From the NCBI GenBank assembly GCA_029778945.1, contig JAKPBN010000346.1, forward strand, positions 1 through 61,665: a DNA stretch of 61,665 nt, in the 5' to 3' direction. The position numbers and the translations under genes were made by a program. Shown piece after piece: positions 1 through 61,665 of this stretch. The notes below the pieces were generated by a model that ran no database searches, had not been told where the DNA came from, and saw nothing but the letters and a program-made list of their open reading frames with translations. The DNA comes from Spirochaetota bacterium (lineage in GTDB: Bacteria > Spirochaetota > Spirochaetia > Treponematales > Rectinemataceae). Numbering within the stretch: the first letter of the stretch is position 1; each line of letters begins with the position of its first letter.

Positions 1-587
1 ACGCTCGCGGGGATCTTGGCTATGCCCGTGATGAAGAGGATCGTGAAGTAGCCCACGTACTTCCAGACATAGACGAGGATGGTCGAGAGCTGGACCATGG
101 TGGCGTCGGCCAGGAAACGGTGGTCGGTGCCCGGCGTGTTGGCCACCCAGTTCACGAACTGGTTCCCGAGGCCCCGGGGATCGAAGATGAGGAGCCAGAT
201 CAGGGCCGCGACCGCCGAGGAGAGGACGGCCGGGGAATAGAGGGCCATCTGGAGGGTCCGCTTCCACTTGCGGCGGGAGACGATAAGGATGGCAAAGAGG
301 AGGGAGAGGACAAAGAGGGGGATAAAGGCGCCCAGGGAGAAGGTGACTGTGGCCCTCAGGGAATTCCAGAAGTCCTCCGAGCCCAGGACCCGCTCGTAGT
401 TCTGGAAGCCGATGAACTTGGGGGCCTTGAGGGAGAGGAGCTTCTTGTTGAAAAAGCTTGTCCAGAAGGCGTTGAGGATGGGATAGAAGGAGAAGATCGA
501 GAAGAAGAGGATCCCCGGGGCGACGAAGAACCAGCCCCAGCGGTTCTGTCGGGCCTCGAGGGAGGCGCTCTTAGGTCGATGTTTCAT
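1..587 (-). CDS. ABC sugar transporter permease, MalF/UgpA type (3' end cut by window)
   Basis: Inner-membrane permease of a carbohydrate ABC importer. Reading leftward from the ATG at 587, the frame stays open for 195 codons to the window edge. It opens MKHRPKSASLEARQNRWGWF and continues with a membrane segment (FFVAPGILFFSIFSFYP) typical of the first permease of CUT1 importers. At least three more hydrophobic segments follow. The C-terminal EAA loop lies outside the window. The binding-protein gene lies upstream on the same strand, separated by 180 nt that hold a long inverted repeat. No ATPase gene is visible. The substrate cannot be read from the sequence. Confidence 0.88.
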   Translation of the reverse strand, partial: MKHRPKSASLEARQNRWGWFFVAPGILFFSIFSFYPILNAFWTSFFNKKLLSLKAPKFIGFQNYERVLGSEDFWNSLRATVTFSLGAFIPLFVLSLLFAILIVSRRKWKRTLQMALYSPAVLSSAVAALIWLLIFDPRGLGNQFVNWVANTPGTDHRFLADATMVQLSTILVYVWKYVGYFTILFITGIAKIPAS

Positions 588-767
588 AGCTCATTGCTCC
601 GAAAACAAAATGTGCCACAGAGGCCCAGAGTCACAGAGGTGAGAAAAGAAGGGGGAATGAGGCAAACTGAACCATGGTTAGGGATTCTCCTCTGCCTGCT
701 CACGACCCTCTTCGTCCCAATTCCCTCTTCTCCTCCATGCCTCTGTGTCTCTGTGGCTTACCCTCTC
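588..767. repeat. Long inverted repeat with 7-nt periodic arms between binding-protein and permease genes
   Basis: The left arm near 612-636 carries repeated CACAGAG/CCAGAG units. The right arm near 736-760 carries the complement (CTCTGTG units). The arms are separated by about 100 nt and could fold into a long imperfect hairpin in the transcript. The gap lies between the stop of the binding-protein gene and the start of the permease gene. A structurally similar element is in the equivalent gap of the second importer (17757-17935). Confidence 0.6.
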
Positions 768-2078
768 TTATTCTTCGGCGAGGATGGCGTTCACGTCGCT
801 GCGAAGCTTGTCGAGGGCCTTCGCGGGCTCGACGCCGGCGAGCATCACGGACTCAAAGGCGGTCTTGAGGCAAGCCTCGATCTTGGAGCTCGAGGCGCCG
901 AAGTAGACCATGTGGGCCGCGGCCAGGTCCTTGGCGAAGACATCCGAATAGGGGGAGTCCTTGAAGGCCTTGGATTCCATGAGGGCCTTGGTGGGCTGGA
1001 CAATGGCGACCTTGTTCAGGTAGTCCTCTCCATGGGAGAGCATGTAGCCCACGAGGGCCCAGGAGGCCTGCTGCTCGAGCTTGGTGGACTGGGCGTTGAC
1101 CATGTAGTAGTGGCCATAATAATTATTAGGAACCTTGGCCTTGGCGTCCTTCCACTGGGGGAAGGGGATGACCATCCAGTCCTTCGAGTTGTAGAAGGCG
1201 GGATTGGCCTTGTTCATGCGCTGCTCCTGGTAGAGGCCGGACAGGGACATGGCGATCTCGTTCTTGTCGTTGTCGAAGAGCTTGCGCGCGTCGGTGTAGG
1301 TGGGGGAGCCGAGGTTCTTGCCCGCGGGCCCGAAGTCCCGGAAATAGGAGAGGACCTTGAGCCAGGCCGCGTCGTTGGTGATGGCCGTCTTCCCGTCCTT
1401 GGACACCAGCTGGCCGCCGAGCTGCTCGACCATGGGGATGACCGAGGTCAGGTAGTAGGGATAGCGGAAGTCAAAGCCGCGGCGGGTGATGATCTGGCCG
1501 TTGCGCTGGGCGATCTTCTCGGAGACCGCCATGACGTCTTCCCAGGTCTTCGGATAGTCCTTGTCGGGATCGAGGCCGGCGTCGCGGAAGATCTTCTTGT
1601 TGAGGTAGATGCACCAGTTGGTCAGCTCGAGGGGCATGCCGTAGGCCTTGCCGCCCTCCATGACGGGGGCGATCATGCCGGGCAGGTACTTGGCCTCGAG
1701 GTCCTTGGCGCTCTTGGCCCCGACCATCTTGTAGTCGACGGGGGCGACGCGGCCATTGGCCATGAAGGGGTACTCGTCCTGGAGCTCCATGTTGAAGATA
1801 TCCGGGCCCTGGTTGGCGGCGAAGCCCGTGGTGAGGATCTCGCGGATCTTGCCGGAGGGATAGGTCACGTAGTTGACCTTGACCCCGGGGTTGGCGGCCA
1901 TGAACTCTGCGATGAAGCCCTTCTCGAGGGGGGTGCGGTTGGCGTCCTCATGGGTCCAGATCGTGATCTCCACGGTCTTGCCCTTGAGCTCGGGGATGGC
2001 CTTGGCCTGGGCGACGATAGGAGCCGCGATGGCGAGGGCCAGGGCGGCGATGGAAGCTAGAATGGCAATTCTCTTCAT
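768..2078 (-). CDS. ABC sugar transporter substrate-binding protein (family 1)
   Basis: Periplasmic or lipid-anchored solute-binding protein, 436 aa, that delivers a sugar to the permease encoded downstream. The start at 2078 is chosen because it has an AGGAGG ribosome-binding site about 6 nt upstream and begins a classic signal peptide (MKRIAILASIAALALAIAAP, cleavage near AQAKA). The frame is open further upstream, but that part reads as promoter DNA. The mature part looks like an extracellular solute-binding family 1 protein: an ITIWTHEDANRTPLEKGF start, then a GPDIFNMELQ segment. No ATP-binding subunit is nearby, so a shared MsmX/UgpC-type ATPase is likely. Substrate unknown. Confidence 0.9.
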   Translation of the reverse strand: MKRIAILASIAALALAIAAPIVAQAKAIPELKGKTVEITIWTHEDANRTPLEKGFIAEFMAANPGVKVNYVTYPSGKIREILTTGFAANQGPDIFNMELQDEYPFMANGRVAPVDYKMVGAKSAKDLEAKYLPGMIAPVMEGGKAYGMPLELTNWCIYLNKKIFRDAGLDPDKDYPKTWEDVMAVSEKIAQRNGQIITRRGFDFRYPYYLTSVIPMVEQLGGQLVSKDGKTAITNDAAWLKVLSYFRDFGPAGKNLGSPTYTDARKLFDNDKNEIAMSLSGLYQEQRMNKANPAFYNSKDWMVIPFPQWKDAKAKVPNNYYGHYYMVNAQSTKLEQQASWALVGYMLSHGEDYLNKVAIVQPTKALMESKAFKDSPYSDVFAKDLAAAHMVYFGASSSKIEACLKTAFESVMLAGVEPAKALDKLRSDVNAILAEE

Positions 2079-2206
2079 AGATACCTCCTGGAAAGGATGA
2101 TGACTGTGACCGGTATATCCTCCACCCCCTTTCCAGAAGCCCGCAACGGGACGATCCGGGCATTTTGTGGACAAAACCTGCGCCAAGGGGGCGCCCAGAC
2201 CCGAGC

Positions 2207-2236
2207 TTTACCCTTGCCCAGGGACCGTGCTATCAT
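2207..2236 (+). promoter_or_regulatory. Putative leaderless promoter of udk
   Basis: TTTACC (2207-2212), 18-nt spacer, TATCAT (2231-2236), then 8 nt to the ATG at 2245. It fits the pattern seen before several other genes here. Confidence 0.5.
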
Positions 2237-2244
2237 CGTTTCCC

Positions 2245-2859
2245 ATGGTTCCAGCCAAGATTATCGGGATTTGCGGGGGCTCGGGCTCGGGTAAGACCAC
2301 CATTGTCCGGAAGATCTCCGAGGTTGTCTCCGACTTTGTCTTTGTTCCCCAGGACAACTATTACAAGTCCGCGGAGTTCATGTCCAACCGCAACATCACG
2401 GCCTTTAACTTCGACCACCCCGATGCCTTCGACAACGAGCTCCTGATCAGCCAGCTCGATGCCCTGAGGAACGGTGAGGCCGTGGACATGCCCACCTATG
2501 ACTTCGTCAAGAACCGCCGCCGGGAGGAGACCGTCAGGGTCGAGCCCAGGAAGCTGGTGATCTTCGAGGGCATCATGATCTTCACCAACAAGATGGTGAG
2601 GGACCTGATAGACCTCAAGATATTCGTCGACACCCCGGACGATATCCGCTTTATCCGCCGCCTCGAGCGGGACATAAAAGAGCGGGGCCGGACCATGGAG
2701 TCCGTGATCGAGCAGTACCTGACCGTGGTGCGCCCGGGCCACTACCAGTTTATCGAGCCCACCAAGCAGTTTGCGGACATCATCATCCCCGAGGGCGGGA
2801 ACAACGAGATAGCCCTGGACGTCCTCGTGACCTTTATCAACTCCATCATCCGGGCCTAA
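2245..2859 (+). CDS. udk: Uridine kinase
   Basis: Phosphorylates uridine and cytidine in the pyrimidine salvage pathway; cytosolic. The protein is 204 aa, the usual length for Udk. It has a Walker A motif at the N-terminus (GGSGSGKTTI), the DNYY segment that follows it, and the lid-type RRLERDIKERGR segment near residue 145. A longer frame begins at 2167, but the ATG at 2245 starts exactly at the family's N-terminus. There is no Shine-Dalgarno. A TATCAT hexamer at 2231-2236, with TTTACC 18 nt before it, ends 8 nt before the ATG, which suggests a leaderless mRNA. Confidence 0.9.
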   Translation: MVPAKIIGICGGSGSGKTTIVRKISEVVSDFVFVPQDNYYKSAEFMSNRNITAFNFDHPDAFDNELLISQLDALRNGEAVDMPTYDFVKNRRREETVRVEPRKLVIFEGIMIFTNKMVRDLIDLKIFVDTPDDIRFIRRLERDIKERGRTMESVIEQYLTVVRPGHYQFIEPTKQFADIIIPEGGNNEIALDVLVTFINSIIRA

Positions 2860-2948
2860 AACACCTCCAAGACAGGATTTTGATTGACGTCCTGGCTCCT
2901 CAGGTCTAAAAAGGATGCCGATACAAGGTTAGTGGAGCGTCCAGAGCA

Positions 2949-4343
2949 ATGACCTACCTGAAAGAGAAAGGGCTGACTGCGGCGGGGGCAACGGCCTTGG
3001 CGGCCCTTGTTTTCGCCATCGTGCCCCAGATAATACCCGCGGGCCTCGGTCCGTGGCCCATTATCCTCATAACCGCCGCCGCCTTTGTCGTTGTTTTCCT
3101 GGGCCGCAGCGCCTTTGTGGGCCGCCTGGACGAAATCCAGCAGCGCGACCACGCCCAGAGGCCCGAGAACCGCATCATCCATGACTTTGCCGCCCGGGTC
3201 AGCCAGGCCTTTACCCTCGCCGACCTCTCGGAGGCGGTCAAGGACTGCCTTGAGAAGCCCGCGGACATGTCCGTGCTCTTTCTCCGCTCGAACACCTGGG
3301 AAGTCATCTACCAGAGCCCCACGGCGGTCACCACGGATCCCGCCATCCTGGGGCTCCTGGAGAGGAACTTCCGGGACTGGACCGAGGGCTTTACCTTCAT
3401 GAACGAGGCCCTCTCCCTGGCCGTGTCCGCCAAGGGCGCCCGGGGCTTCTTTATCCACTCCAAGGGCTTCCACTTCTTTGTCTTCACCCGCCTGTGCACC
3501 CTCATCGAGGAGGAGGCCTTCCGGGACCTCTACGGAGAGCTGCGCATCTACTTTGACCGCACGATCACCATCTCCGACCTTTTCGAGGTGGCATCCCTCT
3601 CCAAGGAGTGGGAGCTCGTCGCCGAGACCCAGCGATCCTTCCTGCCCAAGAAGCTCCCCACGGTAAAGAAGCTCGACCTCTCCATCTCCTACCGTCCCCT
3701 GATCAATGTCTCCGGGGACTATTACGACGTCCTCGCGGTGGACGAGGACAGGACCCTCCTCCTGATCGGCGATGTCTCGGGCAAGGGCCTGGCCGCCGGC
3801 CTGATCATGGGCATCATCGTCAACACGATCCGGGTCGCCCCGGACAAGTCCGACCTGGCCGCCATTGTCCACACCGTGGACGAGGCCGTCCGGGAGATGG
3901 GCTTTGACGACAAGTACACCGTCCTCTTCCTGGGCCTTGTGGACACGGCCAAGAAAACCCTGCGCTACATCAACGCCGCCATGGCCGATCCCCTCCTCGT
4001 GGCCCAGACGGCCCTGGGCCCCAAGGTCAAGCGCCTGGCCCCGACCATGGGCCTGATTGGCCTCGTGCCCATCGAAGAAGAAGTGGTGATCGAGGAGCTC
4101 CCCTTGAGGACAGACGAGGTCATCCTCCTGGCCTCGGACGGGGTCACCGAGGTGGCCAACGCCGGGGGCCTCAGGCTGGGGGACGCCGAGGACTACGAAA
4201 GGGCCATCCTCAAGGCCTCGAAATACGGGGCCGAGGACTTTGTCTCCTCCATCACAGGCCTCCTCTACGCCTTTGTGGGCGATGAGCCCCTCAAGGACGA
4301 CGTGACTATCCTGGCAGCCAAGGTAGGCAGACTATGGGACTGA
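2949..4343 (+). CDS. Membrane-anchored SpoIIE-type PP2C serine phosphatase
   Basis: Probable phosphatase that reactivates a phosphorylated STAS-domain antagonist in a partner-switching pathway. It is 464 aa. Residues 1-60 hold two membrane segments. A middle region of about 190 residues is probably a divergent GAF-like sensor. The C-terminal catalytic domain has the metal-binding signatures VSGDYYDVL, IGDVSGKGLAAGL, ASDGVTEVAN and LKDDVTILAAKV. The downstream gene starts inside its last codons (10 nt overlap), so translation is coupled. A weak TTGACG-N17-TAAAAA promoter lies at 2884-2912. The signal sensed is unknown. Confidence 0.87.
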   Translation: MTYLKEKGLTAAGATALAALVFAIVPQIIPAGLGPWPIILITAAAFVVVFLGRSAFVGRLDEIQQRDHAQRPENRIIHDFAARVSQAFTLADLSEAVKDCLEKPADMSVLFLRSNTWEVIYQSPTAVTTDPAILGLLERNFRDWTEGFTFMNEALSLAVSAKGARGFFIHSKGFHFFVFTRLCTLIEEEAFRDLYGELRIYFDRTITISDLFEVASLSKEWELVAETQRSFLPKKLPTVKKLDLSISYRPLINVSGDYYDVLAVDEDRTLLLIGDVSGKGLAAGLIMGIIVNTIRVAPDKSDLAAIVHTVDEAVREMGFDDKYTVLFLGLVDTAKKTLRYINAAMADPLLVAQTALGPKVKRLAPTMGLIGLVPIEEEVVIEELPLRTDEVILLASDGVTEVANAGGLRLGDAEDYERAILKASKYGAEDFVSSITGLLYAFVGDEPLKDDVTILAAKVGRLWD

Positions 4344-6466
4344 GCCTTGTTGCCTTCCTGACCGCCCTGGGCATACTGGCCCTCTCCCTGAGGACCCTCC
4401 GCCGCAACCCCAGGCTGCCGGCGGCTCGCATAGCGGCCCTGGTGGGCCTCCTCCTCGCGGCCTACGCCATCCTCCGGGGCATCGCGGCCCTGGGATCCAC
4501 CACCGGCAACCCCAGCCTGACCCTCCTCGTGGCCCGGGCCTCGGCGGCCACGGTGTCCTCGGCGGGGATCCTGCTCATAGCCTTTGCCCTGGCCTTCCCC
4601 CGCTGGATCAAGCCGTGGCTGCGGCTGGCCCTGATCCCCTTGGCCGGCCTTGTGGCCGTCAACTTTATCTATGCCCTCACAAGCGCGAGCTTCCTCTCGG
4701 GAGCCCGCTTTGGCTCCTCGGGCTTCTATGCCGTGGCCGGCCCCTCCCGCAATGCCTACGACACGGCCGTGGGCGCCCTGGGCGTCCTCGCCATCCTCCT
4801 CCAGGGCCTACGTCTTATCCTTGCGAAGGACCGGGTCAACCGGGAGCGCACGGCCCTGGCCCTGGGCGCCCTCCTTATCGGCCTGCCCGTCCTCTGGCTC
4901 CTCCAGCGGCCGACCCTGACCAATTCCGGCCGGGCCTGGGCCATGGTCATCCCCCCGGTGGCCGGCCTCTTCATGGTCTCCCTCCTGGCCTATGCCCTCT
5001 CGATCTCCCGCCTCTTTGACTGGCGGGAATTCTTCCGGACCCTCGCGGGCTATCTTGGGGTAGGCCTCATCGTGGGCCTCCCCCTTGGCGGGGCGGTCTA
5101 CCTCCTCGTCCTCCTCTCAAACGGCTCGGTCCTGGGCCTGGGCTTTGGCTCCCTCCTCCTCTTCTTCCTGGCCCTAAGGCTCTCCCGTGCCTTCCTGACC
5201 CGCTTCTTTGCCCGCCTTGCCTCAAGGCGCGAATACAAGGAAACCCTGGGCTCGGCCCTGGCCCATGTCGACCTCTCGGCCGGCCGCGACGCCGTCCTTG
5301 CGGACCTCACGGCGCTTCTTAGGGCCGAGCTAGGCTGCAGCGAGCTGGCGATCCTCATCGAGGATGACCGGGCCGTCCTCCGCACGGTCTGGGCCCAGGG
5401 ATCGGCCAGGCCCAGCCTCGAGCGGACCGACGCCGTCCGCTCGGCCCTGGAGCGCTCCAGCGTCGACGTCCTCCTCGTCACCGAGGTCATGGCCGACGAG
5501 GCCTGGGCCGAGCTCCGGCCCGAGCTCCTCGGGCTTTTTGAGGAGCTCAAGGCCGAGGTCCTCATCCTGGCCAGGGAGGGCCGGCGCATCATAGGCATCT
5601 TTGCCTTTGGGCCCCGGTCGACGGGGGGCGCCTACACGGCCTACGACTACGCGGCCTTCCAGGGCCTCTGCGGCAAGCTCTTCGTGTTTGCCTTCTACCT
5701 CAAGAACGTGGCCCGGGAGTCCATCCTCTATACGGTCGACCGGGAGCTCGCCCTCTCGGACCAGATCATCCGCTTTGCCCTCGAGCATGTGGCCCCTGTG
5801 GACAACCCCAAGGCCGACGCCGCCTGGGCCATGAAGTCCACCCGCCGCCTCGGGGGGGACTTTGTGGACTTTGTGAAGATGGGCAAGGAGCGCTATTTCT
5901 TTGTCCTGGGGGACATCTCCGGAAAGGGCCTCTCGGCCTCGATGAACATGCTCATCCTCAAGTCCATGATCAGGACCTTCCTCAAGATCGAAAAGGACTT
6001 TTCCGGCCTCGTCCAGCGGATCAACGCCTTTATCAAGGACTACCTGCCCAAGGGCTCCTTCTTCGCTGGGGTCTTTGGCTACTTTGACTTCGAGCGGAAC
6101 GCCCTCTACTTTATCAACTGCGGCATCCCCTCGATTCTCCTCTACTCCCCGAGCTTCGACGCCTTTGTCGAGGTCCAGGGGGAGGGTAAGATCCTAGGCT
6201 TTGTCCGGGACGTGAGGCCCCTCCTCAAGCCCCGGAAGATCACCTTGGCTCCCGGGACAGCCCTCGTGCTCACCACGGACGGCCTCCTCGACAGCGAGAA
6301 CATCCGGGGAGAGCGCTACGGCAAGGACAGGCTTAGGAAGGCCGCCCGGGACAGCCTGGCCAAGCCCGCCCGGGCCATAGCCGATGGCGTGATGGACGAC
6401 CTTCTCCGCTTTACGGAAAACCGCCAAGAGGACGACATTACCCTCCTCGTCATGAAAATCAAGTGA
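4334..6466 (+). CDS. Multi-pass membrane protein with GAF and SpoIIE phosphatase domains
   Basis: Second phosphatase of the partner-switching set, 710 aa. Residues 1 to about 285 contain roughly eight hydrophobic segments, a large membrane sensor. A GAF-like region follows (about 310-470). The PP2C/SpoIIE domain then carries GGDFVDF, LGDISGKGLSASM, LTTDGLLDSEN and the terminal QEDDITLLV. It overlaps the preceding phosphatase gene by 10 nt, and the STAS gene follows 13 nt later, so all are likely on one transcript. Two phosphatases with different sensors would let two inputs converge on one antagonist. That convergence is inferred from gene order only. Confidence 0.88.
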   Translation: MGLSLVAFLTALGILALSLRTLRRNPRLPAARIAALVGLLLAAYAILRGIAALGSTTGNPSLTLLVARASAATVSSAGILLIAFALAFPRWIKPWLRLALIPLAGLVAVNFIYALTSASFLSGARFGSSGFYAVAGPSRNAYDTAVGALGVLAILLQGLRLILAKDRVNRERTALALGALLIGLPVLWLLQRPTLTNSGRAWAMVIPPVAGLFMVSLLAYALSISRLFDWREFFRTLAGYLGVGLIVGLPLGGAVYLLVLLSNGSVLGLGFGSLLLFFLALRLSRAFLTRFFARLASRREYKETLGSALAHVDLSAGRDAVLADLTALLRAELGCSELAILIEDDRAVLRTVWAQGSARPSLERTDAVRSALERSSVDVLLVTEVMADEAWAELRPELLGLFEELKAEVLILAREGRRIIGIFAFGPRSTGGAYTAYDYAAFQGLCGKLFVFAFYLKNVARESILYTVDRELALSDQIIRFALEHVAPVDNPKADAAWAMKSTRRLGGDFVDFVKMGKERYFFVLGDISGKGLSASMNMLILKSMIRTFLKIEKDFSGLVQRINAFIKDYLPKGSFFAGVFGYFDFERNALYFINCGIPSILLYSPSFDAFVEVQGEGKILGFVRDVRPLLKPRKITLAPGTALVLTTDGLLDSENIRGERYGKDRLRKAARDSLAKPARAIADGVMDDLLRFTENRQEDDITLLVMKIK

Positions 6467-6479
6467 AGGAGCGCCTAGG

Positions 6480-6806
6480 ATGACCCAGCTCGATATTGTG
6501 GAAAGGGAAGAGGAGGGACGCTTCCTCCTCCTCCTCTCGGGGCCCGTCAACAGCTACACCTACACCGACCTCCAGGAGAAGCTGGGCAAGGCCCTCGCCC
6601 TCTCCCCCCTCGTGGTGGTGGACCTCGAGAAAGTGACTAACCTCTCCTCGGCCGGGATCGGGGTCCTGATGGCGGCCCTGGACGACGCCGAGGCCGAGGG
6701 CAAGCGCCTCGTCCTCCTCCGCCCCTCGGAGATCGTCCGCCTGGCCCTGGACTCCACGGGCTTTGCGGAGCGCTTCCCCGTCGCCGAAAACCTGCGGGAG
6801 CTCTGA
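6480..6806 (+). CDS. STAS-domain anti-sigma factor antagonist
   Basis: A 108-aa single STAS domain of the SpoIIAA/RsbV type. It has the short beta start, the VVVDLEKVTNLSSAGIGVL core and a Ser (about residue 57) in the position normally phosphorylated. It probably binds the HATPase protein encoded immediately downstream when dephosphorylated by the SpoIIE phosphatases upstream. The stop codon overlaps the next start (TGATG). No sigma factor gene is in the window, so the final output (a sigma factor or another target) cannot be stated. Confidence 0.88.
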   Translation: MTQLDIVEREEEGRFLLLLSGPVNSYTYTDLQEKLGKALALSPLVVVDLEKVTNLSSAGIGVLMAALDDAEAEGKRLVLLRPSEIVRLALDSTGFAERFPVAENLREL

Positions 6807-7378
6807 TGCCCCTCAGCCCCGCCGCCCACCCCTCTCCCGGTACCCGGGAGGAGGTGACCGATCCTGGATCGGCCCCTCCCTCCATCCCGGCTAGGCAGAG
6901 GGAGGCCGAGGCCACCGAGACCTTGGTGGCCACCGTGGCCGGGGTCCTGGACTTTGAGGCCTTTGTGGATTCCCTGGATTTCCTGGACCCCCAGGAAGCG
7001 ATGCGGGTAAAGCTGGCCGGAGGGGAAATCTTCGACAACCTTGTCCGCCACGCCGCCCCCCTCTCCCAGTCCGTCATTCTCGCCCGCTGCTCCCGCCGTT
7101 CCGGAAAGGCCCTCGTCCTCGCCTTCTATTTCAGGTCCCCGGGCTTTTCCCGCTTTGCCGCCTCGGCCTTAGAGGGCAGGATAGACGCCTGCCTCGACGA
7201 GGAGGGAGGGATCTCGGAAAGCCTTGGGGCCTGCGCCAATGACGCCAAGGCCGAGCCCTTCTTCGATCCCCTCATAGGCCGGTGGAGGGGTATTGGGCTG
7301 CGGATGTGCAGGAACCTCACCGCCTCCTTCCTCCTGCGCTCGGGCTCCTTCCTCGACCGGATCTTCCTCGAGTTCTGA
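6806..7378 (+). CDS. HATPase-fold switch protein/anti-sigma kinase-like, divergent
   Basis: 190 aa. After about 60 low-complexity residues it shows a GHKL ATPase N-box (GEIFDNLVRHA) and a late G-box-like segment (RGIGLRMCRNL), as in RsbW/SpoIIAB-type serine kinases. The middle nucleotide-binding box is poorly conserved. It sits directly after the STAS gene with a 1-nt overlap, the usual place for the kinase/anti-sigma partner. Its role as the STAS kinase is inferred from fold and context. The divergence leaves open a non-kinase binding role. Confidence 0.72.
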   Translation: MPLSPAAHPSPGTREEVTDPGSAPPSIPARQREAEATETLVATVAGVLDFEAFVDSLDFLDPQEAMRVKLAGGEIFDNLVRHAAPLSQSVILARCSRRSGKALVLAFYFRSPGFSRFAASALEGRIDACLDEEGGISESLGACANDAKAEPFFDPLIGRWRGIGLRMCRNLTASFLLRSGSFLDRIFLEF

Positions 7379-7407
7379 TCGCCCCTCTCCCATAGTCTGG
7401 GCATAAT

Positions 7408-7424
7408 TTTCCCATCCTGGGAAA
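7408..7424. promoter_or_regulatory. Perfect 7-3-7 palindrome, possible activator site
   Basis: TTTCCCATCCTGGGAAA has perfect arms. It lies about 120 nt upstream of a -24/-12 type promoter, the distance expected for an enhancer-binding protein site. No regulator can be assigned. Confidence 0.4.
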
Positions 7425-7541
7425 TAACTGTCCACCCAACGCTTAACCTGCCTAGGTCCCGGCTCCTTCCCACCGATGCTGCCTACACGCAATTCATTGC
7501 CTTACATGCACTTAATAATTAATCTGAATAAACCAAGAGCT

Positions 7542-7556
7542 TGGCACGCTCCATGC
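7542..7556 (+). promoter_or_regulatory. Putative sigma-54 (-24/-12) promoter
   Basis: TGGCACGCTCCATGC matches the RpoN consensus: GG and GC are separated by exactly 10 nt, with TGGCAC at -24. It lies 71 nt upstream of the start codon of the secreted protein at 7627. The -12 element is ATGC rather than TTGC. Confidence 0.6.
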
Positions 7557-7626
7557 TTAATTATTGATGCCTCGGATTGAGGCTCCTGCCCCTTGTGGAC
7601 AGGACAGAACACACAAGGAGTAACTT

Positions 7627-8088
7627 ATGAAGAAGACCGCTATTGCCCTTATCCTTATCGTCACCGGCCTCGGAATCGCCTCGGCCCAGGGCATGATGGG
7701 CCAGGGCCCCTATGGCTACGGCTACGGCCCCCAGGGAGGCCAGGCCAGCCAGCCTACCCCCGTCGCCAAGAGTGTCGATGGCAAGCTCGCTTTCCAGGGT
7801 GAGTATGTCGTCCTCCAGGCCAAGGACAAGGCTTACTTTATCCACATGCCCAGATTCTACTATTACGCCTACACCGATGGCATCAAGGCCGGAGCCGATG
7901 TCCATGTGGACGGCTACGAGATCGCCGCCATCCCCGGCTCGGACAAGGCCACAATCATGGTGACCAAGGCCACGATCAACGGCAAGACCTATGACTTTAC
8001 CGCCAGCTTTGGCCGAGGCCGGGGCGGCATGATGGGCGGCTACGGCCAGGGCGGGATGATGGGTGGCTACGGCCGCGGCCGCAGGTAA
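7627..8088 (+). CDS. Secreted Gly/Met/Tyr-rich protein of unknown function
   Basis: 153 aa with a signal peptide (MKKTAIALILIVTGLGIASA). A short GYGYGPQGG-like stretch follows, then a domain of about 85 residues with alternating hydrophobic strands (KLAFQGEYVVLQAKDKAYF, then VHVDGYEIAAI), suggestive of a small OB-like barrel. The tail repeats GGMMGGYGQ-type units. It has a good ribosome-binding site (AAGGAG) and a sigma-54-type promoter upstream. A strong terminator follows at 8262. It is probably monocistronic. Met-rich tails occur in metal-binding exported proteins, but nothing here proves metal binding. Confidence 0.8.
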   Translation: MKKTAIALILIVTGLGIASAQGMMGQGPYGYGYGPQGGQASQPTPVAKSVDGKLAFQGEYVVLQAKDKAYFIHMPRFYYYAYTDGIKAGADVHVDGYEIAAIPGSDKATIMVTKATINGKTYDFTASFGRGRGGMMGGYGQGGMMGGYGRGRR

Positions 8089-8261
8089 TTCTTGCCAAGG
8101 GAGCGTAACCTTCCGGAGGCCCAGCGGTTAATTGAGTGAAGCTTCCCACAGCGACCCCAAGGGCCGCCTGGGCAAAGCCCTCAAGGCCGCCAAGAAGCGT
8201 TTAATGCTTAAGGATCCTCCGCAGGGTGTCGCTCCCCCTCCAACGGTGTTTCCAGCATCGA

Positions 8262-8287
8262 CCCGCCCGAAAGGGCGGGCCTTTTTT
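8262..8287 (+). terminator. Rho-independent terminator
   Basis: CCCGCCC/GGGCGGG stem with a GAAA loop, then C and six T residues. It lies 173 nt after the secreted-protein gene at 7627-8088. Confidence 0.85.
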
Positions 8288-8335
8288 GTGTCTCGGCCCC
8301 GAGAGCCTCTATAGGGACGCTATTGGGCGGGGCCT

Positions 8336-8390
8336 GGGGCGGTGAGGCAGACCCCGGCTCGCTGCGCTCGGGGGTCTGTCTCACCGCCCC
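8336..8390. repeat. REP-like hairpin with CTCGCTGCGCTCG apex
   Basis: Twenty-bp arms at 8336-8355 and 8371-8390 pair with one mismatch. The 15-nt apex contains CTCGCTGCGCTCG. The same apex recurs at 8518-8530 and 54471-54483 with different stems. It lies in the gene-free stretch 8089-8567, which otherwise holds only the terminator at 8262. Confidence 0.7.
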
Positions 8391-8503
8391 ACCCGCCGCG
8401 CCACCCCGTCTCCACAAAGCTCACGGGGTTTAGGCCTATAAAGCCTGTCCTTCGGGCGGCCGGTGCTTATCGCCATGGGGGAGAGTACATGCAACGAGGG
8501 CAT

Positions 8504-8541
8504 AAGCCAGCCAGCCCTCGCTGCGCTCGGGGGGCTGGCTT
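8504..8541. repeat. Second REP-like hairpin with the same apex
   Basis: AAGCCAGCC at 8504-8512 pairs with GGCTGGCTT at 8533-8541 around the shared CTCGCTGCGCTCG apex. It lies 27 nt beyond the stop codon of the acetyltransferase gene on the opposite strand. Confidence 0.65.
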
Positions 8542-8567
8542 CATTGCCTGCCCAAATTCCGCTCAAG

Positions 8568-9098
8568 TCAAGGCTGGGGGGCTGACTCCTCTTTGTTCTT
8601 AATTAGGTATATGCTCTTCACCTTTCCCGACCTTTCCTCGTTTATCCAATACTTCATCCCCACGGCCCTGGCGACGGCCTTGGAGGCCTCATTCTCCGGG
8701 TCGATGACCGCGACCACCTTGTCGAGCCTCTTGGTGTCAAAGGCATAGGCCACGAGGCTCCTGGCGATCTCCTGGGCGTAGCCTTTTTTCCACTTTGTCT
8801 TGTCTATGTAGTAGTTGAGTTCGATATAGGGCTTGTCCTTGATCTCCTTGGGGACCAGGCCGGCGTGGCCGATGGGCTCATGATTGCCCTTGGTCTCCAG
8901 GACCCAGAGGTCGTACTCCTCCTTCCGCGGATCGTCCCCGGTCTTGCGGAATTCCTCGATCAGGAAAGCCTTATCCCTCGGGCCGCCCACAAAGCGGGTC
9001 ATGTCCTCGTCCATCCAGAGGGAGACGAGGAACTTGATGTCCGAGCGCCTCTGGTAGCGCAGGATAAGCCTTTCGGTCTTGATAATTGTGTCATCCAT
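8568..9098 (-). CDS. GNAT-family N-acetyltransferase, RimJ/RimL type
   Basis: 176 aa. It opens with the TERLILRYQRRSD segment typical of RimJ/RimL-like GNAT enzymes. It contains the IELNYYIDKTKWKKGYAQE acetyl-CoA-binding region (Q/R-x-x-G-x-A equivalent) and ends with the usual NEASKAVARAVGM helix. A weak AGGAGC ribosome-binding site precedes the ATG. The acceptor is unknown; members modify protein N-termini or small amines. It is the first gene of a leftward stretch that includes plsY, but the gap of 50 nt and the lack of a functional link make a shared role unlikely. Confidence 0.85.
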   Translation of the reverse strand: MDDTIIKTERLILRYQRRSDIKFLVSLWMDEDMTRFVGGPRDKAFLIEEFRKTGDDPRKEEYDLWVLETKGNHEPIGHAGLVPKEIKDKPYIELNYYIDKTKWKKGYAQEIARSLVAYAFDTKRLDKVVAVIDPENEASKAVARAVGMKYWINEERSGKVKSIYLIKNKEESAPQP

Positions 9099-9148
9099 GG
9101 AAAGCTCCTGGTCGCGGAGGCTTGGGAAAAGGGAGACGGGCCTAGGGC

Positions 9149-9796
9149 CTACTTCGGCTTGAAGATCATGACCTTGCGGAAGAGCTCCGCCTTGCCGGCA
9201 AGATAGAGTCCCAGCTTTCTCCTTACCCCCAGGAGGGTGAGGAGGAAGGCGAAGACAAAGAAGCCCAAAATCACGGGATCGGCGGCAAGGCCCTCAATCC
9301 TGGCCACCAGGAGATAGAGGAAGGGCAGGGAGAAGGCCGTGAGGGCCGCGCAGACCGCGACATAGCCACTCAGGGTAAGGGTGAGGAGAAAGACCGCCAG
9401 GCAAAAAGGCGCAAGCAGGGGAAAGGCCGCGCTGATCGCTCCTGCGGCGGTGCCAAAGCCCTTCCCCCCCTTGAAGCCCGCGAAAACCGGATAGATATGG
9501 CCGAGGACTGCGGCCAGGGTGGCTACAATAAAGAGCGCAGAAGCGGGAGCCGGGGAGGAGGGAAAAACCTTCAGCTGGGTGAGGAGGGCCACGGCCGCAT
9601 AGCCCTTGGCGATATCCACAAGGGCCACAAGGATGCCGGCCCTCCAGCCCAGGACCCGAAAGGTGTTGGTCGCGCCGGTGTTCCCGCTGCCGTGGTCGCG
9701 GATATCGATCCCGCGCAGGAGGCGCCCGGCTAGGATGCCTGTCGGAAAGGAACCCAGGAGATAGCTCGCGATGGCGACGAGGGCTAGATTCAGCAT
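9149..9796 (-). CDS. plsY: Glycerol-3-phosphate acyltransferase PlsY
   Basis: Inner-membrane enzyme that moves an acyl group from acyl-phosphate to sn-glycerol-3-phosphate, the first step of phospholipid synthesis. It is 215 aa with about five membrane segments and all three PlsY motifs: GSFPTGILAGRLLRGIDIRD with GSGNTGATNTFR, then FKGGKGFGTAAG, then a C-terminal conserved segment (RIEGLAADPVILGFF). The length is normal. The HAD phosphatase gene lies 22 nt upstream on the same strand, so the two are probably co-transcribed. The acylating step that follows could be supplied by the PlsC-like enzyme at 52822. Confidence 0.93.
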   Translation of the reverse strand: MLNLALVAIASYLLGSFPTGILAGRLLRGIDIRDHGSGNTGATNTFRVLGWRAGILVALVDIAKGYAAVALLTQLKVFPSSPAPASALFIVATLAAVLGHIYPVFAGFKGGKGFGTAAGAISAAFPLLAPFCLAVFLLTLTLSGYVAVCAALTAFSLPFLYLLVARIEGLAADPVILGFFVFAFLLTLLGVRRKLGLYLAGKAELFRKVMIFKPK

Positions 9797-9818
9797 GGAA
9801 AGCCTCCTTGGCCCGGAT

Positions 9819-10463
9819 TCAGGTTCTCAGGATCTCCCAGCCCGCCTTCAGGGCTTCCTTGCGCAGGATCCTGTCGGGGTTTACGGCGACGGGCTTCCCG
9901 ACGGCCCGGAGAAGGGGGAGATCGTGCCAGCTGTCACTGTAAAAGGCGCAGTCCGCGGGCTCGATGCCCCTGGCTTTGAGATAGGCCAGGATCCTCGAGC
10001 GCTTGCCCTCGGAAAAGGCCGCCTCCCCAAGCACCCTGCCCGTGGCCAGGCCAGCCTCGAAGCCTAGCTCGGTGGCCACTACTTCTGTGATGCCCAGATG
10101 CCGCGCCAGGGGCGCCAGGATTATGCCAAAGGAAGATGAGGCGATCATGACGCCCTCCCCCTCCCTGCTGGCCTGGACCAGCCTGGCCACGACGGCCTCA
10201 TCGATCCGGGGAAGGATGCGGGCGTTGAAGACCTTCTCGGCCAGGCCCTCCAGCTCGGACTGGGCCACTCCCCTGAGAAAGGGATAGGCCCGGGAAGAGC
10301 CCTCCTGGCCAGGACCGGCCAGGCGATAGCGCACAAAAAGGGCGGGCAGGTGCCAAAAAAGGGAGAGACCCACGGTGCCCTCCAGCAAGGCCCTGGCAAG
10401 GTATTCCCTGACCGTGGAGCGGCGGACCAGGGTGAAATCAACGTCAAAGATGTGCAGCCTCAT
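9819..10463 (-). CDS. HAD-IB family phosphatase (SerB-like)
   Basis: 214 aa. It has HAD motif I FDVDFTLV (Asp nucleophile and Asp acid), a Ser/Thr motif II (VMIASSSFG) and motif III with SDSWHDLPLL. An alpha-helical cap lies between motifs I and II, the HAD-IB type found in phosphoserine phosphatases and lysophosphatidate-type phosphatases. The start at 10463 gives the standard N-terminus; the upstream open frame is not conserved-looking. Close coupling to plsY makes a phospholipid or glycerophosphate substrate possible, but phosphoserine cannot be excluded. A run of 11 G residues lies 12 nt upstream. Confidence 0.8.
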   Translation of the reverse strand: MRLHIFDVDFTLVRRSTVREYLARALLEGTVGLSLFWHLPALFVRYRLAGPGQEGSSRAYPFLRGVAQSELEGLAEKVFNARILPRIDEAVVARLVQASREGEGVMIASSSFGIILAPLARHLGITEVVATELGFEAGLATGRVLGEAAFSEGKRSRILAYLKARGIEPADCAFYSDSWHDLPLLRAVGKPVAVNPDRILRKEALKAGWEILRT

Positions 10464-10474
10464 GCAAGGTCCTT

Positions 10475-10485
10475 GGGGGGGGGGG
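10475..10485. repeat. Homopolymer of 11 G
   Basis: Uninterrupted G tract (C on the coding strand of the neighbours) between the lipocalin stop codon and the HAD phosphatase start, next to its ribosome-binding site. Confidence 0.9.
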
Positions 10486-10494
10486 AGATAGGGC

Positions 10495-11031
10495 CTACCA
10501 AACCTGGGGCATTTTCTTGATGTCCGCCACCTTGTAGCCCCGGAGCTCGAGCTTGGACAGGATCTGGGCGTAGTCCGACTCCGACAGCTGGGCCTGCCTG
10601 GCCATGATCCAGACATACTTGTAGTTGTTGGTGCCGATCACCACATAGCGATAGTCCTCGGCCAGCTCGATCACCAGGTAGGGAAGCCTCAGGGGCCAAA
10701 GGGGCTGGACCTTCCACTCGGTGTTGCTGGCCTTGTCCATGATCCAGCCTTTCTGGTGCATGACCTTGGGCTTGCCCGAGGGACTGCCCTTGCGGAAAAC
10801 ATACTCGACCCTGATGATCCCGTCCTTGTCCAGGCTATAGGTCTCGATGCCGTTAGCCGCATCCTTCTCGAAAGGCGTAGGCAAGAGGCCTATGACATAC
10901 CAGGACCCCAGGAAGCGCTGCATATCCATATAGGGCACAACTTTCTGAAAAGGCGCCTGCCTCGACTGGGCCGAAAGCCCCAGGGCCATGGCGGCCATCA
11001 TGACTAGTCCTACCGTAAAAACCTTTGCCAT
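10495..11031 (-). CDS. Bacterial lipocalin (Blc family)
   Basis: 178 aa with a signal peptide (MAKVFTVGLVMMAAMALGLS). It then has the lipocalin signature around FLGSWYVIGLLPTPFEK, the NGIETYSLDKDG strand and the C-terminal W-x-MAR pattern (YKYVWIMARQ). Blc proteins are periplasmic or outer-membrane-attached carriers of fatty acids or lysophospholipids. Here no lipobox Cys is visible, so the protein is probably soluble in the periplasm. It has a good AAGGAG site. The neighbouring upstream gene also encodes a secreted protein with a 22-nt gap, so the two may be one unit. Confidence 0.88.
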   Translation of the reverse strand: MAKVFTVGLVMMAAMALGLSAQSRQAPFQKVVPYMDMQRFLGSWYVIGLLPTPFEKDAANGIETYSLDKDGIIRVEYVFRKGSPSGKPKVMHQKGWIMDKASNTEWKVQPLWPLRLPYLVIELAEDYRYVVIGTNNYKYVWIMARQAQLSESDYAQILSKLELRGYKVADIKKMPQVW

Positions 11032-11053
11032 GTTCTCTCCTTAGCCAAAAGAA

Positions 11054-11713
11054 TCAGTTCTCGGCGGTAAGCTCGACAGAGCTGCGGGGAAGGCCCAGGA
11101 CGGCCGGCGCCTCGAGCCGGAGAAACCGCCCATCGGACTTGCGCAGCCAGAACCGCGAATGGAAAATAAACGATGGAACGCCAGAGACCGTCAGAGAATA
11201 GCCTACGGCGGCCACGGCTTTGCCGCCTATCGTGATAGTCTCGGCCTCCCCACGCTCCGCCCTGAACTCATTGGGCTTGAGGGTCTTCCGGTCGATGGTC
11301 CAGAAGCGCGCCTCCGTCCGGCCCGAGGCGTAAAGGTCCTCGTAGGAGACCTCATGGAGCTGATACCAGGGAAGGTCGCCGATCTCATGGAACCTCTCAT
11401 AGGGCTTTCCCCGGTAGCTGCCCCAGACCCTCACCCGGGAGCCCAGCCTCACAGCGCTGATATCGGTATTCTCCGAATCCACCCGGCGCCGCCAGGAGAT
11501 GGTCGAGCGGTTCTTGTCCAGGGCAAGGCTGTCATACTCACCCACACTGGTGGTCAGCACGGCTGAATAGCCTGAATCGGTCGGGAGGACCTTCTCGTCA
11601 AAGAATACCGTATCCTCCCCTACCCGCCACGTCATCTTGGTCTCCAGGGCGCTTGTGGCCTGGGGGCTGAGGGCCACAAGAGCCGCAACCATAGCATAGG
11701 CGAAAATTGGCAC
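11054..11713 (-). CDS. Secreted protein of unknown function, beta-rich
   Basis: 219 aa, GTG start with a strong AAGGAGGAG site. It has a signal peptide (VPIFAYAMVAALVALSPQATS) and then an all-beta-looking domain: repeated short strands, a WYQLHEVSYEDLYASG segment, an FWTIDRKTLKPNEF segment and a late SFIFHSRFWLRKSDGRFL. The pattern resembles DUF3108-like periplasmic proteins, but I cannot place it with confidence. It sits 22 nt before the lipocalin gene, which suggests an envelope role. Confidence 0.7.
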   Translation of the reverse strand: MPIFAYAMVAALVALSPQATSALETKMTWRVGEDTVFFDEKVLPTDSGYSAVLTTSVGEYDSLALDKNRSTISWRRRVDSENTDISAVRLGSRVRVWGSYRGKPYERFHEIGDLPWYQLHEVSYEDLYASGRTEARFWTIDRKTLKPNEFRAERGEAETITIGGKAVAAVGYSLTVSGVPSFIFHSRFWLRKSDGRFLRLEAPAVLGLPRSSVELTAEN

Positions 11714-11809
11714 GAACTCCTCCTTGGGCTACAGGAGAGAATATCCTGCCCGAAGAGGAGCTAAGTCAAATCCAATTCGCCTAGGGCGAGGACGCCCAGG
11801 GCCAGCCCC

Positions 11810-12439
11810 CTAGATCCAGTGGAGGATCCCCGCAAAGACGACCATGGCCACGATGTCCAGGGCCACGAGGCTCACGATCACGATCCTTTGGACCCGGGGC
11901 TTCCAGTCATAGGCAAAGTTGGAAGCCAGGAAGAAGGGGATATAGACGGTGACAAAGACCGGCAGGGCGCCCCACCAGGGATAGACCCAATGGAAGGCCG
12001 GTGTAGTCGCGAGGAAGATCTCGAAGAGCGAGAAGAAAGCGGCGTTGCCTATGGCTATGAGCACCCTGTTGTTGATGCCCAGGATCTTCGCCTTGGGGTC
12101 CGCGGGCAGGAGCTTGGAAAAGATAACGCCCGAGACGGCGAACATCAGGGAAAGCTCGACGCCGACCCCGACGAGGAGGAGAAAGGAAGTCCCGCCGGGG
12201 ACGGTCCAGAGGGCGTGGCCGGAAAAATGCTGGATGAGGGCGTTGCAGATCTCATAGAGCCAATGGACTGAGTAGAGGGCCAGTCCCGAGGCTACGGCCT
12301 TCCAGTTTCGCTTCTCTATCTCAGTGAAATAGACGTAGACCACAAAGGCAAAGAGGGGGATGAAGTACCACTGGAAGGTCGCAGGGGAGCGGAGGATGGA
12401 GAGGGCCTGGGCCGTGAGCTCGGGGTGATTGAGTGGCAT
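11810..12439 (-). CDS. Six-helix integral membrane protein of unknown function
   Basis: 209 aa with an AAGGAG site before the ATG. Six hydrophobic segments are visible (about residues 23-40, 48-62, 80-108, 127-145, 155-172, 186-207). Conserved-looking polar features inside the membrane region are the HWLYEICNAL segment and an HWVYPWWG loop. No family recognised. The gene stands alone: 96 nt from the next gene and more than 300 nt from the upstream one. A (GGAA)7 repeat lies about 105 nt upstream of the start. Confidence 0.7.
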   Translation of the reverse strand: MPLNHPELTAQALSILRSPATFQWYFIPLFAFVVYVYFTEIEKRNWKAVASGLALYSVHWLYEICNALIQHFSGHALWTVPGGTSFLLLVGVGVELSLMFAVSGVIFSKLLPADPKAKILGINNRVLIAIGNAAFFSLFEIFLATTPAFHWVYPWWGALPVFVTVYIPFFLASNFAYDWKPRVQRIVIVSLVALDIVAMVVFAGILHWI

Positions 12440-12479
12440 GGGCGACTCCTTGGGCGGGAAGGCTGTCTTGGGATGATAC

Positions 12480-12750
12480 TACGCTGGAGGAGCTAGGGGA
12501 AGTCAGGAGAGAAGAAGGAAGCGAGGAGACGCAAAGGCGCAAGGGGAAGGAAGGAAGGAAGGAAGGAAGGAAGAAAGGAGGGGGTTCAAGGTTATGCGAT
12601 TTAAGGTGAAGTATATCAATTTTCTATTTTAGCTATAAACTATATTATTGGGATTCTCTTTCATTCCTATCTCAATCTTCCCTTTGCGTCCTTGCGCCTT
12701 TGCGCGATCTCTCCCTGGCAGAGCTAGTGCGTCTTTGCGCGATCTTTCCC
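12480..12750. repeat. Gene-free stretch with inverted 7-nt periodic arms and a (GGAA)7 microsatellite
   Basis: Between the mogA stop and the membrane-protein start. The arm near 12528-12545 has GCAAAGG/CGCAAGG units. The opposite arm near 12676-12706 has the complement (CTTTGCG, CTTGCGC, CTTTGCG). Seven perfect GGAA units lie at 12545-12572. The unit sequence differs from the two similar elements at 588 and 17757, but the architecture is the same. No gene seen. Confidence 0.6.
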
Positions 12751-13227
12751 CTAGTGCCCTTCCCCGTGGGCCATTGCCCGGCCATGCTCCAACAGGGGCG
12801 CCAGGAGCGTGGCACAGAAAGTGGCCGCCTTTACCGAACCCGGGAAATTGACAATGTACTGCCTGCCCTTCATCCCCGCCGCCCCCCGGGAAAACACGGC
12901 AAAAGGCGTCTCTCTCAGGGACTCGGAGCGAAGCCAGTCCGCGAGGCCGGGGAGGTCCCGGTCGCAATAGGCCAGGGTCGCCTCAGGCGTCAGGTCCCGG
13001 GGCGAAGGCCCTGTCCCGCCCGTGGTGAGGATCCAGTCGGCCCCGGGGTGCCCGGCAAAGGCGGCCTGGAGGGCCTCGATCCCGTCGGGCACGAGCTCGA
13101 GGCTGATGTCCCAGGCCGCGGTCTCGGGAGAGGAGGCCCGCAAGGCCGCCACGATGGCCGGCCCGGAGCGGTCCTCGTAGACCCCGGCAAAGGCCCTATC
13201 CGAAACGGTAATGACAGCGACTACCAC
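12751..13227 (-). CDS. mogA: Molybdopterin adenylyltransferase (MogA/MoaB family)
   Basis: Adenylates molybdopterin before metal insertion by MoeA; cytosolic. It is 158 aa and opens VVVAVITVSDRAFAGVYEDRSG, with a GTG start at 13227. It carries the GEPH-fold signature LTTGGTGPSPRDLTPEA. The C-terminal segment has RGAAGMKGRQYIVNFPGS, where the NFPGS loop matches the family's product-binding site. The gene overlaps the MOSC gene by 32 nt and is last in the cofactor operon. MogA and MoaB are hard to separate on sequence alone. Confidence 0.87.
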   Translation of the reverse strand: MVVAVITVSDRAFAGVYEDRSGPAIVAALRASSPETAAWDISLELVPDGIEALQAAFAGHPGADWILTTGGTGPSPRDLTPEATLAYCDRDLPGLADWLRSESLRETPFAVFSRGAAGMKGRQYIVNFPGSVKAATFCATLLAPLLEHGRAMAHGEGH

Positions 13228-13750
13228 GGCCGACCTCCCCGCCCCGGATCACCCGCACGAAGATCCCCTTGCGGGGCATCACGCAATCCCCCACAAGGCG
13301 GCGGATCTCGCAGGCCGCGTGGCATTCCTTGCCGATCTTGGAGACCTCGAGGACAGCCTCCCCTACCTCGATCCTCGTGCCCAGGGGAAGCTCATGGAGG
13401 GCCAGGCCCCGGGTGGTGATGTTCTCCGCAAAGTCCCCGGGGACAAGGACCGTGGGGGCCCCCGAGGCCGGAGCCGAGGCCGCTGAGCCTCCATCGGTGG
13501 CCGCATAGCCGACACAGCCCGCCTTGGTGGCGATGGTCGCCGAGGCGGCCTCGATCTCCTCCACGGCGAGGAGGGAGACCTGGCGGTTCTCAAAGCCTTT
13601 GACGCCCTCCACAAAGGCGTGGGCGTCCCCGGCCATGCCGGAGCCGGCCACGAGACTCACCCTCTCCACGGGCTTCTTGCGGATCCCGGTGCGGTCGGAG
13701 AGGTTGAGCGAAACTATCTCGAAGTCGCCCTCGGGCGGGATTCCTGCCAT
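13196..13750 (-). CDS. MOSC-domain protein
   Basis: 184 aa MOSC domain (the C-terminal part of molybdenum cofactor sulfurase), a fold that binds or transfers sulfur to molybdenum cofactor. Visible features are GDAHAF near residue 48, the GDFAENITTRGLALHELPLGTRIEVG core and the conserved Cys region GKECHAACEI. The start at 13750 lies 2 nt after the moaC stop, so the genes are coupled; an upstream open frame is inside moaC. In such operons a MOSC protein often takes part in making a sulfurated or bis-MPT cofactor. Exact role unknown. Confidence 0.85.
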   Translation of the reverse strand: MAGIPPEGDFEIVSLNLSDRTGIRKKPVERVSLVAGSGMAGDAHAFVEGVKGFENRQVSLLAVEEIEAASATIATKAGCVGYAATDGGSAASAPASGAPTVLVPGDFAENITTRGLALHELPLGTRIEVGEAVLEVSKIGKECHAACEIRRLVGDCVMPRKGIFVRVIRGGEVGRGSRCHYRFG

Positions 13751-13752
13751 AC

Positions 13753-14208
13753 TCACTGGGTCTCCTTGGTCTTCTCGAGGAGGCTGATCTCCCCGATGCG
13801 CATGCCCTTGTCCACGGCCTTGCACATGTCATAGACCGTGAGGGCCGCCACGGAGACCGCCATCAGGGCCTCCATCTCGATTCCGGTCTTGTCCGTGCAG
13901 ATCGCGACGCTCTCGATCGCCACTCCCCCCTCGTCCAGGACGAGGGAGAGGTCGACCTGGTCGATCTCGATATTGTGGCAGAGGGGGATGAGGTCGCTCG
14001 TGCGCTTGGCCGCCATGACGCCGGCTATCTTGGCGACGGCCAGGACATCGCCCTTGGCAAGGCCGTTGGCCCGCACCAGGGCCACCGTCTCCGGGGCCAA
14101 GTCGATGCGGCCCCTCGCCCGGGCCGTCCGCCTCACCCGGGGCTTCTGGGAGACGTCGACCATCCGGGCCCTGCCCTCGCTGTCCACGTGGCTCAGCTCT
14201 TTGTCCAT
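13753..14208 (-). CDS. moaC: Cyclic pyranopterin monophosphate synthase MoaC
   Basis: Converts the MoaA product (3',8-cyclo-H2GTP) to cyclic pyranopterin monophosphate. It is 151 aa, the normal length. It has the N-terminal LSHVDSEGRARMVDVSQK, the IPLCHNI motif and the DMCKAVDKGM active-site segment. It lies between moaA (4 nt upstream) and the MOSC gene (2 nt downstream) on one transcript. Confidence 0.95.
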   Translation of the reverse strand: MDKELSHVDSEGRARMVDVSQKPRVRRTARARGRIDLAPETVALVRANGLAKGDVLAVAKIAGVMAAKRTSDLIPLCHNIEIDQVDLSLVLDEGGVAIESVAICTDKTGIEMEALMAVSVAALTVYDMCKAVDKGMRIGEISLLEKTKETQ

Positions 14209-14212
14209 CGCC

Positions 14213-15010
14213 CTAGCCTCCTATCTGCCCGACCTCGAGGCCGTCGCCCACTCCGCCCGAGGGCGGCTTGGCCCCCACGGCCTGGAGGATCGAAGCCTCG
14301 ATGTCCTTGAAGTCCACTGGAAAGGAGAGGCCCGAGTGGAGGCAGGGCCGCAGGGTGCCGTCCGCGAGAAGGCGGAGGCGGTCGCAGTTGCCGCAGCGGG
14401 GGGGCCTGTCGTAGTCCCCGCCGTCGACCTTCTGGCCATGGATGTCGTAGCGCGCGATCAGCTGGACCTGGGCGCCGACCTTGGCGGCATAGGCTCGCAA
14501 GGCCGCGAGCTCGGCCTCGCTGGAGTCCTCGAGGACCACGACGTTGAGCTTGACCGGGAGGCCGGCCGCCCGGGCCGCCTCGACGCCGAAAAGGCAGTCC
14601 TGGAGCAGTCCGCCCCGGGTCAGTTTCGCATAACGCTCCGGATCCATGGAGTCCAGGGAGATGTTGACCGAGCCGAGGCCGGCGGCGGCCAGGCTGGAGG
14701 CCAGGGGGGCGAGGAGGGTTCCGTTGGTGGTCATGCCCACCTTCGTGATGCCCGGGATCCGGGCGATCATGCCCACGAGATCCACGATGCCCTTCCTCAC
14801 CAGGGGCTCGCCCCCGGTGAGGCGGATCTTGCGGACCCCTAGGCGGGCCGCGGCGGCTACCACGGCGGCGATCTGCTCGAAGGAGAGGATGGCCTTGCGG
14901 TCGAGGTGCTCGACGCCCTCCTCGGGCACGCAGTAGACGCAGGCCAGGTTGCAGCGGTCGGTCACGGAGACCCTAAGGTAGCTTATCTCACGCCCGGAGG
15001 AGTCGAACAT
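14213..15010 (-). CDS. moaA: GTP 3',8-cyclase MoaA, shortened form
   Basis: Radical SAM enzyme for the first step of molybdenum cofactor synthesis. It has the N-terminal cluster motif CNLACVYC (first Cys at residue 20), the LTGGEPL SAM-binding segment and a second cluster CGNCDRLRLL...CL (Cys at 206, 209, 223). The essential C-terminal Gly-Gly is present. It is only 265 aa; the distance between the two clusters is about 50 residues shorter than in usual MoaA (about 330 aa). The lost segment lies after QLIARYDI, near the GTP pocket. It overlaps moeA by 23 nt and has an AAAGGAAG site. Confidence 0.87.
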   Translation of the reverse strand: MFDSSGREISYLRVSVTDRCNLACVYCVPEEGVEHLDRKAILSFEQIAAVVAAAARLGVRKIRLTGGEPLVRKGIVDLVGMIARIPGITKVGMTTNGTLLAPLASSLAAAGLGSVNISLDSMDPERYAKLTRGGLLQDCLFGVEAARAAGLPVKLNVVVLEDSSEAELAALRAYAAKVGAQVQLIARYDIHGQKVDGGDYDRPPRCGNCDRLRLLADGTLRPCLHSGLSFPVDFKDIEASILQAVGAKPPSGGVGDGLEVGQIGG

Positions 15011-16262
15011 CGACGGAACTTCCTTTGTCGAGCCTGGCCTCGCCTATCTCGAGGCGAAGCAGGCCATCTGCCCAGGCCAGGGCCTGGACCATTGTGGAGC
15101 CGGTATACCGGACGGGCCTGGCCTCCATGGAGGCCGAGCCGGCCGGGGAAGGCCCGATTTTCACGGGCAGGTACTCAAGCCTCTCGGTGTCCTGCCTCTC
15201 CACGGCCTCCCCAAGGCTAGCCCGCAGGAGCCTGGGAGCGGGGTCGAGGCCCTGGAAGGCGGCGATGGCGGGGCGGACAAAGAGCTCGAAGCCCACAAAG
15301 CTCGAGACCGGGTTGCCTGGAAGGGCAAAGACCAAGACGGGGCTCGCCCTCCCCTGCCCTGGGGCTCCGCCTTGCCCTGGCGCAAGGCGCCCAAACCAGA
15401 GAGGCTTGCCGGGCTTCATAGCCAGCTTGTGGAAGATCCTCTCCACCCCCAGGGAAGCCAGGAGGCCCGGGAGGTAGTCGAATTCCCCCATGGATACCCC
15501 CCCCGAGGACAGGAGTATATCACACTCCCCCAAGGCCTGGACGAGGACGGCCTCGAGGAGGCGGGGATCGTCCCGGACTATGCCATAGCGCCGGACCTCG
15601 GCCCCGGCGAGCTGAGCCAAGGCGGCGAGGGTCGGGCCGTTGGTGTCGTATATGGAGGTGGGACCGAGGGCTTCCCCGGCGGCCCGGAGCTCGTCCCCGG
15701 TGGAGAGGACCCCGACTAGCGGCCGGCGCCCCACCTCGGCCTGGCCGTAGCCCGAGGAGGCCAGGACCCCCAGGTCCTGGGGACCCAGGCGGCGGGGTCC
15801 GATAAGGAGGGCTCCGGCCCGCAGGTTGGCCCCCTTGGGATTGACGTTCCGCCCGTCCTCGGCTTGGGTAAGGACGATCCACTCCCCTTCCAGGCCCGGG
15901 GTCTTGAGGGGGGCCGTGCGCTCGACCCGATGGACCATCGTCGCCCCCGGGGGCAGGGCCGCCCCGGTCATGATGCGGACACAGTCCCCGTCGGCCAGGG
16001 AGGGGAGGAGACCAGAGCCCGCCGCCGCCGTCCCGACCACCCGAAACTGGCTACCGGCCGCGGGCGGCTCCGGGAGGGCCAGGGCAAAGCCATCCATGGT
16101 GGCCCGGTCAAAGGGCGGCTGGTCAAAGCGGTTGGACAGCTCGGCCAGGAGGACCCTCCCCAGGCACTGGTCCAGGGGGAGGACTTCGACGCGGGGAGGG
16201 GCAATCGAGGCTAAAACGAGGTCGAGGGCCTGGTCCGGATGGAGGAGGACGGGGCTTGGCAC
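14988..16262 (-). CDS. moeA: Molybdopterin molybdenumtransferase MoeA
   Basis: Inserts molybdate into adenylated molybdopterin. It is 424 aa from the GTG at 16262, chosen because AAGGAAGGA precedes it; an ATG at 16322 has no such site. It contains the MoeA features DQCLGRVLLAEL and PFDRATMDGFAL, the GEPH motif SSGGVSMGEFDYLP and the LPGNPVSS loop. It is first in a leftward operon moeA-moaA-moaC-MOSC-mogA. MoaD, MoaE and MoeB, needed for molybdopterin synthase, are not in the window. Confidence 0.93.
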   Translation of the reverse strand: MPSPVLLHPDQALDLVLASIAPPRVEVLPLDQCLGRVLLAELSNRFDQPPFDRATMDGFALALPEPPAAGSQFRVVGTAAAGSGLLPSLADGDCVRIMTGAALPPGATMVHRVERTAPLKTPGLEGEWIVLTQAEDGRNVNPKGANLRAGALLIGPRRLGPQDLGVLASSGYGQAEVGRRPLVGVLSTGDELRAAGEALGPTSIYDTNGPTLAALAQLAGAEVRRYGIVRDDPRLLEAVLVQALGECDILLSSGGVSMGEFDYLPGLLASLGVERIFHKLAMKPGKPLWFGRLAPGQGGAPGQGRASPVLVFALPGNPVSSFVGFELFVRPAIAAFQGLDPAPRLLRASLGEAVERQDTERLEYLPVKIGPSPAGSASMEARPVRYTGSTMVQALAWADGLLRLEIGEARLDKGSSVDVRLLRA

Positions 16263-16374
16263 GGTTCCTTCCTTGTACCCGGATAAAGCCGCTCTTTTCG
16301 GAGCGAATGCGGGCCGCCTCATTTATATCCGACCTTCCTTATGGCAGGTCAAGGAGGCTATGGACGATAATTAA

Positions 16375-16403
16375 TTGACAAGCAAGGGGTATCGTGCTTT
16401 ACT
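16375..16403 (+). promoter_or_regulatory. Promoter of the SQ importer operon
   Basis: TTGACA (16375-16380), 17-nt spacer, TTTACT (16398-16403). The same -35/spacer/-10 design is used on the opposite strand before the SQ catabolic operon (31415-31387). The -10 lies within the operator palindrome. Confidence 0.7.
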
Positions 16404-16419
16404 TTCTTCGGGAAAGTAA
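16398..16419. promoter_or_regulatory. Predicted ROK-repressor operator (copy 1)
   Basis: TTTACTTTC, 5 nt, GAAAGTAA: arms TTACTTTC/GAAAGTAA are perfectly palindromic. The copy at 31371-31392 has TTTACTTAC, 5 nt, GAAAATAA. Fifteen of 17 arm positions match between the copies and the spacer has equal length. AT-rich palindromes are typical of ROK repressors such as NagC and XylR. Binding by the product of 32174-33391 is inferred. Confidence 0.68.
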
Positions 16420-16440
16420 TTATTCCCTCAAGGAGGCTCC

Positions 16441-17706
16441 ATGATCACCAGCAAGAATCGGCGCGCTGGACTGGCCATCGCCATCGCCCTCTTCGCCCTT
16501 CCCTTCTTCGCACCCGCCCAGGCACCCAAGGGCGAGATTGTCCTCAAATGGCCCTGCATCTGGGTCGGCAAGGACTCCAAGGCCCCCGCGATCGCCGAGA
16601 TCGTGGACAGCTTCAACAAGGCGAACGCCGGCAAGATCCGGGTCGAGATCGAGCCCCAGCCCGACTACAACGCCTATGAGCAGAAGGTCCGGACCTCCCT
16701 CATGGCCGGCGTGGCCCCCGGGGACATCTTTACCCTCAAGCTCAACGCCACCACCAAGGACTACTACAACAACAAGCTCCTGATGGACTTCTCCAAGGAC
16801 TTCAACGGAGCCTGGAAGGCCAGCTTTGACGCCGGCGCCGTGGCCCAGTCCACCGTGGACGGCAAGCTCAAGACCCTCCCCTACGAGACCGCCATCCTCC
16901 CCCTCTGGTACAACGGCGACCTCCTCAAGAAGGCCGGGGTCGACAAGGTCCCCGCGACAATGCCCGAACTCTGGGCAGCCATGGACAAGCTCAAGGCCGC
17001 CTCGATCATGCCCTCGAGCCAGATGACCGGCGACACCAACGCCTGGACCTCGATGATCTGGTTCTCCTGGTTCGCCGCCTCCTATGGCGGGCCCAAGGTC
17101 TGGGAAAAGCCCTTTACCGACAAGGCCTTTGTCGAGTCGGCCAAGCTCATGAAGAAGGTCTTTGACTCCTACACCACCCCCGACGCCGTGGGCGCCTCCG
17201 CCGGCATCTCCGGTGGCCACTTCCTCGCCGGCCGCACGGCCATCTTCTCCAACGGTCCCTGGTACGCCGGCCGCGCCGACCTCCGGGCCACGAGCTTCTT
17301 CCCCTCGGTCACCATCGCCCCCATGCCCCCCGCCGGCCCCAACAAGAACATCATCATCAGCCGCCTCCAGGCCAACATCGCCGCCGGGGAGACCAAGGAC
17401 AAGGCCAGGCACGAGGCCATCATCTCCTTCCTCAAGTTCCTGACCTCCAAGGAGAACTCCGCCAAGATGGCCCAGACCTCGGGCGCCATGATCGCGGTCA
17501 ACTCCGGCTATGTCCCCACGGACGGCCTCCAGAAGCAGTTCTACGCCTTTGTCGGCCAGAAGGGCGTCATCGGCGTAAACGACCTCGAAGCCGCCCTCGG
17601 ACCCGAGGCCACCCTCGAGTTCGGCCAGCAGCTCGGCGCCCTCATCCTCGGGAAGATCAGCCCCGAGCAGTTCTGCGCCCTGGTAGAGAAGAAGATCGAC
17701 CGCTAG
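16441..17706 (+). CDS. ABC sugar-binding protein, probably for sulfoquinovose or its glycosides
   Basis: Extracytoplasmic family-1 solute-binding protein, 421 aa, with a signal peptide ending near PFFAPAQA and a strong AAGGAGG site 6 nt before the ATG. The mature part shows the usual two-lobe pattern (EIVDSFNKANAGKIRVEIEP, then LPYETAILPLWYNGDLLKKAG). It is the first gene of the unit binding protein-permease-permease-GH31 sulfoquinovosidase, so the ligand is probably sulfoquinovosyl glycerol or SQ. This is inferred from gene order and the shared operator. No sulfonate-binding residues can be assigned by eye. A stem-loop after the stop probably raises its level over the permeases. Confidence 0.85.
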   Translation: MITSKNRRAGLAIAIALFALPFFAPAQAPKGEIVLKWPCIWVGKDSKAPAIAEIVDSFNKANAGKIRVEIEPQPDYNAYEQKVRTSLMAGVAPGDIFTLKLNATTKDYYNNKLLMDFSKDFNGAWKASFDAGAVAQSTVDGKLKTLPYETAILPLWYNGDLLKKAGVDKVPATMPELWAAMDKLKAASIMPSSQMTGDTNAWTSMIWFSWFAASYGGPKVWEKPFTDKAFVESAKLMKKVFDSYTTPDAVGASAGISGGHFLAGRTAIFSNGPWYAGRADLRATSFFPSVTIAPMPPAGPNKNIIISRLQANIAAGETKDKARHEAIISFLKFLTSKENSAKMAQTSGAMIAVNSGYVPTDGLQKQFYAFVGQKGVIGVNDLEAALGPEATLEFGQQLGALILGKISPEQFCALVEKKIDR

Positions 17707-17714
17707 CATTCCCA

Positions 17715-17745
17715 GGCCCTTCAGAGGATACTTCCCTGAAGGGCC
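17715..17745. other. Intercistronic stem-loop after the binding-protein gene
   Basis: GGCCCTTCAG (17715-17724) pairs perfectly with CTGAAGGGCC (17736-17745). No T-run follows, so it is more likely an mRNA-stabilising or attenuating structure than a full terminator. Confidence 0.65.
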
Positions 17746-17756
17746 GCATTATCATT

Positions 17757-17935
17757 CACCACAGAACGCAGTTTAGCAAAGCGTTAGACACGGAGAGCAC
17801 TGAGAAAGAGGCATTAGGAAAACAGGTGTTGGAAAATGGTATAGGGGATTATAATAATCCCACCATTCCTTTTCCGGATTCCGGCCTATCCCCTCCGTGT
17901 CCTCCGTGCCTCCGTGCCTCCGTGGTGAATCAAAA
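17757..17935. repeat. Long inverted repeat with 7-nt periodic arms between binding-protein and permease genes
   Basis: The left arm (from 17757) reads CACCACAGA then ACACGGAG-type units. The right arm (to 17935) has tandem CTCCGTGC/CTCCGTGT units ending in GTGGTGAA. It fills most of the 277-nt gap before the permease genes. It matches the architecture of 588-767, which is in the same position in the first importer. Confidence 0.65.
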
Positions 17936-17983
17936 TTCGGTTTCCTAGATTCTCTTTTCCCGCAGCATCTTCGCGGAGGACCC

Positions 17984-18868
17984 ATGAAGTCACGCAGAAA
18001 CCCCAACACGAGATGGATTGGCCTCTACCTCCTCCCCCTGGCCATCCTCTTTGTCGCCTTCTTCCTCTATCCCCTGGCCTTCAACATCTTCACCTCCCTG
18101 ATGAAGTGGAAGGGCGGCGGCTCCATGTCCTGGAACGGCTTCGCCAATTTCACCAAGCTCCTCGGGGACTCGGGCTTCCTCCTCGCGGTGCGGAACAACC
18201 TCATCTGGGCCCTCTCCCAGGGCCTCATCCAGATCCCCCTGGCGGCCATCGTGGCCCTCATCCTCGCCCGGGAGCCCAAGGGCTGGAAGGCCCTTAGGAC
18301 GATCTACTTCCTGCCCAACGTCATCTCCACGGTGGCCATAGCCATGGTCTGGGTGGCCCTGTATAGCCCCCAGTACGGGGCCATCAACGGCATCGTCAAG
18401 CTCTTTGGCGGCGAGGCCAGGAACTGGCTTGGGGACACGGCCACGGCCCTGCCCTCGATCATCTTCATGACCGTCCTCTACATCGGCTACTTCATGATCA
18501 TCATCCTCGCCTCGGTGATGAACATACCCAAGGAGCTCTACGAGGCCGCCGAGATCGACGGCGCCTCCAAGTGGCAGCAGGAGTTCCGCATCACCATCCC
18601 CATGATCCGGGGGACCTTGGTCACCTGCATGACCCTGGCCATGGCCTATGGCATGCGCCATTTCGAGACCACCTACCTCATGACCGGGGGCGGTCCGGCC
18701 TACTCCACGAACACCATGGGCATAGCCCTTTACCTCAAGATGGACGCCCTTCGCTACGGCGAGGCGAGCGCCGCGGGGATAATCCTCATCCTCCTCGGCA
18801 CCGTCGTGATAGTCCTCCTCAGGCGGGTCCTGGGGAAGCGCGATCCCATGGCCGAAGCGGCCCAGTGA
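17984..18868 (+). CDS. ABC sugar transporter permease 1 (MalF/UgpA type)
   Basis: 294 aa inner-membrane subunit of the SQ importer. Start at 17984 with GGAGGA 4 nt upstream; the frame is open further upstream, but that is repeat DNA. Six membrane segments. It contains the EAA loop that contacts the ATPase (KELYEAAEIDGASKWQQEFR, about residues 185-205). It lies 10 nt before the second permease gene. No ATPase gene follows, as in other CUT1 systems that share an MsmX/UgpC-type ATPase encoded elsewhere. Confidence 0.9.
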   Translation: MKSRRNPNTRWIGLYLLPLAILFVAFFLYPLAFNIFTSLMKWKGGGSMSWNGFANFTKLLGDSGFLLAVRNNLIWALSQGLIQIPLAAIVALILAREPKGWKALRTIYFLPNVISTVAIAMVWVALYSPQYGAINGIVKLFGGEARNWLGDTATALPSIIFMTVLYIGYFMIIILASVMNIPKELYEAAEIDGASKWQQEFRITIPMIRGTLVTCMTLAMAYGMRHFETTYLMTGGGPAYSTNTMGIALYLKMDALRYGEASAAGIILILLGTVVIVLLRRVLGKRDPMAEAAQ

Positions 18869-18878
18869 GGATGAGAGC

Positions 18879-19721
18879 ATGAAAACCAGCAAGAGCCCCC
18901 TCCGTGGCCTCGCCACGACGACCAAGTGGCTTGTCCTCCTCTTTTTCCTGGCCATCGCCCTCCTCCCCCTCCTCTGGCTGGTCCTGGGGTCCTTCAAGAC
19001 CAACCTGGAGCTCCAGACCTCGGCCTTCAGCCTCCCCTCGAGCCTCCACTTCGACAACTACGCCTCGGCGATAAAGACGGCAAGCCTGGCCACGCTCTTC
19101 CTCAACTCGGTGATCGTGGCCGCGGGGGCAGTCTTCCTCAACCTCGCGGTCTCGGCGATGGCGGGCTTTGCCCTCTCCCGGGAAAGCTTCAAGGGCCGGG
19201 AGCTGATCTTCACCATCGTGACCGCCGGGGTCCTCATACCCATCATCTCCTTCATGGTGCCCTATTTCTGGCTCATCACCCGGGCAGGCCTCTACGACAA
19301 GCTCCTCTCCCTCATCCTGGTCTATGCCGCGATCAACCTCCCGGTCTCGGTCTCCCTGATCACCTCCTTCATGAAGGCCATACCCAAGGAACTCGAGGAG
19401 GCGGCCATCATCGACGGCTGCGGCTTCAACCAGCGCTTCACCAAGGTGATCTTCCCCCTGGCCCGCTCGGGCCTGGCCACCGCGGGGACCTTCTGCTTTA
19501 TCTACGCCTGGAACGAGTTCATCATGGCCATGCTCTTCACCTCGAGCCTGGCCTCCCGGACCATCCAGCTGGGCATCCGCTTCTTTGCCACCCAGTTTGT
19601 CACGGACTACACGGGCATGTTCGCGGCCATTGTCCTTTCGATCATCCCCAGCATCCTTGTCTACATCTTCCTCCACAACAAGATCATCTCCGGCCTCACC
19701 GCCGGGGCCGTCAAGGGCTAG
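18879..19721 (+). CDS. ABC sugar transporter permease 2 (MalG/UgpE type)
   Basis: 280 aa, six membrane segments. The EAA loop is PKELEEAAIIDGCGFNQRF (about residues 168-186). The LVLGSFKTNLELQTSAFSLP stretch near the N-terminus is typical of MalG-type permeases. The stop lies 3 nt before the sulfoquinovosidase start, so import and glycoside cleavage are co-expressed. Confidence 0.9.
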   Translation: MKTSKSPLRGLATTTKWLVLLFFLAIALLPLLWLVLGSFKTNLELQTSAFSLPSSLHFDNYASAIKTASLATLFLNSVIVAAGAVFLNLAVSAMAGFALSRESFKGRELIFTIVTAGVLIPIISFMVPYFWLITRAGLYDKLLSLILVYAAINLPVSVSLITSFMKAIPKELEEAAIIDGCGFNQRFTKVIFPLARSGLATAGTFCFIYAWNEFIMAMLFTSSLASRTIQLGIRFFATQFVTDYTGMFAAIVLSIIPSILVYIFLHNKIISGLTAGAVKG

Positions 19722-19724
19722 GCC

Positions 19725-21785
19725 ATGGAAGCGCGACTCGAGCTGGCCCAGGGCGGCTTCGACCTGGTCTTTGGGGCCTTTAGGATCGCCCATCGCGCCG
19801 AGCAGCCCTTCCTCCGGGCCGGCCGGGGCGAGGGCGTCTTTGAGATGCACCGGGGCAACTTCTCCATCCGGGAGGACCTGGACGAGCTCGTGGCCCTGAG
19901 GGACTTCGAGATCCTCTCCCAAGGCCCGGCCGCCATCCAGGTCCGCTTCCACCGCTCGGGCCTCTGGCCCATCCTCATGGAGGCCAAGCCCGAGGCCGGC
20001 CGCCTCGTCCTCTCCTTCCGGGCCGGACCCGGAGAAGAGAAGCCGAACCGTCTCCGCCTCAGCCTCCCCGCCTCGGCCACCGACCATGTCTACGGCTGCG
20101 GCGAGCAGTTCTCCCATTTCGACTTGCGGGGCAGGCACTTTCCCCTCTGGTCGAGCGAACAGGGGGTGGGGCGGAACAAGCTCACGGAGATCACCCGCCT
20201 GGCCGACGCCGATGACGGGGCCGGGGGCGACTACTACTGGACCTTCTACCCCCAGCCGAGCTTTGTCTCCAGCGCAGGCTATTGGTGCCACCTGGACACC
20301 ACGGCCTGGGCCGACTTCGACTTCCGCCATCCCGGGCGCCACGAGCTCTATGCCTGGGAAATCCCCTCCCGTCTCGTCGTTGGCCTAGGCGCTACGATGG
20401 CCGAGCTCGTCCAGGACCAGTCGGCCTTCCTGGGCCGCCAGCCCCTCCTCCCGGACTGGTGCCTGGGAGGGGTGATCCTGGGCATCCAGGGCGGCACCGA
20501 GGCCTGCCTCCAAAAGCTCGCCGCCGCCCGGGCCGCAGGGGTCCCCGTCACGGGGATCTGGGCCCAGGACTGGGAAGGCATCAACATGACAAGCTTTGGC
20601 CAGCGCCTGCGCTGGAACTGGGTCCACGACGAAGTCCGCTATCCAGGCCTCAAGGAAGCCATCCCGAGGCTCAAGGCCGAGGGCGTGCGCTTCCTGGGCT
20701 ATATCAACCCCTATGTGGGCAAGGACATGAGCCTCTTCAAGGAGGCCGCGGCGGCGGGCTACCTGGCCAAGACAGCCAATGGCGAGGACTACCTCGTGGA
20801 GTTCGGGGAATTCTACGCCGGGGTCGTCGACCTAACAAGGCCCGAGGCCTTCGCCTGGTACAAGGGCGTGATCAAGCGCAACCTGATCGGCTTTGGCCTC
20901 TCGGGCTGGATGGCGGACTTTGGGGAATACCTGCCCACGGACGCCGTCCTTTTTGACGGGACCCCGGCCCAGATCGCCCACAACGCCTGGCCCTCCCTCT
21001 GGGCCCGGTGCAACCGGGAGGCCGTGGACGAGGCCGTCGCCGAGGGCCTCGCCGCCAAGGACGATATCGTTTATTTCATGAGGGCCGGCGGGGCCGGCAG
21101 CCCCCGGGACTGCCCCCTCATGTGGGCCGGGGACCAGAACGTGGATTGGTCGACCGACGATGGCCTGGCTTCCGTGATACCGGCCGCCCTATCCCTGGCG
21201 ATGTCCGGCCACGGCCTCCACCACTCTGACCTAGGCGGCTACACCACCCTCTACGGGATGAAACGCACAAAGGAGCTTTTCCTGCGTTGGGCGGAACAGG
21301 CGGCCCTCAGCCCGGTGATGAGGAGCCATGAGGGCAACCGTCCGAAGGACAATTGGCAGTTTGACTCGGACGAGGAGACCCTCGCGGGTCTTGGGGCCAT
21401 GGGCCGCTTCCATAAGGCCCTCCTACCCTACCTGCAGGCCCTCGTGGCCCAAAACGCCCAGGCGGGCCTGCCCGTCCAGCGCCCCCTCTTCCTCCATCAC
21501 CCCGAGGACAGCCGGGCCTGGTCGATCCAGGACGAATATCTCCTGGGGGAGGACCTCCTCGTAGCCCCCATCCTGACTGAAGGCGCGAGGACGAGGAAGG
21601 TCCACCTGCCCGCGGGCTCCTGGGTCCACCTCTGGTCAGGTGCGGCCTACGAGGCTGCGGGCGCAGGAGGCCTGGACCTCGAGGTAGCCGCGCCCCTGGG
21701 AGAGCCCCCGGCCTTTGCCCGCCTAGGCTCGGCCTGGCTCGGCGACTTTAGGTCTGCGGTCGCCGCCGCGCGGACAAAGAGCTAG
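19725..21785 (+). CDS. yihQ: Sulfoquinovosidase, glycoside hydrolase family 31
   Basis: Hydrolyses alpha-sulfoquinovosides such as SQ-glycerol to free SQ. It is 686 aa with no signal peptide, so it acts in the cytoplasm after uptake. Recalled alignment with E. coli YihQ is close through the barrel. The nucleophile is Asp398 (WMADFGEYLP) and the acid/base is Asp470 (WAGDQNVDWS). The SQ-recognition residues of YihQ (Gln288, Arg301, Trp304, Tyr508) correspond to Gln281, Arg294, Trp297 and Tyr506, in AQDW, FGQRLRW and GGYTT. Ordinary GH31 alpha-glucosidases lack this set. It is the last gene of the importer operon and meets the catabolic operon tail to tail. Confidence 0.94.
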   Translation: MEARLELAQGGFDLVFGAFRIAHRAEQPFLRAGRGEGVFEMHRGNFSIREDLDELVALRDFEILSQGPAAIQVRFHRSGLWPILMEAKPEAGRLVLSFRAGPGEEKPNRLRLSLPASATDHVYGCGEQFSHFDLRGRHFPLWSSEQGVGRNKLTEITRLADADDGAGGDYYWTFYPQPSFVSSAGYWCHLDTTAWADFDFRHPGRHELYAWEIPSRLVVGLGATMAELVQDQSAFLGRQPLLPDWCLGGVILGIQGGTEACLQKLAAARAAGVPVTGIWAQDWEGINMTSFGQRLRWNWVHDEVRYPGLKEAIPRLKAEGVRFLGYINPYVGKDMSLFKEAAAAGYLAKTANGEDYLVEFGEFYAGVVDLTRPEAFAWYKGVIKRNLIGFGLSGWMADFGEYLPTDAVLFDGTPAQIAHNAWPSLWARCNREAVDEAVAEGLAAKDDIVYFMRAGGAGSPRDCPLMWAGDQNVDWSTDDGLASVIPAALSLAMSGHGLHHSDLGGYTTLYGMKRTKELFLRWAEQAALSPVMRSHEGNRPKDNWQFDSDEETLAGLGAMGRFHKALLPYLQALVAQNAQAGLPVQRPLFLHHPEDSRAWSIQDEYLLGEDLLVAPILTEGARTRKVHLPAGSWVHLWSGAAYEAAGAGGLDLEVAAPLGEPPAFARLGSAWLGDFRSAVAAARTKS

Positions 21786-21924
21786 CGCAGGAGCCTAGTC
21801 TTGCCAATTGATCATCCCTTGAATTGCGGCACTCTCCGCGCGGCCTGCCAGGGCCTTGCCACCGACAACTCCCGCTGATCCCCTCTTCGGGCTATGCCGG
21901 GAGTGCTTGCCCGCGAATAAACAG

Positions 21925-21951
21925 AAAGGGCCGCCCTTAAGGCGGCCCTTT
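21925..21951. terminator. Bidirectional terminator between the two SQ operons
   Basis: Perfect 11-bp stem (AAAGGGCCGCC / GGCGGCCCTTT) with a CTTAA loop. A and T runs flank it on either side. It lies between the converging sulfoquinovosidase and DUF4867 genes and starts directly after the DUF4867 stop. Confidence 0.8.
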
Positions 21952-21952
21952 T

Positions 21953-22675
21953 CTATCTGGTTATCGGCTTGACTTCTATGTTCTCCCCACGGATCCCCGG
22001 CCAGGCCCCGCGCTCGACGAGGATAGCCCGCTCGGGGTGGGCGATAAGCCACTTGTTTTTCATAAACAGGAGCCTTGCCTCGGGGTCTCTGGGCCCGGTC
22101 CCGCCCTGGCCCCGGCCCAGGTCCCGGGCGGCCGTGAGCTCCTTCTGGGTGAGGGCCTCGTTGGTGCCTCGGGGAAGGACGATGATGGACTTAAAGCCCC
22201 GGGGATGGACCTTGCAGGGAGAAAAATGGAGGACCTCGGGCCAGAGCTCGATCGCCGCCCCGGCGGGGAGGTAATAGGCCTCGACCCTTCGGGCCTCGTA
22301 GGAGAGGTCAGGCGCAATGTCCCGCTTTTTCCCCAGGAGGAGGACGAGGTCAGTCACCGCGATGTCGACCTCGGTCGACTTGTGGTATTCAAGGCCGTTG
22401 AGCCGGGAATTGGGACCGTTGCAGTAGCCCACCTGGATGGGGCTGCCCCCAAAGAGGATCCCCAGGGGAAGCGCGGCCGGATGGGCCTCGAGTTCAGGCA
22501 AGGAGGCGACGTAGCGGTTGGCGTCGGGCTCGATGCCCGTGATGCGGTCCGCCAGCTCGAGGAGGCCCGGGAGGCCCTCCAGGTCCAGGACCCGGCCGTA
22601 GGCCGCAAAGGCCGGGTCGTCGAGGGTCCTGATGGCAAGGCCTGGGTTGGCCTTCCTGATGCTGTCTATGCTCAT
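21953..22675 (-). CDS. DUF4867 family protein, predicted cupin, SQ island member
   Basis: 240 aa. The start at 22675 is chosen; an ATG at 22693 in the same frame is possible. It resembles DUF4867, with a cupin-like core: LNGLEYHKSTEVDIAVTDLV (His and Glu suited to metal binding), then AYYLPAGAAIELWPEVLHFS and a late VLPRGTNEA. The pattern recalls sugar-acid isomerases of the KduI type. It is the last gene of the SQ catabolic operon, 48 nt after the DASS carrier gene. A role as mutarotase, isomerase or repair enzyme for a sulfo-sugar is possible but not shown. No function is assigned. Confidence 0.75.
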   Translation of the reverse strand: MSIDSIRKANPGLAIRTLDDPAFAAYGRVLDLEGLPGLLELADRITGIEPDANRYVASLPELEAHPAALPLGILFGGSPIQVGYCNGPNSRLNGLEYHKSTEVDIAVTDLVLLLGKKRDIAPDLSYEARRVEAYYLPAGAAIELWPEVLHFSPCKVHPRGFKSIIVLPRGTNEALTQKELTAARDLGRGQGGTGPRDPEARLLFMKNKWLIAHPERAILVERGAWPGIRGENIEVKPITR

Positions 22676-22723
22676 GACCTTACTGGCCTCCATTGAACGC
22701 TAAAGTTATGCGATCCTAAATAT

Positions 22724-24184
22724 CTAGAACAATCCCTTAAGGCTCCCCACGACCCTGAAGACCGCCGCGAGGATAAGCGCCGCGATGGGCGCAAAGACAA
22801 GGCCGGCCTTGGCCATGTCCGAGATCCGGAAATAGCCCGTGGAATAGGGCACGACATTGACCGGGGAGGTGGTCACGAGGATGACGGCCAGGTTGGCCGC
22901 AAAGCCCGCGGCCAGGGCCAGGCCCGTGGCGCCTCCGCCCAGGCTTGGGCCCAGGGCCAGGACCAGAGGGACAATGATGGTGCCCGTCAGGGTATTGGAC
23001 GAGAGGGCGATCTTGACGACAAGGACTCCCAAGACCACGAGGACCAGGCGGGCGAAAAGGGGCAGGCCGCCGATGCCCCCAAAGACTATGGCCGAGAGCC
23101 AGCCCGCGGCCCCGGTCTCATAGAGGGTCGTGCCCAGGCCTATGCCCGCGGCGATCAGGATAATGCCCGACCAGTCCATCTCCCGCTCGATCTCCTTCCA
23201 GCGGAAGGAGGTCGAGCCCGGGAGAAAGAGGAGGACGACCGCGCCCAGGGCTCCCATCGAGATGGGGACTTTGAAGTGGGCAAGCTTTTCCACCAGGGGA
23301 GAGAAGACCCAGACGAGGATCGTCAGGGCAAAGACCACGAGGACGGCCTTCTCGTCCCGGGACATCCTGTCCAGGTCCCGGAAGGCCCGGGACAGCTCCG
23401 CCCCGCTTTTCTTGAGTCGCCGGGACTCGGGCGGGAAAAACAGCAGTATGACAAGCCAGGCGGCGGGCACGAGGAGGATGGCCGCGGGGATGCCATAGAC
23501 CATCCAGTCGGTAAAGCTGAGCTCGAAGTGGGCGATCTGGGAGAGGAAGCGGACTACCACCGGATTGGAGCCCGAGCCGGCGGGGGTGCCCACGGCGCCC
23601 ACGAGGGCCCCCCAGGCCACGGCCATCATCAGGGCGGCGCCAAAGCGGCTCTTGCCCGGCTCCTCGCCCTCGTCCTTGAGCAGGGCCAGGGCCAGGGGCA
23701 TGAGCATGGCCGAGGCGGCCAGGGCCGTGATCCACATGGAGAGGACGGCCGAGGCCGCGAGGAAGCCAAAGACTACCGCGCGCGTGGAGCCCCCGGTGAG
23801 GGAGAGGACAAAGAGGGAAAGCCGCTTGCCAAGGCCCGAGCGCACGATGCAGGCGGCCAGGGCGAGGACTCCGATAAAGAAGACTACCGTGTCGTCCCCA
23901 AAGCCGGTCTTCACGATAGCCCGATAGTCCCCCGCGCCCACCAGGGCAAGGCCGAGCATCGCGAGGAGGCCTGTCACATGAAAGGGCAGGGCCTCGGTGA
24001 TCCACAGGACGAGGGCCGCCGCGAGGACGGCCAGGGCGCGCTGGCCCCTTGGCTCGAGGATGGCCCCCCGGACCTGGCGGAGGCCCTCGGGCAGGGGCAG
24101 AAGCAGAAAGATGGCGAGGACCAGGGCCGCCCCGGCCAGGGAGGCCAGGCGAAAGGCCGCCCGGGGGGGCTTAGGCCCGGCCAT
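22724..24184 (-). CDS. DASS-family (SLC13) anion carrier, probable sulfoacetate exporter
   Basis: 486 aa with about twelve membrane segments. It has the two DASS clamshell motifs: GTPAGSGSNP in the first half (a variant of SNT) and ALSSNTLTGTI in the second. Family members move dicarboxylates, citrate or sulfate-like dianions with sodium or by exchange. The gene overlaps the CoA-ligase alpha gene by 14 nt, at the end of a pathway whose predicted product is the dianion-like sulfoacetate. Export of sulfoacetate is therefore the likely task, by inference. Import of a sulfonate cannot be ruled out. Confidence 0.82.
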   Translation of the reverse strand: MAGPKPPRAAFRLASLAGAALVLAIFLLLPLPEGLRQVRGAILEPRGQRALAVLAAALVLWITEALPFHVTGLLAMLGLALVGAGDYRAIVKTGFGDDTVVFFIGVLALAACIVRSGLGKRLSLFVLSLTGGSTRAVVFGFLAASAVLSMWITALAASAMLMPLALALLKDEGEEPGKSRFGAALMMAVAWGALVGAVGTPAGSGSNPVVVRFLSQIAHFELSFTDWMVYGIPAAILLVPAAWLVILLFFPPESRRLKKSGAELSRAFRDLDRMSRDEKAVLVVFALTILVWVFSPLVEKLAHFKVPISMGALGAVVLLFLPGSTSFRWKEIEREMDWSGIILIAAGIGLGTTLYETGAAGWLSAIVFGGIGGLPLFARLVLVVLGVLVVKIALSSNTLTGTIIVPLVLALGPSLGGGATGLALAAGFAANLAVILVTTSPVNVVPYSTGYFRISDMAKAGLVFAPIAALILAAVFRVVGSLKGLF

Positions 24185-25073
24185 GGCCGGCCCGACCCAG
24201 GGCCTCGAGGAGGAGCTCGCCAGCCTGGCTGGGCCTTCCGGCCACTTGGGCTCCCGCGGCCCTGAGCGCCGCGGCCTTGCCCTCCACCGTGCCCTTGCCC
24301 CCGGTGACTATGGCTCCGGCATGGCCCATGCGCCTGCCCTTGGGGGCGTTGCGTCCCCCCAGGAAGGCCACGAGGGGCTTGGTAAAGCGCCCATCGCGCA
24401 TCGCCTCGGCCACCTCCTCCTCCATGGTCCCGCCCAGCTCGCCGATGATCACCACCGCGTCGGTGCCATCGTCGGCCTGGAAGTCAGGGAGCATCTCCGC
24501 GAAGCGAGTGCCCGGCACGGGATCGCCCCCCACGCCTATGAGGCTGGACACCCCAAAGCCGGCCCTGACCACCATGGCCGTGACTTCGTTGGTCAGGGAG
24601 CCCGAGCGGGTCATCACCCCGATCCTGCCGGGCTTGTAGACCCGGTCGATCCAGAAGGGGAACATGCCCATCATGGCCCGGCCGGGGCTGATCACGCCGG
24701 AGGTGTTGCCCCCGACAACCCTGGCCCCGCAGGACCGGGCCGCGGCCCGGATCTCCAGGGCCTCCTGGAGGGGTATGCCGTCGGCTATGGTGACTATCTT
24801 CCGAATCCCCGCGTCCAGGGCCTCGTAGACGGCGTCCTTGGTAAAGCGGGGCGGCACAAAGAGCATGGCCGCGTCGGCTGGAACCATGTCGACGGCCCGG
24901 CGCACCGTGTGGAAGACGCTCACGCCCTCGACGGCCTGGCCCTCCTTGCCCGGGGTCACCCCGGCCACTACCGTCGTGCCCAGGTCGATCATGTGCTTGG
25001 TCCAGAAGGAGCCTTCTCCGCCGGTGATCCCCTGGACGAGGACCCGGTCACTCCGATCGATAAAGACGCTCAT
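24171..25073 (-). CDS. ADP-forming acyl-CoA ligase alpha subunit, probable sulfoacetate-CoA ligase
   Basis: Homologue of succinyl-CoA synthetase alpha (SucD), 300 aa. It has an N-terminal CoA-binding Rossmann domain (VQGITGGEGSFWTKHMIDLG, then VTPGKEG) and the phospho-His at residue 251 in RRMGHAGAIV. It overlaps the beta gene by 4 nt (ATGA) and the carrier gene by 14 nt. Placement after an acylating aldehyde dehydrogenase rather than TCA-cycle genes indicates it works on the acyl-CoA made there. Predicted reaction: sulfoacetyl-CoA + ADP + Pi to sulfoacetate + CoA + ATP, as for SqwKL of the known sulfo-transketolase variant. Substrate inferred. Confidence 0.85.
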   Translation of the reverse strand: MSVFIDRSDRVLVQGITGGEGSFWTKHMIDLGTTVVAGVTPGKEGQAVEGVSVFHTVRRAVDMVPADAAMLFVPPRFTKDAVYEALDAGIRKIVTIADGIPLQEALEIRAAARSCGARVVGGNTSGVISPGRAMMGMFPFWIDRVYKPGRIGVMTRSGSLTNEVTAMVVRAGFGVSSLIGVGGDPVPGTRFAEMLPDFQADDGTDAVVIIGELGGTMEEEVAEAMRDGRFTKPLVAFLGGRNAPKGRRMGHAGAIVTGGKGTVEGKAAALRAAGAQVAGRPSQAGELLLEALGRAGHGRA

Positions 25074-26203
25074 CGCGAGCCCCCCTTGCCTGCCGCCGCG
25101 AGGCTGACGGCCTTCCGGACCGCCTCCTCGGTGTCAAAGAGGGGCTCGAGGCCGGCGGCCTTGAGCATCTCCACGGCCTTCTCCTCCCCGGTGCCGCGGA
25201 TGCAGGCGACGATGGGGCAGGAGGGCTTGAGCTTCAGGATAGCCTCGGTGATGCCCTCGGCCATGATGTCAGCCCGGGCTATGGTCCCAAAGGTGACAAT
25301 TAATATAACCTTGGGCTGGTTCTTGAGGCAGAGCTCCATGGCCTGGACGGCCTTCCGGTAGTTGGGCCCTCCGAATTCAAGGTAGTTGGCCACCGAGCCG
25401 CCCTCGTCCACGATCAGGTCGTAGACGACGGTGGTGAGCCCTGCCCCGGCGCACATGAGGGAGATGTCGCCGTCGAACTGGAGATAGGGTATGCCCTCGG
25501 CGGCGGCCTCGAAGGCCGCGTCGGAGTCATAGTAGTCCCGGCCCGGCTCCCGGCCGGCCTGGCGGAAGAGGGCGTTGTCATCGAGGGCGAGCTTGCCGTC
25601 TCCGGCCACCACGGCCCCGGACTTGGTGACAAAGAGCGGGTTGATCTCCGCAAGCTCGGCGTCGTTGGCCCGGAAGACCCTCCAGAGGGCCTCCAGGACC
25701 GAGGCGACCTTCTTGGCCGTGTCCCCCTCGAGGCCCAGGGCATAGGCCACATTGCGGGCCCGGAAGGGCAGGAGGCCCACGGCGAGGTCCACGGACTCCC
25801 GGACGATCTTTTCCGGGGCCCGGACCGCCAGGTCCTCGATCTCCACCCCGCCCTCGGCGCAGGCCAGGACAAGACCGCAGGCGGCCTCGGGATCGACGGT
25901 CACCGAGAGGTAGAGCTCCCGGGCAATGTCGACGGCCTCCTCGACGAGAAGCTTCCTGACCTTGTGGGTGGAGGCGAAGAGGGAGGCCGCCAGGTCCCGG
26001 GCCTCGGCCTCGGTCCTGACGACCTTGATCAGGCCCGCCTTGCCCCGGCCCCCCTGGAGGACCTGGGACTTGAGGACGCAGGGAAAGCCCAGGGAGGAGG
26101 CTGCCTTGGCGGCCTCCTCGGGCCCCGTGCAAAGGACCGACCGGGGCACCGGAATCCCGGCCTTGGCAAAGACCTCTTTGGCCTCGTGCTCGTGGAGTCT
26201 CAT
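25070..26203 (-). CDS. ADP-forming acyl-CoA ligase beta subunit, probable sulfoacetate-CoA ligase
   Basis: Homologue of succinyl-CoA synthetase beta (SucC), 377 aa. It opens MRLHEHEAKEVFAKAGIPVP. The ATP-grasp domain has the LKSQVLQGGRGKAGLIKV loop, with the AEINPLFV motif that binds Mg-nucleotide near residue 205. A C-terminal flavodoxin-like domain has GGSVANYLEFGG. The start at 26203 is the family N-terminus, 7 nt after the aldehyde dehydrogenase stop. It forms a heteromer with the alpha subunit encoded next, giving substrate-level ATP at the end of the SQ pathway. Confidence 0.87.
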   Translation of the reverse strand: MRLHEHEAKEVFAKAGIPVPRSVLCTGPEEAAKAASSLGFPCVLKSQVLQGGRGKAGLIKVVRTEAEARDLAASLFASTHKVRKLLVEEAVDIARELYLSVTVDPEAACGLVLACAEGGVEIEDLAVRAPEKIVRESVDLAVGLLPFRARNVAYALGLEGDTAKKVASVLEALWRVFRANDAELAEINPLFVTKSGAVVAGDGKLALDDNALFRQAGREPGRDYYDSDAAFEAAAEGIPYLQFDGDISLMCAGAGLTTVVYDLIVDEGGSVANYLEFGGPNYRKAVQAMELCLKNQPKVILIVTFGTIARADIMAEGITEAILKLKPSCPIVACIRGTGEEKAVEMLKAAGLEPLFDTEEAVRKAVSLAAAGKGGSR

Positions 26204-26210
26204 GGCAGCC

Positions 26211-27659
26211 TCACTTGCCGTACTTGGCCCAGAGGCCGCCAAAGATCTCCTCATCCGAGGGGCGGCTCATGGGGAGGGGAAGGGAAAGCCAGGTGACGTT
26301 GATAAAGTGCTTCCAGTGGATGTTCTCGCTCGTGATGTTGCCGCCCCAGGTCCCGCAGCCCAGGGTGACCGTCGAGGGCATGCCGTTGGCAAAGGTGCCC
26401 CCATTGCCCGAGGCCATGCCCTGGCGGACCATGATGCGGCTCGAGCGCATGGTTTCGCCCATCCTGCGGATATACTCGTCCTTGGAGCTGAAGAGCCCCG
26501 AGGAATGGCCGGTGCCGCAGGCGTCGGTGATCAGGACCACGGCCTCGAGGCCAAGCTCGAAGCTCGGGCACTTCCAGAGGGCCAGGACGGGGGAGATCTT
26601 CTCCTGGGCCCACTTTTCCGGGGCAGGTCCTCCCTTGCGGGGAAGCTCGGCCTCGACCATGAGGATCTTGGTGCCCGCGGGCACGGCTATTCCAGCGCCC
26701 TCGGCAATGACCAGGGCCGTGCGGGCTATGACCTTGGGGTTCAGAGCCTCGTGGCCATCTTTGCCCACGGGCCAGACCCAGGCGCGGAGCCTCGCCTTTT
26801 CCTCGGGCGTGCAGAGGTAGGCTCCCCTCTCTCTCATGGCGGCGACAAAGGCCCCGTAGACGGCCTCGTGAGCCACGACGGAATTCTCGCTCGAGCAGCT
26901 TGTGGCGTTGTCAAAAGCCTTGGAGACCGAGATCTTCGCGGCCGCGTCCACGGGGTCGGCGTCCTCGGCAAGAAGCTGGACGGCGTTGCCCGGCCCCACC
27001 CCGTAGGCCGGGGTGCCCGAGGAATAGGCGGCTTTGACCATGGGCCCGCCCCCGGTGGCCACCACGAGGTCGACCTGGCGCATGAGCTCTCCCGTGCGGT
27101 CGATAGAGGGCTCCTCGATGCACTGGACGAGGTCCTCGGGGGCGCCAACCTGCCTCAATGCGGCCCGCATAAAGTCACAGGCGATCTTCGAGGCGCCCTT
27201 GGCCTTCGGATGGGGTGCAAAGATGACGGCGTTGCGCCCCTTGAGGATCGAAAGGCCATTGGAGGAAGGGGTAGCCGTGGGATTGGTCACGGGGGCAAGT
27301 GCCCCAATGACGCCCACGGGCTTGGCGAATTTCATGAGGCCCTTCGCCTCGTCGTAGTCGATAAGGCCGACGGTCTTGGCCGTCCTGATGTCCCTCAGGA
27401 CCCCGAGGACCTTGTTCTTGTGCTTGGTGAGCTTGTCCTCGTAGACCCCCATGCCCGTCTCGTCGACCGCGGCCCGGGCCATCACCTGGATGTTCTCGTC
27501 CTTGTAGACAGCCCAGCCCACGGCCAGGCATACCTCGTCGACCCTGGCCTGGTCCCAGGTGGCGGCGACAGCCTGGGCCGCCCGGGCCCGCTCGACCATA
27601 CCGGCCACGACCCGGAAGTCCTCGGTGTCCCGGGCCTCGACCTGCTTGCCTGCGCTCAT
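26211..27659 (-). CDS. sqwD: CoA-acylating aldehyde dehydrogenase, probable sulfoacetaldehyde dehydrogenase
   Basis: 482 aa of the AdhE N-domain/EutE/SauS type. The catalytic Cys is at residue 255 (DNATSCSSENS). A GxGxG-like nucleotide loop is near GVGPGNAVQLL and a GKPVGVIGALAPVTNPT-like segment is near 112-128. The predicted step is sulfoacetaldehyde + CoA + NAD(P)+ to sulfoacetyl-CoA. Ethanolamine- or propanediol-type enzymes are the alternative, but there are no microcompartment shell genes, and the neighbours are a sulfo-transketolase set and a CoA ligase. The ATG lies inside the stop of the isomerase gene (4-nt overlap). The gene symbol follows the published sulfo-transketolase variant from memory. 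Confidence 0.85.
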   Translation of the reverse strand: MSAGKQVEARDTEDFRVVAGMVERARAAQAVAATWDQARVDEVCLAVGWAVYKDENIQVMARAAVDETGMGVYEDKLTKHKNKVLGVLRDIRTAKTVGLIDYDEAKGLMKFAKPVGVIGALAPVTNPTATPSSNGLSILKGRNAVIFAPHPKAKGASKIACDFMRAALRQVGAPEDLVQCIEEPSIDRTGELMRQVDLVVATGGGPMVKAAYSSGTPAYGVGPGNAVQLLAEDADPVDAAAKISVSKAFDNATSCSSENSVVAHEAVYGAFVAAMRERGAYLCTPEEKARLRAWVWPVGKDGHEALNPKVIARTALVIAEGAGIAVPAGTKILMVEAELPRKGGPAPEKWAQEKISPVLALWKCPSFELGLEAVVLITDACGTGHSSGLFSSKDEYIRRMGETMRSSRIMVRQGMASGNGGTFANGMPSTVTLGCGTWGGNITSENIHWKHFINVTWLSLPLPMSRPSDEEIFGGLWAKYGK

Positions 27660-28129
27660 TTGAAGACCTCGTTCTCGTGCTCCTGGACCTTGCCAAAGGC
27701 ATTGGTCAGGAAGTCCTTCTTGAACTCCATCTTCTGGGTAAACTGCATGGAAAGCCAGGCGTCCACAATCTCCTTGCCCACAAAAGGCGCGGTGATCCAG
27801 CCGCCCATCGTGATCACGTTGGCGTTGTTGACTATCTTTGCCCTCTCCCCGGAGAAGACGTCGTCCACGACGCAGGCATAGACGCCCTTGTGCTTGTTGG
27901 CCACGATGGCCATGCCCTGGCCGGTGCCGCAGATGAGGATGCCCTTGTCGGCTTCTCCTTTCTGGATGGCCCGGGCGACAAGGGGAGCCTGCTCGAAATA
28001 GGGCTTGGGGTGGTCGGCGTCGGGGATGCCAAAGTCGATCACCTCGATATCGGCCTTGGCCTTGAGGTGGGCGACGAGCTCCTGCTTGAGGGGAAAGCCC
28101 GAGAGGTCGGAGGCGATGGCGATCTTCAT
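27656..28129 (-). CDS. sqwI: RpiB/LacAB-type isomerase, probable 4-deoxy-4-sulfoerythrose isomerase
   Basis: 157 aa RpiB fold: MKIAIASDLSGFPLK start, catalytic Cys67 in GILICGTGQGM, and NNANVITMGG near residue 101. The usual SDHAG at the start is SDLSGF, so the His of ordinary ribose-5-phosphate isomerase is missing, which fits a changed substrate. It lies 2 nt from the transketolase C-terminal gene and 4 nt overlapped with the aldehyde dehydrogenase gene. In the sulfo-transketolase pathway this enzyme converts 4-deoxy-4-sulfoerythrose to the erythrulose so that transketolase can act again. Function inferred from context. Confidence 0.87.
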   Translation of the reverse strand: MKIAIASDLSGFPLKQELVAHLKAKADIEVIDFGIPDADHPKPYFEQAPLVARAIQKGEADKGILICGTGQGMAIVANKHKGVYACVVDDVFSGERAKIVNNANVITMGGWITAPFVGKEIVDAWLSMQFTQKMEFKKDFLTNAFGKVQEHENEVFK

Positions 28130-28131
28130 AG

Positions 28132-29085
28132 TTACTTCCTTTCCGCGGCCAGGGCCTTGACCCGGTCGGCGATGGCCTCGGCCGTGAGGCCAAAGCGCTG
28201 CTGGAGATAGTCCTGGGTCCCGACCTCTCCAAAGAGGCCCTGGACGCCGATCCGGGCGAGGCGGGGATGGACCGAGGAGGGGGGCAGCTCGGCCAGGAGC
28301 TCGGCCACGGCCGAGCCAAGGCCGCCTTCAGCCTGGGCGTTCTCCGCGGTCACGACGATACCGGTCTTGCGGGCCTGGGCCAGGATAAGCTCGGTGTCGA
28401 GGGGGCGGAGGGACAGGGCGTCGATCACCCCGACCTCGATGCCGGCGGCCTTGAGTAGCTCGGCGGCCTTAAGTGCCGCCGGGACCATCACGGCCCCCAG
28501 GGCCACGATCACGGCGTCCTTGCCCTCCCGGAGCAGCTTGGCCTTCCCGAGCTGGAAGGCTTCTCCTTCGGGATAGAGGGGCTCGATAGCCTTGCGGTGG
28601 AGGCGCATATAGGCCGGGCCGTCAAAGGCGGCAAGCAGGCGGACGTAGGCCGCGAGGGACACCGGGTCCGAGGGCTCGACGATGGGGAGGCCCGGGACGG
28701 TGCGCATGATGCCCAGGTCCTCGAAGGGCATGTGGGTCCCGCCGTTAAAGGCCGCGGAGACTCCCGGGTCGGTGCCCACAAGCCTCACGGGCAGCTGGGC
28801 ATAGGCGCAGGAGACAAAGAACTGGTCAAAGGCCCGGCGGCTGGCAAAGCAGCCAAAGGTCGCCGCAAAGGGCCGCTTGCCCTCGGCGGCCAGGCCCGCC
28901 GCGATGCCCACCATGTTGGCCTCGGCCACTCCGGCGTTGACAAAGCGCTCGGGGTAGGCGGCCTTGAAGGGAGTCGTGCCCGTGGCCTTCATAAGGTCGG
29001 CCTCCACCACCATGACGCGATCGTCGCTTTTCGCGAGGTCTATGAGGGTCTCGACGTAGACCGCCCGCATTTCCTTGTTTGCCAT
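28132..29085 (-). CDS. Transketolase, C-terminal subunit (split enzyme)
   Basis: 317 aa with the pyrimidine-binding and C-terminal domains of transketolase: RVMVVEADLMKATGTTPFK, the Glu-bearing NAGVAEANMVGIAAGLA (Glu contacts the TPP ring), and a final domain with VVTAENAQAEGGLGSAVAELL. With the N-terminal subunit encoded just upstream it forms one active transketolase. In the SQ island it should move C2 units from 6-deoxy-6-sulfofructose and then from sulfoerythrulose to glyceraldehyde-3-phosphate, giving xylulose-5-phosphate twice. Corresponds to half of SqwGH. Confidence 0.88.
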   Translation of the reverse strand: MANKEMRAVYVETLIDLAKSDDRVMVVEADLMKATGTTPFKAAYPERFVNAGVAEANMVGIAAGLAAEGKRPFAATFGCFASRRAFDQFFVSCAYAQLPVRLVGTDPGVSAAFNGGTHMPFEDLGIMRTVPGLPIVEPSDPVSLAAYVRLLAAFDGPAYMRLHRKAIEPLYPEGEAFQLGKAKLLREGKDAVIVALGAVMVPAALKAAELLKAAGIEVGVIDALSLRPLDTELILAQARKTGIVVTAENAQAEGGLGSAVAELLAELPPSSVHPRLARIGVQGLFGEVGTQDYLQQRFGLTAEAIADRVKALAAERK

Positions 29086-29133
29086 ATTGGATAGCTCCTT
29101 AGGTTCCGAAAGCTCGTGGCTGGGGAGCCGGGC

Positions 29134-30000
29134 CTAGCCCAGCTCGGCGACAGCCTTCTTGGCGGTCTCGTAGTCGAAGCTCATGTTGTGGCTGCCCACC
29201 TGGCCCTCGCAGAAGGCCGCGCCCTTGCCCTTGACCGTGTCGAGGACAATCATGGTCGGCTTGCCAGCGCCATCGCCAGCTCCGCTGGCGGCGCCAGCGA
29301 CCGCGCGGGCCTTGGCGCGCTCGATCGCCGCGTCTATGGCCTCCACGTCATGGCCGGGGACACGCTCGGCGGCCCAGCCAAAGGCCGCCCACTTGGCCAC
29401 AAAGTCCGAGCCGGCCTGGTCGAGGTTCATGATCTCAGCGGTGGTGCCGTCGATCTGCATTTTATTGTTGTCCGTAAAGGCTATCAGCCTGTCGAGCCTG
29501 TTGTGGGCGGCGAACATCGCCGACTCCCAGACCTGGCCCTCGTCGGACTCCCCGTCGCCGATGATGGCGAAGGTGTAGGAGTCCCGCTTGTCCAGGCGGT
29601 TGGCGAAGGCTATGCCGCAGGCCGCGGAGATGCCCTGGCCCAGGGAGCCCGTGGTCATGTCGATCCCCGGGGTCTTGTTGCGGTCGCAGTGGGAGGGCAG
29701 TTTGGTGCCGCCCTTGTTGAGGGTGTGGAGCCATTCCTCGGGGAAAAAGCCCTTATAGGCCAGGGTCGAGTAGAGGGCCGGGCCCGCGTGGCCCTTGGAG
29801 AGGACCAGGCGGTCCCGGGCGGGGTCACGGGGATTCCGGGGGTCAAAGCGCAGCTGGCGCTCGTAGAGGACCGCGAGGACCTCGACAATGGAGAGGGCCC
29901 CGCCTATGTGGCCGACCCCCAGGAAGCCTATCGTGTCTATTGTCCGCTTGCGGATCTCCTTGGCTGTGGCCTCGACGGCCGCCTTGTCACTGGCCTTCAT
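29134..30000 (-). CDS. Transketolase, N-terminal TPP-binding subunit (split enzyme)
   Basis: 288 aa. The TPP/Mg motif is complete: FAIIGDGESDEGQVWE to AFTDNNK, the GDG-to-NN pattern near residues 143-172. The DRLVLSKGHAGPALYSTLA and SLGQGISAACGIAFA segments are typical of transketolase. It is followed by the C-terminal subunit gene after 48 nt. Split transketolases also serve normal pentose metabolism, but the flanking isomerase genes place this one in SQ breakdown. Binding of the sulfonate is not visible from the sequence. Confidence 0.88.
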   Translation of the reverse strand: MKASDKAAVEATAKEIRKRTIDTIGFLGVGHIGGALSIVEVLAVLYERQLRFDPRNPRDPARDRLVLSKGHAGPALYSTLAYKGFFPEEWLHTLNKGGTKLPSHCDRNKTPGIDMTTGSLGQGISAACGIAFANRLDKRDSYTFAIIGDGESDEGQVWESAMFAAHNRLDRLIAFTDNNKMQIDGTTAEIMNLDQAGSDFVAKWAAFGWAAERVPGHDVEAIDAAIERAKARAVAGAASGAGDGAGKPTMIVLDTVKGKGAAFCEGQVGSHNMSFDYETAKKAVAELG

Positions 30001-30037
30001 ACCTTGCGTGCCCTCCTGTACAGGTTGTGCGAAACAG

Positions 30038-31354
30038 TTACTTGATGATTTCCCAGCCCAGGAGGCCGGCGGCGATCTCGAGGGGCCTCACGTGGTCGCC
30101 GTAGACCATGGAGGCGTGGTGGGCCAGGCCCGTCCTGATGATGGTGTCCAGGACCTCCTTGACCGGCCGGTCAAAGACGGCCTTGAGGTAGGTGCCCTTG
30201 AGGTCCTTGTCCATGGGGACGGCGGTGGCCCGCTGGAGGAAGAGCCTCCGCTTGCCCCGGGCCGTGTCGAGCCTGGCGATGGAGAGCTCCCCGGACTTGA
30301 GGACAAAGTCCGCGGTGACGCCCTTGCCCCCGGCGAAATAAGTGTCCAGGGAGCGGACCGAGCAGCCGTCCCAGAGATTGCAGGGGGCGACCCCGCAATG
30401 CCAGAAGAGGGCGAAATTCTGCTCGAAGTTGACCTGGGAGAAATCGAAGAGATAGGGGGTCTCTCCCCCTATGGCCTTGTGGAGGAGCATCGAGAGGGCG
30501 CCCTCGAGGTCGCCCTCGCAGGCGAGGATCCGCCCCTCGGACTGGAGAATGGACATGGCCGCGCAGTGGGAGACCCCGTAGTCCCGGGCGAACTCGGGCC
30601 AGCAGCGGATGGCCAGGGCGTCGAGCTTGTTCTTCTCGTAGAAGGCGTTGAGCTTGGCCGAAAGCTCGGCGACCTTGGACACCTGGAGGGCGGAGAGGCC
30701 CGAGACGTCAAAGGTCTTGCGGATCTGGGCTTCCCGCTCGGCGACGGCGGAGGGATCCGCAGTCCCCCCCCAGACATCGGAGAGCTCGTAGTGGTCGAGG
30801 ATAACCCCGGTCTCCTTGTAGAGGGTGGGATCGTCCACGGAGAGGTTAAAGAAGCCATGGGCCCGGAAGCCCGCGATGCCAACATGGGAATTCTTGAGCA
30901 CGGAGATGGCCCGGATCGCGTCCACCCAGTCCTCGTCGAGCTTGTTGCCCACGATGGCCCGGGAGTTGTCCACCCCGGCCTTATAGAGGTTGGAGGCGTC
31001 GAGGTTGACCCCGCAGACCGAGTTGAGGCGGAGCTTGCCCCCGTTGTAGGGCAGCTCGTCCGGGGCCCAGAGGAGGATGGGGGCCTGGCAGCGCTTGCGC
31101 AGCTCCAGGACCAGGTGGCCCAGGTGGAAGGTGCCCGAGACGATGACTAGGCCGTCCAGGTCGGCCCCGCCGAGCTTTTTGGCTGCCGCTTGGGCTTCTT
31201 CTATGGAGATCACGAGGCCGGGGATTGTCTCCCAGCTGACATTCTCCACCTTGGCCACATCGGCGATAAAACCCTTGTAAATCTCCGCCGCAGCGGCAAA
31301 ATCGTAGGTTTCCCGGGCCAGGCAGACGAGGCCAAGACGTATATGTTGTTTCAC
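30038..31354 (-). CDS. Fucose-isomerase-like protein, probable sulfoquinovose isomerase
   Basis: 438 aa, related to L-fucose/L-arabinose isomerases. The N-terminal half has a Rossmann-like pattern (GLVCLARETYDFAAAAE, LVIVSGTFHLGHLVLEL). The C-terminal half holds probable metal ligands: Glu in LACEGDLEGALSMLL, Asp in YLFDFSQVNFEQN and His in FALFWHCGVAPCN. The sulfo-transaldolase and sulfo-transketolase pathways use an isomerase of this family (SqvD type) to turn SQ into 6-deoxy-6-sulfofructose. GTG start with AAGGAG 6 nt upstream. It is first in the catabolic operon, directly behind the operator at 31371. Confidence 0.85.
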   Translation of the reverse strand: MKQHIRLGLVCLARETYDFAAAAEIYKGFIADVAKVENVSWETIPGLVISIEEAQAAAKKLGGADLDGLVIVSGTFHLGHLVLELRKRCQAPILLWAPDELPYNGGKLRLNSVCGVNLDASNLYKAGVDNSRAIVGNKLDEDWVDAIRAISVLKNSHVGIAGFRAHGFFNLSVDDPTLYKETGVILDHYELSDVWGGTADPSAVAEREAQIRKTFDVSGLSALQVSKVAELSAKLNAFYEKNKLDALAIRCWPEFARDYGVSHCAAMSILQSEGRILACEGDLEGALSMLLHKAIGGETPYLFDFSQVNFEQNFALFWHCGVAPCNLWDGCSVRSLDTYFAGGKGVTADFVLKSGELSIARLDTARGKRRLFLQRATAVPMDKDLKGTYLKAVFDRPVKEVLDTIIRTGLAHHASMVYGDHVRPLEIAAGLLGWEIIK

Positions 31355-31370
31355 GGTCGACTCCTTAGGG

Positions 31371-31392
31371 TTATTTTCTTAATGTAAGTAAA
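31371..31392. promoter_or_regulatory. Predicted ROK-repressor operator (copy 2)
   Basis: Read on the minus strand: TTTACTTAC, 5 nt, GAAAATAA, a near-perfect palindrome. It matches the operator at 16398-16419 in 15 of 17 arm positions. It covers the -10 (31392-31387) and the start point of the SQ catabolic operon, the expected position for repression. Confidence 0.68.
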
Positions 31393-31415
31393 TACCAAGA
31401 CCGCTTTTTCGTCAA
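31387..31415 (-). promoter_or_regulatory. Promoter of the SQ catabolic operon
   Basis: TTGACG (31415-31410), 17-nt spacer, TTTACT (31392-31387). This is the same design as the importer promoter at 16375-16403. Confidence 0.7.
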
Positions 31416-31581
31416 CCAGAAAGCGCAGGGCCGGGCGAACCTGAATAAGAGCATCCTTGGGAAAAAATGCCGCCCAGACAAGGCAGCTAGGGCACGAGGA
31501 TGGCATTTTGCCGAAAGTGCTATTTCTTTATATTTTTGATATATGCTATTTACTATCTTGAGGCGCCCAAGCCCCACCACC

Positions 31582-32154
31582 ATGCAATTAGTTCTCCTCG
31601 TCCTGCCATTAGTCCTGGCAGCCCAAACGGAGCCCCACATGCCAGAAACCCTCATCGATGATTTTTCCGCGGCCCGATCTGCCTTAGCCACCGAATGGGA
31701 AGGATTTACTGACCGGGTCATGGGGGGAAAGTCCGAAATGACCGTGGGGATAAGAAGCGAAGCCGACCGGCCCTATCTGTCCATGGCCGGGACCGTGAGC
31801 CTCGCGAACAACGGAGGCTTTATCCAAGCCCGCCTACCCCTCGCAGCTGAAGGCAGGCGCTACCTTGACGCCTCGAAACACTCCGGCATCAAGTTGATGG
31901 TCCGCGGAAGCGGTGAGGATTACTATGTATTCCTTCGCACGACGGGGAATGTTTTGCCCTGGTCCTTCTTTATGGCCCCAGTTCCGGTCTCAGGCGAATG
32001 GCAGGAAGTCCTGATTCCCTGGAGCCAATTCAAGAAAGGCGACTTTGGCTCCCTGTTCGCCCTCAATCCCGCCAAGCTGACAAGCGTGGCCGTAGTGGCC
32101 TATAAGAAGGCCTTCTCTGCCTCGCTCGACCTGGCGCGTATCTCATTCTATTGA
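31582..32154 (+). CDS. Exported CIA30-domain protein
   Basis: 190 aa from the ATG at 31582, which begins a signal peptide (MQLVLLVLPLVLAAQ). An in-frame ATG at 31543 is possible but lies in the AT-rich promoter region. The rest is one CIA30 domain, a galactose-binding jelly-roll fold: LIDDFSAARSALATEWEGFT, DRVMGGKSEM, NNGGFIQARLPL and IPWSQFKKGDFG. Members bind glycans or act as assembly factors. It sits between the SQ catabolic operon and the ROK gene. A TTTACTATC half-site like the operator lies just upstream (31549-31557), so it may belong to the regulon. Role unknown. Confidence 0.75.
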   Translation: MQLVLLVLPLVLAAQTEPHMPETLIDDFSAARSALATEWEGFTDRVMGGKSEMTVGIRSEADRPYLSMAGTVSLANNGGFIQARLPLAAEGRRYLDASKHSGIKLMVRGSGEDYYVFLRTTGNVLPWSFFMAPVPVSGEWQEVLIPWSQFKKGDFGSLFALNPAKLTSVAVVAYKKAFSASLDLARISFY

Positions 32155-32173
32155 GAGCCCCAGCCTCGGCGAG

Positions 32174-33391
32174 CTAACCTAGGAAGGCATCCACGACGAG
32201 GTCGGCGGCGCCGCGCTGGGCCAGCTCGGCGTCGTAGGCCCGGCCGATAAACCGGGGCTGGGCCTCGTCAAAATTCGAGGGGGCCGCCGCCAGGACCTCC
32301 CCTACCCTCCGGGCCAACTCCGTGGCCAGGCTCGCCGACCAGGCGACGAACAGGAAGGAGGAGGGGCGAAAGAGGCGGGAGACGGTCTGGACGGCCGAGG
32401 CGAGATAGCGGGCGGCCAGGGTGAGGGCCTCTTCCCCGCTCAGGGACCTGCCCTGGCTGTCGGTCACGCAGGACTCACAGCTCGGCAGGAGGTCCCCCAG
32501 GCCCTCGAAAAGCCAGCGCCCCTCCCCCAGGTCGCCCTTGTCCAGGGAGGTCATGTAAGCCTCGAGGCAGCCCGAGGCCCCGCAGACACAGGGGGGGCCA
32601 TCATAGTCGATGGATATATGGCCCATCTCGATCGTGGTGCCGCGAGGGGAGAGAAACACCTTGCCCCCGTCCACAAAGGCCCCGTTGACCCCGGCCCGGA
32701 GCAGGAACATGAACATGGAATCCTCGTCCCCCAGGCCTCCGTAGCGGAACTGGCTCTGGGCGATGATCGAGCAGTTGTTGTGGATCGAGACGGGTAGGCC
32801 CAGGCGGGCCTCAAGGCGGGCGGCTATGGGAAAGTCCTTCATGCCGGGGATGCGGGGATAGTAGACCACTTCCCGGACCCCCACGGAAACCTGGCCGGGG
32901 GCCCCTAGGCCCAGGCCCAGGATGGACTCCAGGGCCAGGTGGAGGGAGGCGATGGCCTCCTCCACGAGGCGGGCGATAAGGTCGGTGACGGCCTCGGCAT
33001 CCTCCTTGCGCGTCAGGGGGACCATCGTGGAATAGACCGAGTTGCCCTGGAAGTCAAAGACCCCCAAGGAGACCCGCTCTACCCAAAATTCGACGCCCAG
33101 GGAGTAGAAGGTCTCTTTCCGGGCCACATAGGCCTGGGGGCGGCGGCCCTTGCGCTCCTGCCTGACCTCCTCCTCGCCCTGGGCCGGCAGGGGCCGCTCG
33201 ACGGCCATGATATAGCCCGCCTCCTCGAGGTAGGAGAAGATGCGAAAGATCGTCGGGGGCTTGAGGCCCGTGGCCAGGACCACCTCGGACTGGGAGAGGC
33301 CCCGCTCCCGGGAGGAGTGGATAAGCCGGAGGACGATTTTTTCATTGCGCTGGCGGACATCGGCTGCGCGGAGAGGACTGACTGCGGCCAT
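32174..33391 (-). CDS. ROK-family transcriptional repressor of the SQ island
   Basis: 405 aa. The N-terminal winged helix-turn-helix covers about residues 10-65 (NEKIVLRLIHSSRERGLSQS, VVLATGLKPPTIFRIFSYLE). A ROK sugar-kinase fold follows, with GLGLGAPGQVS and the zinc-binding motif CVCGASGCLEAY after GHISIDYDG. The kinase catalytic Asp region reads IHNNCS rather than the DNDAN seen in active kinases, which fits a sensor that does not phosphorylate. It lies at the end of the SQ island, and both SQ promoters carry the same palindrome, so it is the likely repressor. The inducer may be SQ or sulfofructose (inferred). Confidence 0.87.
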   Translation of the reverse strand: MAAVSPLRAADVRQRNEKIVLRLIHSSRERGLSQSEVVLATGLKPPTIFRIFSYLEEAGYIMAVERPLPAQGEEEVRQERKGRRPQAYVARKETFYSLGVEFWVERVSLGVFDFQGNSVYSTMVPLTRKEDAEAVTDLIARLVEEAIASLHLALESILGLGLGAPGQVSVGVREVVYYPRIPGMKDFPIAARLEARLGLPVSIHNNCSIIAQSQFRYGGLGDEDSMFMFLLRAGVNGAFVDGGKVFLSPRGTTIEMGHISIDYDGPPCVCGASGCLEAYMTSLDKGDLGEGRWLFEGLGDLLPSCESCVTDSQGRSLSGEEALTLAARYLASAVQTVSRLFRPSSFLFVAWSASLATELARRVGEVLAAAPSNFDEAQPRFIGRAYDAELAQRGAADLVVDAFLG

Positions 33392-33475
33392 GGGTTTTTT
33401 TCAGCATACTCCAGCTCATCCTTCCTGGGAAGGGTGGATCGGGCCTAGAAGATTCTCTTTTCTTACTTTTTTGCT

Positions 33476-33481
33476 TATCTT
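33476..33481 (+). promoter_or_regulatory. -10 element of leaderless msrA
   Basis: TATCTT at 33476-33481, then 6 nt to the ATG at 33488, with no Shine-Dalgarno. The -35 region is weak (TTCTCT at 33453, 17-nt spacer). Confidence 0.45.
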
Positions 33482-33487
33482 AAACCC

Positions 33488-34192
33488 ATGAACACTAAGC
33501 CGCGGGGAACGAGTCTTTCCAGCCTCCGTATCCTGGGTATGGCCCTCCTGGGCCTGGCCGTGGCGGCCCTGGGAGGCTGTGCGGCCGCTGGCAAAGGCCC
33601 GCAAGCGGGAGGAAGCTGGACCAGGAAGGCCGCCACCACCGGGGAAGCCCCCCGGACTGGAGCCAAAGGAGTGCAGGCTATGGACAAGAACACCGAGACC
33701 GCCATCCTGGGCGGGGGCTGCTTCTGGTGCCTCGAGGCGGTCTTTGAGGAAGTACCGGGGGTCCTGGACGTGACCAATGGCTATGCCGGGGGAACTACAG
33801 ACAAACCCAGCTACGAGGAAGTCTCCACCGGGGATACGGGCCATGCCGAGGTGGTCAGGATCACCTTTGATCCCAAGCTCGTGAGCTACAAAGAGCTTCT
33901 CGACTATTTCTGGAAGATCCACGACCCGACTACCCTGGACCGCCAGGGGGCCGATGTGGGGAGCCAATACCGCTCGGTGATCTTCTGGCAAGGCCCGGAC
34001 CAGCAAGCCCAGGCCAAGGCCTCGGTGGCGGCAATCGCGAAAACCCTCCAGGACCCCGTGGTCACGGAAGTCCTCCCGGCGCCCAGCTTCTGGGTGGCCG
34101 AGGACTATCACCAGGACTATTTCCGCAACCACCCCACGGCGGCCTATTGCCGCATCGTGATAGCCCCCAAGCTCAAGAAGGCCGGATTCTAG
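33488..34192 (+). CDS. msrA: Peptide methionine sulfoxide reductase MsrA, lipoprotein form
   Basis: Reduces methionine-S-sulfoxide in oxidised proteins. It is 234 aa. The signal ends in a lipobox (ALGGC, Cys31), so the enzyme is probably tethered outside the cytoplasm. The catalytic motif GGGCFWCLE has its nucleophile at Cys78. The rest is canonical (GYAGGTTDKPSYEEVSTGDT, VGSQYRSVIF, then EDYHQDYFRNHP). No MsrB domain is fused. It overlaps the convergent DUF1028 gene by 4 nt. The mRNA is probably leaderless. Confidence 0.93.
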   Translation: MNTKPRGTSLSSLRILGMALLGLAVAALGGCAAAGKGPQAGGSWTRKAATTGEAPRTGAKGVQAMDKNTETAILGGGCFWCLEAVFEEVPGVLDVTNGYAGGTTDKPSYEEVSTGDTGHAEVVRITFDPKLVSYKELLDYFWKIHDPTTLDRQGADVGSQYRSVIFWQGPDQQAQAKASVAAIAKTLQDPVVTEVLPAPSFWVAEDYHQDYFRNHPTAAYCRIVIAPKLKKAGF

Positions 34193-35220
34193 GCCCTCCC
34201 GCCCCGAAGCCTGCGGCCCAGGTGGCTTAGGCCAAAGCCCAGGCTCGTGGCCAGCGCGAGGAGGACCAGGATGAGGAAGGCCAGGGCCAGGGCGTAGAGG
34301 CCGTAAAACCACAGGGCCCAGCCAGCCAGGCTCATGAAAGCCCAGCATGCCAGGAAGCCCAGGATGGCCACAAGGCTCGCGCCGATCGTCGCGAGGAGCC
34401 AGGCCCGGCTCCTCAGGGCAAAGGCCGCCGCGAGGCCCAGGGCCAAGGGAAGGCCCAGGCCCAGGAGATAGGTCGCCGAGCGGGGGACAAAGACGGCCTT
34501 TTTTGCCAGGCCGGCCCGGAAATCCATGCCCAGGGTCTCCACCGGATTGCCCCGTCCGTCATCCTTCTCCAGAAGGGCAAGGCTTGCGGTGTTCCGTGGA
34601 TCCCCGGGCTTGGCCACGGCCAGGAAGGCCGTAAAGGCCCGGCGCTTGCCCGCCCGGGCGTCCCCGCCCTGCCTGGCCCCGGCCTCCATAGCCTCGACAA
34701 GGCACTGGGCCAGGCTTGTACCCGGGCGGCCCGCGGCGGCCTCGAAGGCCTCGGCGGTCGCGTCCACCACGGCTCCATCGGTCAGGATGTTGCCCTGGAC
34801 CGTATAGGTCTTGCCTCCCCTGCTGCCCGCCCAGGACTCGGTCTCCCGGCCCGTAAAGGCCGCCAGCTCGGGGCCAAGAGCGCCCAACCTGGCCAGGCCA
34901 TATTGCTGGAGCTCTCGACTAGGATCGAAGGCGGGATTGGCCAGGGACTGGACGATGGCCTCGGCGCCGCCGCCCCCGGGGGAGCGGAGGAGGCGCAGGG
35001 CCTCTAGGCGGGCTCCCTCATTGGTCGCCGCCTGGGCTGCCACAGCCCCCTGGCCGGGGGCCAGGCCCAGGACCATCCAGACCGCAAAGCTGGCCGAGGC
35101 GCCGGCCCCACCCACCTCACCGGTGGCGGGATCGACGGCGACGATAGTCCAGGTGGCAGAGAGGGGAGAGGCGAGGCAGGCGAGGGCCAGGGCGGCCAGG
35201 AGATGGCGTTTTTGGCGCAT
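34189..35220 (-). CDS. DUF1028 family protein with C-terminal membrane helices
   Basis: 343 aa. After a signal peptide ending near LASPLSA it begins TWTIVAVDPATGEVGGAGAS, the hallmark of the DUF1028 Ntn-hydrolase-like family, where the mature N-terminal Thr would be exposed. The family domain runs to about residue 235. Three or four membrane segments and a basic tail (RRLRGGRA) follow, an unusual addition. The promoter TTGCGC-N17-TAGAAT ends 5 nt before the ATG, which suggests a leaderless mRNA. Function of the family is not established. Confidence 0.8.
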   Translation of the reverse strand: MRQKRHLLAALALACLASPLSATWTIVAVDPATGEVGGAGASASFAVWMVLGLAPGQGAVAAQAATNEGARLEALRLLRSPGGGGAEAIVQSLANPAFDPSRELQQYGLARLGALGPELAAFTGRETESWAGSRGGKTYTVQGNILTDGAVVDATAEAFEAAAGRPGTSLAQCLVEAMEAGARQGGDARAGKRRAFTAFLAVAKPGDPRNTASLALLEKDDGRGNPVETLGMDFRAGLAKKAVFVPRSATYLLGLGLPLALGLAAAFALRSRAWLLATIGASLVAILGFLACWAFMSLAGWALWFYGLYALALAFLILVLLALATSLGFGLSHLGRRLRGGRA

Positions 35221-35225
35221 GGCCG

Positions 35226-35254
35226 ATTCTAAACCCGTTAGAGGTTAGGCGCAA
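35226..35254 (-). promoter_or_regulatory. Leaderless promoter of the DUF1028 gene
   Basis: TTGCGC (35254-35249), 17-nt spacer, TAGAAT (35231-35226), 5 nt to the ATG at 35220. Confidence 0.55.
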
Positions 35255-35262
35255 CTCGAGCT

Positions 35263-36117
35263 TCATGCCCGGTCCCGGTTTATCCAGAGGCCGGCGACGA
35301 TCACCCCCAGGCCCAGGAGGAAGCGCAGGTTGATGGTCTCCCCCGCCACGAGGAGGCCCAGGAGCACGGTGAGGGCCGTCTCCCAGTAAAAGATCACGCT
35401 GCCCCGGCCCGCGGGCACCGAGCGGTAGCCTACGGCCATGAAGGCCTGGGCCACAAAGGAGCCAATTCCCACAAAAAGGAGGCAGGCCAGGGCCAGGGGG
35501 CCCCCCGGCGAGGCCGGGAGGGGGGCAAGGGCCAGGAGGGGGAGGCCAAAAAGGCAGGGAGAGAGGTAGAGGACAAAGGGGCTTGCCCCGGCCTGGGATG
35601 CCCGGCGCACAAAATTGACGGCCAGGCCCGCGAGGACGGCGCTGCCTATGGCCAGGAGGTCCCCCGCCAGGGCCGAGCCCGAGCCATCCCTCACCACAAG
35701 GATCGCCCCCCCGGTGCAGACGATGAGGGAGACAAGGTTCCTGGGCTTTAGTCCTTCCTTGAAGAGGAGGGCCCCAAAGAGGGCGACAAAGAGAGGATAG
35801 GTGTTTCCCAGGAGGGTGGCCCGCCCCGGCCCGGCCAAGGCTATGGCCGCGTAGGAGGCTATCATCGAGGCGGCCCCAAAGAGGCCCCGGAGGACAATGG
35901 CCTTCTTGGCCACGATAGCCGGCCTCGGTCCCCCCTTGCGCCTCCCCCAGAGGATAATGCCCAGGCAGAGGAAGGTGCCCAGGAGGAAGCGCGTCCCGGA
36001 GATAAAGTAGCCGGAGTAATAGCGGGACGCGAGCTTTACCGAGAGGGTGACAAAGGCAAAGATCGTGGCCGAGGTAAAGAGGGCGAGCTCGCCGCGGATG
36101 AGCTTGGGCGCTTTCAT
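35263..36117 (-). CDS. EamA/DMT-superfamily transporter
   Basis: 284 aa with ten hydrophobic segments in the two-EamA-repeat layout (about residues 8-130 and 145-280). It includes the GNTYPLFVALFGALLFKE segment that marks the end of the first repeat and an equivalent FYWETALTVLLGLLVAGE in the second. Members export metabolites or amino acids; the substrate is unknown. The start at 36117 gives a standard N-terminus. It is probably transcribed alone. Confidence 0.86.
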   Translation of the reverse strand: MKAPKLIRGELALFTSATIFAFVTLSVKLASRYYSGYFISGTRFLLGTFLCLGIILWGRRKGGPRPAIVAKKAIVLRGLFGAASMIASYAAIALAGPGRATLLGNTYPLFVALFGALLFKEGLKPRNLVSLIVCTGGAILVVRDGSGSALAGDLLAIGSAVLAGLAVNFVRRASQAGASPFVLYLSPCLFGLPLLALAPLPASPGGPLALACLLFVGIGSFVAQAFMAVGYRSVPAGRGSVIFYWETALTVLLGLLVAGETINLRFLLGLGVIVAGLWINRDRA

Positions 36118-36190
36118 GACTGGGTCTTTAGGCTGGGCATGGGCCACTATTCTCCGGGCAGGCCACGAGGGTCAAGCCCGGGAAGACAGC

Positions 36191-36559
36191 CTAGGGGCTA
36201 GGCGCCTGGGCCAGGGCAGCCTCGACGGCCTTGAGGATCACCTGGCTGGAATAGCTGGCCCCCGAGACCAGGTCGACCCCCAGGCCCTGGGCCTCCAGGA
36301 CCCGGCCGGGGATGGCTTTGGCGGCCGGGGCGCCCAGGGGGCTGGACTCAAAGGCCGTGAGCTCGAGGGCGAGCATCCGCCCCCCCGCGAGGGTGGCGGC
36401 CACTGTGGCCTTGCCCAGCTTCCCCGCATAGCTTCCCCTGTAGACCCCGTCGGCGAGGGGAGAAAAATCCGGACGGCCTAGCTCGAGGCGCGGTGTGGCG
36501 CAGGAGAGGAGACTAAAGGCCGCCGTGAGGGCAAGGCCCACCAAGGCCTTGGTGCTCAT
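36191..36559 (-). CDS. FMN-binding-domain lipoprotein
   Basis: 122 aa. The lipobox is FSLLSC (Cys20). One FMN_bind domain then follows: YRGSYAGKLGKATVAATLAG, LELTAFESSP and the flavin-attachment-type motif VSGASYSSQVILKAV. In the family FMN is joined to Thr in S-G-A-T. Here the position is Ser (SGAS), so covalent flavinylation is uncertain. The start overlaps the stop of the upstream membrane protein by 4 nt and has AAAGGAG. The pair may form a small membrane redox unit. Confidence 0.82.
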   Translation of the reverse strand: MSTKALVGLALTAAFSLLSCATPRLELGRPDFSPLADGVYRGSYAGKLGKATVAATLAGGRMLALELTAFESSPLGAPAAKAIPGRVLEAQGLGVDLVSGASYSSQVILKAVEAALAQAPSP

Positions 36560-37509
36560 AATTGCTCCTTTATGGTCCCGGCCTCCCGGCCAGGCCAGAG
36601 GCGGGCCATCACGAGGATCCCGAGGCCCAGGGCCCCGAGGGCCAGGGCCAGGAAGCCCAGGACAAGGCCCAGGGATTCGGCGATGCCTTCCCTGAGCATG
36701 GACAGGCCCATGGCCGCCACGGCCAGGCCCTCGGCGGCGCCCTTGACGACCAGGACCGTGCCCAGAAGGTAGCCCCGGGGGTCCCGGCGGAGAAGCCACC
36801 AGGCGGAGAGGAAGGCCGAAGGCACGAGGATGCCCAGGTCCATGGCCTGCACAAAGAGGGTCGAGTAGGAATCCAGGCCCTTGGGCGCCTGGCCCGAGAG
36901 AAGGGAGGGGAGGACTATGCCCCCGAGCCAGTTGAGGCCCAGGAAGCCTCCCACGAGGAGGCAGAGGGTGGCCACGGCCCGGCGGGGATATCGGCCCTCC
37001 GCAAGACCGGCCAGGGCCTCGAGATCCACCGAGGCGAGGGCCAGGCAAAAGGCCGGAATGCTCAGGGCCAGGAGACCGACATAGAGGAGGAAAAACTCAT
37101 TGTAGGCCGTGCCCAGGGCCATCATCCCATAGCAGTAGAGGAAATAGCCCAGGGCCCCGCCCAGGAGGAGTCTCGAGGCCAGGCTCCCCTTGCGGCTCGC
37201 CACGAGGGCCAGGCCCAGGAGGGGCAGGGCAAAGACCAGGGTGACCAGGTCCTGGGCCCTCTCCTGGATGGCGGCCGAGCGGGAGTCCCGGCGGTAGAGG
37301 CCCTGGCCATCGAGGGAGATGGTCTGCCCCCAGAGATTTTGGGCATAGGCCGCCTGGCCCGCCACAGCAGCCCCAAAGCGGGAATCCCGGTCCAGGAGGC
37401 CCCCGAGGGCCGCGACTCCGGCGCCAAGGAATATGAGGACGGCCAGGAAGCGGGCCGCGCCAAGACTGCTCCTCCTTCGGGCGAGGGGAGAAAAATCCCG
37501 GGCCTTCAA
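36556..37509 (-). CDS. Eight-helix membrane protein of unknown function
   Basis: 317 aa with a TTG start at 37509, the only start that keeps the frame and includes the first helix. About eight hydrophobic segments. A loop of about 45 residues between helices 1 and 2 (GLLDRDSRFGAAVAGQAAYA to SRSAAIQERAQDL) is probably outside. No family recognised. It lies between a TetR gene (52 nt upstream) and the FMN-binding lipoprotein (4 nt overlap), so it is likely under that TetR regulator. Confidence 0.75.
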   Translation of the reverse strand: MKARDFSPLARRRSSLGAARFLAVLIFLGAGVAALGGLLDRDSRFGAAVAGQAAYAQNLWGQTISLDGQGLYRRDSRSAAIQERAQDLVTLVFALPLLGLALVASRKGSLASRLLLGGALGYFLYCYGMMALGTAYNEFFLLYVGLLALSIPAFCLALASVDLEALAGLAEGRYPRRAVATLCLLVGGFLGLNWLGGIVLPSLLSGQAPKGLDSYSTLFVQAMDLGILVPSAFLSAWWLLRRDPRGYLLGTVLVVKGAAEGLAVAAMGLSMLREGIAESLGLVLGFLALALGALGLGILVMARLWPGREAGTIKEQL

Positions 37510-37561
37510 CGTAGGGCCCCGGCCGTAGAGCCATGCTTCGCATAATTAATCACAATTACCT

Positions 37562-38191
37562 TCATATTCCCTCCTGGGGCCGGCTGCCCTTGGCTAAGCC
37601 GGCTAGCAGTATCTCTATGCTGCGCTCGATCACGGCCTTGCGGGCCTCCCCCGAGCCGCCCCCCTCCATGGCCATCCGGGCCGCGAGGCCGAATATGGAG
37701 GACCAGAGGGCCTGGGCGGTGATCTCCGGGTCGCAGGGGGCGAACTGCCCGGCCTCGATCCCGGCCCGGATCTCTGCGGTCAGGGTGGCAAAGGTCTTCC
37801 TGCGCCGGCTTACTCCGGGGCTAAAAGCCTCGATAGCCGTCCGGGCGGGGCCGACATCCTGGAGGAGGATGGCCTTGAAGAGGTCCGGGGAGTCGAGGGC
37901 AAAGTCCACATAGGCCCGGATTCCCGCCGCCAGCTGGCCCGCAGGGTCGGTGGCCTGGACGGGGATGGCCTCGATCTTGGAGAGGAGGCGGCGGTAGCCT
38001 GCCTCGATGATCTGGGAGACCAGGTCGGCCTTGTCCCGGTAATGGCGGTAGATCGCCGCCTGGGAGAGGCCTACCCGGGCCCCGAGCCTGCGCATCGAGA
38101 GGCTGGCGTAGCCGGACTCGATGAGCATGGCCGTGGCCGCCTCGAGGATGCGGGCGGCGGAACCTTCGGTTTCTTCCGTGGTGGACTCCAT
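37562..38191 (-). CDS. TetR-family transcriptional regulator
   Basis: 209 aa. The N-terminal HTH covers about residues 10-56 (ILEAATAMLIESGYASLSMR, RLGARVGLSQAAIYRHYRDK). The C-terminal ligand domain is all-helical, with a TetR_C-type region. The start at 38191 lies inside a palindrome (ATGTTAACAT). A second copy lies 24 nt upstream with an extra GTTAAC between, so it probably represses itself. The membrane protein and FMN lipoprotein genes follow on the same strand. The divergent DUF1848 gene starts 79 nt away. Confidence 0.88.
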   Translation of the reverse strand: MESTTEETEGSAARILEAATAMLIESGYASLSMRRLGARVGLSQAAIYRHYRDKADLVSQIIEAGYRRLLSKIEAIPVQATDPAGQLAAGIRAYVDFALDSPDLFKAILLQDVGPARTAIEAFSPGVSRRRKTFATLTAEIRAGIEAGQFAPCDPEITAQALWSSIFGLAARMAMEGGGSGEARKAVIERSIEILLAGLAKGSRPQEGI

Positions 38192-38223
38192 GTTAACATC
38201 GTTCACGTTAACAATGTTAACAT
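38190..38223. promoter_or_regulatory. TetR operator: two ATGTTAACAT palindromes with a central GTTAAC
   Basis: Perfect 10-bp palindromes at 38190-38199 and 38214-38223 (centres 24 nt apart) and GTTAAC at 38207-38212. The array covers the tetR start codon and lies 35 nt before the -10 of the divergent gene. Confidence 0.65.
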
Positions 38224-38257
38224 ACCGAAAATCCCAGGAGCCGGTCAAGGGCCGGGC

Positions 38258-38263
38258 TATACT
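38258..38263 (+). promoter_or_regulatory. -10 element of the leaderless DUF1848 gene
   Basis: TATACT, then 6 nt to the GTG at 38270, with no Shine-Dalgarno. Confidence 0.5.
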
Positions 38264-38269
38264 TGCCCC

Positions 38270-39148
38270 GTGATTATCTCCGCCTCCCGGAGGTGCGACC
38301 TCCCCGCCTTTGGCCTCGAGGCCTTCCTCGCGGACCTAAAGGCCGGCTTTCGCCTCGTGCCCAATCCCTGGGATGCCCGCAAGCCCCGAAGGGTCGAGCT
38401 TGGCCGGAAGGCTGTAGACGGGATTGTCTTTTGGACCCGGGATCCAAGGGCCCTCCTGGCCCGGCTTGGCCAGCTCCAGGATCTCGGCTTCCCCTTCTAT
38501 GTCCAACTTACGATCACGGGCTACCCCAGGAGCCTCGAGCCCGGGGGCCTAGGCCCCGAGGAAGCCTGCGAGGCTGCCCAGGCCCTCGCCGCCCGGATAG
38601 GCCCCGAGGCCGTCCTCTGGCGCTACGACCCCATTGTGCTGGCCGAGCCCGGCCTGGATCCGGGCTTTCACCTGCGCAACTTTGCGGTCCAGGCAAGGCG
38701 CTTGGCCGGGGCCACGAGATCGGTCACCCTGAGCCTCCTGGACGAGTACCGCTTTACCACCTCCCGCCTGGCCAGGGCAGGTTTCCACAACCCGGCCTAT
38801 GGAAGCCCGAGGAAGGCCCCCGCCCCACCCTCCCCTTTTCCGGCGGGTAGCCTCCCCGCCGAGCCCTGGCCAGGCCTCCTCGCGGACCTCGCGAGGCTAG
38901 CCCAGGAAGCGGACCTCGAGGCCCGAGCCTGCGCCGAGCCCTGGGACCTCTCGAGCCTGGGCATAGGCCGGGCATCCTGCGTCGACCCAGGGCTCCTGGA
39001 CCGCCTAGGCGGCCGCGATCCCGGACAGCCCCGGAGCCAGGCCAGGGACCGGGGCCAGCGCCGGGCCTGCGGCTGCGCCACGAGCGTCGATGTAGGCAGC
39101 TACGGCCCCTGCCCCCGGGCCTGCGTTTATTGCTATGCCCGGCGCTAA
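38270..39148 (+). CDS. DUF1848 family protein with C-terminal Cys cluster
   Basis: 292 aa from the GTG at 38270, which gives the family N-terminus IISASRRCDLPAF; the frame is open upstream through promoter DNA. DUF1848 features: DGIVFWTRDPRALLARL, FYVQLTITGYPRSLEP, an LWRYDPIVL segment and a C-terminal CGCATSVDVGSYGPCPRAC then YCYA, a CxC...CxxxCxxC pattern that could bind an Fe-S cluster in a radical-SAM-like fold. Function unknown. The start codon and TATACT spacing suggest a leaderless mRNA. The TetR palindromes nearby could affect it. Confidence 0.82.
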   Translation: MIISASRRCDLPAFGLEAFLADLKAGFRLVPNPWDARKPRRVELGRKAVDGIVFWTRDPRALLARLGQLQDLGFPFYVQLTITGYPRSLEPGGLGPEEACEAAQALAARIGPEAVLWRYDPIVLAEPGLDPGFHLRNFAVQARRLAGATRSVTLSLLDEYRFTTSRLARAGFHNPAYGSPRKAPAPPSPFPAGSLPAEPWPGLLADLARLAQEADLEARACAEPWDLSSLGIGRASCVDPGLLDRLGGRDPGQPRSQARDRGQRRACGCATSVDVGSYGPCPRACVYCYARR

Positions 39149-39179
39149 GGCCACCGCTACCCCGGAGCCTCCTGCAGGC

Positions 39180-39207
39180 TTGCGAATCCCCCTCATGGCA
39201 GTATCAT
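39180..39207 (+). promoter_or_regulatory. Promoter of the DinB-like gene
   Basis: TTGCGA (39180-39185), 16-nt spacer, TATCAT (39202-39207). Here a 33-nt leader with AAGGAG precedes the ATG, unlike the leaderless cases. Confidence 0.45.
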
Positions 39208-39240
39208 AGATAGGAAGAAGGCCACTACAAGGAGAGGTCA

Positions 39241-39762
39241 ATGAAAGAGATAATCCTGGGCATGGCGGAGTACAACCTCAAGGCCAACGAGAGGCTCGGC
39301 GAGATCCTCAAGAGCCAAGGGCCGCAGGTCCTGACCAAGGACATGGGCAGCTTCTACAAGAGCATCCAGGCTACCCTCGAGCACATCCTCATCGCCGAGG
39401 TCTCCTGGCTCAAGAAGTTCGCTGGCTTTTTCTCCTACCCCATTCTCGCCAACGCCTGGCTCGTGGGCGCGGAGATGGACGATGTCAAGGCCAGGGCCTC
39501 GGGCAATTTCCCGGTCCTCATCTCCTTCCTCCACGACGCCGACCTCCTCTTTGTGGGCTTTGCCAAGCTCATCGACGAGGCTCAGCTTGGCGCCCGGGTC
39601 AGGTTCAAGAACATGAAGGGTGAGGAGCTCCAGCGCACGTACTGGAACACCCTCATCCACATCCTCAACCATGGCACCCACCACCGGGGGGAGATCTCGG
39701 CCCTGCTCGACATGCAGGGGGTGTCCAATGACTATTCGGGCTTTAATCTCTACACAAGCTGA
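39241..39762 (+). CDS. DinB-like four-helix metalloprotein
   Basis: 173 aa, all-helical. The DinB metal-binding His residues are at the ends of helices: LEHILIAEVSWL near residue 47 and NHGTHHRGEISALL near residue 143. Family members include bacillithiol-type transferases and damage-induced proteins; the substrate here is unknown. It has a good AAGGAG site. It stands alone between the DUF1848 gene and a zinc-ribbon protein gene. Confidence 0.84.
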   Translation: MKEIILGMAEYNLKANERLGEILKSQGPQVLTKDMGSFYKSIQATLEHILIAEVSWLKKFAGFFSYPILANAWLVGAEMDDVKARASGNFPVLISFLHDADLLFVGFAKLIDEAQLGARVRFKNMKGEELQRTYWNTLIHILNHGTHHRGEISALLDMQGVSNDYSGFNLYTS

Positions 39763-39799
39763 GGTCCGGGCCCAGGCTGGGGCCCGGCAGAGGGGCTTC

Positions 39800-39828
39800 T
39801 TGCCCCTCTCCGCGCCCTCGCGTATACT
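39800..39828 (+). promoter_or_regulatory. Promoter of the zinc-ribbon protein gene
   Basis: TTGCCC (39800-39805), 17-nt spacer, TATACT (39823-39828). A start point near 39835 would leave a leader of about 12 nt containing AAGG. Confidence 0.5.
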
Positions 39829-39846
39829 CGCCGCAGCAAGGTCGGC

Positions 39847-40437
39847 ATGGATTCCATGCCCATGGCCTTGAGGGGGTTGGCGCTGGTGAAAACCGGAGAC
39901 CTGGAAGAGGTCTATGCGGGGATGGAGGAGACCAAGCTCCTTCGCCTCGCGAAATTCGAGTACAACGATCTCGAGTTCCAGGCAAAGGAGGCCCTCAAGA
40001 CCGAGCTGGCCCGGCGGGGACTCCTGGAGGGCAAGACCCTCTTCCTGATCAACCGCCAGGAAGACGGCCCGGACGACTTGGAAGTGAAGGCCATAGCCGT
40101 CCACTTCCAGAACCAGGTCTGTCCCCACTGCGGCAAGAATCGCCTGGCCAACGCCTATGTCCTCACCCGGCGCATAGCCTGCCTGCTGGTCATCTTCCGC
40201 CAGGATGAGCTCGTCTTTGGCTGCAAGGAATGCCTGGCCAAAAAGCTCCGGAGGAAGAGCCTCGTCACGGGCCTCTCCCTCCTCTTTTCGGTCTACTTCC
40301 CCCTGATCCCCTTCTACCTTTCCGCGGACTACCGCCTAGGGGAGGAGATCCAGGCCGCCAGCGAGGACATACCCTCGCCCGACCTCCTGGAGAGCATCCG
40401 GCGCAACATCAAGACCTACCGGGACATCCTCTTCTAG
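39847..40437 (+). CDS. Zinc-ribbon membrane protein of unknown function
   Basis: 196 aa. The N-terminal part is helical (about 1-60). A zinc ribbon has its Cys pairs split: CPHCG near residue 92 and CKEC near residue 126. One or two membrane segments follow (LVTGLSLLFSVYFPLIPFYL, 138-157) and a short acidic tail. No family recognised. The stop overlaps the stop of the convergent PEGA lipoprotein gene by 4 nt. Confidence 0.72.
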   Translation: MDSMPMALRGLALVKTGDLEEVYAGMEETKLLRLAKFEYNDLEFQAKEALKTELARRGLLEGKTLFLINRQEDGPDDLEVKAIAVHFQNQVCPHCGKNRLANAYVLTRRIACLLVIFRQDELVFGCKECLAKKLRRKSLVTGLSLLFSVYFPLIPFYLSADYRLGEEIQAASEDIPSPDLLESIRRNIKTYRDILF

Positions 40438-42056
40438 AAAAGGAAGCCAAGGCCAAGGCCCCCACCCAGATACCAGTCGGTCTTGCCCGCCCATTCCCCC
40501 GAGGCCAGGACGGTGAGGACCGTCGAGGATCCAGGCAGGTACCAGTGGAGCTCGGCCCCGATGGACAGGGGGGTCGTGAGGGCCAGGCTCGAGTCAAAGG
40601 GCTTGGTCCTCGAGGCCACGGAGAGGGCCAGGTCGGCCTCGCTTCCCAGGAAATCCGGGAGGAGGAGGTCGAGGCCGGCCCTGAGATAGGCCCAGGCATA
40701 GAAGCCCGGGACGGCCCCGGAGTCGATGTCGGCGGCGGTCCAGCCGGGAAAGTAGCTCGAGGCCTCGCCCTGGATACTGGCAAAAAGCCGGATAAGGCTT
40801 GAGTCGTACTCCAGCACCAGGCCAGCGCTGTAGCCCGGGAAACGAGCGGGGCCATCCCAGCTGGGAGGGGCTCCGGAGCTGTAATAGCCTCCCCAGGTTC
40901 CGCCCAGGAGGAAGGAGAGGGCCACTATGTCATCCCCGGCCACCTGGGTCTTGAGGCTAGCCGTGCCGGTGGCCCAATTGGCCTCGTCCCCGAAGGAATA
41001 GCCTGAGTAGCCCACATTGAGCACCGAGGCGGAAAGCTCGGTCTTGAAGGGAAGGCCCAGCCTCAGGCCCGCATAGAGCGGAAGCCTCGCGGCCCCGGAG
41101 ACCTCGGGGTCGAGGACGGCATAGCCCCCCATCGCAAGCTCCAGGTGGCCTGAGGGGAGGGTCCGGGCATCGGGGGCGTAGAGGGCCCCGGAGGAAAAGC
41201 CCGCCAAGCTCGAGGCCGTGGTGGAAGCCCGGGTCTCGGCTAGGGTGATCGAGGTCTCGGCCTCTAGGCTGGCCCCGTCCTCGCCCTCGGCCCGGACCCG
41301 GACGCGATAGTCTCCGGCCTCGAGGCTCCTGCCCCTGCGGGCCGTGCCCTCCCAGAAGATCCGGCTGTCCGGGCTCGTGAGGGCCACTTCCTCGGACTCG
41401 AAAACCTTGCGGCCATCCTTGTCCAGGATCTCGACCCGAGCCCGGCCGGGCCCGGAAACCTTAAAGCCGACCAGAACCCTGCCCAAACGCCCCGGGGCCG
41501 TAGGGTCGAAAATCGAGGGGCTGGCTTCCACCGAGTCCAGGGCAAAAGGCGCCTTGGCCAGGTCGAAGCTCAGGCTCTGGGTCTGGCCCATGACTACCTG
41601 GATTGTCGAGCTCCAGGGCCGGTAGCCAAAGCCCCGGAGCTCGACATGGTGGGATCCTTCAGGGAGAAGGATAGAGCCTGGGGCGTAGACGGACCCGTCG
41701 ATAGTCAGGACGATGCCCGCGGGAACCGAGGGCACAATGACCGTTCCCGAGGTGGCATAGCGGGCGGCGGCGACCAAGAGGTCAAAGAAGATAGAAGAGC
41801 CCTGGGAGGAGGGGCTGGGGCTGTAGTGGCTGGGTCCCGGGCTGCTATGGCTCCCGCCGGAGGACCCGGAGCTTCCGGAGTGGGAGGGGCTCGGGGGAGG
41901 CGAGGCCTTTTTGGCCGCCTGGGCGGCGGAGGCTTCGTTGGACACCGAGGAGGAATAGCTTGAGCCCTGGGTCGTCGAGCAGGAGGCGAGGCCTAGGCCC
42001 ACCAGGAGGAGGATGGCGGCCTGGACCCGGCGGGGGGAAATCGATAAAAGCTTCAT
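40434..42056 (-). CDS. PEGA-domain lipoprotein with predicted C-terminal beta-barrel
   Basis: 540 aa. The lipobox is LASC (Cys26). A Ser/Gly/Pro-rich linker covers about residues 30-95. A PEGA domain follows (GIVLTIDGSVYAPGSILLPE, about 130-175), then an FlgD-like Ig module (GPGRARVEILDKDGRKVFES, then LEAGDYRVRV). About 300 residues of alternating strands come next, ending in Phe (GLGFLF), as in outer-membrane barrels. Probably outer-membrane and surface related. The start at 42056 has TATATT 6 nt upstream and no Shine-Dalgarno. Function unknown. Confidence 0.8.
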   Translation of the reverse strand: MKLLSISPRRVQAAILLLVGLGLASCSTTQGSSYSSSVSNEASAAQAAKKASPPPSPSHSGSSGSSGGSHSSPGPSHYSPSPSSQGSSIFFDLLVAAARYATSGTVIVPSVPAGIVLTIDGSVYAPGSILLPEGSHHVELRGFGYRPWSSTIQVVMGQTQSLSFDLAKAPFALDSVEASPSIFDPTAPGRLGRVLVGFKVSGPGRARVEILDKDGRKVFESEEVALTSPDSRIFWEGTARRGRSLEAGDYRVRVRAEGEDGASLEAETSITLAETRASTTASSLAGFSSGALYAPDARTLPSGHLELAMGGYAVLDPEVSGAARLPLYAGLRLGLPFKTELSASVLNVGYSGYSFGDEANWATGTASLKTQVAGDDIVALSFLLGGTWGGYYSSGAPPSWDGPARFPGYSAGLVLEYDSSLIRLFASIQGEASSYFPGWTAADIDSGAVPGFYAWAYLRAGLDLLLPDFLGSEADLALSVASRTKPFDSSLALTTPLSIGAELHWYLPGSSTVLTVLASGEWAGKTDWYLGGGLGLGFLF

Positions 42057-42109
42057 GACTCGAATATACCGCGCGGGGCCCGTCCCGAACCAAGCCCCGG
42101 CTCGGGAGT

Positions 42110-43003
42110 TCATTTAAGGGATATAAGGACTATCCCCGTGATAGCCAGGAGAAGGCCAATGGCCCGGGAAGGGGGTATGGCCTCCTTGAAGACTATCCGG
42201 CCCAGGATGACCGTGGGCGCCGGATAGAGGGAGGTGACGATGGACACCAGGGAGAGGAGGCCCGTCCTCGAGGCGAGGAGGAAGAGGACATTGGCGGTCA
42301 TGTCCGCGATTCCTGCCCCACAGGTTACGGCGAGGTTGGAGGGGGCAATGCCCAGGACCGTGCCCTTGGGGAAGGCTCCCCGGACCGCGGACTCCTTATG
42401 GGCCTTCCTTTCCCGCCTCGCCAGGATAGCCAGGGCGAGGAGAAAAATGCAGAGCGAGGTCCCCCTGGAGGCTATGGCCGGCCAGAGGCCCGAGCCGGGA
42501 CTGGCCCGGGAGATAAAGATATAGAAGCCCCCAAAGCCGAGGCCCGCCGCCGAGCCTTGGAGCAGGGCCGAGAGCACGGATTTGCCTCCCTCGGTCTTGC
42601 GCTGCCAGGAGAGGAGGAGGACGGCGGGGAGACAGAGGAGGGCTCCGATCCTGGCGAGGGGCGAGGGGCTTTCCCCCAGGAGGAGGCCAAAGCCCAGGGG
42701 GAGGATGGCGCTGAGGAGGGCCGAGGCCGGGGACACGACGGCCACAAGGCTCGTGGCTATGCCGCGGTAGAGCATGAAGAGCCCCAGGGCTCCGCAGATG
42801 CCCCCGGACATGCCCCAGAGCAGGTCCCGCCCCCCGGGCAGGCCGGGCCAGAAGACCAGGAGGGCGCAGAAAGCCACAAAGAGGCCGGCGGCCTGGGAGA
42901 CGACGAGGACCGAGAGGGTCTTGCTCCGGGCCGAGGCAAAGCCCCCGGCAAAATCCGCTATGCCATAGAAGAGGGCTGAAAAGGCCGAGAGGATAAGGGA
43001 CAT
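42110..43003 (-). CDS. EamA/DMT-superfamily transporter
   Basis: 297 aa, ten hydrophobic segments in two EamA repeats. Recognisable segments are the LILSAFSALFYGIADFAGGF start, SLVAVVSPASALLSAILPLG at the end of repeat one and SIVTSLYPAPTVILGRIVFKE at the end of repeat two. It differs from the other DMT gene at 35263 and is not a recent copy. Substrate unknown. The start at 43003 is the only one that begins with the first helix. Confidence 0.86.
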   Translation of the reverse strand: MSLILSAFSALFYGIADFAGGFASARSKTLSVLVVSQAAGLFVAFCALLVFWPGLPGGRDLLWGMSGGICGALGLFMLYRGIATSLVAVVSPASALLSAILPLGFGLLLGESPSPLARIGALLCLPAVLLLSWQRKTEGGKSVLSALLQGSAAGLGFGGFYIFISRASPGSGLWPAIASRGTSLCIFLLALAILARRERKAHKESAVRGAFPKGTVLGIAPSNLAVTCGAGIADMTANVLFLLASRTGLLSLVSIVTSLYPAPTVILGRIVFKEAIPPSRAIGLLLAITGIVLISLK

Positions 43004-43051
43004 GGGGAGAGTAAGGCATGGGGAGGGTGGTAAAGGCAAGGCGGCCCTTCC

Positions 43052-43081
43052 TTGACCCCCAGGGCCCTTGGACCCTAGGAT
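43052..43081 (+). promoter_or_regulatory. Leaderless promoter of hslO
   Basis: TTGACC (43052-43057), 18-nt spacer, TAGGAT (43076-43081), 6 nt to the ATG at 43088. Confidence 0.6.
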
Positions 43082-43087
43082 CCCCCC

Positions 43088-44077
43088 ATGATCCACGCCC
43101 CCCTCAACGATCCGGTCCTCGAAGACCACCTTGCCGCCCTGCCCCGGGACGCCCTGGGCCTCTTTACCCTCTCCAGCCCCACAGGTCCCCGAGGCGGAGA
43201 CCTCCGGGGCGCCGTCCTCAATGGCACGGCCCTCGTCGCGGCCATGCGGGCCAACCACGGCCTGGGGATCCTGGAGACCCTCATCCTGGGCCAGGCCTAC
43301 CTGGCGGCGGCCCTGATGGGCTCGACCATGAAGGGCGAGGACAGGGTTTCCCTGCGGCTCGACTGCGAGGGCCCGGCCCGGGGCTTTTCCGTCGAGGGCC
43401 GGGCGAGGACCAATGCCGAGGGCATCAAGCGGGTCGACGTGCGCGGCTACCTCCTCGAGGACCCCATACCTATTGAAGTCCCCCCGGAGTCCTTTGACCC
43501 GAGCCCCTACATAGGCCAGGGCAACCTCACAGTGACGCGCTTTATCGCCGGGGCCCCCCGGCCCTTTTCCGGGGCGGTCAAGCTGGTCTCGGGCCGCCTG
43601 GCCGAGGACCTGGCCCACTACTACCTCGCGTCCGAGCAGACCCAGACGGCCTTTTCCCTGGGCCTGTCCTTCGACAAGGCCGGCCGGCTAGCCGGGGCGG
43701 GAGGCCTCTTCCTCCAGGCCCTCCCCGGAGCCGGAGAGGACTTTGTCTCCCGGGCCGAGGCGGGCCTCCTCGGCCTCCCCTCCCTTGGCCCTTGGTTCGG
43801 GGCGGCCAAGTCGTCCCAGGACCTCCTCGACCTGGCCTTCCACGACCTGGGCCTCACCAGCTTCGAGTCCCTCGAGGTGGGCTTTGCCTGCGACTGCAGC
43901 CGGGAGCGCTTTGGGGCCTTTATCGGCAACTCCAGCCCCGAGCTCCTGGACGACCTTGTGGCCAAGGGGCCTTGGCCCGTGGTGACCACCTGCCACAACT
44001 GCGCCTCGGCCTATGAGTTCCCTCGGGAGGAACTCGAGGCCATGATCGCCCGCCGGAGCCCAGGGACGCCAAGCTAG
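43088..44077 (+). CDS. hslO: Redox-regulated chaperone Hsp33
   Basis: Cytosolic holdase switched on by oxidative stress. It is 329 aa, slightly longer than the usual 290-300. The N-terminal substrate-binding domain carries the family pattern (RGAVLNGTALVAAMRANHG, MKGEDRVSLRLDCEGPARGF). The C-terminal redox switch has four zinc Cys residues: FACDCSRERF and TTCHNCASAYEF. The mRNA is probably leaderless. It is followed by a DUF482 gene on the same strand that has its own promoter. Confidence 0.93.
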   Translation: MIHAPLNDPVLEDHLAALPRDALGLFTLSSPTGPRGGDLRGAVLNGTALVAAMRANHGLGILETLILGQAYLAAALMGSTMKGEDRVSLRLDCEGPARGFSVEGRARTNAEGIKRVDVRGYLLEDPIPIEVPPESFDPSPYIGQGNLTVTRFIAGAPRPFSGAVKLVSGRLAEDLAHYYLASEQTQTAFSLGLSFDKAGRLAGAGGLFLQALPGAGEDFVSRAEAGLLGLPSLGPWFGAAKSSQDLLDLAFHDLGLTSFESLEVGFACDCSRERFGAFIGNSSPELLDDLVAKGPWPVVTTCHNCASAYEFPREELEAMIARRSPGTPS

Positions 44078-44081
44078 GCCT

Positions 44082-44111
44082 TTGCCCCCGGCCCACCCCA
44101 GGCGGTATCTT
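44082..44111 (+). promoter_or_regulatory. Leaderless promoter of the DUF482-like gene
   Basis: TTGCCC (44082-44087), 18-nt spacer, TATCTT (44106-44111), 6 nt to the ATG at 44118. Confidence 0.55.
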
Positions 44112-44117
44112 GGGGCT

Positions 44118-45341
44118 ATGGCCGATTACAGCCTTGAGATTCTGGCCTCGATGGGGGAGATCGATCCCGCCGATTGGGATGCCCTCATCGACAATGCCTC
44201 CCGCCCCCTCCTCTCCCATGCCTTCCTCAAGCTCCTGGAGACCTCGGGCTCGATCTGCCCGGCCACGGGCTGGACCCCGGCCCACTTTCTCCTCCGCCGC
44301 GACCGGCCTAGCGGGCCTGGCGGGACCGGCCGCCTCATAGCCGCCGCGCCCTTTTACCTCCGGGACGACTCCTGGGGGGACTTTGTCTTTGACCAGGAAT
44401 TCGCCCGGGCGGCCGAGGCTGCCGGCAGGGCCTGGTACCCCAAGCTCGTGGGGGCTGTCCCCGTGACCCCAGCCCCGGCCTGGAGGGTCCTCACCGCTCC
44501 CGGGGAGGACGGCCCGGCCCTGGGGGAGCTGATACTCCAGGGGGCAAGGGACGCCGCCAAGGAAGCCGGCCTTGGGGGTGTCCACATCCTCTGGCCTGCC
44601 CCGGCCCAGGCCGCGGCCCTCAGAAAAAGGGCCAAGGCCGGCCCAGAGGACTGGGTGGAGTGGCCCCACCAGGCCTTTCTCTGGAAAAACCGCGGCTGGG
44701 CAGACTTTCCGGCCTGGCTCTCCTCCTTCTCCAAGAACATGAGGCGCAACGTCCTGCGGGAAAGGAAGGCCCTGGCCGAGGCCGGGATCAGCACGAGGGT
44801 CCTGGGGCCCGCCGAGGCGGCGGCCCGGCCCGGACTCATCGAGGCTTTCTCTCAACTATACGAATCGCACAACGATAAGTTCGGGCCCTGGGCGGCCAAG
44901 TTCCTCACCCCGGACTTCTTCCTGGGCCTGCCTGAGGCCATGGCCTCGGGCTGGGCCCTCAGCGTGGGCTTCCGGGGAGATGAGGTTCTGGCCATGGCCT
45001 TCCTTCTCGAGGGCCCGGACCGCCTCTACGGGCGCTACTACGGGGCCAGGGAAGAGGTGCCGGGCCTCCACTTCGAGCTCTGCTACTACCGACCCGTGGA
45101 ATACGCCCTAGAGAAGGGCATCTCCTCCTTCGACCCCGGCATGGGCAGCCCCCACAAGGCCAGGCGGGGCTTTGCCTCCCTCTTAGCCCCCTCTTTCCAC
45201 CTCCCCCTCGACCCGGACCTGCGGGCCATGATGGCCCGCTACATGCCCCAGATCGCCCAGGCCGAGGCCGCCCAGGTCGAGGAGCTCAACCGGGACCTGC
45301 CCTACAAGGCCACGGCAAGTCCCGGTCCAGGAGGAGCCTGA
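44118..45341 (+). CDS. DUF482/FemAB-like GNAT acyltransferase
   Basis: 407 aa. It reads as the family once called peptidogalycan biosynthesis/recognition (DUF482), built from two GNAT-like lobes. Typical segments are SRPLLSHAFLKLLETSGSI near the start, AWLSSFSKNMRRNVLRERKA in the middle, and FELCYYRPVEYALEKGISSF with FDPGMGSPHKARRGF near the end. The last two are highly conserved in the family. The acceptor is unknown. The open frame begins at 44082, but the ATG at 44118 fits both the family start and the promoter. Confidence 0.84.
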   Translation: MADYSLEILASMGEIDPADWDALIDNASRPLLSHAFLKLLETSGSICPATGWTPAHFLLRRDRPSGPGGTGRLIAAAPFYLRDDSWGDFVFDQEFARAAEAAGRAWYPKLVGAVPVTPAPAWRVLTAPGEDGPALGELILQGARDAAKEAGLGGVHILWPAPAQAAALRKRAKAGPEDWVEWPHQAFLWKNRGWADFPAWLSSFSKNMRRNVLRERKALAEAGISTRVLGPAEAAARPGLIEAFSQLYESHNDKFGPWAAKFLTPDFFLGLPEAMASGWALSVGFRGDEVLAMAFLLEGPDRLYGRYYGAREEVPGLHFELCYYRPVEYALEKGISSFDPGMGSPHKARRGFASLLAPSFHLPLDPDLRAMMARYMPQIAQAEAAQVEELNRDLPYKATASPGPGGA

Positions 45342-45350
45342 AAGGCCAGG

Positions 45351-46595
45351 CTAGAGGTAGGCCTCCTCCCCGTGCTCGACCATGTCGAGGCCGGCCATCT
45401 CCTCCTTCTCAGAGACCCTCACCGTCGTGACCTTGTTGATGATCCACAGCATTATGAGGGTAAAGGCAAAGGCATAGACCGCCGTGCCCACCGCGGCCAC
45501 GGACTGCCGGAGGAGGAGGCCACCCTGGCCGTCGACTAGGCCCGAAGCGAGGAGGGAGGGATCCCGGCCCGGATAGGTCATGGCCGTGGTCCCAAAGACC
45601 CCGAGCAGGATTGTGCCCAGGAAGCCTCCCACACCGTGGACCCCAAAGACATCGAGGGCGTCGTCCAGGCCGGCCTTGTTCTTGATGTGGACCGCAAGAT
45701 AGCAGGCCAGGGAGGCCAGGATCCCGATCACCACGGCTGAGGGCGTGGAGACATAGCCCGCGCAGGGGGTGATGGTCGCAAGACCCGCCACGGAGCCTGT
45801 GAGAAAGCCCAGGAACTTGGGCTTGCGGGTAAAGATCCAGTCCAGGAGGAGCCAGGTGGGGCCGGCGAAGGAGGCCGCAAGGTCGGTGTTGAGGAAGGCC
45901 AGGGTCGTCACCCGGTCCACGCCGAACTCCGAGCCCGCGTTGAAGCCATACCAGCCGAACCAGAGAATGGCCGTGCCCAGGGCCACGAGGGGCAGGGAGT
46001 GGAGTCCCTTGTCCCCGGACTTGCGCTTGCCCACAAAGAGGACCGAGGCCAGGGCCGCAAAGCCCGCGCTCGTGTGGACCACGATGCCGCCGGCAAAGTC
46101 CTTGACGCCCCAGACGGCCAGAAGGCCGCCGCCCCAGACCATGTGGACCAGGGGGAAGTAGACCAGGATGAGCCAGGCCACGAGGAATAGGAGGTAGGCC
46201 GGGAAGCGCACCCGGTTGGCGAAGGCCCCCGTGATCAGGGCGGGAGTGATGATGGCGAACATCATCTGGTAGGCGCAGAAGAGGATCATGGGCACCCCGG
46301 GATTGACCGGGCTTGGGGCTAGGAGGTCGACCCCCTGGAGGAAGGCCATGTCGAGGTTTCCGACGATGCCTTCGAGGTCTCCGTGGCCGAGGCTCCCGGA
46401 AAAGCACATCGAATAGCCCAGGATAAACCAGAGGATGGTGGTCACCCCGAGGCTGATAAAGCTCTGGAACATTATGGTGAGGACGTTCTTGCGGCCCACG
46501 AGGCCGCCGTAGAAAAAGGCGAGGCCAGGGGTCATGAACATGACCAGGGCCGTCGCGATGAGCATAAAGCCCGTGCTTCCAGTATCTATAGGCAT
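45351..46595 (-). CDS. amt: Ammonium transporter AmtB
   Basis: Inner-membrane ammonia channel, 414 aa, with eleven helices and no cleaved signal. It has the MTPGLAFFYGGLVGRKNVL start, the DFAGGIVVHTSAG signature and the pore-lining His in VFGVHGVGGFLGTILLG. The C-terminal cytosolic tail (TVRVSEKEEMAGLDMVEHGE) is the docking site for a PII protein. No glnB/glnK is in the window, although amt and glnK are often linked. An AAGGAG site precedes the ATG. Confidence 0.94.
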   Translation of the reverse strand: MPIDTGSTGFMLIATALVMFMTPGLAFFYGGLVGRKNVLTIMFQSFISLGVTTILWFILGYSMCFSGSLGHGDLEGIVGNLDMAFLQGVDLLAPSPVNPGVPMILFCAYQMMFAIITPALITGAFANRVRFPAYLLFLVAWLILVYFPLVHMVWGGGLLAVWGVKDFAGGIVVHTSAGFAALASVLFVGKRKSGDKGLHSLPLVALGTAILWFGWYGFNAGSEFGVDRVTTLAFLNTDLAASFAGPTWLLLDWIFTRKPKFLGFLTGSVAGLATITPCAGYVSTPSAVVIGILASLACYLAVHIKNKAGLDDALDVFGVHGVGGFLGTILLGVFGTTAMTYPGRDPSLLASGLVDGQGGLLLRQSVAAVGTAVYAFAFTLIMLWIINKVTTVRVSEKEEMAGLDMVEHGEEAYL

Positions 46596-46652
46596 TGGGT
46601 TCTCCTTATGGCTTCGAGAGGCCCGGACCCAGGTCCAGGCGGGCGAAGGGCC

Positions 46653-47075
46653 CTAGGCAAGGGCCGGGAGGGCTGGAGGAGAACGGGGAGAGGAGGCAGG
46701 TCCGGGAGGCCACTCATGGCCCCCGGGCAGGGATTGGCTGGGCTTTTCCCGGGAAAGGCCCTCGAGGCTTAGGAAGGGATCGGACCTGTCACCGGCATCA
46801 GGAGAAGCCTGGTAGGCGGCCGCGAACTCCAGGGGGGAGTCGCCCCCGTCTCCCAGGAGGGGCCGGGGGCTGAGCCTGGGGGTTTCGTCGGCCGCGGACC
46901 GGGCCGCCGAGGAGGCCAGGGTCGTCCTAGCCAGGTCCTTGACCAGGTCCTGGAGATCGAAGGACAGGAGGACCGAGGGGACGAAGGCTCCCGCAAGAAG
47001 GGCCAGGAGGATCAGGGGGCCGGCCCTCTCCCCTCGGGCTAGGCCGCAGGCGCTCGGCGCTCTCCTCATCATCAA
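46653..47075 (-). CDS. Small single-span membrane protein, unknown
   Basis: 140 aa. It has a short basic N-terminus, one membrane segment (about residues 18-38, AGPLILLALLAGAFVPSVLL), a short helical part and a Pro/Ser-rich tail. No family recognised. It begins 10 nt after the lipid-kinase stop and ends 57 nt before amt. No other gene fits the gap and the frame has normal local codon bias, but there is no Shine-Dalgarno, so it could be translated by coupling or not at all. Confidence 0.5.
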   Translation of the reverse strand: MMMRRAPSACGLARGERAGPLILLALLAGAFVPSVLLSFDLQDLVKDLARTTLASSAARSAADETPRLSPRPLLGDGGDSPLEFAAAYQASPDAGDRSDPFLSLEGLSREKPSQSLPGGHEWPPGPASSPRSPPALPALA

Positions 47076-47084
47076 GGGCCCCAG

Positions 47085-48161
47085 CTAGGGCCTTGCGGCC
47101 TCGACCACGTGGTAGAGGGGCTCGGTGACTTCCATCACGAGGGGGAAGTCCGCCGGCCCGAGCTCGTCCACCTCCCCGTCCCGCTGGAGGAGGATGCCCC
47201 GGGGATAGTCGAGCTCAAAGCGGGTCCCTGAGAAGAGTCGCACAACGTCTTCACCCAGGCCCCTGTGGCCGCCCGAGGCTATCCTGTCCTTGAAGGCCAG
47301 CTTCCGGAAGAGGGACATCTGGAAGACCGCGCAGGCATTGTCGTCATCCGGGAGGATGGGCTTGTTGGAGCCGTAGGTCCTGTGCCCGGAGACGCCCACG
47401 GCGAAGAGGAGGCAGGGAGAGGTGAAGGAGGCTCCGGGCCGGCCCTGGGCATCGAGGATCCGCACGCTGATGGGAGCCGGAGGCCAGATGAGGTCGTAGA
47501 AGACCGAGGCGACGTCCACCCAGAGCTTGTAGGAGTCCCCGGGGAAGAGGGATTTGAGGCGGTTGGTCATCTGGGAGATGAAGGCATCGGCCCCGACGCT
47601 CGCGATGTTGAAGGACCAGAGGGGGGCCTTGCCGCCGGCGGGGTTGGGGGTGATCCTCAGGGCCGGGCGCGGAGAGGCCACGACGGGCCCCAGAAAGCGC
47701 TCCAGGGCCGACTCGAGGGTCCTCCCCTCGGAGCCGTCATTGCCCGTGCCAAAGGGGAGGCGGACCAGGGCAAAGCGCTCGGCCAGGCCCGGAGGAAGGC
47801 CTAGAAGGACGGTCGCCGTCTCCAGGGAAGTCCCGTCCCCGCCGGCGGTGAGGATGAGGCGCCTCGTGCCCGGGGCATCGGCCTTGGCGTCCTCGACGAT
47901 GGACCGGGCGATGTCCGAGGCATGGCCCATCCTCTCGGTCAGGTGGAGGCGGAGGCCCAGGGGCTTCTCCCTCATGGGAAGGCCTTCAGCGCGGTATACC
48001 AGCTGCTCCAGCTCGGCAAAGCGCTTGCGGGCATAGGAGGTCCTCGTGAATCCCCCGGCCCGGGGATTGGCTATGAGGTCGACGGCAAGGACCTCGTCCG
48101 GAAAGGACGGGCTATGGGCCAGGATGCGGGCAAGGGCTGAGTGGAGGTCTGCGGGCTGCAT
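47085..48161 (-). CDS. Diacylglycerol-kinase-like lipid kinase
   Basis: 358 aa with the DAGK catalytic domain: VDLIANPRAGGFTRTSYARK, the nucleotide motif TAGGDGTSLETA (near residue 106) and LPFGTGNDGSEGRTLE, where usual members have GTGNDFA. The C-terminal half is the beta-sandwich of YegS/DgkB-type kinases. It probably phosphorylates diacylglycerol or a similar lipid. The start at 48161 is supported by TGGACA-N18-TACACT ending 8 nt upstream. A second, more typical member is at 51845. Confidence 0.83.
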   Translation of the reverse strand: MQPADLHSALARILAHSPSFPDEVLAVDLIANPRAGGFTRTSYARKRFAELEQLVYRAEGLPMREKPLGLRLHLTERMGHASDIARSIVEDAKADAPGTRRLILTAGGDGTSLETATVLLGLPPGLAERFALVRLPFGTGNDGSEGRTLESALERFLGPVVASPRPALRITPNPAGGKAPLWSFNIASVGADAFISQMTNRLKSLFPGDSYKLWVDVASVFYDLIWPPAPISVRILDAQGRPGASFTSPCLLFAVGVSGHRTYGSNKPILPDDDNACAVFQMSLFRKLAFKDRIASGGHRGLGEDVVRLFSGTRFELDYPRGILLQRDGEVDELGPADFPLVMEVTEPLYHVVEAARP

Positions 48162-48169
48162 GGTCAGGA

Positions 48170-48199
48170 AGTGTAAACCGCCCCCTGCGGCCCTGTCCA
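48170..48199 (-). promoter_or_regulatory. Leaderless promoter of the lipid kinase gene
   Basis: TGGACA (48199-48194), 18-nt spacer, TACACT (48175-48170), 8 nt to the ATG at 48161. Confidence 0.55.
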
Positions 48200-48209
48200 C
48201 CTGAAAGCG

Positions 48210-49598
48210 CTAGCGGCGTGTTTCTCCCCGCAGTCCCCTCACGGCCACGGGCTGGGACTTGCCCTTGGCCGTGATGCTCCCCGAGCCAAAGAAATCGAAG
48301 GCCCCCTCGATGCCCTCGAGGGAGGCCAGCTCCTCGGAGACCAGGATCTGGCCCGGGCCGGCCGCGGCCTGGATCCTGGCCGCCGTGTTCACGGTGTCGC
48401 CTATCACGGTATGGTCCATCATCGAGGGCGAGCCTATGTCGCCCTCCACGAGGTCCCCCGCATGGAGGCCAATGCCCAGGCGCAGGCCATCGAGCTCGTC
48501 CCGGGCCGCCTCGGCGGCCGAGCGTATCCTGAGGGCCGCCCTCAGGGCGGCGGCGGGGTCCTCGAAGATGGCCATGGTCTCGTCGCCCACGAACTTGTCC
48601 ACGTCCCCGCCCTCGGCGGAGATGATCTGTTCCTGGAGGCCAAGGAGGCGGTTGAGGACGGCTATCACCCGCTCGGGCGGCGTCTTCTCCGAATAGGCCG
48701 TGAAGCCCCGCACATCGGAGAAGAAGAGCGTGAGGCGGCGCTTGCGCACAAGGGCGCCCTCGCCGCCCTCGGCCCGGGACTTGACGGCCCCGAAGGTCGA
48801 GCGGGAGACATAGCGGGAGAGCTCGAACCTCTCCCTCAGGCCCAAGACCATCTCGTCAAAGCGAGCGGCCATGGCGCCAATCTCGTCCCGCCGCTCGAGG
48901 CCCAGCTTCGCCTCAAGGTCGCCCTGGCCGACCCTCTCCATCGCCCCGGAGACCTTGAGGATGGGCCTGATCACCGTGCCCCCGACGGTCATGAGGAGGA
49001 CGGCCGTAAGCAGGCCAAAGGCGGCGACAATGCCCAGGGTTATGATGACCTGGATCGTGCGATAGCGGGCCTGGAGGAGGGCCAGGGTGGCGGACAGGTC
49101 GAGCTTGATCTCCACGGCCCGCTTGTCCCCGTCCTGGAGGAGGACGGGGGCCACGATGTCCGCGTCGGTCTCCACGCTTCCGTCGGGACTGGCGGAGGTC
49201 TCGATCACCACCTGGAGGGGAGCCCCGGCCAGGGCCTCCACCACATCGGGATGGGAGGAATAGTCCTGGCCTATCTCCGAGTCCGGGTGGCCGATCTCTA
49301 CCTTGCGGTCGGGCTTGAGGAGGACGATCTTCCTCACCTCGAATTCCCGGGTCGTGGCCGCCAGGGTGGAGACAAACTCAAATTGCCGGTCCACGGATCT
49401 CTCGAAGGCGGCCTCGTCTCCGCTAAAGGGCAGCTGCTCCAGGTCGTGGACCAGATACAGGCCCACGGTGCGGGCCAGGGAAAAGAGCTGGGTCTTGATG
49501 ACCCTATCGGCCATGGGTGGGTAGGCAAAGGCGATTAGCCCGATGACTGCCACGAGGGCCGCCACAAACATGATGAAAAGCTTTTTCCTGAGGCGCAC
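48210..49598 (-). CDS. Membrane-bound class III adenylate/guanylate cyclase with HAMP domain
   Basis: 462 aa, GTG start with AAGGAGG. One membrane helix at residues 7-27, an extracytoplasmic sensor of about 145 residues, a second helix (VIITLGIVAAFGLLTAVLLM, about 184-203), a HAMP linker (RPILKVSGAMERVGQGDLEA) and a C-terminal cyclase domain. Metal-binding Asp residues are in LFFSDVRGFTAYSE and KFVGDETMAIFED. The transition-state Asn-Arg pair is in GDTVNTAARIQ. It should make cAMP or cGMP in response to an outside signal; which nucleotide cannot be told. No cyclic-nucleotide receptor is nearby. Confidence 0.9.
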   Translation of the reverse strand: MRLRKKLFIMFVAALVAVIGLIAFAYPPMADRVIKTQLFSLARTVGLYLVHDLEQLPFSGDEAAFERSVDRQFEFVSTLAATTREFEVRKIVLLKPDRKVEIGHPDSEIGQDYSSHPDVVEALAGAPLQVVIETSASPDGSVETDADIVAPVLLQDGDKRAVEIKLDLSATLALLQARYRTIQVIITLGIVAAFGLLTAVLLMTVGGTVIRPILKVSGAMERVGQGDLEAKLGLERRDEIGAMAARFDEMVLGLRERFELSRYVSRSTFGAVKSRAEGGEGALVRKRRLTLFFSDVRGFTAYSEKTPPERVIAVLNRLLGLQEQIISAEGGDVDKFVGDETMAIFEDPAAALRAALRIRSAAEAARDELDGLRLGIGLHAGDLVEGDIGSPSMMDHTVIGDTVNTAARIQAAAGPGQILVSEELASLEGIEGAFDFFGSGSITAKGKSQPVAVRGLRGETRR

Positions 49599-49659
49599 AG
49601 CCCCTCCTTGGGACTTTCAGTCTAGGCCGGGAGCCTTGGCCCGGCAAGGGGACAAGGCC

Positions 49660-49689
49660 TTGACTCCGCAATATACCGCTCGGTATACT
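49660..49689 (+). promoter_or_regulatory. Leaderless promoter of the second TetR gene
   Basis: TTGACT (49660-49665), 18-nt spacer, TATACT (49684-49689), 6 nt to the ATG at 49696. The -10 is overlapped by the operator palindrome. Confidence 0.65.
49672..49687. promoter_or_regulatory. TetR auto-operator
   Basis: TATACCGCTCGGTATA is a perfect 7-2-7 palindrome between the -35 and -10 and covering part of the -10, a typical place for TetR self-repression. Confidence 0.65.
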
Positions 49690-49695
49690 AATCCC

Positions 49696-50274
49696 ATGGC
49701 AGAGCAGGGAGGCAACCGGGACCACATCCTCAACGTGGCCTGCCGGCTATTTTCCGAGCGGGGCTACGAGGCCGTCGGGATCCTGGAGATCTGCGAGACC
49801 TGCGGGGTGACCAAGCCCACCCTCTACCATTGGTTTGGCTCCAAGCGGGGCCTCCTCGACGCCGTGATGGAGGAAAAAGGAGGCCCCCTGCTGGCCGCCA
49901 TCACGGCCGCCTCCCGCTACCAAGGCAATGTCCAGGCCGGCCTTGAGGGCCTGGCCCGGGGCTTCTGCCGCTTTGCCCAGGCGGAACCCGGCTTCTACCG
50001 TCTCCGCCTGGCCTCGAGCTTCGCCCCCCTGGACAGCGAGGCCTGGAAGGCCGCCTCGGTCCTCAACACCTCCATCTTTGAGGCTGTGGAAACCTTCTTC
50101 AAGGCCGCGGCCAAGGACCATGGCAACATGAAGGGCAGGCACCGCCCCTTTGCGGCCACCTTTATCGGAACCCTCGACACCTATGTGGGCTTCTGGCTGG
50201 CGGGCCAGGCCGAGCTCGACGACAGGACCATCAGGGAAGCCCTGAGGCAGTTCCAGCACGGCATCTTCTCCTAA
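49696..50274 (+). CDS. TetR/AcrR-family transcriptional regulator
   Basis: 192 aa. The HTH is at about residues 8-53 (DHILNVACRLFSERGYEAVG, CGVTKPTLYHWFGSKRGLL). An all-helical ligand domain follows. The start at 49696 fits the promoter at 49660 and the family N-terminus. The next gene, a GH13 glycosidase, has its own similar palindrome (50377-50396) just before its ribosome-binding site. The regulator may control itself and the glycosidase. Inducer unknown. Confidence 0.87.
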   Translation: MAEQGGNRDHILNVACRLFSERGYEAVGILEICETCGVTKPTLYHWFGSKRGLLDAVMEEKGGPLLAAITAASRYQGNVQAGLEGLARGFCRFAQAEPGFYRLRLASSFAPLDSEAWKAASVLNTSIFEAVETFFKAAAKDHGNMKGRHRPFAATFIGTLDTYVGFWLAGQAELDDRTIREALRQFQHGIFS

Positions 50275-50376
50275 GGTCCCGATAGAGCTCTGACTCTTTG
50301 CTTCCATCCCCCGATCTTGATGGATATTTCCGCTTCCGGGACAGCTTCCCGGAACAGGAAATGTTGCGCTCTTTAA

Positions 50377-50396
50377 TATACCTACCGGTAAGTATA
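50377..50396. promoter_or_regulatory. TetR-type palindrome before the GH13 gene
   Basis: TATACCTACC/GGTAAGTATA, near-perfect palindrome with an ACCGGT centre, directly before the AGGAG of the GH13 gene. The outer TATACC resembles the tetR auto-operator, but the centre differs. Confidence 0.5.
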
Positions 50397-50406
50397 GGAG
50401 AAACAA

Positions 50407-51771
50407 ATGGCCCATTGGACCGAGGACGCGATCTTTTACCACATCTACCCCCTAGGCTATTGCGGAGCCCCGGGGCGCAACGACGGTGTCACCCCGCCGG
50501 AGAATAGGTTAGGCGCCATCGAAGCCAGGCTCGACTCCATCAAGGCCCTGGGGGTGAACGCCCTCTACCTGGGTCCCCTCTTTGAGTCCGCCGCCCATGG
50601 CTACGACACCTCGGACTATGGCCGGGTCGACCGCCGCCTGGGCACAAACGAGGACCTGGGCCGCCTGATCGGGGGAGCCAAGGCCAGGGGGATGCGCGTG
50701 GTCCTCGATGGGGTCTTTAACCATGTGGGCCTGGGCCATCCCTGGTTCCGGGATCTTCAGGCGAGGGGCCAGGCCTCGCCCTGGGCGGGGGCCTTCAAGG
50801 GCCTCGACTTTTCCCGGCCCGGCCCCGGAGCCTCATCCTTTGCCTACGAGACCTGGAGGGGCTGCGGCGACCTGGCCGTCCGGGACCTCTCCCATCCTGC
50901 GGTCCGGGAGGAACTCCTAGGAGCCGTGGCCGCCTGGATCCGGGACTGGGATATCGATGGCCTGCGCCTGGACGCGGCGGATTGCGTAGACCTGGGCTTC
51001 CAGGGGGAGCTTGCCCGCGTGGGCCGGAGCTTCAAGCCCGATTTCTGGCTTATGGGGGAGGTCATCCACGGGGACTACCGGCGCTGGGCCCGGCCAGGCC
51101 CCCTCGACTCGGTCACCAACTACGAGGCCTGGAAGGGCCTCTGGTCGAGCCTCAAGGACGCCAACTACTTCGAGATAGCCTGGACCCTCAAGCGGGAGTT
51201 CGGGGAGTCCGGCCTCTACCGGGACCTGAGCCTCTACAACTTCGCGGACAACCACGATGTGGACAGGGCCAGGTCCCAGGTCGGGGACCCCCGCCTCCTC
51301 TATCCCCTCTACTGCCTCCTCTACACGATGCCCGGCATACCCTCGATCTACTATGGCTCGGAATACGGGGTCCCCGGGCGAAAGGCCGGGGATTCCGACG
51401 CTCCCTTGAGGCCCTCCATCGCCCAGCTCGAGGCCGGCCCCCGGGAGCCTGACCTGGCCCCGGTCCTGGTCCGCCTGGCAAGGCTCAGGCAGAGGCTTCC
51501 GGCCCTCCGCCGGGGCTCCTATTCGGAGCTCCTAGTCGGAGCCAGGCAATTCGCCTTCCTCCGGGAATGGGAGGGCCAAAAGGCAATCGTCGCCCTCAAC
51601 TCGGACTCCGCGGCCATCGACCTCGACCTCGCCCTCCCCTTCCAGGCCGGAGACTTCCGGGATGAACTTGAGGCCGAGGGCGGGGGGAAAGCGGAAGTCT
51701 TTAGGGCCCAAGGGACGAGGCTGAGACTGAGGCTAAACCCCGGCTGGGCCCGGGTCCTCGTCCCGGCCTAG
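50407..51771 (+). CDS. GH13 alpha-amylase-family glycosidase
   Basis: 454 aa, no signal peptide, so cytosolic. Conserved GH13 regions: DGVFNHVG (101-108), the nucleophile Asp189 in DGLRLDAAD, the acid Glu218 in LMGEVIHGD, and Asp284 in FADNHDVDR. It opens AIFYHIYPLGYCGAP, typical of small intracellular maltodextrin or oligosaccharide hydrolases. A C-terminal beta domain follows from about residue 385. The substrate is probably an alpha-glucan oligosaccharide; exact specificity cannot be read. It has an AGGAG site and a palindromic operator upstream. Confidence 0.9.
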   Translation: MAHWTEDAIFYHIYPLGYCGAPGRNDGVTPPENRLGAIEARLDSIKALGVNALYLGPLFESAAHGYDTSDYGRVDRRLGTNEDLGRLIGGAKARGMRVVLDGVFNHVGLGHPWFRDLQARGQASPWAGAFKGLDFSRPGPGASSFAYETWRGCGDLAVRDLSHPAVREELLGAVAAWIRDWDIDGLRLDAADCVDLGFQGELARVGRSFKPDFWLMGEVIHGDYRRWARPGPLDSVTNYEAWKGLWSSLKDANYFEIAWTLKREFGESGLYRDLSLYNFADNHDVDRARSQVGDPRLLYPLYCLLYTMPGIPSIYYGSEYGVPGRKAGDSDAPLRPSIAQLEAGPREPDLAPVLVRLARLRQRLPALRRGSYSELLVGARQFAFLREWEGQKAIVALNSDSAAIDLDLALPFQAGDFRDELEAEGGGKAEVFRAQGTRLRLRLNPGWARVLVPA

Positions 51772-51830
51772 GCGAAGGGCCCCTGACAGAGGGGCCTCTA
51801 TCCGGGGTTTCGCGCCATGGAAGTCCCGAC

Positions 51831-51836
51831 TATACT
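51831..51836 (+). promoter_or_regulatory. -10 element of a leaderless lipid kinase gene
   Basis: TATACT, then 8 nt to the ATG at 51845, no Shine-Dalgarno. The -35 is weak (TTTCGC at 51808, 17-nt spacer). Confidence 0.5.
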
Positions 51837-51844
51837 GCCTCCCT

Positions 51845-52825
51845 ATGGCAAATCAACGCTTCAAGATTATCCTCAACCCCGTGGCCGGCAAGGGCAAGGC
51901 CGGGGAGAGGGCCCCGGAGATCGAGGCCCTCCTGAGGGCCCAGGGCATAGACCATGAGGTTTTCCAGACCAAGGCCGTATGGCATGCGGCGGAGCTGGCC
52001 CAAAGCGCGGGCAAGGAAGGCTTCGATGTCGTCGTCGCCGCGGGTGGGGATGGAACGGTCAACGAGGTGATCAATGGCCTCGTCCAAGCCGCCGTGGCCG
52101 GGGAAAAAGTGCCCACCCTCGGAGTCCTCAGCGTGGGCAGGGGCAATGACTTTTCCTACGGGGCGGACATACCCGCCGACCTCGCGGCCTGCATCGGGGT
52201 CCTGCGGGCCGGGGTGGCTAGGCCCCTCGACGTGGGCAGGGTTGTGGGCGGCTTCTATCCCGAGGGCAGGTATTTTGGCAACGGCCTAGGCGCGGGCTTT
52301 GACACCATGGTGGGCCTCGAGGCCGCCAAGATGAGGCACGTCCATGGCTCGGCGGCCTATATCTTCGGGGCGATCAACACCTTCATCAAATTCCCCCCGG
52401 CCCCCGAGCTCGTGGTCACCCTCGATGGCCAGGATGGAAAGGCGATCCGCCAGCGGTCCACCATGCTCTCCATCATGAACGGCAAGCGCCTAGGGGGCAC
52501 ATTTTTCATGGCTCCCCGGGCCCGTAACCACGATGGCCTGCTCAACCTCTGCATGACCACGGGCCTCAGCCGGGGCCAGGTGGTTGCCCTGGTGACCCGC
52601 TACGTCAAGGGCAGCCAGGAGGGCCATCCCTTTATCACCACGGGAAAGGCGGCCCACTACAGGATCGAGGCTCCCGAGGGCGGCCTCGTGGTCCATGCCG
52701 ACGGGGAGACGATCTGCACCGATGGCTCCCTCCTCGACATCACCTGCCTGCCCGGCCGGCTCTCGATCCTCCACGACCCCGGCCTCTGCGCAAGGCTGGA
52801 GGCCGGGTGGGCAGGCCAGGGGTGA
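51845..52825 (+). CDS. YegS/DgkB-type diacylglycerol or lipid kinase
   Basis: 326 aa. It has FKIILNPVAGKGKAGERAPE at the start, the ATP motif VVAAGGDGTVNEVINGL (near residue 70), and LGVLSVGRGNDFSYGADIP, where the usual motif is G-T-G-N-D-F. The C-terminal half is the sandwich domain with the ligand-binding EGGLVVHADGE segment. It probably phosphorylates diacylglycerol to phosphatidate. It overlaps the PlsC-like acyltransferase gene by 4 nt (GTGA), which supports a shared role in phosphatidate supply. Confidence 0.88.
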   Translation: MANQRFKIILNPVAGKGKAGERAPEIEALLRAQGIDHEVFQTKAVWHAAELAQSAGKEGFDVVVAAGGDGTVNEVINGLVQAAVAGEKVPTLGVLSVGRGNDFSYGADIPADLAACIGVLRAGVARPLDVGRVVGGFYPEGRYFGNGLGAGFDTMVGLEAAKMRHVHGSAAYIFGAINTFIKFPPAPELVVTLDGQDGKAIRQRSTMLSIMNGKRLGGTFFMAPRARNHDGLLNLCMTTGLSRGQVVALVTRYVKGSQEGHPFITTGKAAHYRIEAPEGGLVVHADGETICTDGSLLDITCLPGRLSILHDPGLCARLEAGWAGQG

Positions 52826-53511
52826 AGCCGGCCGCGAGGATAGTCACCCCTCTGGTCAGGGCTATCCTCTCCTCGGTCTGCAGGGTCGAGAGGGCCGAGC
52901 TGGCCAAGGTCCCGGACAAGGGACCCCTGATCGTGGTGATGAACCATATCAACTTCCTCGAGGTGCCCCTGATCTTTGCCTGCCTGTGGCCCCGGTCCAT
53001 GGCCGGCCTCGTCAAGCAGGAGACCTGGGACAACCCCGTCCTGGGGGCCCTGGCGGAGCTTTGGGAGGCCATTCCCATAGACCGGGCCGGCACGGACCTC
53101 CAGGCCATGAGGCGGTCCCTGGACGCCCTCTCAGAGGGCCGCATCCTCCTCGTGGCTCCCGAGGGGACCCGTAGCGGCCATGGCAGGCTCCAGAAGGGCC
53201 ATGGAGGGGTTATCCAGCTCGCGGCCCGGAGCGGGGCCCCCCTCGTCCCCCTCGCCCATTGGGGCGGGGAATCCTTCTGGGACAACCTCCGCAAGCCCCG
53301 ACGGACGGCCTTCCATATCAGGGTGGGCGAGGCCTTTGCCCTCGACCTGGAGGGCCAGGCCCTGGGCCGCTCGGTCCGGGAGCGGGCCACCGAGGAAGTC
53401 ATGCGCCGCATCGCCGCCCTCCTCCCCGAGGCCTACCGGGGCTTCTACTCCGGGCCGCCGGCCGGGCCCGAGCGCCACATAAGGCCCCTCGGCCTGGCCC
53501 TGGACAGCTAG
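52822..53511 (+). CDS. PlsC-like 1-acylglycerol-3-phosphate acyltransferase
   Basis: 229 aa from the GTG at 52822; a GTG at 52807 is also open. Acyltransferase block 1 reads MNHINFLEVP: the His is present, but the usual HX4D Asp is Glu. Block 2 is near WEAIPIDRAG. Block 3 is LLVAPEGTRSGHGRLQ with the EGTRS core. Block 4 is APLVPLAHWG. Such proteins acylate lysophosphatidate to phosphatidate at the membrane. The gene is coupled to the lipid kinase gene. PlsY (9149) makes the expected substrate. Confidence 0.85.
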   Translation: MKPAARIVTPLVRAILSSVCRVERAELAKVPDKGPLIVVMNHINFLEVPLIFACLWPRSMAGLVKQETWDNPVLGALAELWEAIPIDRAGTDLQAMRRSLDALSEGRILLVAPEGTRSGHGRLQKGHGGVIQLAARSGAPLVPLAHWGGESFWDNLRKPRRTAFHIRVGEAFALDLEGQALGRSVRERATEEVMRRIAALLPEAYRGFYSGPPAGPERHIRPLGLALDS

Positions 53512-53554
53512 AGAGGTTGGGCGCCACAGCCTCCTTGGCCCGATCACAATCTCC

Positions 53555-53583
53555 TTGCATCCACCCTCCCTGCGGCCGATAAC
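53555..53583 (+). promoter_or_regulatory. Promoter of the GGDEF gene
   Basis: TTGCAT (53555-53560), 17-nt spacer, GATAAC (53578-53583). It is 7 nt before the ATG at 53591 and only 1 nt before the alternative ATG at 53585. Confidence 0.4.
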
Positions 53584-53590
53584 TATGGAT

Positions 53591-54352
53591 ATGGAAACAA
53601 CGACGCGACAGGGGTCGCCCCGCGGCCCGATCCTTGGTGCCGCCCTTGGCCTGGGCGGAGCCCTCCTCGGCGCCGGGGCGAGCCTCGCCGCCGGCCTCCC
53701 CGGTGCCCTGGGCGCCCTGGTCCTGGCCGCCCTGGCCGGAGCCCTCTTGATGCGGGGCCCGGGCCTGGCCTTCCTGGCCGGCGGAAAGCCCAGCCCGGCC
53801 CCCAAGGCCCAGGCCAAGGCCGATGCCCAGGCCGCCAAGGCCATCCCCGAGGACCGCATCGACACCCTCACGGGCCTGGCCAACGCCAACGGCCTATCGG
53901 CCTGGTTTGTGGACAAGCGGGCCCGCCTCGTCGAGGATGGCAAGGGCATTGTGGTCCTCGTTGCCAACCTCGACGCCTTTGACGAGGTCACTCGGCTCAG
54001 GGGCAAGGACACGGCGGATTCCATCCTCAAGGAAGTCGCCAAGCGCGTCTCGGCCTTTACCGGGGACGAGGGCATAGCGGCCAGGACGGGGGGCGACGAA
54101 TTCGTGGCCGTAGCCACGGTTGTCCCGGAAAAGGCCGCCGAATGGGCGGAGGAGATAGCGGGCAAGATGGCTGAGACCATTGGCCGCCCCGTCGAGCTTG
54201 GCATGTCGGCCATCTGGATCGGGGGCTCCGTGGGCGCCGCCGTGGGCAAGCCCTCGGAAGGCGAGGCCGTCCTGGCCCGGGGCCGGGAGGCCTTCCTGAA
54301 GGCGAGGAAGCTGGGCCTGGGCCGCTATGTGGTGGACCGGGGCGGCCTCTGA
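53591..54352 (+). CDS. Membrane-anchored GGDEF-domain diguanylate cyclase
   Basis: 253 aa from 53591; an in-frame ATG lies at 53585. Two short hydrophobic segments (about residues 15-62) anchor the protein. An Ala/Lys-rich linker follows, then one GGDEF domain from about residue 85: DTLTGLANANGL and the intact active-site motif ARTGGDEFVAV. The domain is short, and the region after GGDEF is less conserved. The active-site motif predicts c-di-GMP synthesis. No PilZ or EAL gene is in the window. A strong terminator follows. Confidence 0.82.
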   Translation: METTTRQGSPRGPILGAALGLGGALLGAGASLAAGLPGALGALVLAALAGALLMRGPGLAFLAGGKPSPAPKAQAKADAQAAKAIPEDRIDTLTGLANANGLSAWFVDKRARLVEDGKGIVVLVANLDAFDEVTRLRGKDTADSILKEVAKRVSAFTGDEGIAARTGGDEFVAVATVVPEKAAEWAEEIAGKMAETIGRPVELGMSAIWIGGSVGAAVGKPSEGEAVLARGREAFLKARKLGLGRYVVDRGGL

Positions 54353-54374
54353 CTCCCCATCTCCTTGAAAGAGG

Positions 54375-54407
54375 CGTGGCCGTCCCTTGGGGCGGCCACG
54401 TTTTTTT
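54375..54407 (+). terminator. Rho-independent terminator after the GGDEF gene
   Basis: CGTGGCCG / CGGCCACG stem with a TCCCTTGGGG-containing loop, then seven T residues. Confidence 0.88.
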
Positions 54408-54430
54408 GCCCCCCTGAACCGTTTTAGGAC

Positions 54431-54520
54431 CATGCCGGGCGGGGCCCGGCTGGGGAGACGTGCGGGGCTGCTCGCTGCGCTCGGCCCCGCGCGTCTCCCC
54501 GCCGCCCGCCGCGCGGCATG
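54431..54520. repeat. Large REP-like hairpin with CTCGCTGCGCTCG apex
   Basis: Arms of about 37 nt (54431-54468 and 54484-54520, both ending in CATGCC/GGCATG) pair with a few mismatches around an apex containing CTCGCTGCGCTCG, the same apex as at 8336-8541. Confidence 0.7.
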
Positions 54521-54898
54521 TTAGCGTAGAACGTATACGGGGTTAAACCAACGAGGACTGCTCCTAGGAGCTGTCACGCCTCGGGTCGGGAAGAGGGAGC
54601 CAGAGGCCGTCCCGGAATTAGGTGACTGGAGAGAAAAGAGGCGCTGCACGAAGAACTGCGACTTCGCCGCGGCCTTGCGGCCGCATCCGAACTGGCCTTG
54701 GAAGATCGTCGCATCCATTGCTAGCCAATTCGAAAGTACAATCCACATCATCTCTACCCTCTCTCAATACACTAGATCTTCCTCCATGATCTAACGCTTC
54801 GCTAGACTTTGTCCCGTGGCTAAACTCCGAGCCTAACGCTTCGGCTGCGCCTCCGCTAGGCCTCGGCGGGATCCTCGGCTCCGTGGTTGCCTTTCTAT
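54521..54898. other. Gene-free stretch of lower GC, no gene recognised
   Basis: 378 nt between a REP-like hairpin and the AGPS-like gene. Composition is less GC-rich than the neighbours. CTAACGCTTCG occurs twice (54791-54801 and 54833-54843), each opening a small hairpin (partner CGCTAG). A 76-codon minus-strand frame at 54521-54751 has no ribosome-binding site and a composition unlike real genes here. Possibly remnant DNA. Confidence 0.5.
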
Positions 54899-56620
54899 TT
54901 ATTTCCTAATAAGTCTGCGTTTCTCGTCCGGCAGGTCCAGGGCCAGGGTGCCACCGGGATTCATTATGTTCTTGGGGTCGAAGTGGCGCTTAAGGGCCCG
55001 TATCACCTCCAGGGCCTCATGGCCTATGTCGCCCTCGAGCCAGGGGGCGGTCATCTTGCCTATGCCGTGGTGGTGGCTCATGGTGGCGCCGCTGGCCTGG
55101 ATGGCGTCGAGGATGCCCGACTGGTAGGCCAGGTATTCGTCGATCTCGGAGATCTGGGCGAGGAAGATAAAATAGAGGTTGCAGCCCTGGGGATAGAAGT
55201 GGGACATGTGGGTCATGCAGATAGTCCGGGGACGGGAGTGGCAATAGGCGCGCACGCCTTCGTGGACGGCCTCGAGATTCGTCCAGTTCACCGAGCACTC
55301 GAGGGTGTCGATCATGATCCCAAAGTCCTGGAGGTCCTCCCGCAGGTAGGGGTCGCGAAAGCGGCCATGCTCCCAGGAGCGTTGCACGAAACCGGTGGTG
55401 GACATGGCCCCGTGGCGGAGGCAGGTCTTGCGGATCATCCGGGCTACGTGGCGGGAAAAGCCCGCTTCCCCGTCGGCGGTGCCCAGCATGAGGCAGCGCT
55501 CGCCCTCCTTGAAGCCCCTGGCCGTCATCAGCGTGTCGAGGACCGTGCCCTCGACCCCATAGAGCTTGAGGGCCAGGCCCGACTCCTCGGGGTCGGAGAG
55601 GCGGAAGACGGAAGGATAGCCGAACTCGCCCTGGAGGATCTCCCGGGCGGCCTCCTTGCCGTCCTCCCAGGTCTTGAAGATGTAGGAATAGCGCCGGGTG
55701 TTGCGGGGCAGGTATTTCCTCACCCGGAGGGTCACGGAATAGAGAATCCCAAAGGCGCCCTCGGCCCCCATCAGGACCTGGTCCAGGTCGGGGCCATCGG
55801 CCGCGGCGGGGAAATCCCCCGTCGCAAGGTCAAAGCGCGGGCAGACGTAGTCCTGGGCTATGACCATGTCCTCGATCTTCCCGTAGTAGGTCGAGTTCTG
55901 GCCCGCCCCCCGGGTGACCACCCAGCCGCCCACGACGCTTCCCTCGAAGCTCTGGGGGAGGTGGCCGCAGGTATAGGCCCGGCCGGCCTTGAGCAGCTCC
56001 GGCGCCCCCCTAAGGACGCGCTCAAGCTCGGGGCCCGCCATGCCCGCCTCGACGGTGATGGTCTGGTTCTTCTCGTCAAAGCCGAGGACCCGGGTGAGGT
56101 GGACCCTCATGTCGAGGCTCACGCCGCCTGAGACCGCCTCGACGCCCCGGGTGACCGAGGAGCCACCCCCGTAGACATAGACCGGGATCCCCTCGGCCTG
56201 GCAATAGTCGACGATGGTCCGCAGGTCCTTTCGGTCCCGGGGCCGGAGCACGATGTCCGGGATATTCTCAATTATGCCCTTTCGTAGGCGCAGGGTGTCG
56301 ATGATGGTCTTGCCATAGGCCAGCTGGAGGCGGTGGTAGACATCGGTGAAGGCGTTTTCCGGGCCCACGACGGCTGTCAGGGCCTCGAGGTAGCGGGCCT
56401 CCAGGCGCGAGGGGATGCCTTCGGGGACGGTCTCGAGGCCCAGATCCCGGGGCTTGTCGAACCAGGTGTCGTCAAGGCCAAAGACCCGCTTCATCTCCCG
56501 GTAGAGGCCCTTGTTGGGATGCTTGTACCCCTCGGGATCTGCCCACTTGAGGATGGAACGGAAGCTGCTCTCCGGGATTTTGCCCTCGAACCATGGGGGC
56601 ATGAATTCCTTCCTGGCCAT
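54899..56620 (-). CDS. FAD-linked oxidase resembling alkyl-dihydroxyacetonephosphate synthase
   Basis: 573 aa with an AAAGGAG site. It has a PCMH-type FAD-binding domain (GIPVYVYGGGSSVTRGVEAV, about residues 150-169; then GSVVGGWVVTRGAGQNSTYY). The C-terminal domain carries the His-rich ATMSHHHGIGK motif that holds the catalytic His triplet in alkyl-DHAP synthases, and it ends with the family's FDPKNIMNPGG. Human AGPS makes the ether bond of plasmalogens. Bacterial relatives may oxidise hydroxy acids instead. It is the last gene of a GlpA-like redox operon, so a glycerophosphate-type substrate is plausible but unproven. Confidence 0.83.
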   Translation of the reverse strand: MARKEFMPPWFEGKIPESSFRSILKWADPEGYKHPNKGLYREMKRVFGLDDTWFDKPRDLGLETVPEGIPSRLEARYLEALTAVVGPENAFTDVYHRLQLAYGKTIIDTLRLRKGIIENIPDIVLRPRDRKDLRTIVDYCQAEGIPVYVYGGGSSVTRGVEAVSGGVSLDMRVHLTRVLGFDEKNQTITVEAGMAGPELERVLRGAPELLKAGRAYTCGHLPQSFEGSVVGGWVVTRGAGQNSTYYGKIEDMVIAQDYVCPRFDLATGDFPAAADGPDLDQVLMGAEGAFGILYSVTLRVRKYLPRNTRRYSYIFKTWEDGKEAAREILQGEFGYPSVFRLSDPEESGLALKLYGVEGTVLDTLMTARGFKEGERCLMLGTADGEAGFSRHVARMIRKTCLRHGAMSTTGFVQRSWEHGRFRDPYLREDLQDFGIMIDTLECSVNWTNLEAVHEGVRAYCHSRPRTICMTHMSHFYPQGCNLYFIFLAQISEIDEYLAYQSGILDAIQASGATMSHHHGIGKMTAPWLEGDIGHEALEVIRALKRHFDPKNIMNPGGTLALDLPDEKRRLIRK

Positions 56621-57024
56621 TATCCTCTCCTTTCCCGGCTGGGCCCAAGGCTGTCCGTGGCCACGAGGTCGACCCCGAGGCCCAGAAAATCCGCGACTAT
56701 CACGTCCCCGCATCTTACGGGCCCTTCCACCTCGAGGCTGTCGAGGCTGGCCACTGCCTTTACAAGGAGGCCCAGGGGGATGGGGGCAGAGGTCCTCACC
56801 GGAAGCCTCCGCCTGGCCTGGCCCCTCGTCCTCACCGTGGACGTCAGGCTCCGCCGGGGGTCGAGGACCTCGGCCCGGCCGTAGGCTTCCCCGCGCTTGC
56901 AGGCATTGCCCCGCACAAGAGGCGCCTCGGAGCCTGGAGAGGTAGCCGAGGGGACAGCCAGTTCGACCTCAAGGGCGCAGCCCCGGGGACAGAGGATGCA
57001 GACCATCCGGCGCGGCTCAGCCAT
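56620..57024 (-). CDS. DUF1667 iron-sulfur protein
   Basis: 134 aa. Near the N-terminus it has CILCPRGC and later NACKRGEAYG, the four-Cys pattern of DUF1667 proteins, which bind an Fe-S cluster. The C-terminus has a SAPIPLGLLVKAVASLDSLE-type segment common to the family. Such proteins are the small third subunit of GlpA-like anaerobic dehydrogenases in many anaerobes. It overlaps the FAD-protein gene by 8 nt upstream and touches the AGPS-like gene downstream (1 nt). Confidence 0.87.
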   Translation of the reverse strand: MAEPRRMVCILCPRGCALEVELAVPSATSPGSEAPLVRGNACKRGEAYGRAEVLDPRRSLTSTVRTRGQARRRLPVRTSAPIPLGLLVKAVASLDSLEVEGPVRCGDVIVADFLGLGVDLVATDSLGPSRERRG

Positions 57025-58336
57025 GGCCGGCCTCCCGGCGCTCGAACTCGAGGACCAGGCTGGCCGTGCCTGGCGGGACGGCCTGGAGGTCGAGCTCGAG
57101 GCGCTCCATCTCCGGAGGGCGCAGGGCCGAGTAGCGCCGCTCTAGGAGGATGGCCTCCCCGGCCCTGAGCCTTACGGTCGCCCCGTCCTTGAGGGTGGAG
57201 TTGGACCGGAACCAGAGGAGGGCCGGTCCCGGGGCCGCCAGGTCGAGGACCTGGGGGAGGGCATAGAGGAAGCCCGGTCCGGCCTTGAGGGGGATGAGGC
57301 TCCGGCCTGGGGGCGGCCGCCCCTGGGCGAGGGCCAGGGCAAAAGCCGCGGCTCCTTTGCCTGCGAGCTCTCCGGACTCGGAGACATAGTCCACGAGGTC
57401 GTTGACATGGAGGGCGTTGCCGCAGACATAGACTCCGGGGATTTCGCTTGCCCCGCCTTGGTCGACCCGGGGTCCCTTGGTCGCAGGATCGAGACCGAGG
57501 CCGATGGAAGCGGCCACCTCGTTTTCTGGTATCAGGCCCACGGAGAGGATGAGGGTATCGCAGGGCACAAGCCTCTCGGTGCCCTGCCTGGCCTGGCCCC
57601 GGGAGTCGACCTCGGCCACCGTGACCGCCTCGACCCGGCGGGCCCCATGGACTTCCGTGACCGTCGTGGAGAGGTGCAGGCCTATGCCAAAGTCGACGAG
57701 GCATTGCTGGATGTTGCGGTTAAGCCCCGAGGGCTCGGGCCTCACTTCGTACACCCCTTCCACCTCCATGCCCTCAAGGAGGAGGCGCCGGGCCATGATC
57801 AGGCCTATATCCCCCGAGCCCAGGATCACGGCCCGCCTCCCGGGGAGGAGGCCCTGGATATTGACGAGCTGCTGGGCCAGGCCCGCGGTCATGACCCCGG
57901 CAGGCCTGTCCCCATGGATCCAGACCTGGCGGTCCGTCCTTTCCCGGCAGCCCGTGGCCAGGATGAGGGCCGGGGCCTCGAGCTCAAAGACGCCCTCGGT
58001 CTGGGAAAGGCATTCAAGGACAAAGAAGCCCCCGGCGCCCTCCCCCACCTCTACCCTGCGGGCGGCGTGGACAAAGGCCTCAAGGTGGACCCGGATCCTT
58101 CCAGAGGCCAGGGCCTCGTCGATAAAGCGGCGGGCATACTCGGGGCCCGCGAGTCCCTCCCCGAAGCGCAGGAGGCCAAAGCCGTCGTGGACACATTGCT
58201 TGAGGATGCCCCCAAGGCAGTCCTCCCGCTCCACCAGGGCCACCTCGGCCCCGGCCCGGGCAGCGGCCAGGGCCGCCGAGAGCCCCGCCGGCCCCCCGCC
58301 CAGGACGAGGACATCGCAAGAGGAGCGCCGGATCAC
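57017..58336 (-). CDS. FAD/NAD(P)-dependent oxidoreductase (GlpB-like/HcnB type)
   Basis: 439 aa. A Rossmann FAD motif sits at the N-terminus (DVLVLGGGPAGLSAALAAAR). An LILATGCRER segment follows, then a second nucleotide motif (AVILGSGDIGLIMARRLLLE, about residues 170-189) for NAD(P)H. The conserved late part is VYVCGNALHVNDLVDYVSES. These proteins pair with a GlpA-like flavoprotein and DUF1667 to pass electrons to NAD or quinone. It overlaps the GlpA-like gene by 4 nt and DUF1667 by 8 nt. Confidence 0.88.
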   Translation of the reverse strand: MIRRSSCDVLVLGGGPAGLSAALAAARAGAEVALVEREDCLGGILKQCVHDGFGLLRFGEGLAGPEYARRFIDEALASGRIRVHLEAFVHAARRVEVGEGAGGFFVLECLSQTEGVFELEAPALILATGCRERTDRQVWIHGDRPAGVMTAGLAQQLVNIQGLLPGRRAVILGSGDIGLIMARRLLLEGMEVEGVYEVRPEPSGLNRNIQQCLVDFGIGLHLSTTVTEVHGARRVEAVTVAEVDSRGQARQGTERLVPCDTLILSVGLIPENEVAASIGLGLDPATKGPRVDQGGASEIPGVYVCGNALHVNDLVDYVSESGELAGKGAAAFALALAQGRPPPGRSLIPLKAGPGFLYALPQVLDLAAPGPALLWFRSNSTLKDGATVRLRAGEAILLERRYSALRPPEMERLELDLQAVPPGTASLVLEFERREAGHG

Positions 58337-60060
58337 GGCCTCCCTCCCCTCGCCTTGGTCTGGCCAAGCACGATGGGCGATCCTGGACCCTTCTTGGTGA
58401 TCTCCTCCAGGGGGAGGCCAAGCTCGTCCGCCAGGATCTCCATCACTTTGGGAGTGCAGAAGCCTCCGTGGCAGCGCCCCATGCCCGCCCGGGTCCGGCG
58501 CTTGACCGCGTCCAGGCTGGAGGCCGGCAGGGCCGAGACCAGGGCCGCCCGGATCTCGCCCTCGCTGACTTCCTCGCAGCGGCAGACAATGCGGCCGTAG
58601 GAGGGCCTTGAGGCGACCAGGGCGGCCCGGGCCTCCAGGCCCAGGCGGCGGGGCTCTGGAGGGGCTTCCCTCAGGGGGCGGAAATCGGCCCTGGGCAGGA
58701 CCCGCATCACTTCGCCCAAGGCCTCCACGGCCAGGCGGGCTATCTCGATCGCGATGGCCGGGGCCGAGGCGAGGCCCGGGGACTGGATGCCCGCGGCGTG
58801 GACCAGGTTGGCCACCCGGGCCGAGCGCTCCAGGACAAAGTCCTCCTCCCAGGTGCAGGGCCTGACCCCGGCAAAGTAGGTGATAGCCTGGGAGGTCGAG
58901 AGGGCCCGGTTGATCCTGAGGTGGCGCTCGAGGAGCCTCTGCTCCCCGGGGCTCGTGGCATAGGTCTCCCGCCCGGGGGCCTCGGTGGCCGTAGGCCCCA
59001 CAATCAGATTGCCCTCCAGGGTCTTCACGAGGCCCCCGCCCTTGGAGCGGGACCAGGCCTGGGTAAACTGGGGCATGCCCAGGATATGGCTCTGGCTCGC
59101 CCCCGTGGAGGCGTCGAGGACCATGTCGACCCCCCGGCGCTGGTGGAGGCTGAAAAAGCGGTCATCCGCCCAGGCGGCCACATGGTCGGCCCAATTGCCC
59201 GCGGCGTTGACCACAAGCCTCGCGGAGACGTCACCTCGAGTCGTGCGGACCCGGGTTATGCGCTTTAAGTCCATCTCGAAGCCGGTCGCGCAAGCGCCCA
59301 GCTCAATCCTGGCCCCGTTGAGGATGGCCGACTCGGCCAGGGCCACCGTGGCCCGGTAGGGGGAGAGGATGCCCGCCGAGGGGAGGAAGAGGGCCCCCTC
59401 CTGGTGGTCGGTGATGTTGGGCTCCTCGGCCCGGAGCCGCCGGGGACTCCAGAAGTCCCAGCCGTCGACGCCGTTTTTAGCCGCCCGGGCCGCGAGGACC
59501 GGGTAGAGGGCGGCCATGGCGGTGTTGCGGAATACTAGGAGGGAGCCCGGGCGGCGGAACTCGATCCCGAGCTCGGCGGCCAGGCCCTCCCAGAGGCGGT
59601 TCCCCAGGACATTGTAGGCCGCCTTGAGGCTGCCCGGATGGGCCGCAAAGCCATCATGGATCATGCCGTCGTTGCGGCTGGAGGTGTGGACGGCCACATC
59701 CTCCTCCTTCTCGAGGAGGAGGATCCTGAGCTGGTGGCGGCAAAGTTCCCTGGCTATGGCGCAGCCAATGACCCCGCCGCCGATGATCACCACATCATAG
59801 GAAAGGCCCTCCAGGGGCCGCTCTCCCGGGGGCGGGACAAAGGGCGAGGAGGGAAGCTCGGCCTGGGCCCACTCGGCCTCGGAGGCCACAATGTCGTTTA
59901 CCACCCCCTTGTAGCCCGCGGTGGCGGCGTAGTAGCCCAGGGCCACCCGCTCCTCCCAGGTGGCGACCCGCCCCTCAAGGACAAGGGAGCCGCGGTCCTC
60001 CCGGGCCTCGACCCCGGGGCTTCGCTTGCGGAGGCCCTTGCGCAAGGCCTCGAGACTCAC
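58333..60060 (-). CDS. GlpA-like FAD-dependent dehydrogenase with BFD-type [2Fe-2S] domain and N-terminal BON-like extension
   Basis: 575 aa, GTG start overlapping the regulator stop (GTGA). Residues 1 to about 62 look like a BON domain (LVLEGRVATWEERVALGYYA). The DAO-type flavin domain follows: DVVIIGGGVIGCAIARELCR (89-108), LLEKEEDVAVHTSSRNDGMIH, and PCTWEEDFVLER. The C-terminus has the Fer2_BFD motif (GRIVCRCEEVSEGEIRAAL, then MGRCHGGFC). It resembles anaerobic glycerol-3-phosphate dehydrogenase GlpA. The true substrate may be glycerol-3-phosphate or a related 2-hydroxy compound. Confidence 0.87.
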   Translation of the reverse strand: MSLEALRKGLRKRSPGVEAREDRGSLVLEGRVATWEERVALGYYAATAGYKGVVNDIVASEAEWAQAELPSSPFVPPPGERPLEGLSYDVVIIGGGVIGCAIARELCRHQLRILLLEKEEDVAVHTSSRNDGMIHDGFAAHPGSLKAAYNVLGNRLWEGLAAELGIEFRRPGSLLVFRNTAMAALYPVLAARAAKNGVDGWDFWSPRRLRAEEPNITDHQEGALFLPSAGILSPYRATVALAESAILNGARIELGACATGFEMDLKRITRVRTTRGDVSARLVVNAAGNWADHVAAWADDRFFSLHQRRGVDMVLDASTGASQSHILGMPQFTQAWSRSKGGGLVKTLEGNLIVGPTATEAPGRETYATSPGEQRLLERHLRINRALSTSQAITYFAGVRPCTWEEDFVLERSARVANLVHAAGIQSPGLASAPAIAIEIARLAVEALGEVMRVLPRADFRPLREAPPEPRRLGLEARAALVASRPSYGRIVCRCEEVSEGEIRAALVSALPASSLDAVKRRTRAGMGRCHGGFCTPKVMEILADELGLPLEEITKKGPGSPIVLGQTKARGGRP

Positions 60061-60830
60061 CTGGGGCCTCCCCCCACAGGCGTGGCCTGGGCGGCCGCAA
60101 GGATCCGCCGCAGATTGGACTCCCCGTAGACGAGGATGTCCCGCATCGTGCCCGAGGCATCCTCGGCCCGGCCCTCGGCGATCGCCCGGGCCAGGGCGCG
60201 GTGGAGGCGAAAGACCTCGGGCACCACCGAGGGATCGGCGTAGAAGCGATCGAGGATGCGATGGTAGATGCGGCGCATGGAGTTCATGATCAGGGGATAG
60301 ACCTCGTTGCCCGAGGCTATGGCCACCGCCAGGTGGAAATCGTAGTCGAGGAGGGTTACCCCATGGCCTTGCCGGTCCTCGAGGAGGCGCTCCCGGGCGA
60401 CAACCTTCTCGATCTCATCCATTTGGGCGCCCGTCCGGCGCTGGGCCGCGAGGCGGGCTGTCTCGGTCTCAAAGAGAAGGCGCATCTCGAGCATGGACTC
60501 GAGGAAGGCCGGGGAGATCTCGTCCCCGGAATAGCTCATCAGGCTGAGGAGGATCTCGATCGAGCCCTCCTTCTTCCAGTCCGAGACAAAGACCCCCTTG
60601 CGGCTCTCGATCCTTAAGAGGCCCCGGGAAGCGAGCTCGCCCAGGGCCGCATGGACCACGGGTCGGGAGGCCCCTAGGCTTTCCGCCAGGTCCCGCTCGG
60701 GGGGAAGCCTATCCCCGGGAGAAAAGCGGCCCGAGAGGACGAGCTCCTCGAAGCGGGCGATAAAGTCCTCTTTGCGGCCCCTGGCCCGGGGAGGCAGGGC
60801 TCGCTCTTCCTTTGCGGCTTTCTTGGCCAT
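60057..60830 (-). CDS. FadR-subfamily GntR transcriptional regulator (FCD domain)
   Basis: 257 aa. The winged HTH is at about residues 20-85 (LVLSGRFSPGDRLPPERDLA, ESLGASRPVVHAALGELASR). A helical FCD domain follows, with metal-binding residues in the LLDYDFHLAVAIASGN segment (Asp and His) and later His residues. It is first in the operon and overlaps the GlpA-like gene by 4 nt. A TGGTAATACCA box upstream fits the operator class of this subfamily, so self-regulation by the pathway substrate is likely. Confidence 0.88.
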   Translation of the reverse strand: MAKKAAKEERALPPRARGRKEDFIARFEELVLSGRFSPGDRLPPERDLAESLGASRPVVHAALGELASRGLLRIESRKGVFVSDWKKEGSIEILLSLMSYSGDEISPAFLESMLEMRLLFETETARLAAQRRTGAQMDEIEKVVARERLLEDRQGHGVTLLDYDFHLAVAIASGNEVYPLIMNSMRRIYHRILDRFYADPSVVPEVFRLHRALARAIAEGRAEDASGTMRDILVYGESNLRRILAAAQATPVGGGPR

Positions 60831-60852
60831 CTGGCATATCCAATTTAGTCTG

Positions 60853-60863
60853 TGGTAATACCA
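60853..60863. promoter_or_regulatory. FadR-type operator (TGGT-N3-ACCA)
   Basis: TGGTAATACCA lies 22 nt upstream of the GntR start. TGGT-N3-ACCA is the known half-site layout of FadR/FCD-type GntR regulators. Confidence 0.6.
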
Positions 60864-60911
60864 GTACCGTTATGGGCCTACTTAGGTCTCCTGTCAAGCA
60901 GAAAACCGGAT

Positions 60912-60941
60912 TTGCCCTTCCAGGACCAGGTTCAGTATCAT
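60912..60941 (+). promoter_or_regulatory. Leaderless promoter of the nitroreductase gene
   Basis: TTGCCC (60912-60917), 18-nt spacer, TATCAT (60936-60941), 7 nt to the ATG at 60949. Confidence 0.55.
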
Positions 60942-60948
60942 TCCTGCC

Positions 60949-61509
60949 ATGAACGAGGTACTCGCCACCATCGCCGCCCGGCGCAGTGTCCGGGCCTATA
61001 AGCCCGAGGCAATCCCCGCCGACCTCCTTTCCCAGGTTCTTGGAACCGCTCCCCTCGCCCCCTCGGGAATGAATGCCCAGGCCTGGCGCTTTGTGGCCCT
61101 CGTCTCCCGTCCCCGGATCGCCCGGCTCTGGGAGGTCTGCCGGGCTGCCTTGGGCCGCTTTCCCGATCCCCGGGTCCAGGCGATGGCCAGCCGGGAGGGC
61201 TTTGATCCCTGGTACGGCGCTCCCGTCGTCGTGATCGCCTCGGCAGAAGCCGAGTCCCCCACTGCCCAGTACGACTGCGCCTGTGGCCTCCAGAACATGA
61301 TGCTCGCGGCCCAGTCCATGGGCTTGGCCTCCTGCTGGGTCCATGTCCCGGCCCGCCTGGACGACGCCCCCGAGTCCCGAGAATTGCGGGCCGAGCTGGG
61401 CATTCCCGCAAGCTACCGCATCCATGGCTCGATAGCCCTAGGTTACGCCGCCGGCCCTGGGCCAAAGACGCCGGAGCGGAAGCCCGGGTCCGTCGCGATC
61501 CTGGAATAG
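60949..61509 (+). CDS. Nitroreductase-family flavoprotein
   Basis: 186 aa, an FMN-dependent NAD(P)H oxidoreductase. It starts EVLATIAARRSVRAYKPEAI, the FMN phosphate-binding region. It has the APLAPSGMNAQAWRFVAL segment that contacts the flavin, DCACGLQNMMLAAQSMGLAS in the middle, and an IHGSIALGYAAGPGPKTPER end. Physiological substrate unknown. It is divergent from the GntR operon with 118 nt between. A leaderless mRNA is likely. Confidence 0.9.
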   Translation: MNEVLATIAARRSVRAYKPEAIPADLLSQVLGTAPLAPSGMNAQAWRFVALVSRPRIARLWEVCRAALGRFPDPRVQAMASREGFDPWYGAPVVVIASAEAESPTAQYDCACGLQNMMLAAQSMGLASCWVHVPARLDDAPESRELRAELGIPASYRIHGSIALGYAAGPGPKTPERKPGSVAILE

Positions 61510-61545
61510 CTCGGCCTTAAGGCCGGCGGTCGGCAATTGGCGGCC

Positions 61546-61569
61546 GGCGGAGGCGGAGGCGGAGGCGGA
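61546..61569. repeat. GGCGGA hexanucleotide repeat, 4 units
   Basis: Four perfect tandem GGCGGA units in the gap after the nitroreductase gene. Nothing else is seen between 61510 and the terminator. Confidence 0.85.
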
Positions 61570-61576
61570 GACAAAA

Positions 61577-61604
61577 ACCAAAAAGCGTACTATAAAACGT
61601 ACGC
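61577..61604 (-). terminator. Rho-independent terminator of the gene at the right edge
   Basis: On the minus strand AGCGTAC pairs with GTACGCT across an 8-nt loop, followed by a T-rich tail. A T-run also follows on the plus strand (61609-61617), so it may work both ways. Confidence 0.6.
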
Positions 61605-61618
61605 TATTGATTTTTTTC

Positions 61619-61665
61619 CTAACCCCCAAGGCCGACAATCCTGGCCAAGTCGTCCAGGCTAAGCC
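61619..61665 (-). CDS. C-terminal fragment of a gene entering from the right
   Basis: The last 14 codons read LSLDDLARIVGLGG, then TAG at 61621-61619, then a terminator on the same strand. The sequence looks like a normal protein end. The family cannot be told from this length. Confidence 0.4.
   Translation of the reverse strand, partial: LSLDDLARIVGLGG

What the first reader, a model, noticed from the sequence alone, without database searches (positions are those of the whole stretch)
16375..33391. Complete sulfo-transketolase island for sulfoquinovose degradation to sulfoacetate
All needed activities sit together: ABC importer, GH31 sulfoquinovosidase, fucose-isomerase-like SQ isomerase, split transketolase, RpiB-like isomerase lacking the usual SDH motif, acylating aldehyde dehydrogenase, ADP-forming CoA ligase, DASS carrier and ROK repressor. 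The gene order fits the published sulfo-transketolase variant (SqwGH, SqwI, SqwD, SqwKL). Energy logic: two C2 transfers to glyceraldehyde-3-phosphate give xylulose-5-phosphate twice, the C2-sulfonate remainder yields NAD(P)H and ATP, and sulfoacetate leaves the cell. The combination with an ABC importer, a ROK switch, a DUF4867 protein and a CIA30 protein may be a lineage-specific form.
Basis: partly seen in the sequence, partly recalled or inferred. Interest (0 to 1): 0.93.

Follow-up and report, generated by a model that had tools for sequence, protein, structure and literature searches.

The report
Spirochaete plant-sulfosugar degradation gene cluster
An uncultured spirochaete carries a nearly complete, apparently co-regulated gene set for eating sulfoquinovose, the sulfur sugar of plant membranes, and excreting sulfoacetate; the pathway is already known, but some relatives seem to have swapped its first enzyme for an unrelated one.

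Summary
Window 16441-33391 encodes an ABC importer (binding protein, two permeases, no ATPase found), a YihQ-type sulfoquinovosidase with all six checked active-site residues, a FucI/AraA-fold sugar isomerase, split transketolase, an RpiB-like isomerase lacking two RpiB histidines, an acylating aldehyde dehydrogenase, ADP-forming CoA ligase, DASS carrier, DUF4867 and a ROK regulator. This fits the published sulfo-transketolase pathway, sulfoacetate variant, already reported from spirochaetes: a new member of a known kind. CIA30 is not a conserved part; DUF4867 is common in such clusters.

Seen here and not met in the papers searched: (1) a palindrome, TTACTTnCnnnnnGnAAGTAA, lies before both operons and, at one mismatch or fewer, nowhere else in the 4.07 Mb draft genome; similar sites recur in many, not all, related clusters. 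(2) In 22 genomes with this SqwI clade the exit module is D-K-L-DASS (12), ADH-TauE (7) or unresolved (3). (3) Their entry isomerase differs: 9 have the window's type, 7 distant homologues, and 6 have a KduI/IolB-family cupin instead, a candidate unrelated sulfoquinovose isomerase. YihS-type isomerases were not searched for. All functions are inferred from sequence.

The parts
16399..16419 (.). Palindromic operator 1 (TTACTTTCTTCGGGAAAGTAA), 21 bases before the SBP start codon
   Evidence: 0 mismatches to TTACTTNCNNNNNGNAAGTAA; with 31371 the only site of 1 mismatch or fewer in the 4.07 Mb draft; window has 3 matches at up to 3 mismatches, 0.25 expected
16441..17706 (+). ABC importer, solute-binding protein
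   Evidence: Pfam SBP_bac_8 101 bits; 76-77% identical to the homologue in L034
17897..18868 (+). ABC importer permease 1 (true start may lie at MKSRRN, downstream of the listed GTG)
   Evidence: Pfam BPD_transp_1
18879..19721 (+). ABC importer permease 2
   Evidence: Pfam BPD_transp_1
19725..21785 (+). YihQ-type GH31 sulfoquinovosidase
   Evidence: NF007746 898.8 bits, cut-off 553; PDB 5aed YihQ E 3.6e-238; YihQ Q288, R301, W304, D405, D472, Y508 all conserved
21925..21951 (.). Inverted repeat between the convergent operons, terminator-like
   Evidence: AAAGGGCCGC / GCGGCCCTTT arms
21953..22693 (-). DUF4867 cupin (SqvB/SftX); mutarotase role proposed in print, not proven
   Evidence: PF16161 217.6 bits; literature passages
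22724..24184 (-). DASS-family anion carrier, candidate sulfoacetate exporter
   Evidence: TIGR00785 239.3 bits, cut-off 198.6; beside D-K-L in 12 of 12 SqwI+ genomes that have D-K-L
24171..25073 (-). CoA ligase alpha subunit (SucD-like; SqwL or SqwK); the GHAGA stretch of the phospho-histidine is present (motif recalled)
   Evidence: Pfam CoA_binding, Ligase_CoA; NF004230 329.5 bits, just under its cut-off of 336; translation
25070..26254 (-). CoA ligase beta subunit (ATP-grasp, SucC-like; SqwK or SqwL); likely start about 26203
   Evidence: ATP-grasp_2 186 bits
26211..27659 (-). SqwD: CoA-acylating sulfoacetaldehyde dehydrogenase
   Evidence: Best NCBIfam hit NF047625 SauS 487 bits, below its 600 cut-off; start
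27656..28129 (-). SqwI: RpiB-like 4-deoxy-4-sulfoerythrose isomerase
   Evidence: PF02502 137.6 bits; L and V at the RpiB His10 and His99 positions, Cys kept
28132..29085 (-). SqwH: transketolase C-terminal subunit
   Evidence: Pfam; A and D where the nearest solved protein 6yaj has S and H
29134..30000 (-). SqwG: transketolase N-terminal subunit
   Evidence: PF00456 169.7 bits
30038..31354 (-). SQ isomerase (SqvD type)
   Evidence: Only NCBIfam hit NF048012 SftI, 192.7 bits, cut-off 700; AlphaFold2 pLDDT 83.9; arabinose isomerase fold, TM to query 0.84, then fucose isomerase 0.75-0.78
31371..31391 (.). Palindromic operator 2 (TTATTTTCTTAATGTAAGTAA), 16 bases before the SQ isomerase start
   Evidence: 1 mismatch
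32174..33391 (-). ROK-family regulator, presumed reader of the two operators
   Evidence: PF00480 99.4 bits; MarR-type HTH match 22.2 bits, under its cut-off of 27

Best explanation
The cluster encodes uptake and sulfo-transketolase catabolism of sulfoquinovose (SQ) and its glycosides, ending in sulfoacetate. The ABC importer (with an ATPase from elsewhere) brings in SQ or SQ-glycerol; the YihQ-type SQase frees SQ; the FucI/AraA-fold isomerase makes sulfofructose; SqwGH moves a C2 unit to glyceraldehyde-3-phosphate, leaving 4-deoxy-4-sulfoerythrose; SqwI isomerises that to sulfoerythrulose; SqwGH cuts a second time, giving sulfoacetaldehyde; SqwD oxidises it to sulfoacetyl-CoA and SqwKL recovers ATP and sulfoacetate; DASS exports it. 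The ROK protein is the likely repressor acting at the two palindromes. Shown from sequence: family membership, gene order, active-site residues, the two-site palindrome. Inferred: substrates, direction, export, ROK-operator pairing.
For: Family hits for all genes. Six YihQ residues conserved (their roles are recalled, except Asp405, called catalytic in a passage of PMC11968277 seen). SqwH has A and D where the split transketolase 6yaj has S and H, as PMC11659671 section 3.4 reports for SF transketolases; R, A, D, R are all present in 26 of 36 SqwH rows. SqwI has V or I at the RpiB His99 position in 33 of 33 rows and His at the His10 position in none, while this genome's RpiB L119 and L122 have both histidines (L120 is cut before the first). 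The isomerase model folds like arabinose and fucose isomerases. Xsc: best match 306.6 bits, cut-off 676.4. Palindrome: both sites lie in this cluster and no other place in the draft has 1 mismatch or fewer; exact copies occur in 7 of 21 SqwI+ genomes against 6 of 362 others (Fisher p 7e-7), the reversed control in 1 of 21 against 7 of 362 (p 0.37). DASS accompanies D-K-L in 12 of 12 genomes, TauE accompanies the ADH tail in 7 of 7.
Against: The isomerase and the dehydrogenase score below the NCBIfam equivalog cut-offs of SftI (192.7 of 700) and SauS (487 of 600). No ABC ATPase gene found in the cluster. CoA ligase and acylating dehydrogenase are reversible; the direction rests on their sharing an operon with SqwGHI. 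A TauE-like gene (25%) lies near the SQase of one D-K-L genome, G377. Of the 7 SqwI+ genomes with an exact palindrome, G342 has it away from the sqw genes, and several sqw loci have no site of 14 of 18 or better (see Tried and rejected). The genome is a draft (504 contigs, contamination 6.55). The experimentally studied Sqw proteins were not on hand for comparison. No expression or enzyme data.
Confidence: 0.87

Rival explanations
1. The D-K-L-DASS part runs backwards: DASS imports sulfoacetate, KL and D reduce it to sulfoacetaldehyde, as SauCD and SauS do in Bilophila (PMC12890257, passage).
For: SauS is the best NCBIfam match of SqwD; SqwD relatives occur without detected sqwGHI homologues in many loci from outside Spirochaetota, where a reductive role is plausible.
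Against: D-K-L-DASS is in one compact operon with SqwGHI and an SQ isomerase; no Xsc over cut-off in the draft genome. Isethionate sulfite-lyase was not searched for.
Confidence: 0.06
2. The cluster serves another sulfosugar or an ordinary sugar, and the SQ label is carried over by homology.
For: The isomerase is far from the curated SftI model; related clusters carry other isomerases, so substrates might differ between lineages.
Against: The SQase keeps all six checked YihQ residues and is 64-66% identical to those in L034, L053 and L058; SqwH and SqwI carry the sulfo-type substitutions.
Confidence: 0.06
3. Sulfoacetaldehyde is mainly reduced to isethionate, as in Clostridium sp. MSTE9 and rumen Sphaerochaetaceae.
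For: Seven related SqwI+ genomes have an ADH-TauE tail that fits this.
Against: No Fe-ADH or TauE match among the cluster proteins scanned; in 19 resolved genomes the two tails replace one another. A reductase elsewhere in the genome was not searched for.
Confidence: 0.04

Closest known systems
Sulfo-transketolase pathway, sulfoacetate variant (SqwD, SqwKL; Chu et al. 2023, Acholeplasma; known here only through PMC12890257 and PMC11659671, the paper itself is not held)
   Same: SQ isomerase, split transketolase SqwGH, RpiB-like SqwI, acylating dehydrogenase, ADP-forming CoA ligase; already listed for Spirochaetes
   Different: Here a YihQ-type SQase, an ABC importer, a DASS carrier and a ROK regulator are seen; how far the published cluster has these could not be checked, nor its sequences compared
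Sulfo-transketolase pathway, isethionate variant (Clostridium sp. MSTE9, Faecalicatena, rumen Sphaerochaetaceae; PMC11659671, PMC13219744)
   Same: SqwGHI core and SQ isomerase; ABC importer and DUF4867 are named among the genes of the rumen clusters
   Different: Ends with SqwF reductase and SqwE exporter instead of D-K-L-DASS
Sulfo-transaldolase pathway (Priestia, Eubacterium rectale; PMC11968277)
   Same: SQ isomerase superfamily, DUF4867 (SftX), GH31 SQase
   Different: Transaldolase instead of transketolase; C3 sulfonate product; no transaldolase match among the cluster proteins scanned
Sulfoacetate use in Bilophila (SauS, SauCD; passage of PMC12890257)
   Same: Same dehydrogenase and ligase chemistry
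   Different: Described there as running in the reductive direction towards isethionate

Membership tests
Sulfo-TK pathway, sulfoacetate variant | Split transketolase with the sulfo-type residues (R-A-..-D-R instead of R-S-..-H-R) | tested here: met
   R, A, D, R present; the middle F of RAFDR was not placed reliably
Sulfo-TK pathway, sulfoacetate variant | RpiB-like 4-deoxy-4-sulfoerythrose isomerase next to SqwGH | tested here: met
   27656-28129, both RpiB histidines replaced; substrate not testable
Sulfo-TK pathway, sulfoacetate variant | FucI-superfamily SQ isomerase in the cluster | tested here: met
   Fold and remote family match; 21 of 392 phylum genomes have it at 46% identity or more, next matches 31% or less
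Sulfo-TK pathway, sulfoacetate variant | CoA-acylating dehydrogenase plus ADP-forming CoA ligase in place of SqwF/SqwE | tested here: met
   no Fe-ADH or TauE match among the cluster proteins scanned
Sulfo-TK pathway, sulfoacetate variant | Enzyme activities and sulfoacetate production | not testable with these tools
   Needs proteins or cultures
Sulfo-TK pathway, sulfoacetate variant | Close sequence relation to the studied MSTE9 or Acholeplasma proteins | not tested
   Their sequences and the paper were not on hand
NCBIfam NF048012 SftI equivalog | Score at or above 700 bits | tested here: not met
   192.7 bits: same superfamily, different clade; not filed as SftI
NCBIfam NF047625 SauS equivalog | Score at or above 600 bits | tested here: not met
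   487.2 bits: best match, but not filed as SauS
YihQ-type sulfoquinovosidase (GH31) | YihQ sulfonate-site and catalytic residues (roles recalled) | tested here: met
   Q288, R301, W304, D405, D472, Y508 all identical
Xsc (sulfoacetaldehyde acetyltransferase) route, considered | TIGR03457 over cut-off in the genome | tested here: not met
   Best 306.6 of 676.4 bits in the draft

The most novel reading that the evidence does not exclude
Spirochaete sulfo-transketolase clusters are assembled from exchangeable entry and exit cassettes around a fixed SqwGHI core, several of them behind one palindromic operator, and in six of 22 SqwI+ genomes the SQ isomerase has been replaced by an unrelated KduI/IolB-family cupin: a third, non-homologous kind of SQ isomerase besides YihS and SqvD/SftI. 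KduI and IolB act on six-carbon acids with a C6 carboxylate (recalled), which SQ mimics with its C6 sulfonate. Probability lowered from 0.60 to 0.55 on recheck, because YihS-type isomerases were not searched for in those six genomes and the cupin's neighbours in two of them (G344, G074) are not pathway genes.
Probability: 0.55. Interest if true: 0.58.

Novelty: new member of a known kind. Interest (0 to 1): 0.42.

Why it matters
SQ is described as one of the most abundant organosulfur compounds (PMC12890257 abstract), and C2 sulfonates from it feed sulfide-producing anaerobes (PMC13219744). The cluster adds an uncultured spirochaete to the predicted sulfoacetate producers and gives a DNA signature (the palindrome) by which SQ regulons can be sought in other genomes. 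The relatives point to a testable enzyme discovery, a cupin SQ isomerase. A survey that demands a known SQ isomerase for calling a sulfo-TK cluster, as PMC13372026 does (passage), could miss such genomes.

Tried and rejected
CIA30 as a conserved member: not between ROK and the SQ isomerase in L034, L035, L053, L062; a 43% homologue lies within 5 kb of the SQase in L141, G377, unexplained. A 260-aa minus-strand ORF conserved before sqwG in L054/L056/L058 (no Pfam match) was first taken for a new isomerase; G+C by codon position pointed to the opposite strand, a KduI-like gene. AlphaFold2 of that KduI-like protein with 3 close sequences failed (pLDDT 35.8) and was not used; its family rests on Pfam (55-57 bits, cut-off 23.9) and on the HxH...E...H pattern seen against 9kd0 (ligand roles recalled). 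In note 4 (also one search's plan) I wrote or implied that SqwI has Asn at the RpiB His99 place; rechecking against one search showed V/I, corrected. My first gene picker often preferred antisense ORFs and was replaced by a codon-usage one. A ROK operator at its own promoter (33462, 12 of 18 matches) is too weak to claim.

Operator misses: at the threshold of 14 of 18 no site in L054 (best 11) and L063 (best 13), nor in L133, L134, L135, L138, L142, L145, L146, L147's tail genes aside, L148, L150, L151, L152 (some of these are short or hold no sqwG). So the clusters of the cupin genomes G245, G320 and G379 show no such site; G342, G344 and G074 do. In one search, single-base shuffles reached 14 in one of five runs for L034 and for L035.

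Papers: PMC13219744 section 16 read whole; PMC11659671 section 3.3 (part 1 of 2), section 3.4, Introduction (part 1 of 2); PMC12890257 section 3.4; abstracts and outlines; passages of PMC12890257, PMC9594981, PMC11968277, PMC13372026. Chu et al. 2023 and Liu X. et al. 2023 are not held and were not read. That I found no report of a KduI/IolB-type SQ isomerase or of a ROK operator for SQ rests on search listings only in an open-licence library.


Full report
WHAT IS THERE. The window is one 61,665-base contig (C344) of a 4.07 Mb draft genome in 504 contigs. ORF and family searches confirm each gene of the finding. Plus strand: SBP, two permeases, SQase. Minus strand: ROK, then SQ isomerase, SqwG, SqwH, SqwI, SqwD, the two ligase subunits, DASS, DUF4867, nearly without gaps (SqwI/SqwD overlap by ATGA). 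The two operons converge on an inverted repeat at 21925-21951. CIA30 (31543-32154, plus) lies between ROK and the isomerase.

TESTS OF SPECIFICITY. SQase: 898.8 bits to NF007746, and YihQ Q288, R301, W304, D405, D472, Y508 are all kept. SqwH: the nearest solved protein is the split transketolase 6yaj; where that has S and H the window has A and D, the change that PMC11659671 (section 3.4) reports for SF transketolases. R, A, D and R are all present in 26 of 36 SqwH rows (matches with at least 75% coverage); of the other ten, L057 is truncated, L043 has G for A, L044/L046/L047/L048 have A for D (L048 also cut at R), L086/L088 have G for D, and L099/L102 look like other enzymes. SqwI: in 33 of 33 rows the RpiB His99 position is V or I, and the His10 position is L (18), K or R (14) or A (1); the cysteine is kept (one unread residue in L072); own-genome RpiB L119 and L122 have both histidines, L120 is cut before the first (register checked). 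A chemical reading (inference; the role of His99 in ring opening is recalled): 4-deoxy-4-sulfoerythrose has no O4 and cannot close to a furanose, so a ring-opening histidine would be needless. SQ isomerase: no PDB relative by sequence at E up to 1, but the model (pLDDT 83.9) matches L-arabinose isomerases (4r1o, TM to query 0.84) and then fucose isomerases (0.75-0.78); E280, D304 and H412/H413 are invariant in 11 aligned homologues, the first two at the spacing I recall for FucI metal ligands. Scores are below the curated cut-offs of SftI and SauS, so those names are not claimed. Xsc is not found over cut-off.

CONSERVATION. The SQ isomerase at 46% identity or more is in 21 of 392 phylum genomes, followed by a gap to 31%. 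The window's order recurs in L035 and in L053 and L062. Of the 56 SqwD loci, homologues of SqwG, H or I at 38% or more outside Spirochaetota appear in L082, L086, L088 and, for SqwH alone, L099 (43%); many contigs are short. L053 and L062 have a different ABC importer (27-31% permeases).

OPERATOR. Before the two operons lie TTACTTTCTTCGGGAAAGTAA (16399) and TTATTTTCTTAATGTAAGTAA (31371). With up to 3 mismatches the window has 3 matches against 0.25 expected, no shuffle of 100 reaching 3 (the third, 7502, has 3 mismatches and is probably chance). In the whole draft, sites with 0 or 1 mismatch are these two only; two more have 2 mismatches, and the control pattern has 3 sites at up to 2 mismatches, so only the 0-1 mismatch sites count. 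Many relatives show sites of 14-17 of 18 matches whose first base lies mostly 35-45 bases (range about 25-52) before a start of the SQ isomerase, SBP, SQase or SqwG; others show none (listed in Tried and rejected). Dinucleotide shuffles have any such site in 0 to 2 of 60 for four loci, and 281 kb of control loci hold 2. In 383 genomes exact sites occur in 7 of 21 SqwI+ genomes and 6 of 362 others (p 7e-7); the reversed pattern gives 1 of 21 and 7 of 362 (p 0.37). Of those 7, six have the site at their sqw, SBP or SQase genes; G342's lies elsewhere (C13:197912), and G308 has a second one elsewhere (C5:15260). Genomes are related and so not independent. The pattern was drawn from the window sites and then tested on relatives. 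That ROK reads it is inferred.

EXIT CASSETTES. Among the 22 SqwI+ genomes (56% identity or more), SqwI goes with D-K-L-DASS in 12 (G000, G371, G362, G245, G320, G342, G379, G130, G377, G293, G334, G074), with ADH and TauE in 7 (G308, G357, G325, G343, G386, G240, G194), and is unresolved in 3 (G344: contig end; G044: short contig with a DASS; G374: neither in the stretch taken). This supports DASS as the sulfoacetate carrier; G377 also has a TauE-like gene near its SQase.

ENTRY CASSETTES. The same 22 split into 9 with the window-type isomerase (59% identity or more: G000, G371, G362, G308, G357, G325, G343, G194, G374), 7 with more distant NF048012 homologues (132-366 bits: G386, G240, G044, G130, G377, G293, G334; that of G044 is on another contig than its SqwI), and 6 with a KduI/IolB cupin (G245, G320, G342, G344, G379, G074). 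The cupin occurs in 6 of 392 genomes, exactly these (E up to 1e-15). In five of the six no NF048012 match at E 1e-8 exists; G245 has three weak ones (45-65 bits) on other contigs. All six have a YihQ-type SQase over cut-off. The gene sits directly before sqwG in three genomes (G245 = L054/L134, G320 = L056/L135, G342 = L058), before sqwI in G379, where sqwGH was not detected in the 20 kb taken, and on another contig than sqwI in G344 and G074. In G344 it follows an alpha/beta hydrolase gene and in G074 a POR - acetate kinase - PTA row, not pathway genes; but in G344 it has its own operator-like site (14 of 18) starting 35 bases before the ATG, where 2 of 60 shuffles of that 20 kb have any such site. 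DUF4867 is kept beside the cupin in G245, G320 and G342, so the cupin is not a DUF4867 stand-in there. The odds 1.5e-8 and 1.3e-5 treat genomes as independent, which they are not, and the second was framed after seeing the pattern. YihS-type isomerases were not searched for, so the absence of a known SQ isomerase is shown for the SftI superfamily only.

LITERATURE AND NOVELTY. The pathway, its sulfoacetate variant, and its presence in Spirochaetes are in print (PMC12890257 section 3.4); Sphaerochaetaceae with the isethionate variant transcribed it in rumen microcosms (PMC13219744 section 16); DUF4867 is a known companion (PMC9594981, PMC11968277 passages). The window is thus a new member of a known kind. 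The operator and the cupin entry enzyme were not met in the listings (open-licence library only).

VERDICT. Observation confirmed, interpretation supported at the level of sequence, novelty moderate and located mainly in the regulon signature and in the relatives.

Noticed in passing
L058:6925-7677, L054:6912-7664, L056:784-1536, L136:12393-13160, L138:11736-12476: KduI/IolB-family cupin in 6 of 392 phylum genomes, all SqwI+ and without a pathway NF048012 homologue, in three of them directly before sqwG; candidate non-homologous SQ isomerase (YihS type not excluded).
   Followed up: partly
L085:4962-6344, L072:5995-7389, L103:1718-3115, L088:16774-18135: Divergent isomerases (22-27% to the window's) of the SftI superfamily in sqwGHI-D-K-L loci of several spirochaetes and a Lentisphaerae MAG; substrate may be SQ or another sulfosugar.
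   Followed up: partly
L063:3122-6649 beside sqwG at 7454: A sqwGHI-D-K-L-DASS operon with TRAP transporter genes (DctP, DctM) and a GldA-like dehydrogenase on the opposite strand; no SQ isomerase or SQase homologue detected in the 14.6 kb held. Possibly a different sulfonate as substrate.
   Followed up: no
G000:C146:6-1934 (L151): A second YihQ-type GH31 (723 bits, over cut-off; 47% to the window's) at a contig end in the same genome.
   Followed up: no
window 31543-32154: CIA30 protein with an N-terminal hydrophobic stretch, divergent from the SQ isomerase and sharing its operator-bearing intergenic region; not seen there in four relatives, though G377 has a 43% homologue within 5 kb of its SQase.
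   Followed up: partly
G308:C5:15260-15280 and G342:C13:197912-197932: Exact copies of the palindrome away from the sqw genes in two SqwI+ genomes: possible further regulon members or chance.
   Followed up: no
L133 (G379): Cupin gene followed directly by sqwI-D-K-L-DASS, with sqwGH not detected in the 20 kb taken.
   Followed up: no
L054:15023-18884: Beside the cupin-type cluster of G245, an ABC importer of another kind, with its own ATPase (ABC_tran 113.9 bits), next to the SQase.
   Followed up: partly
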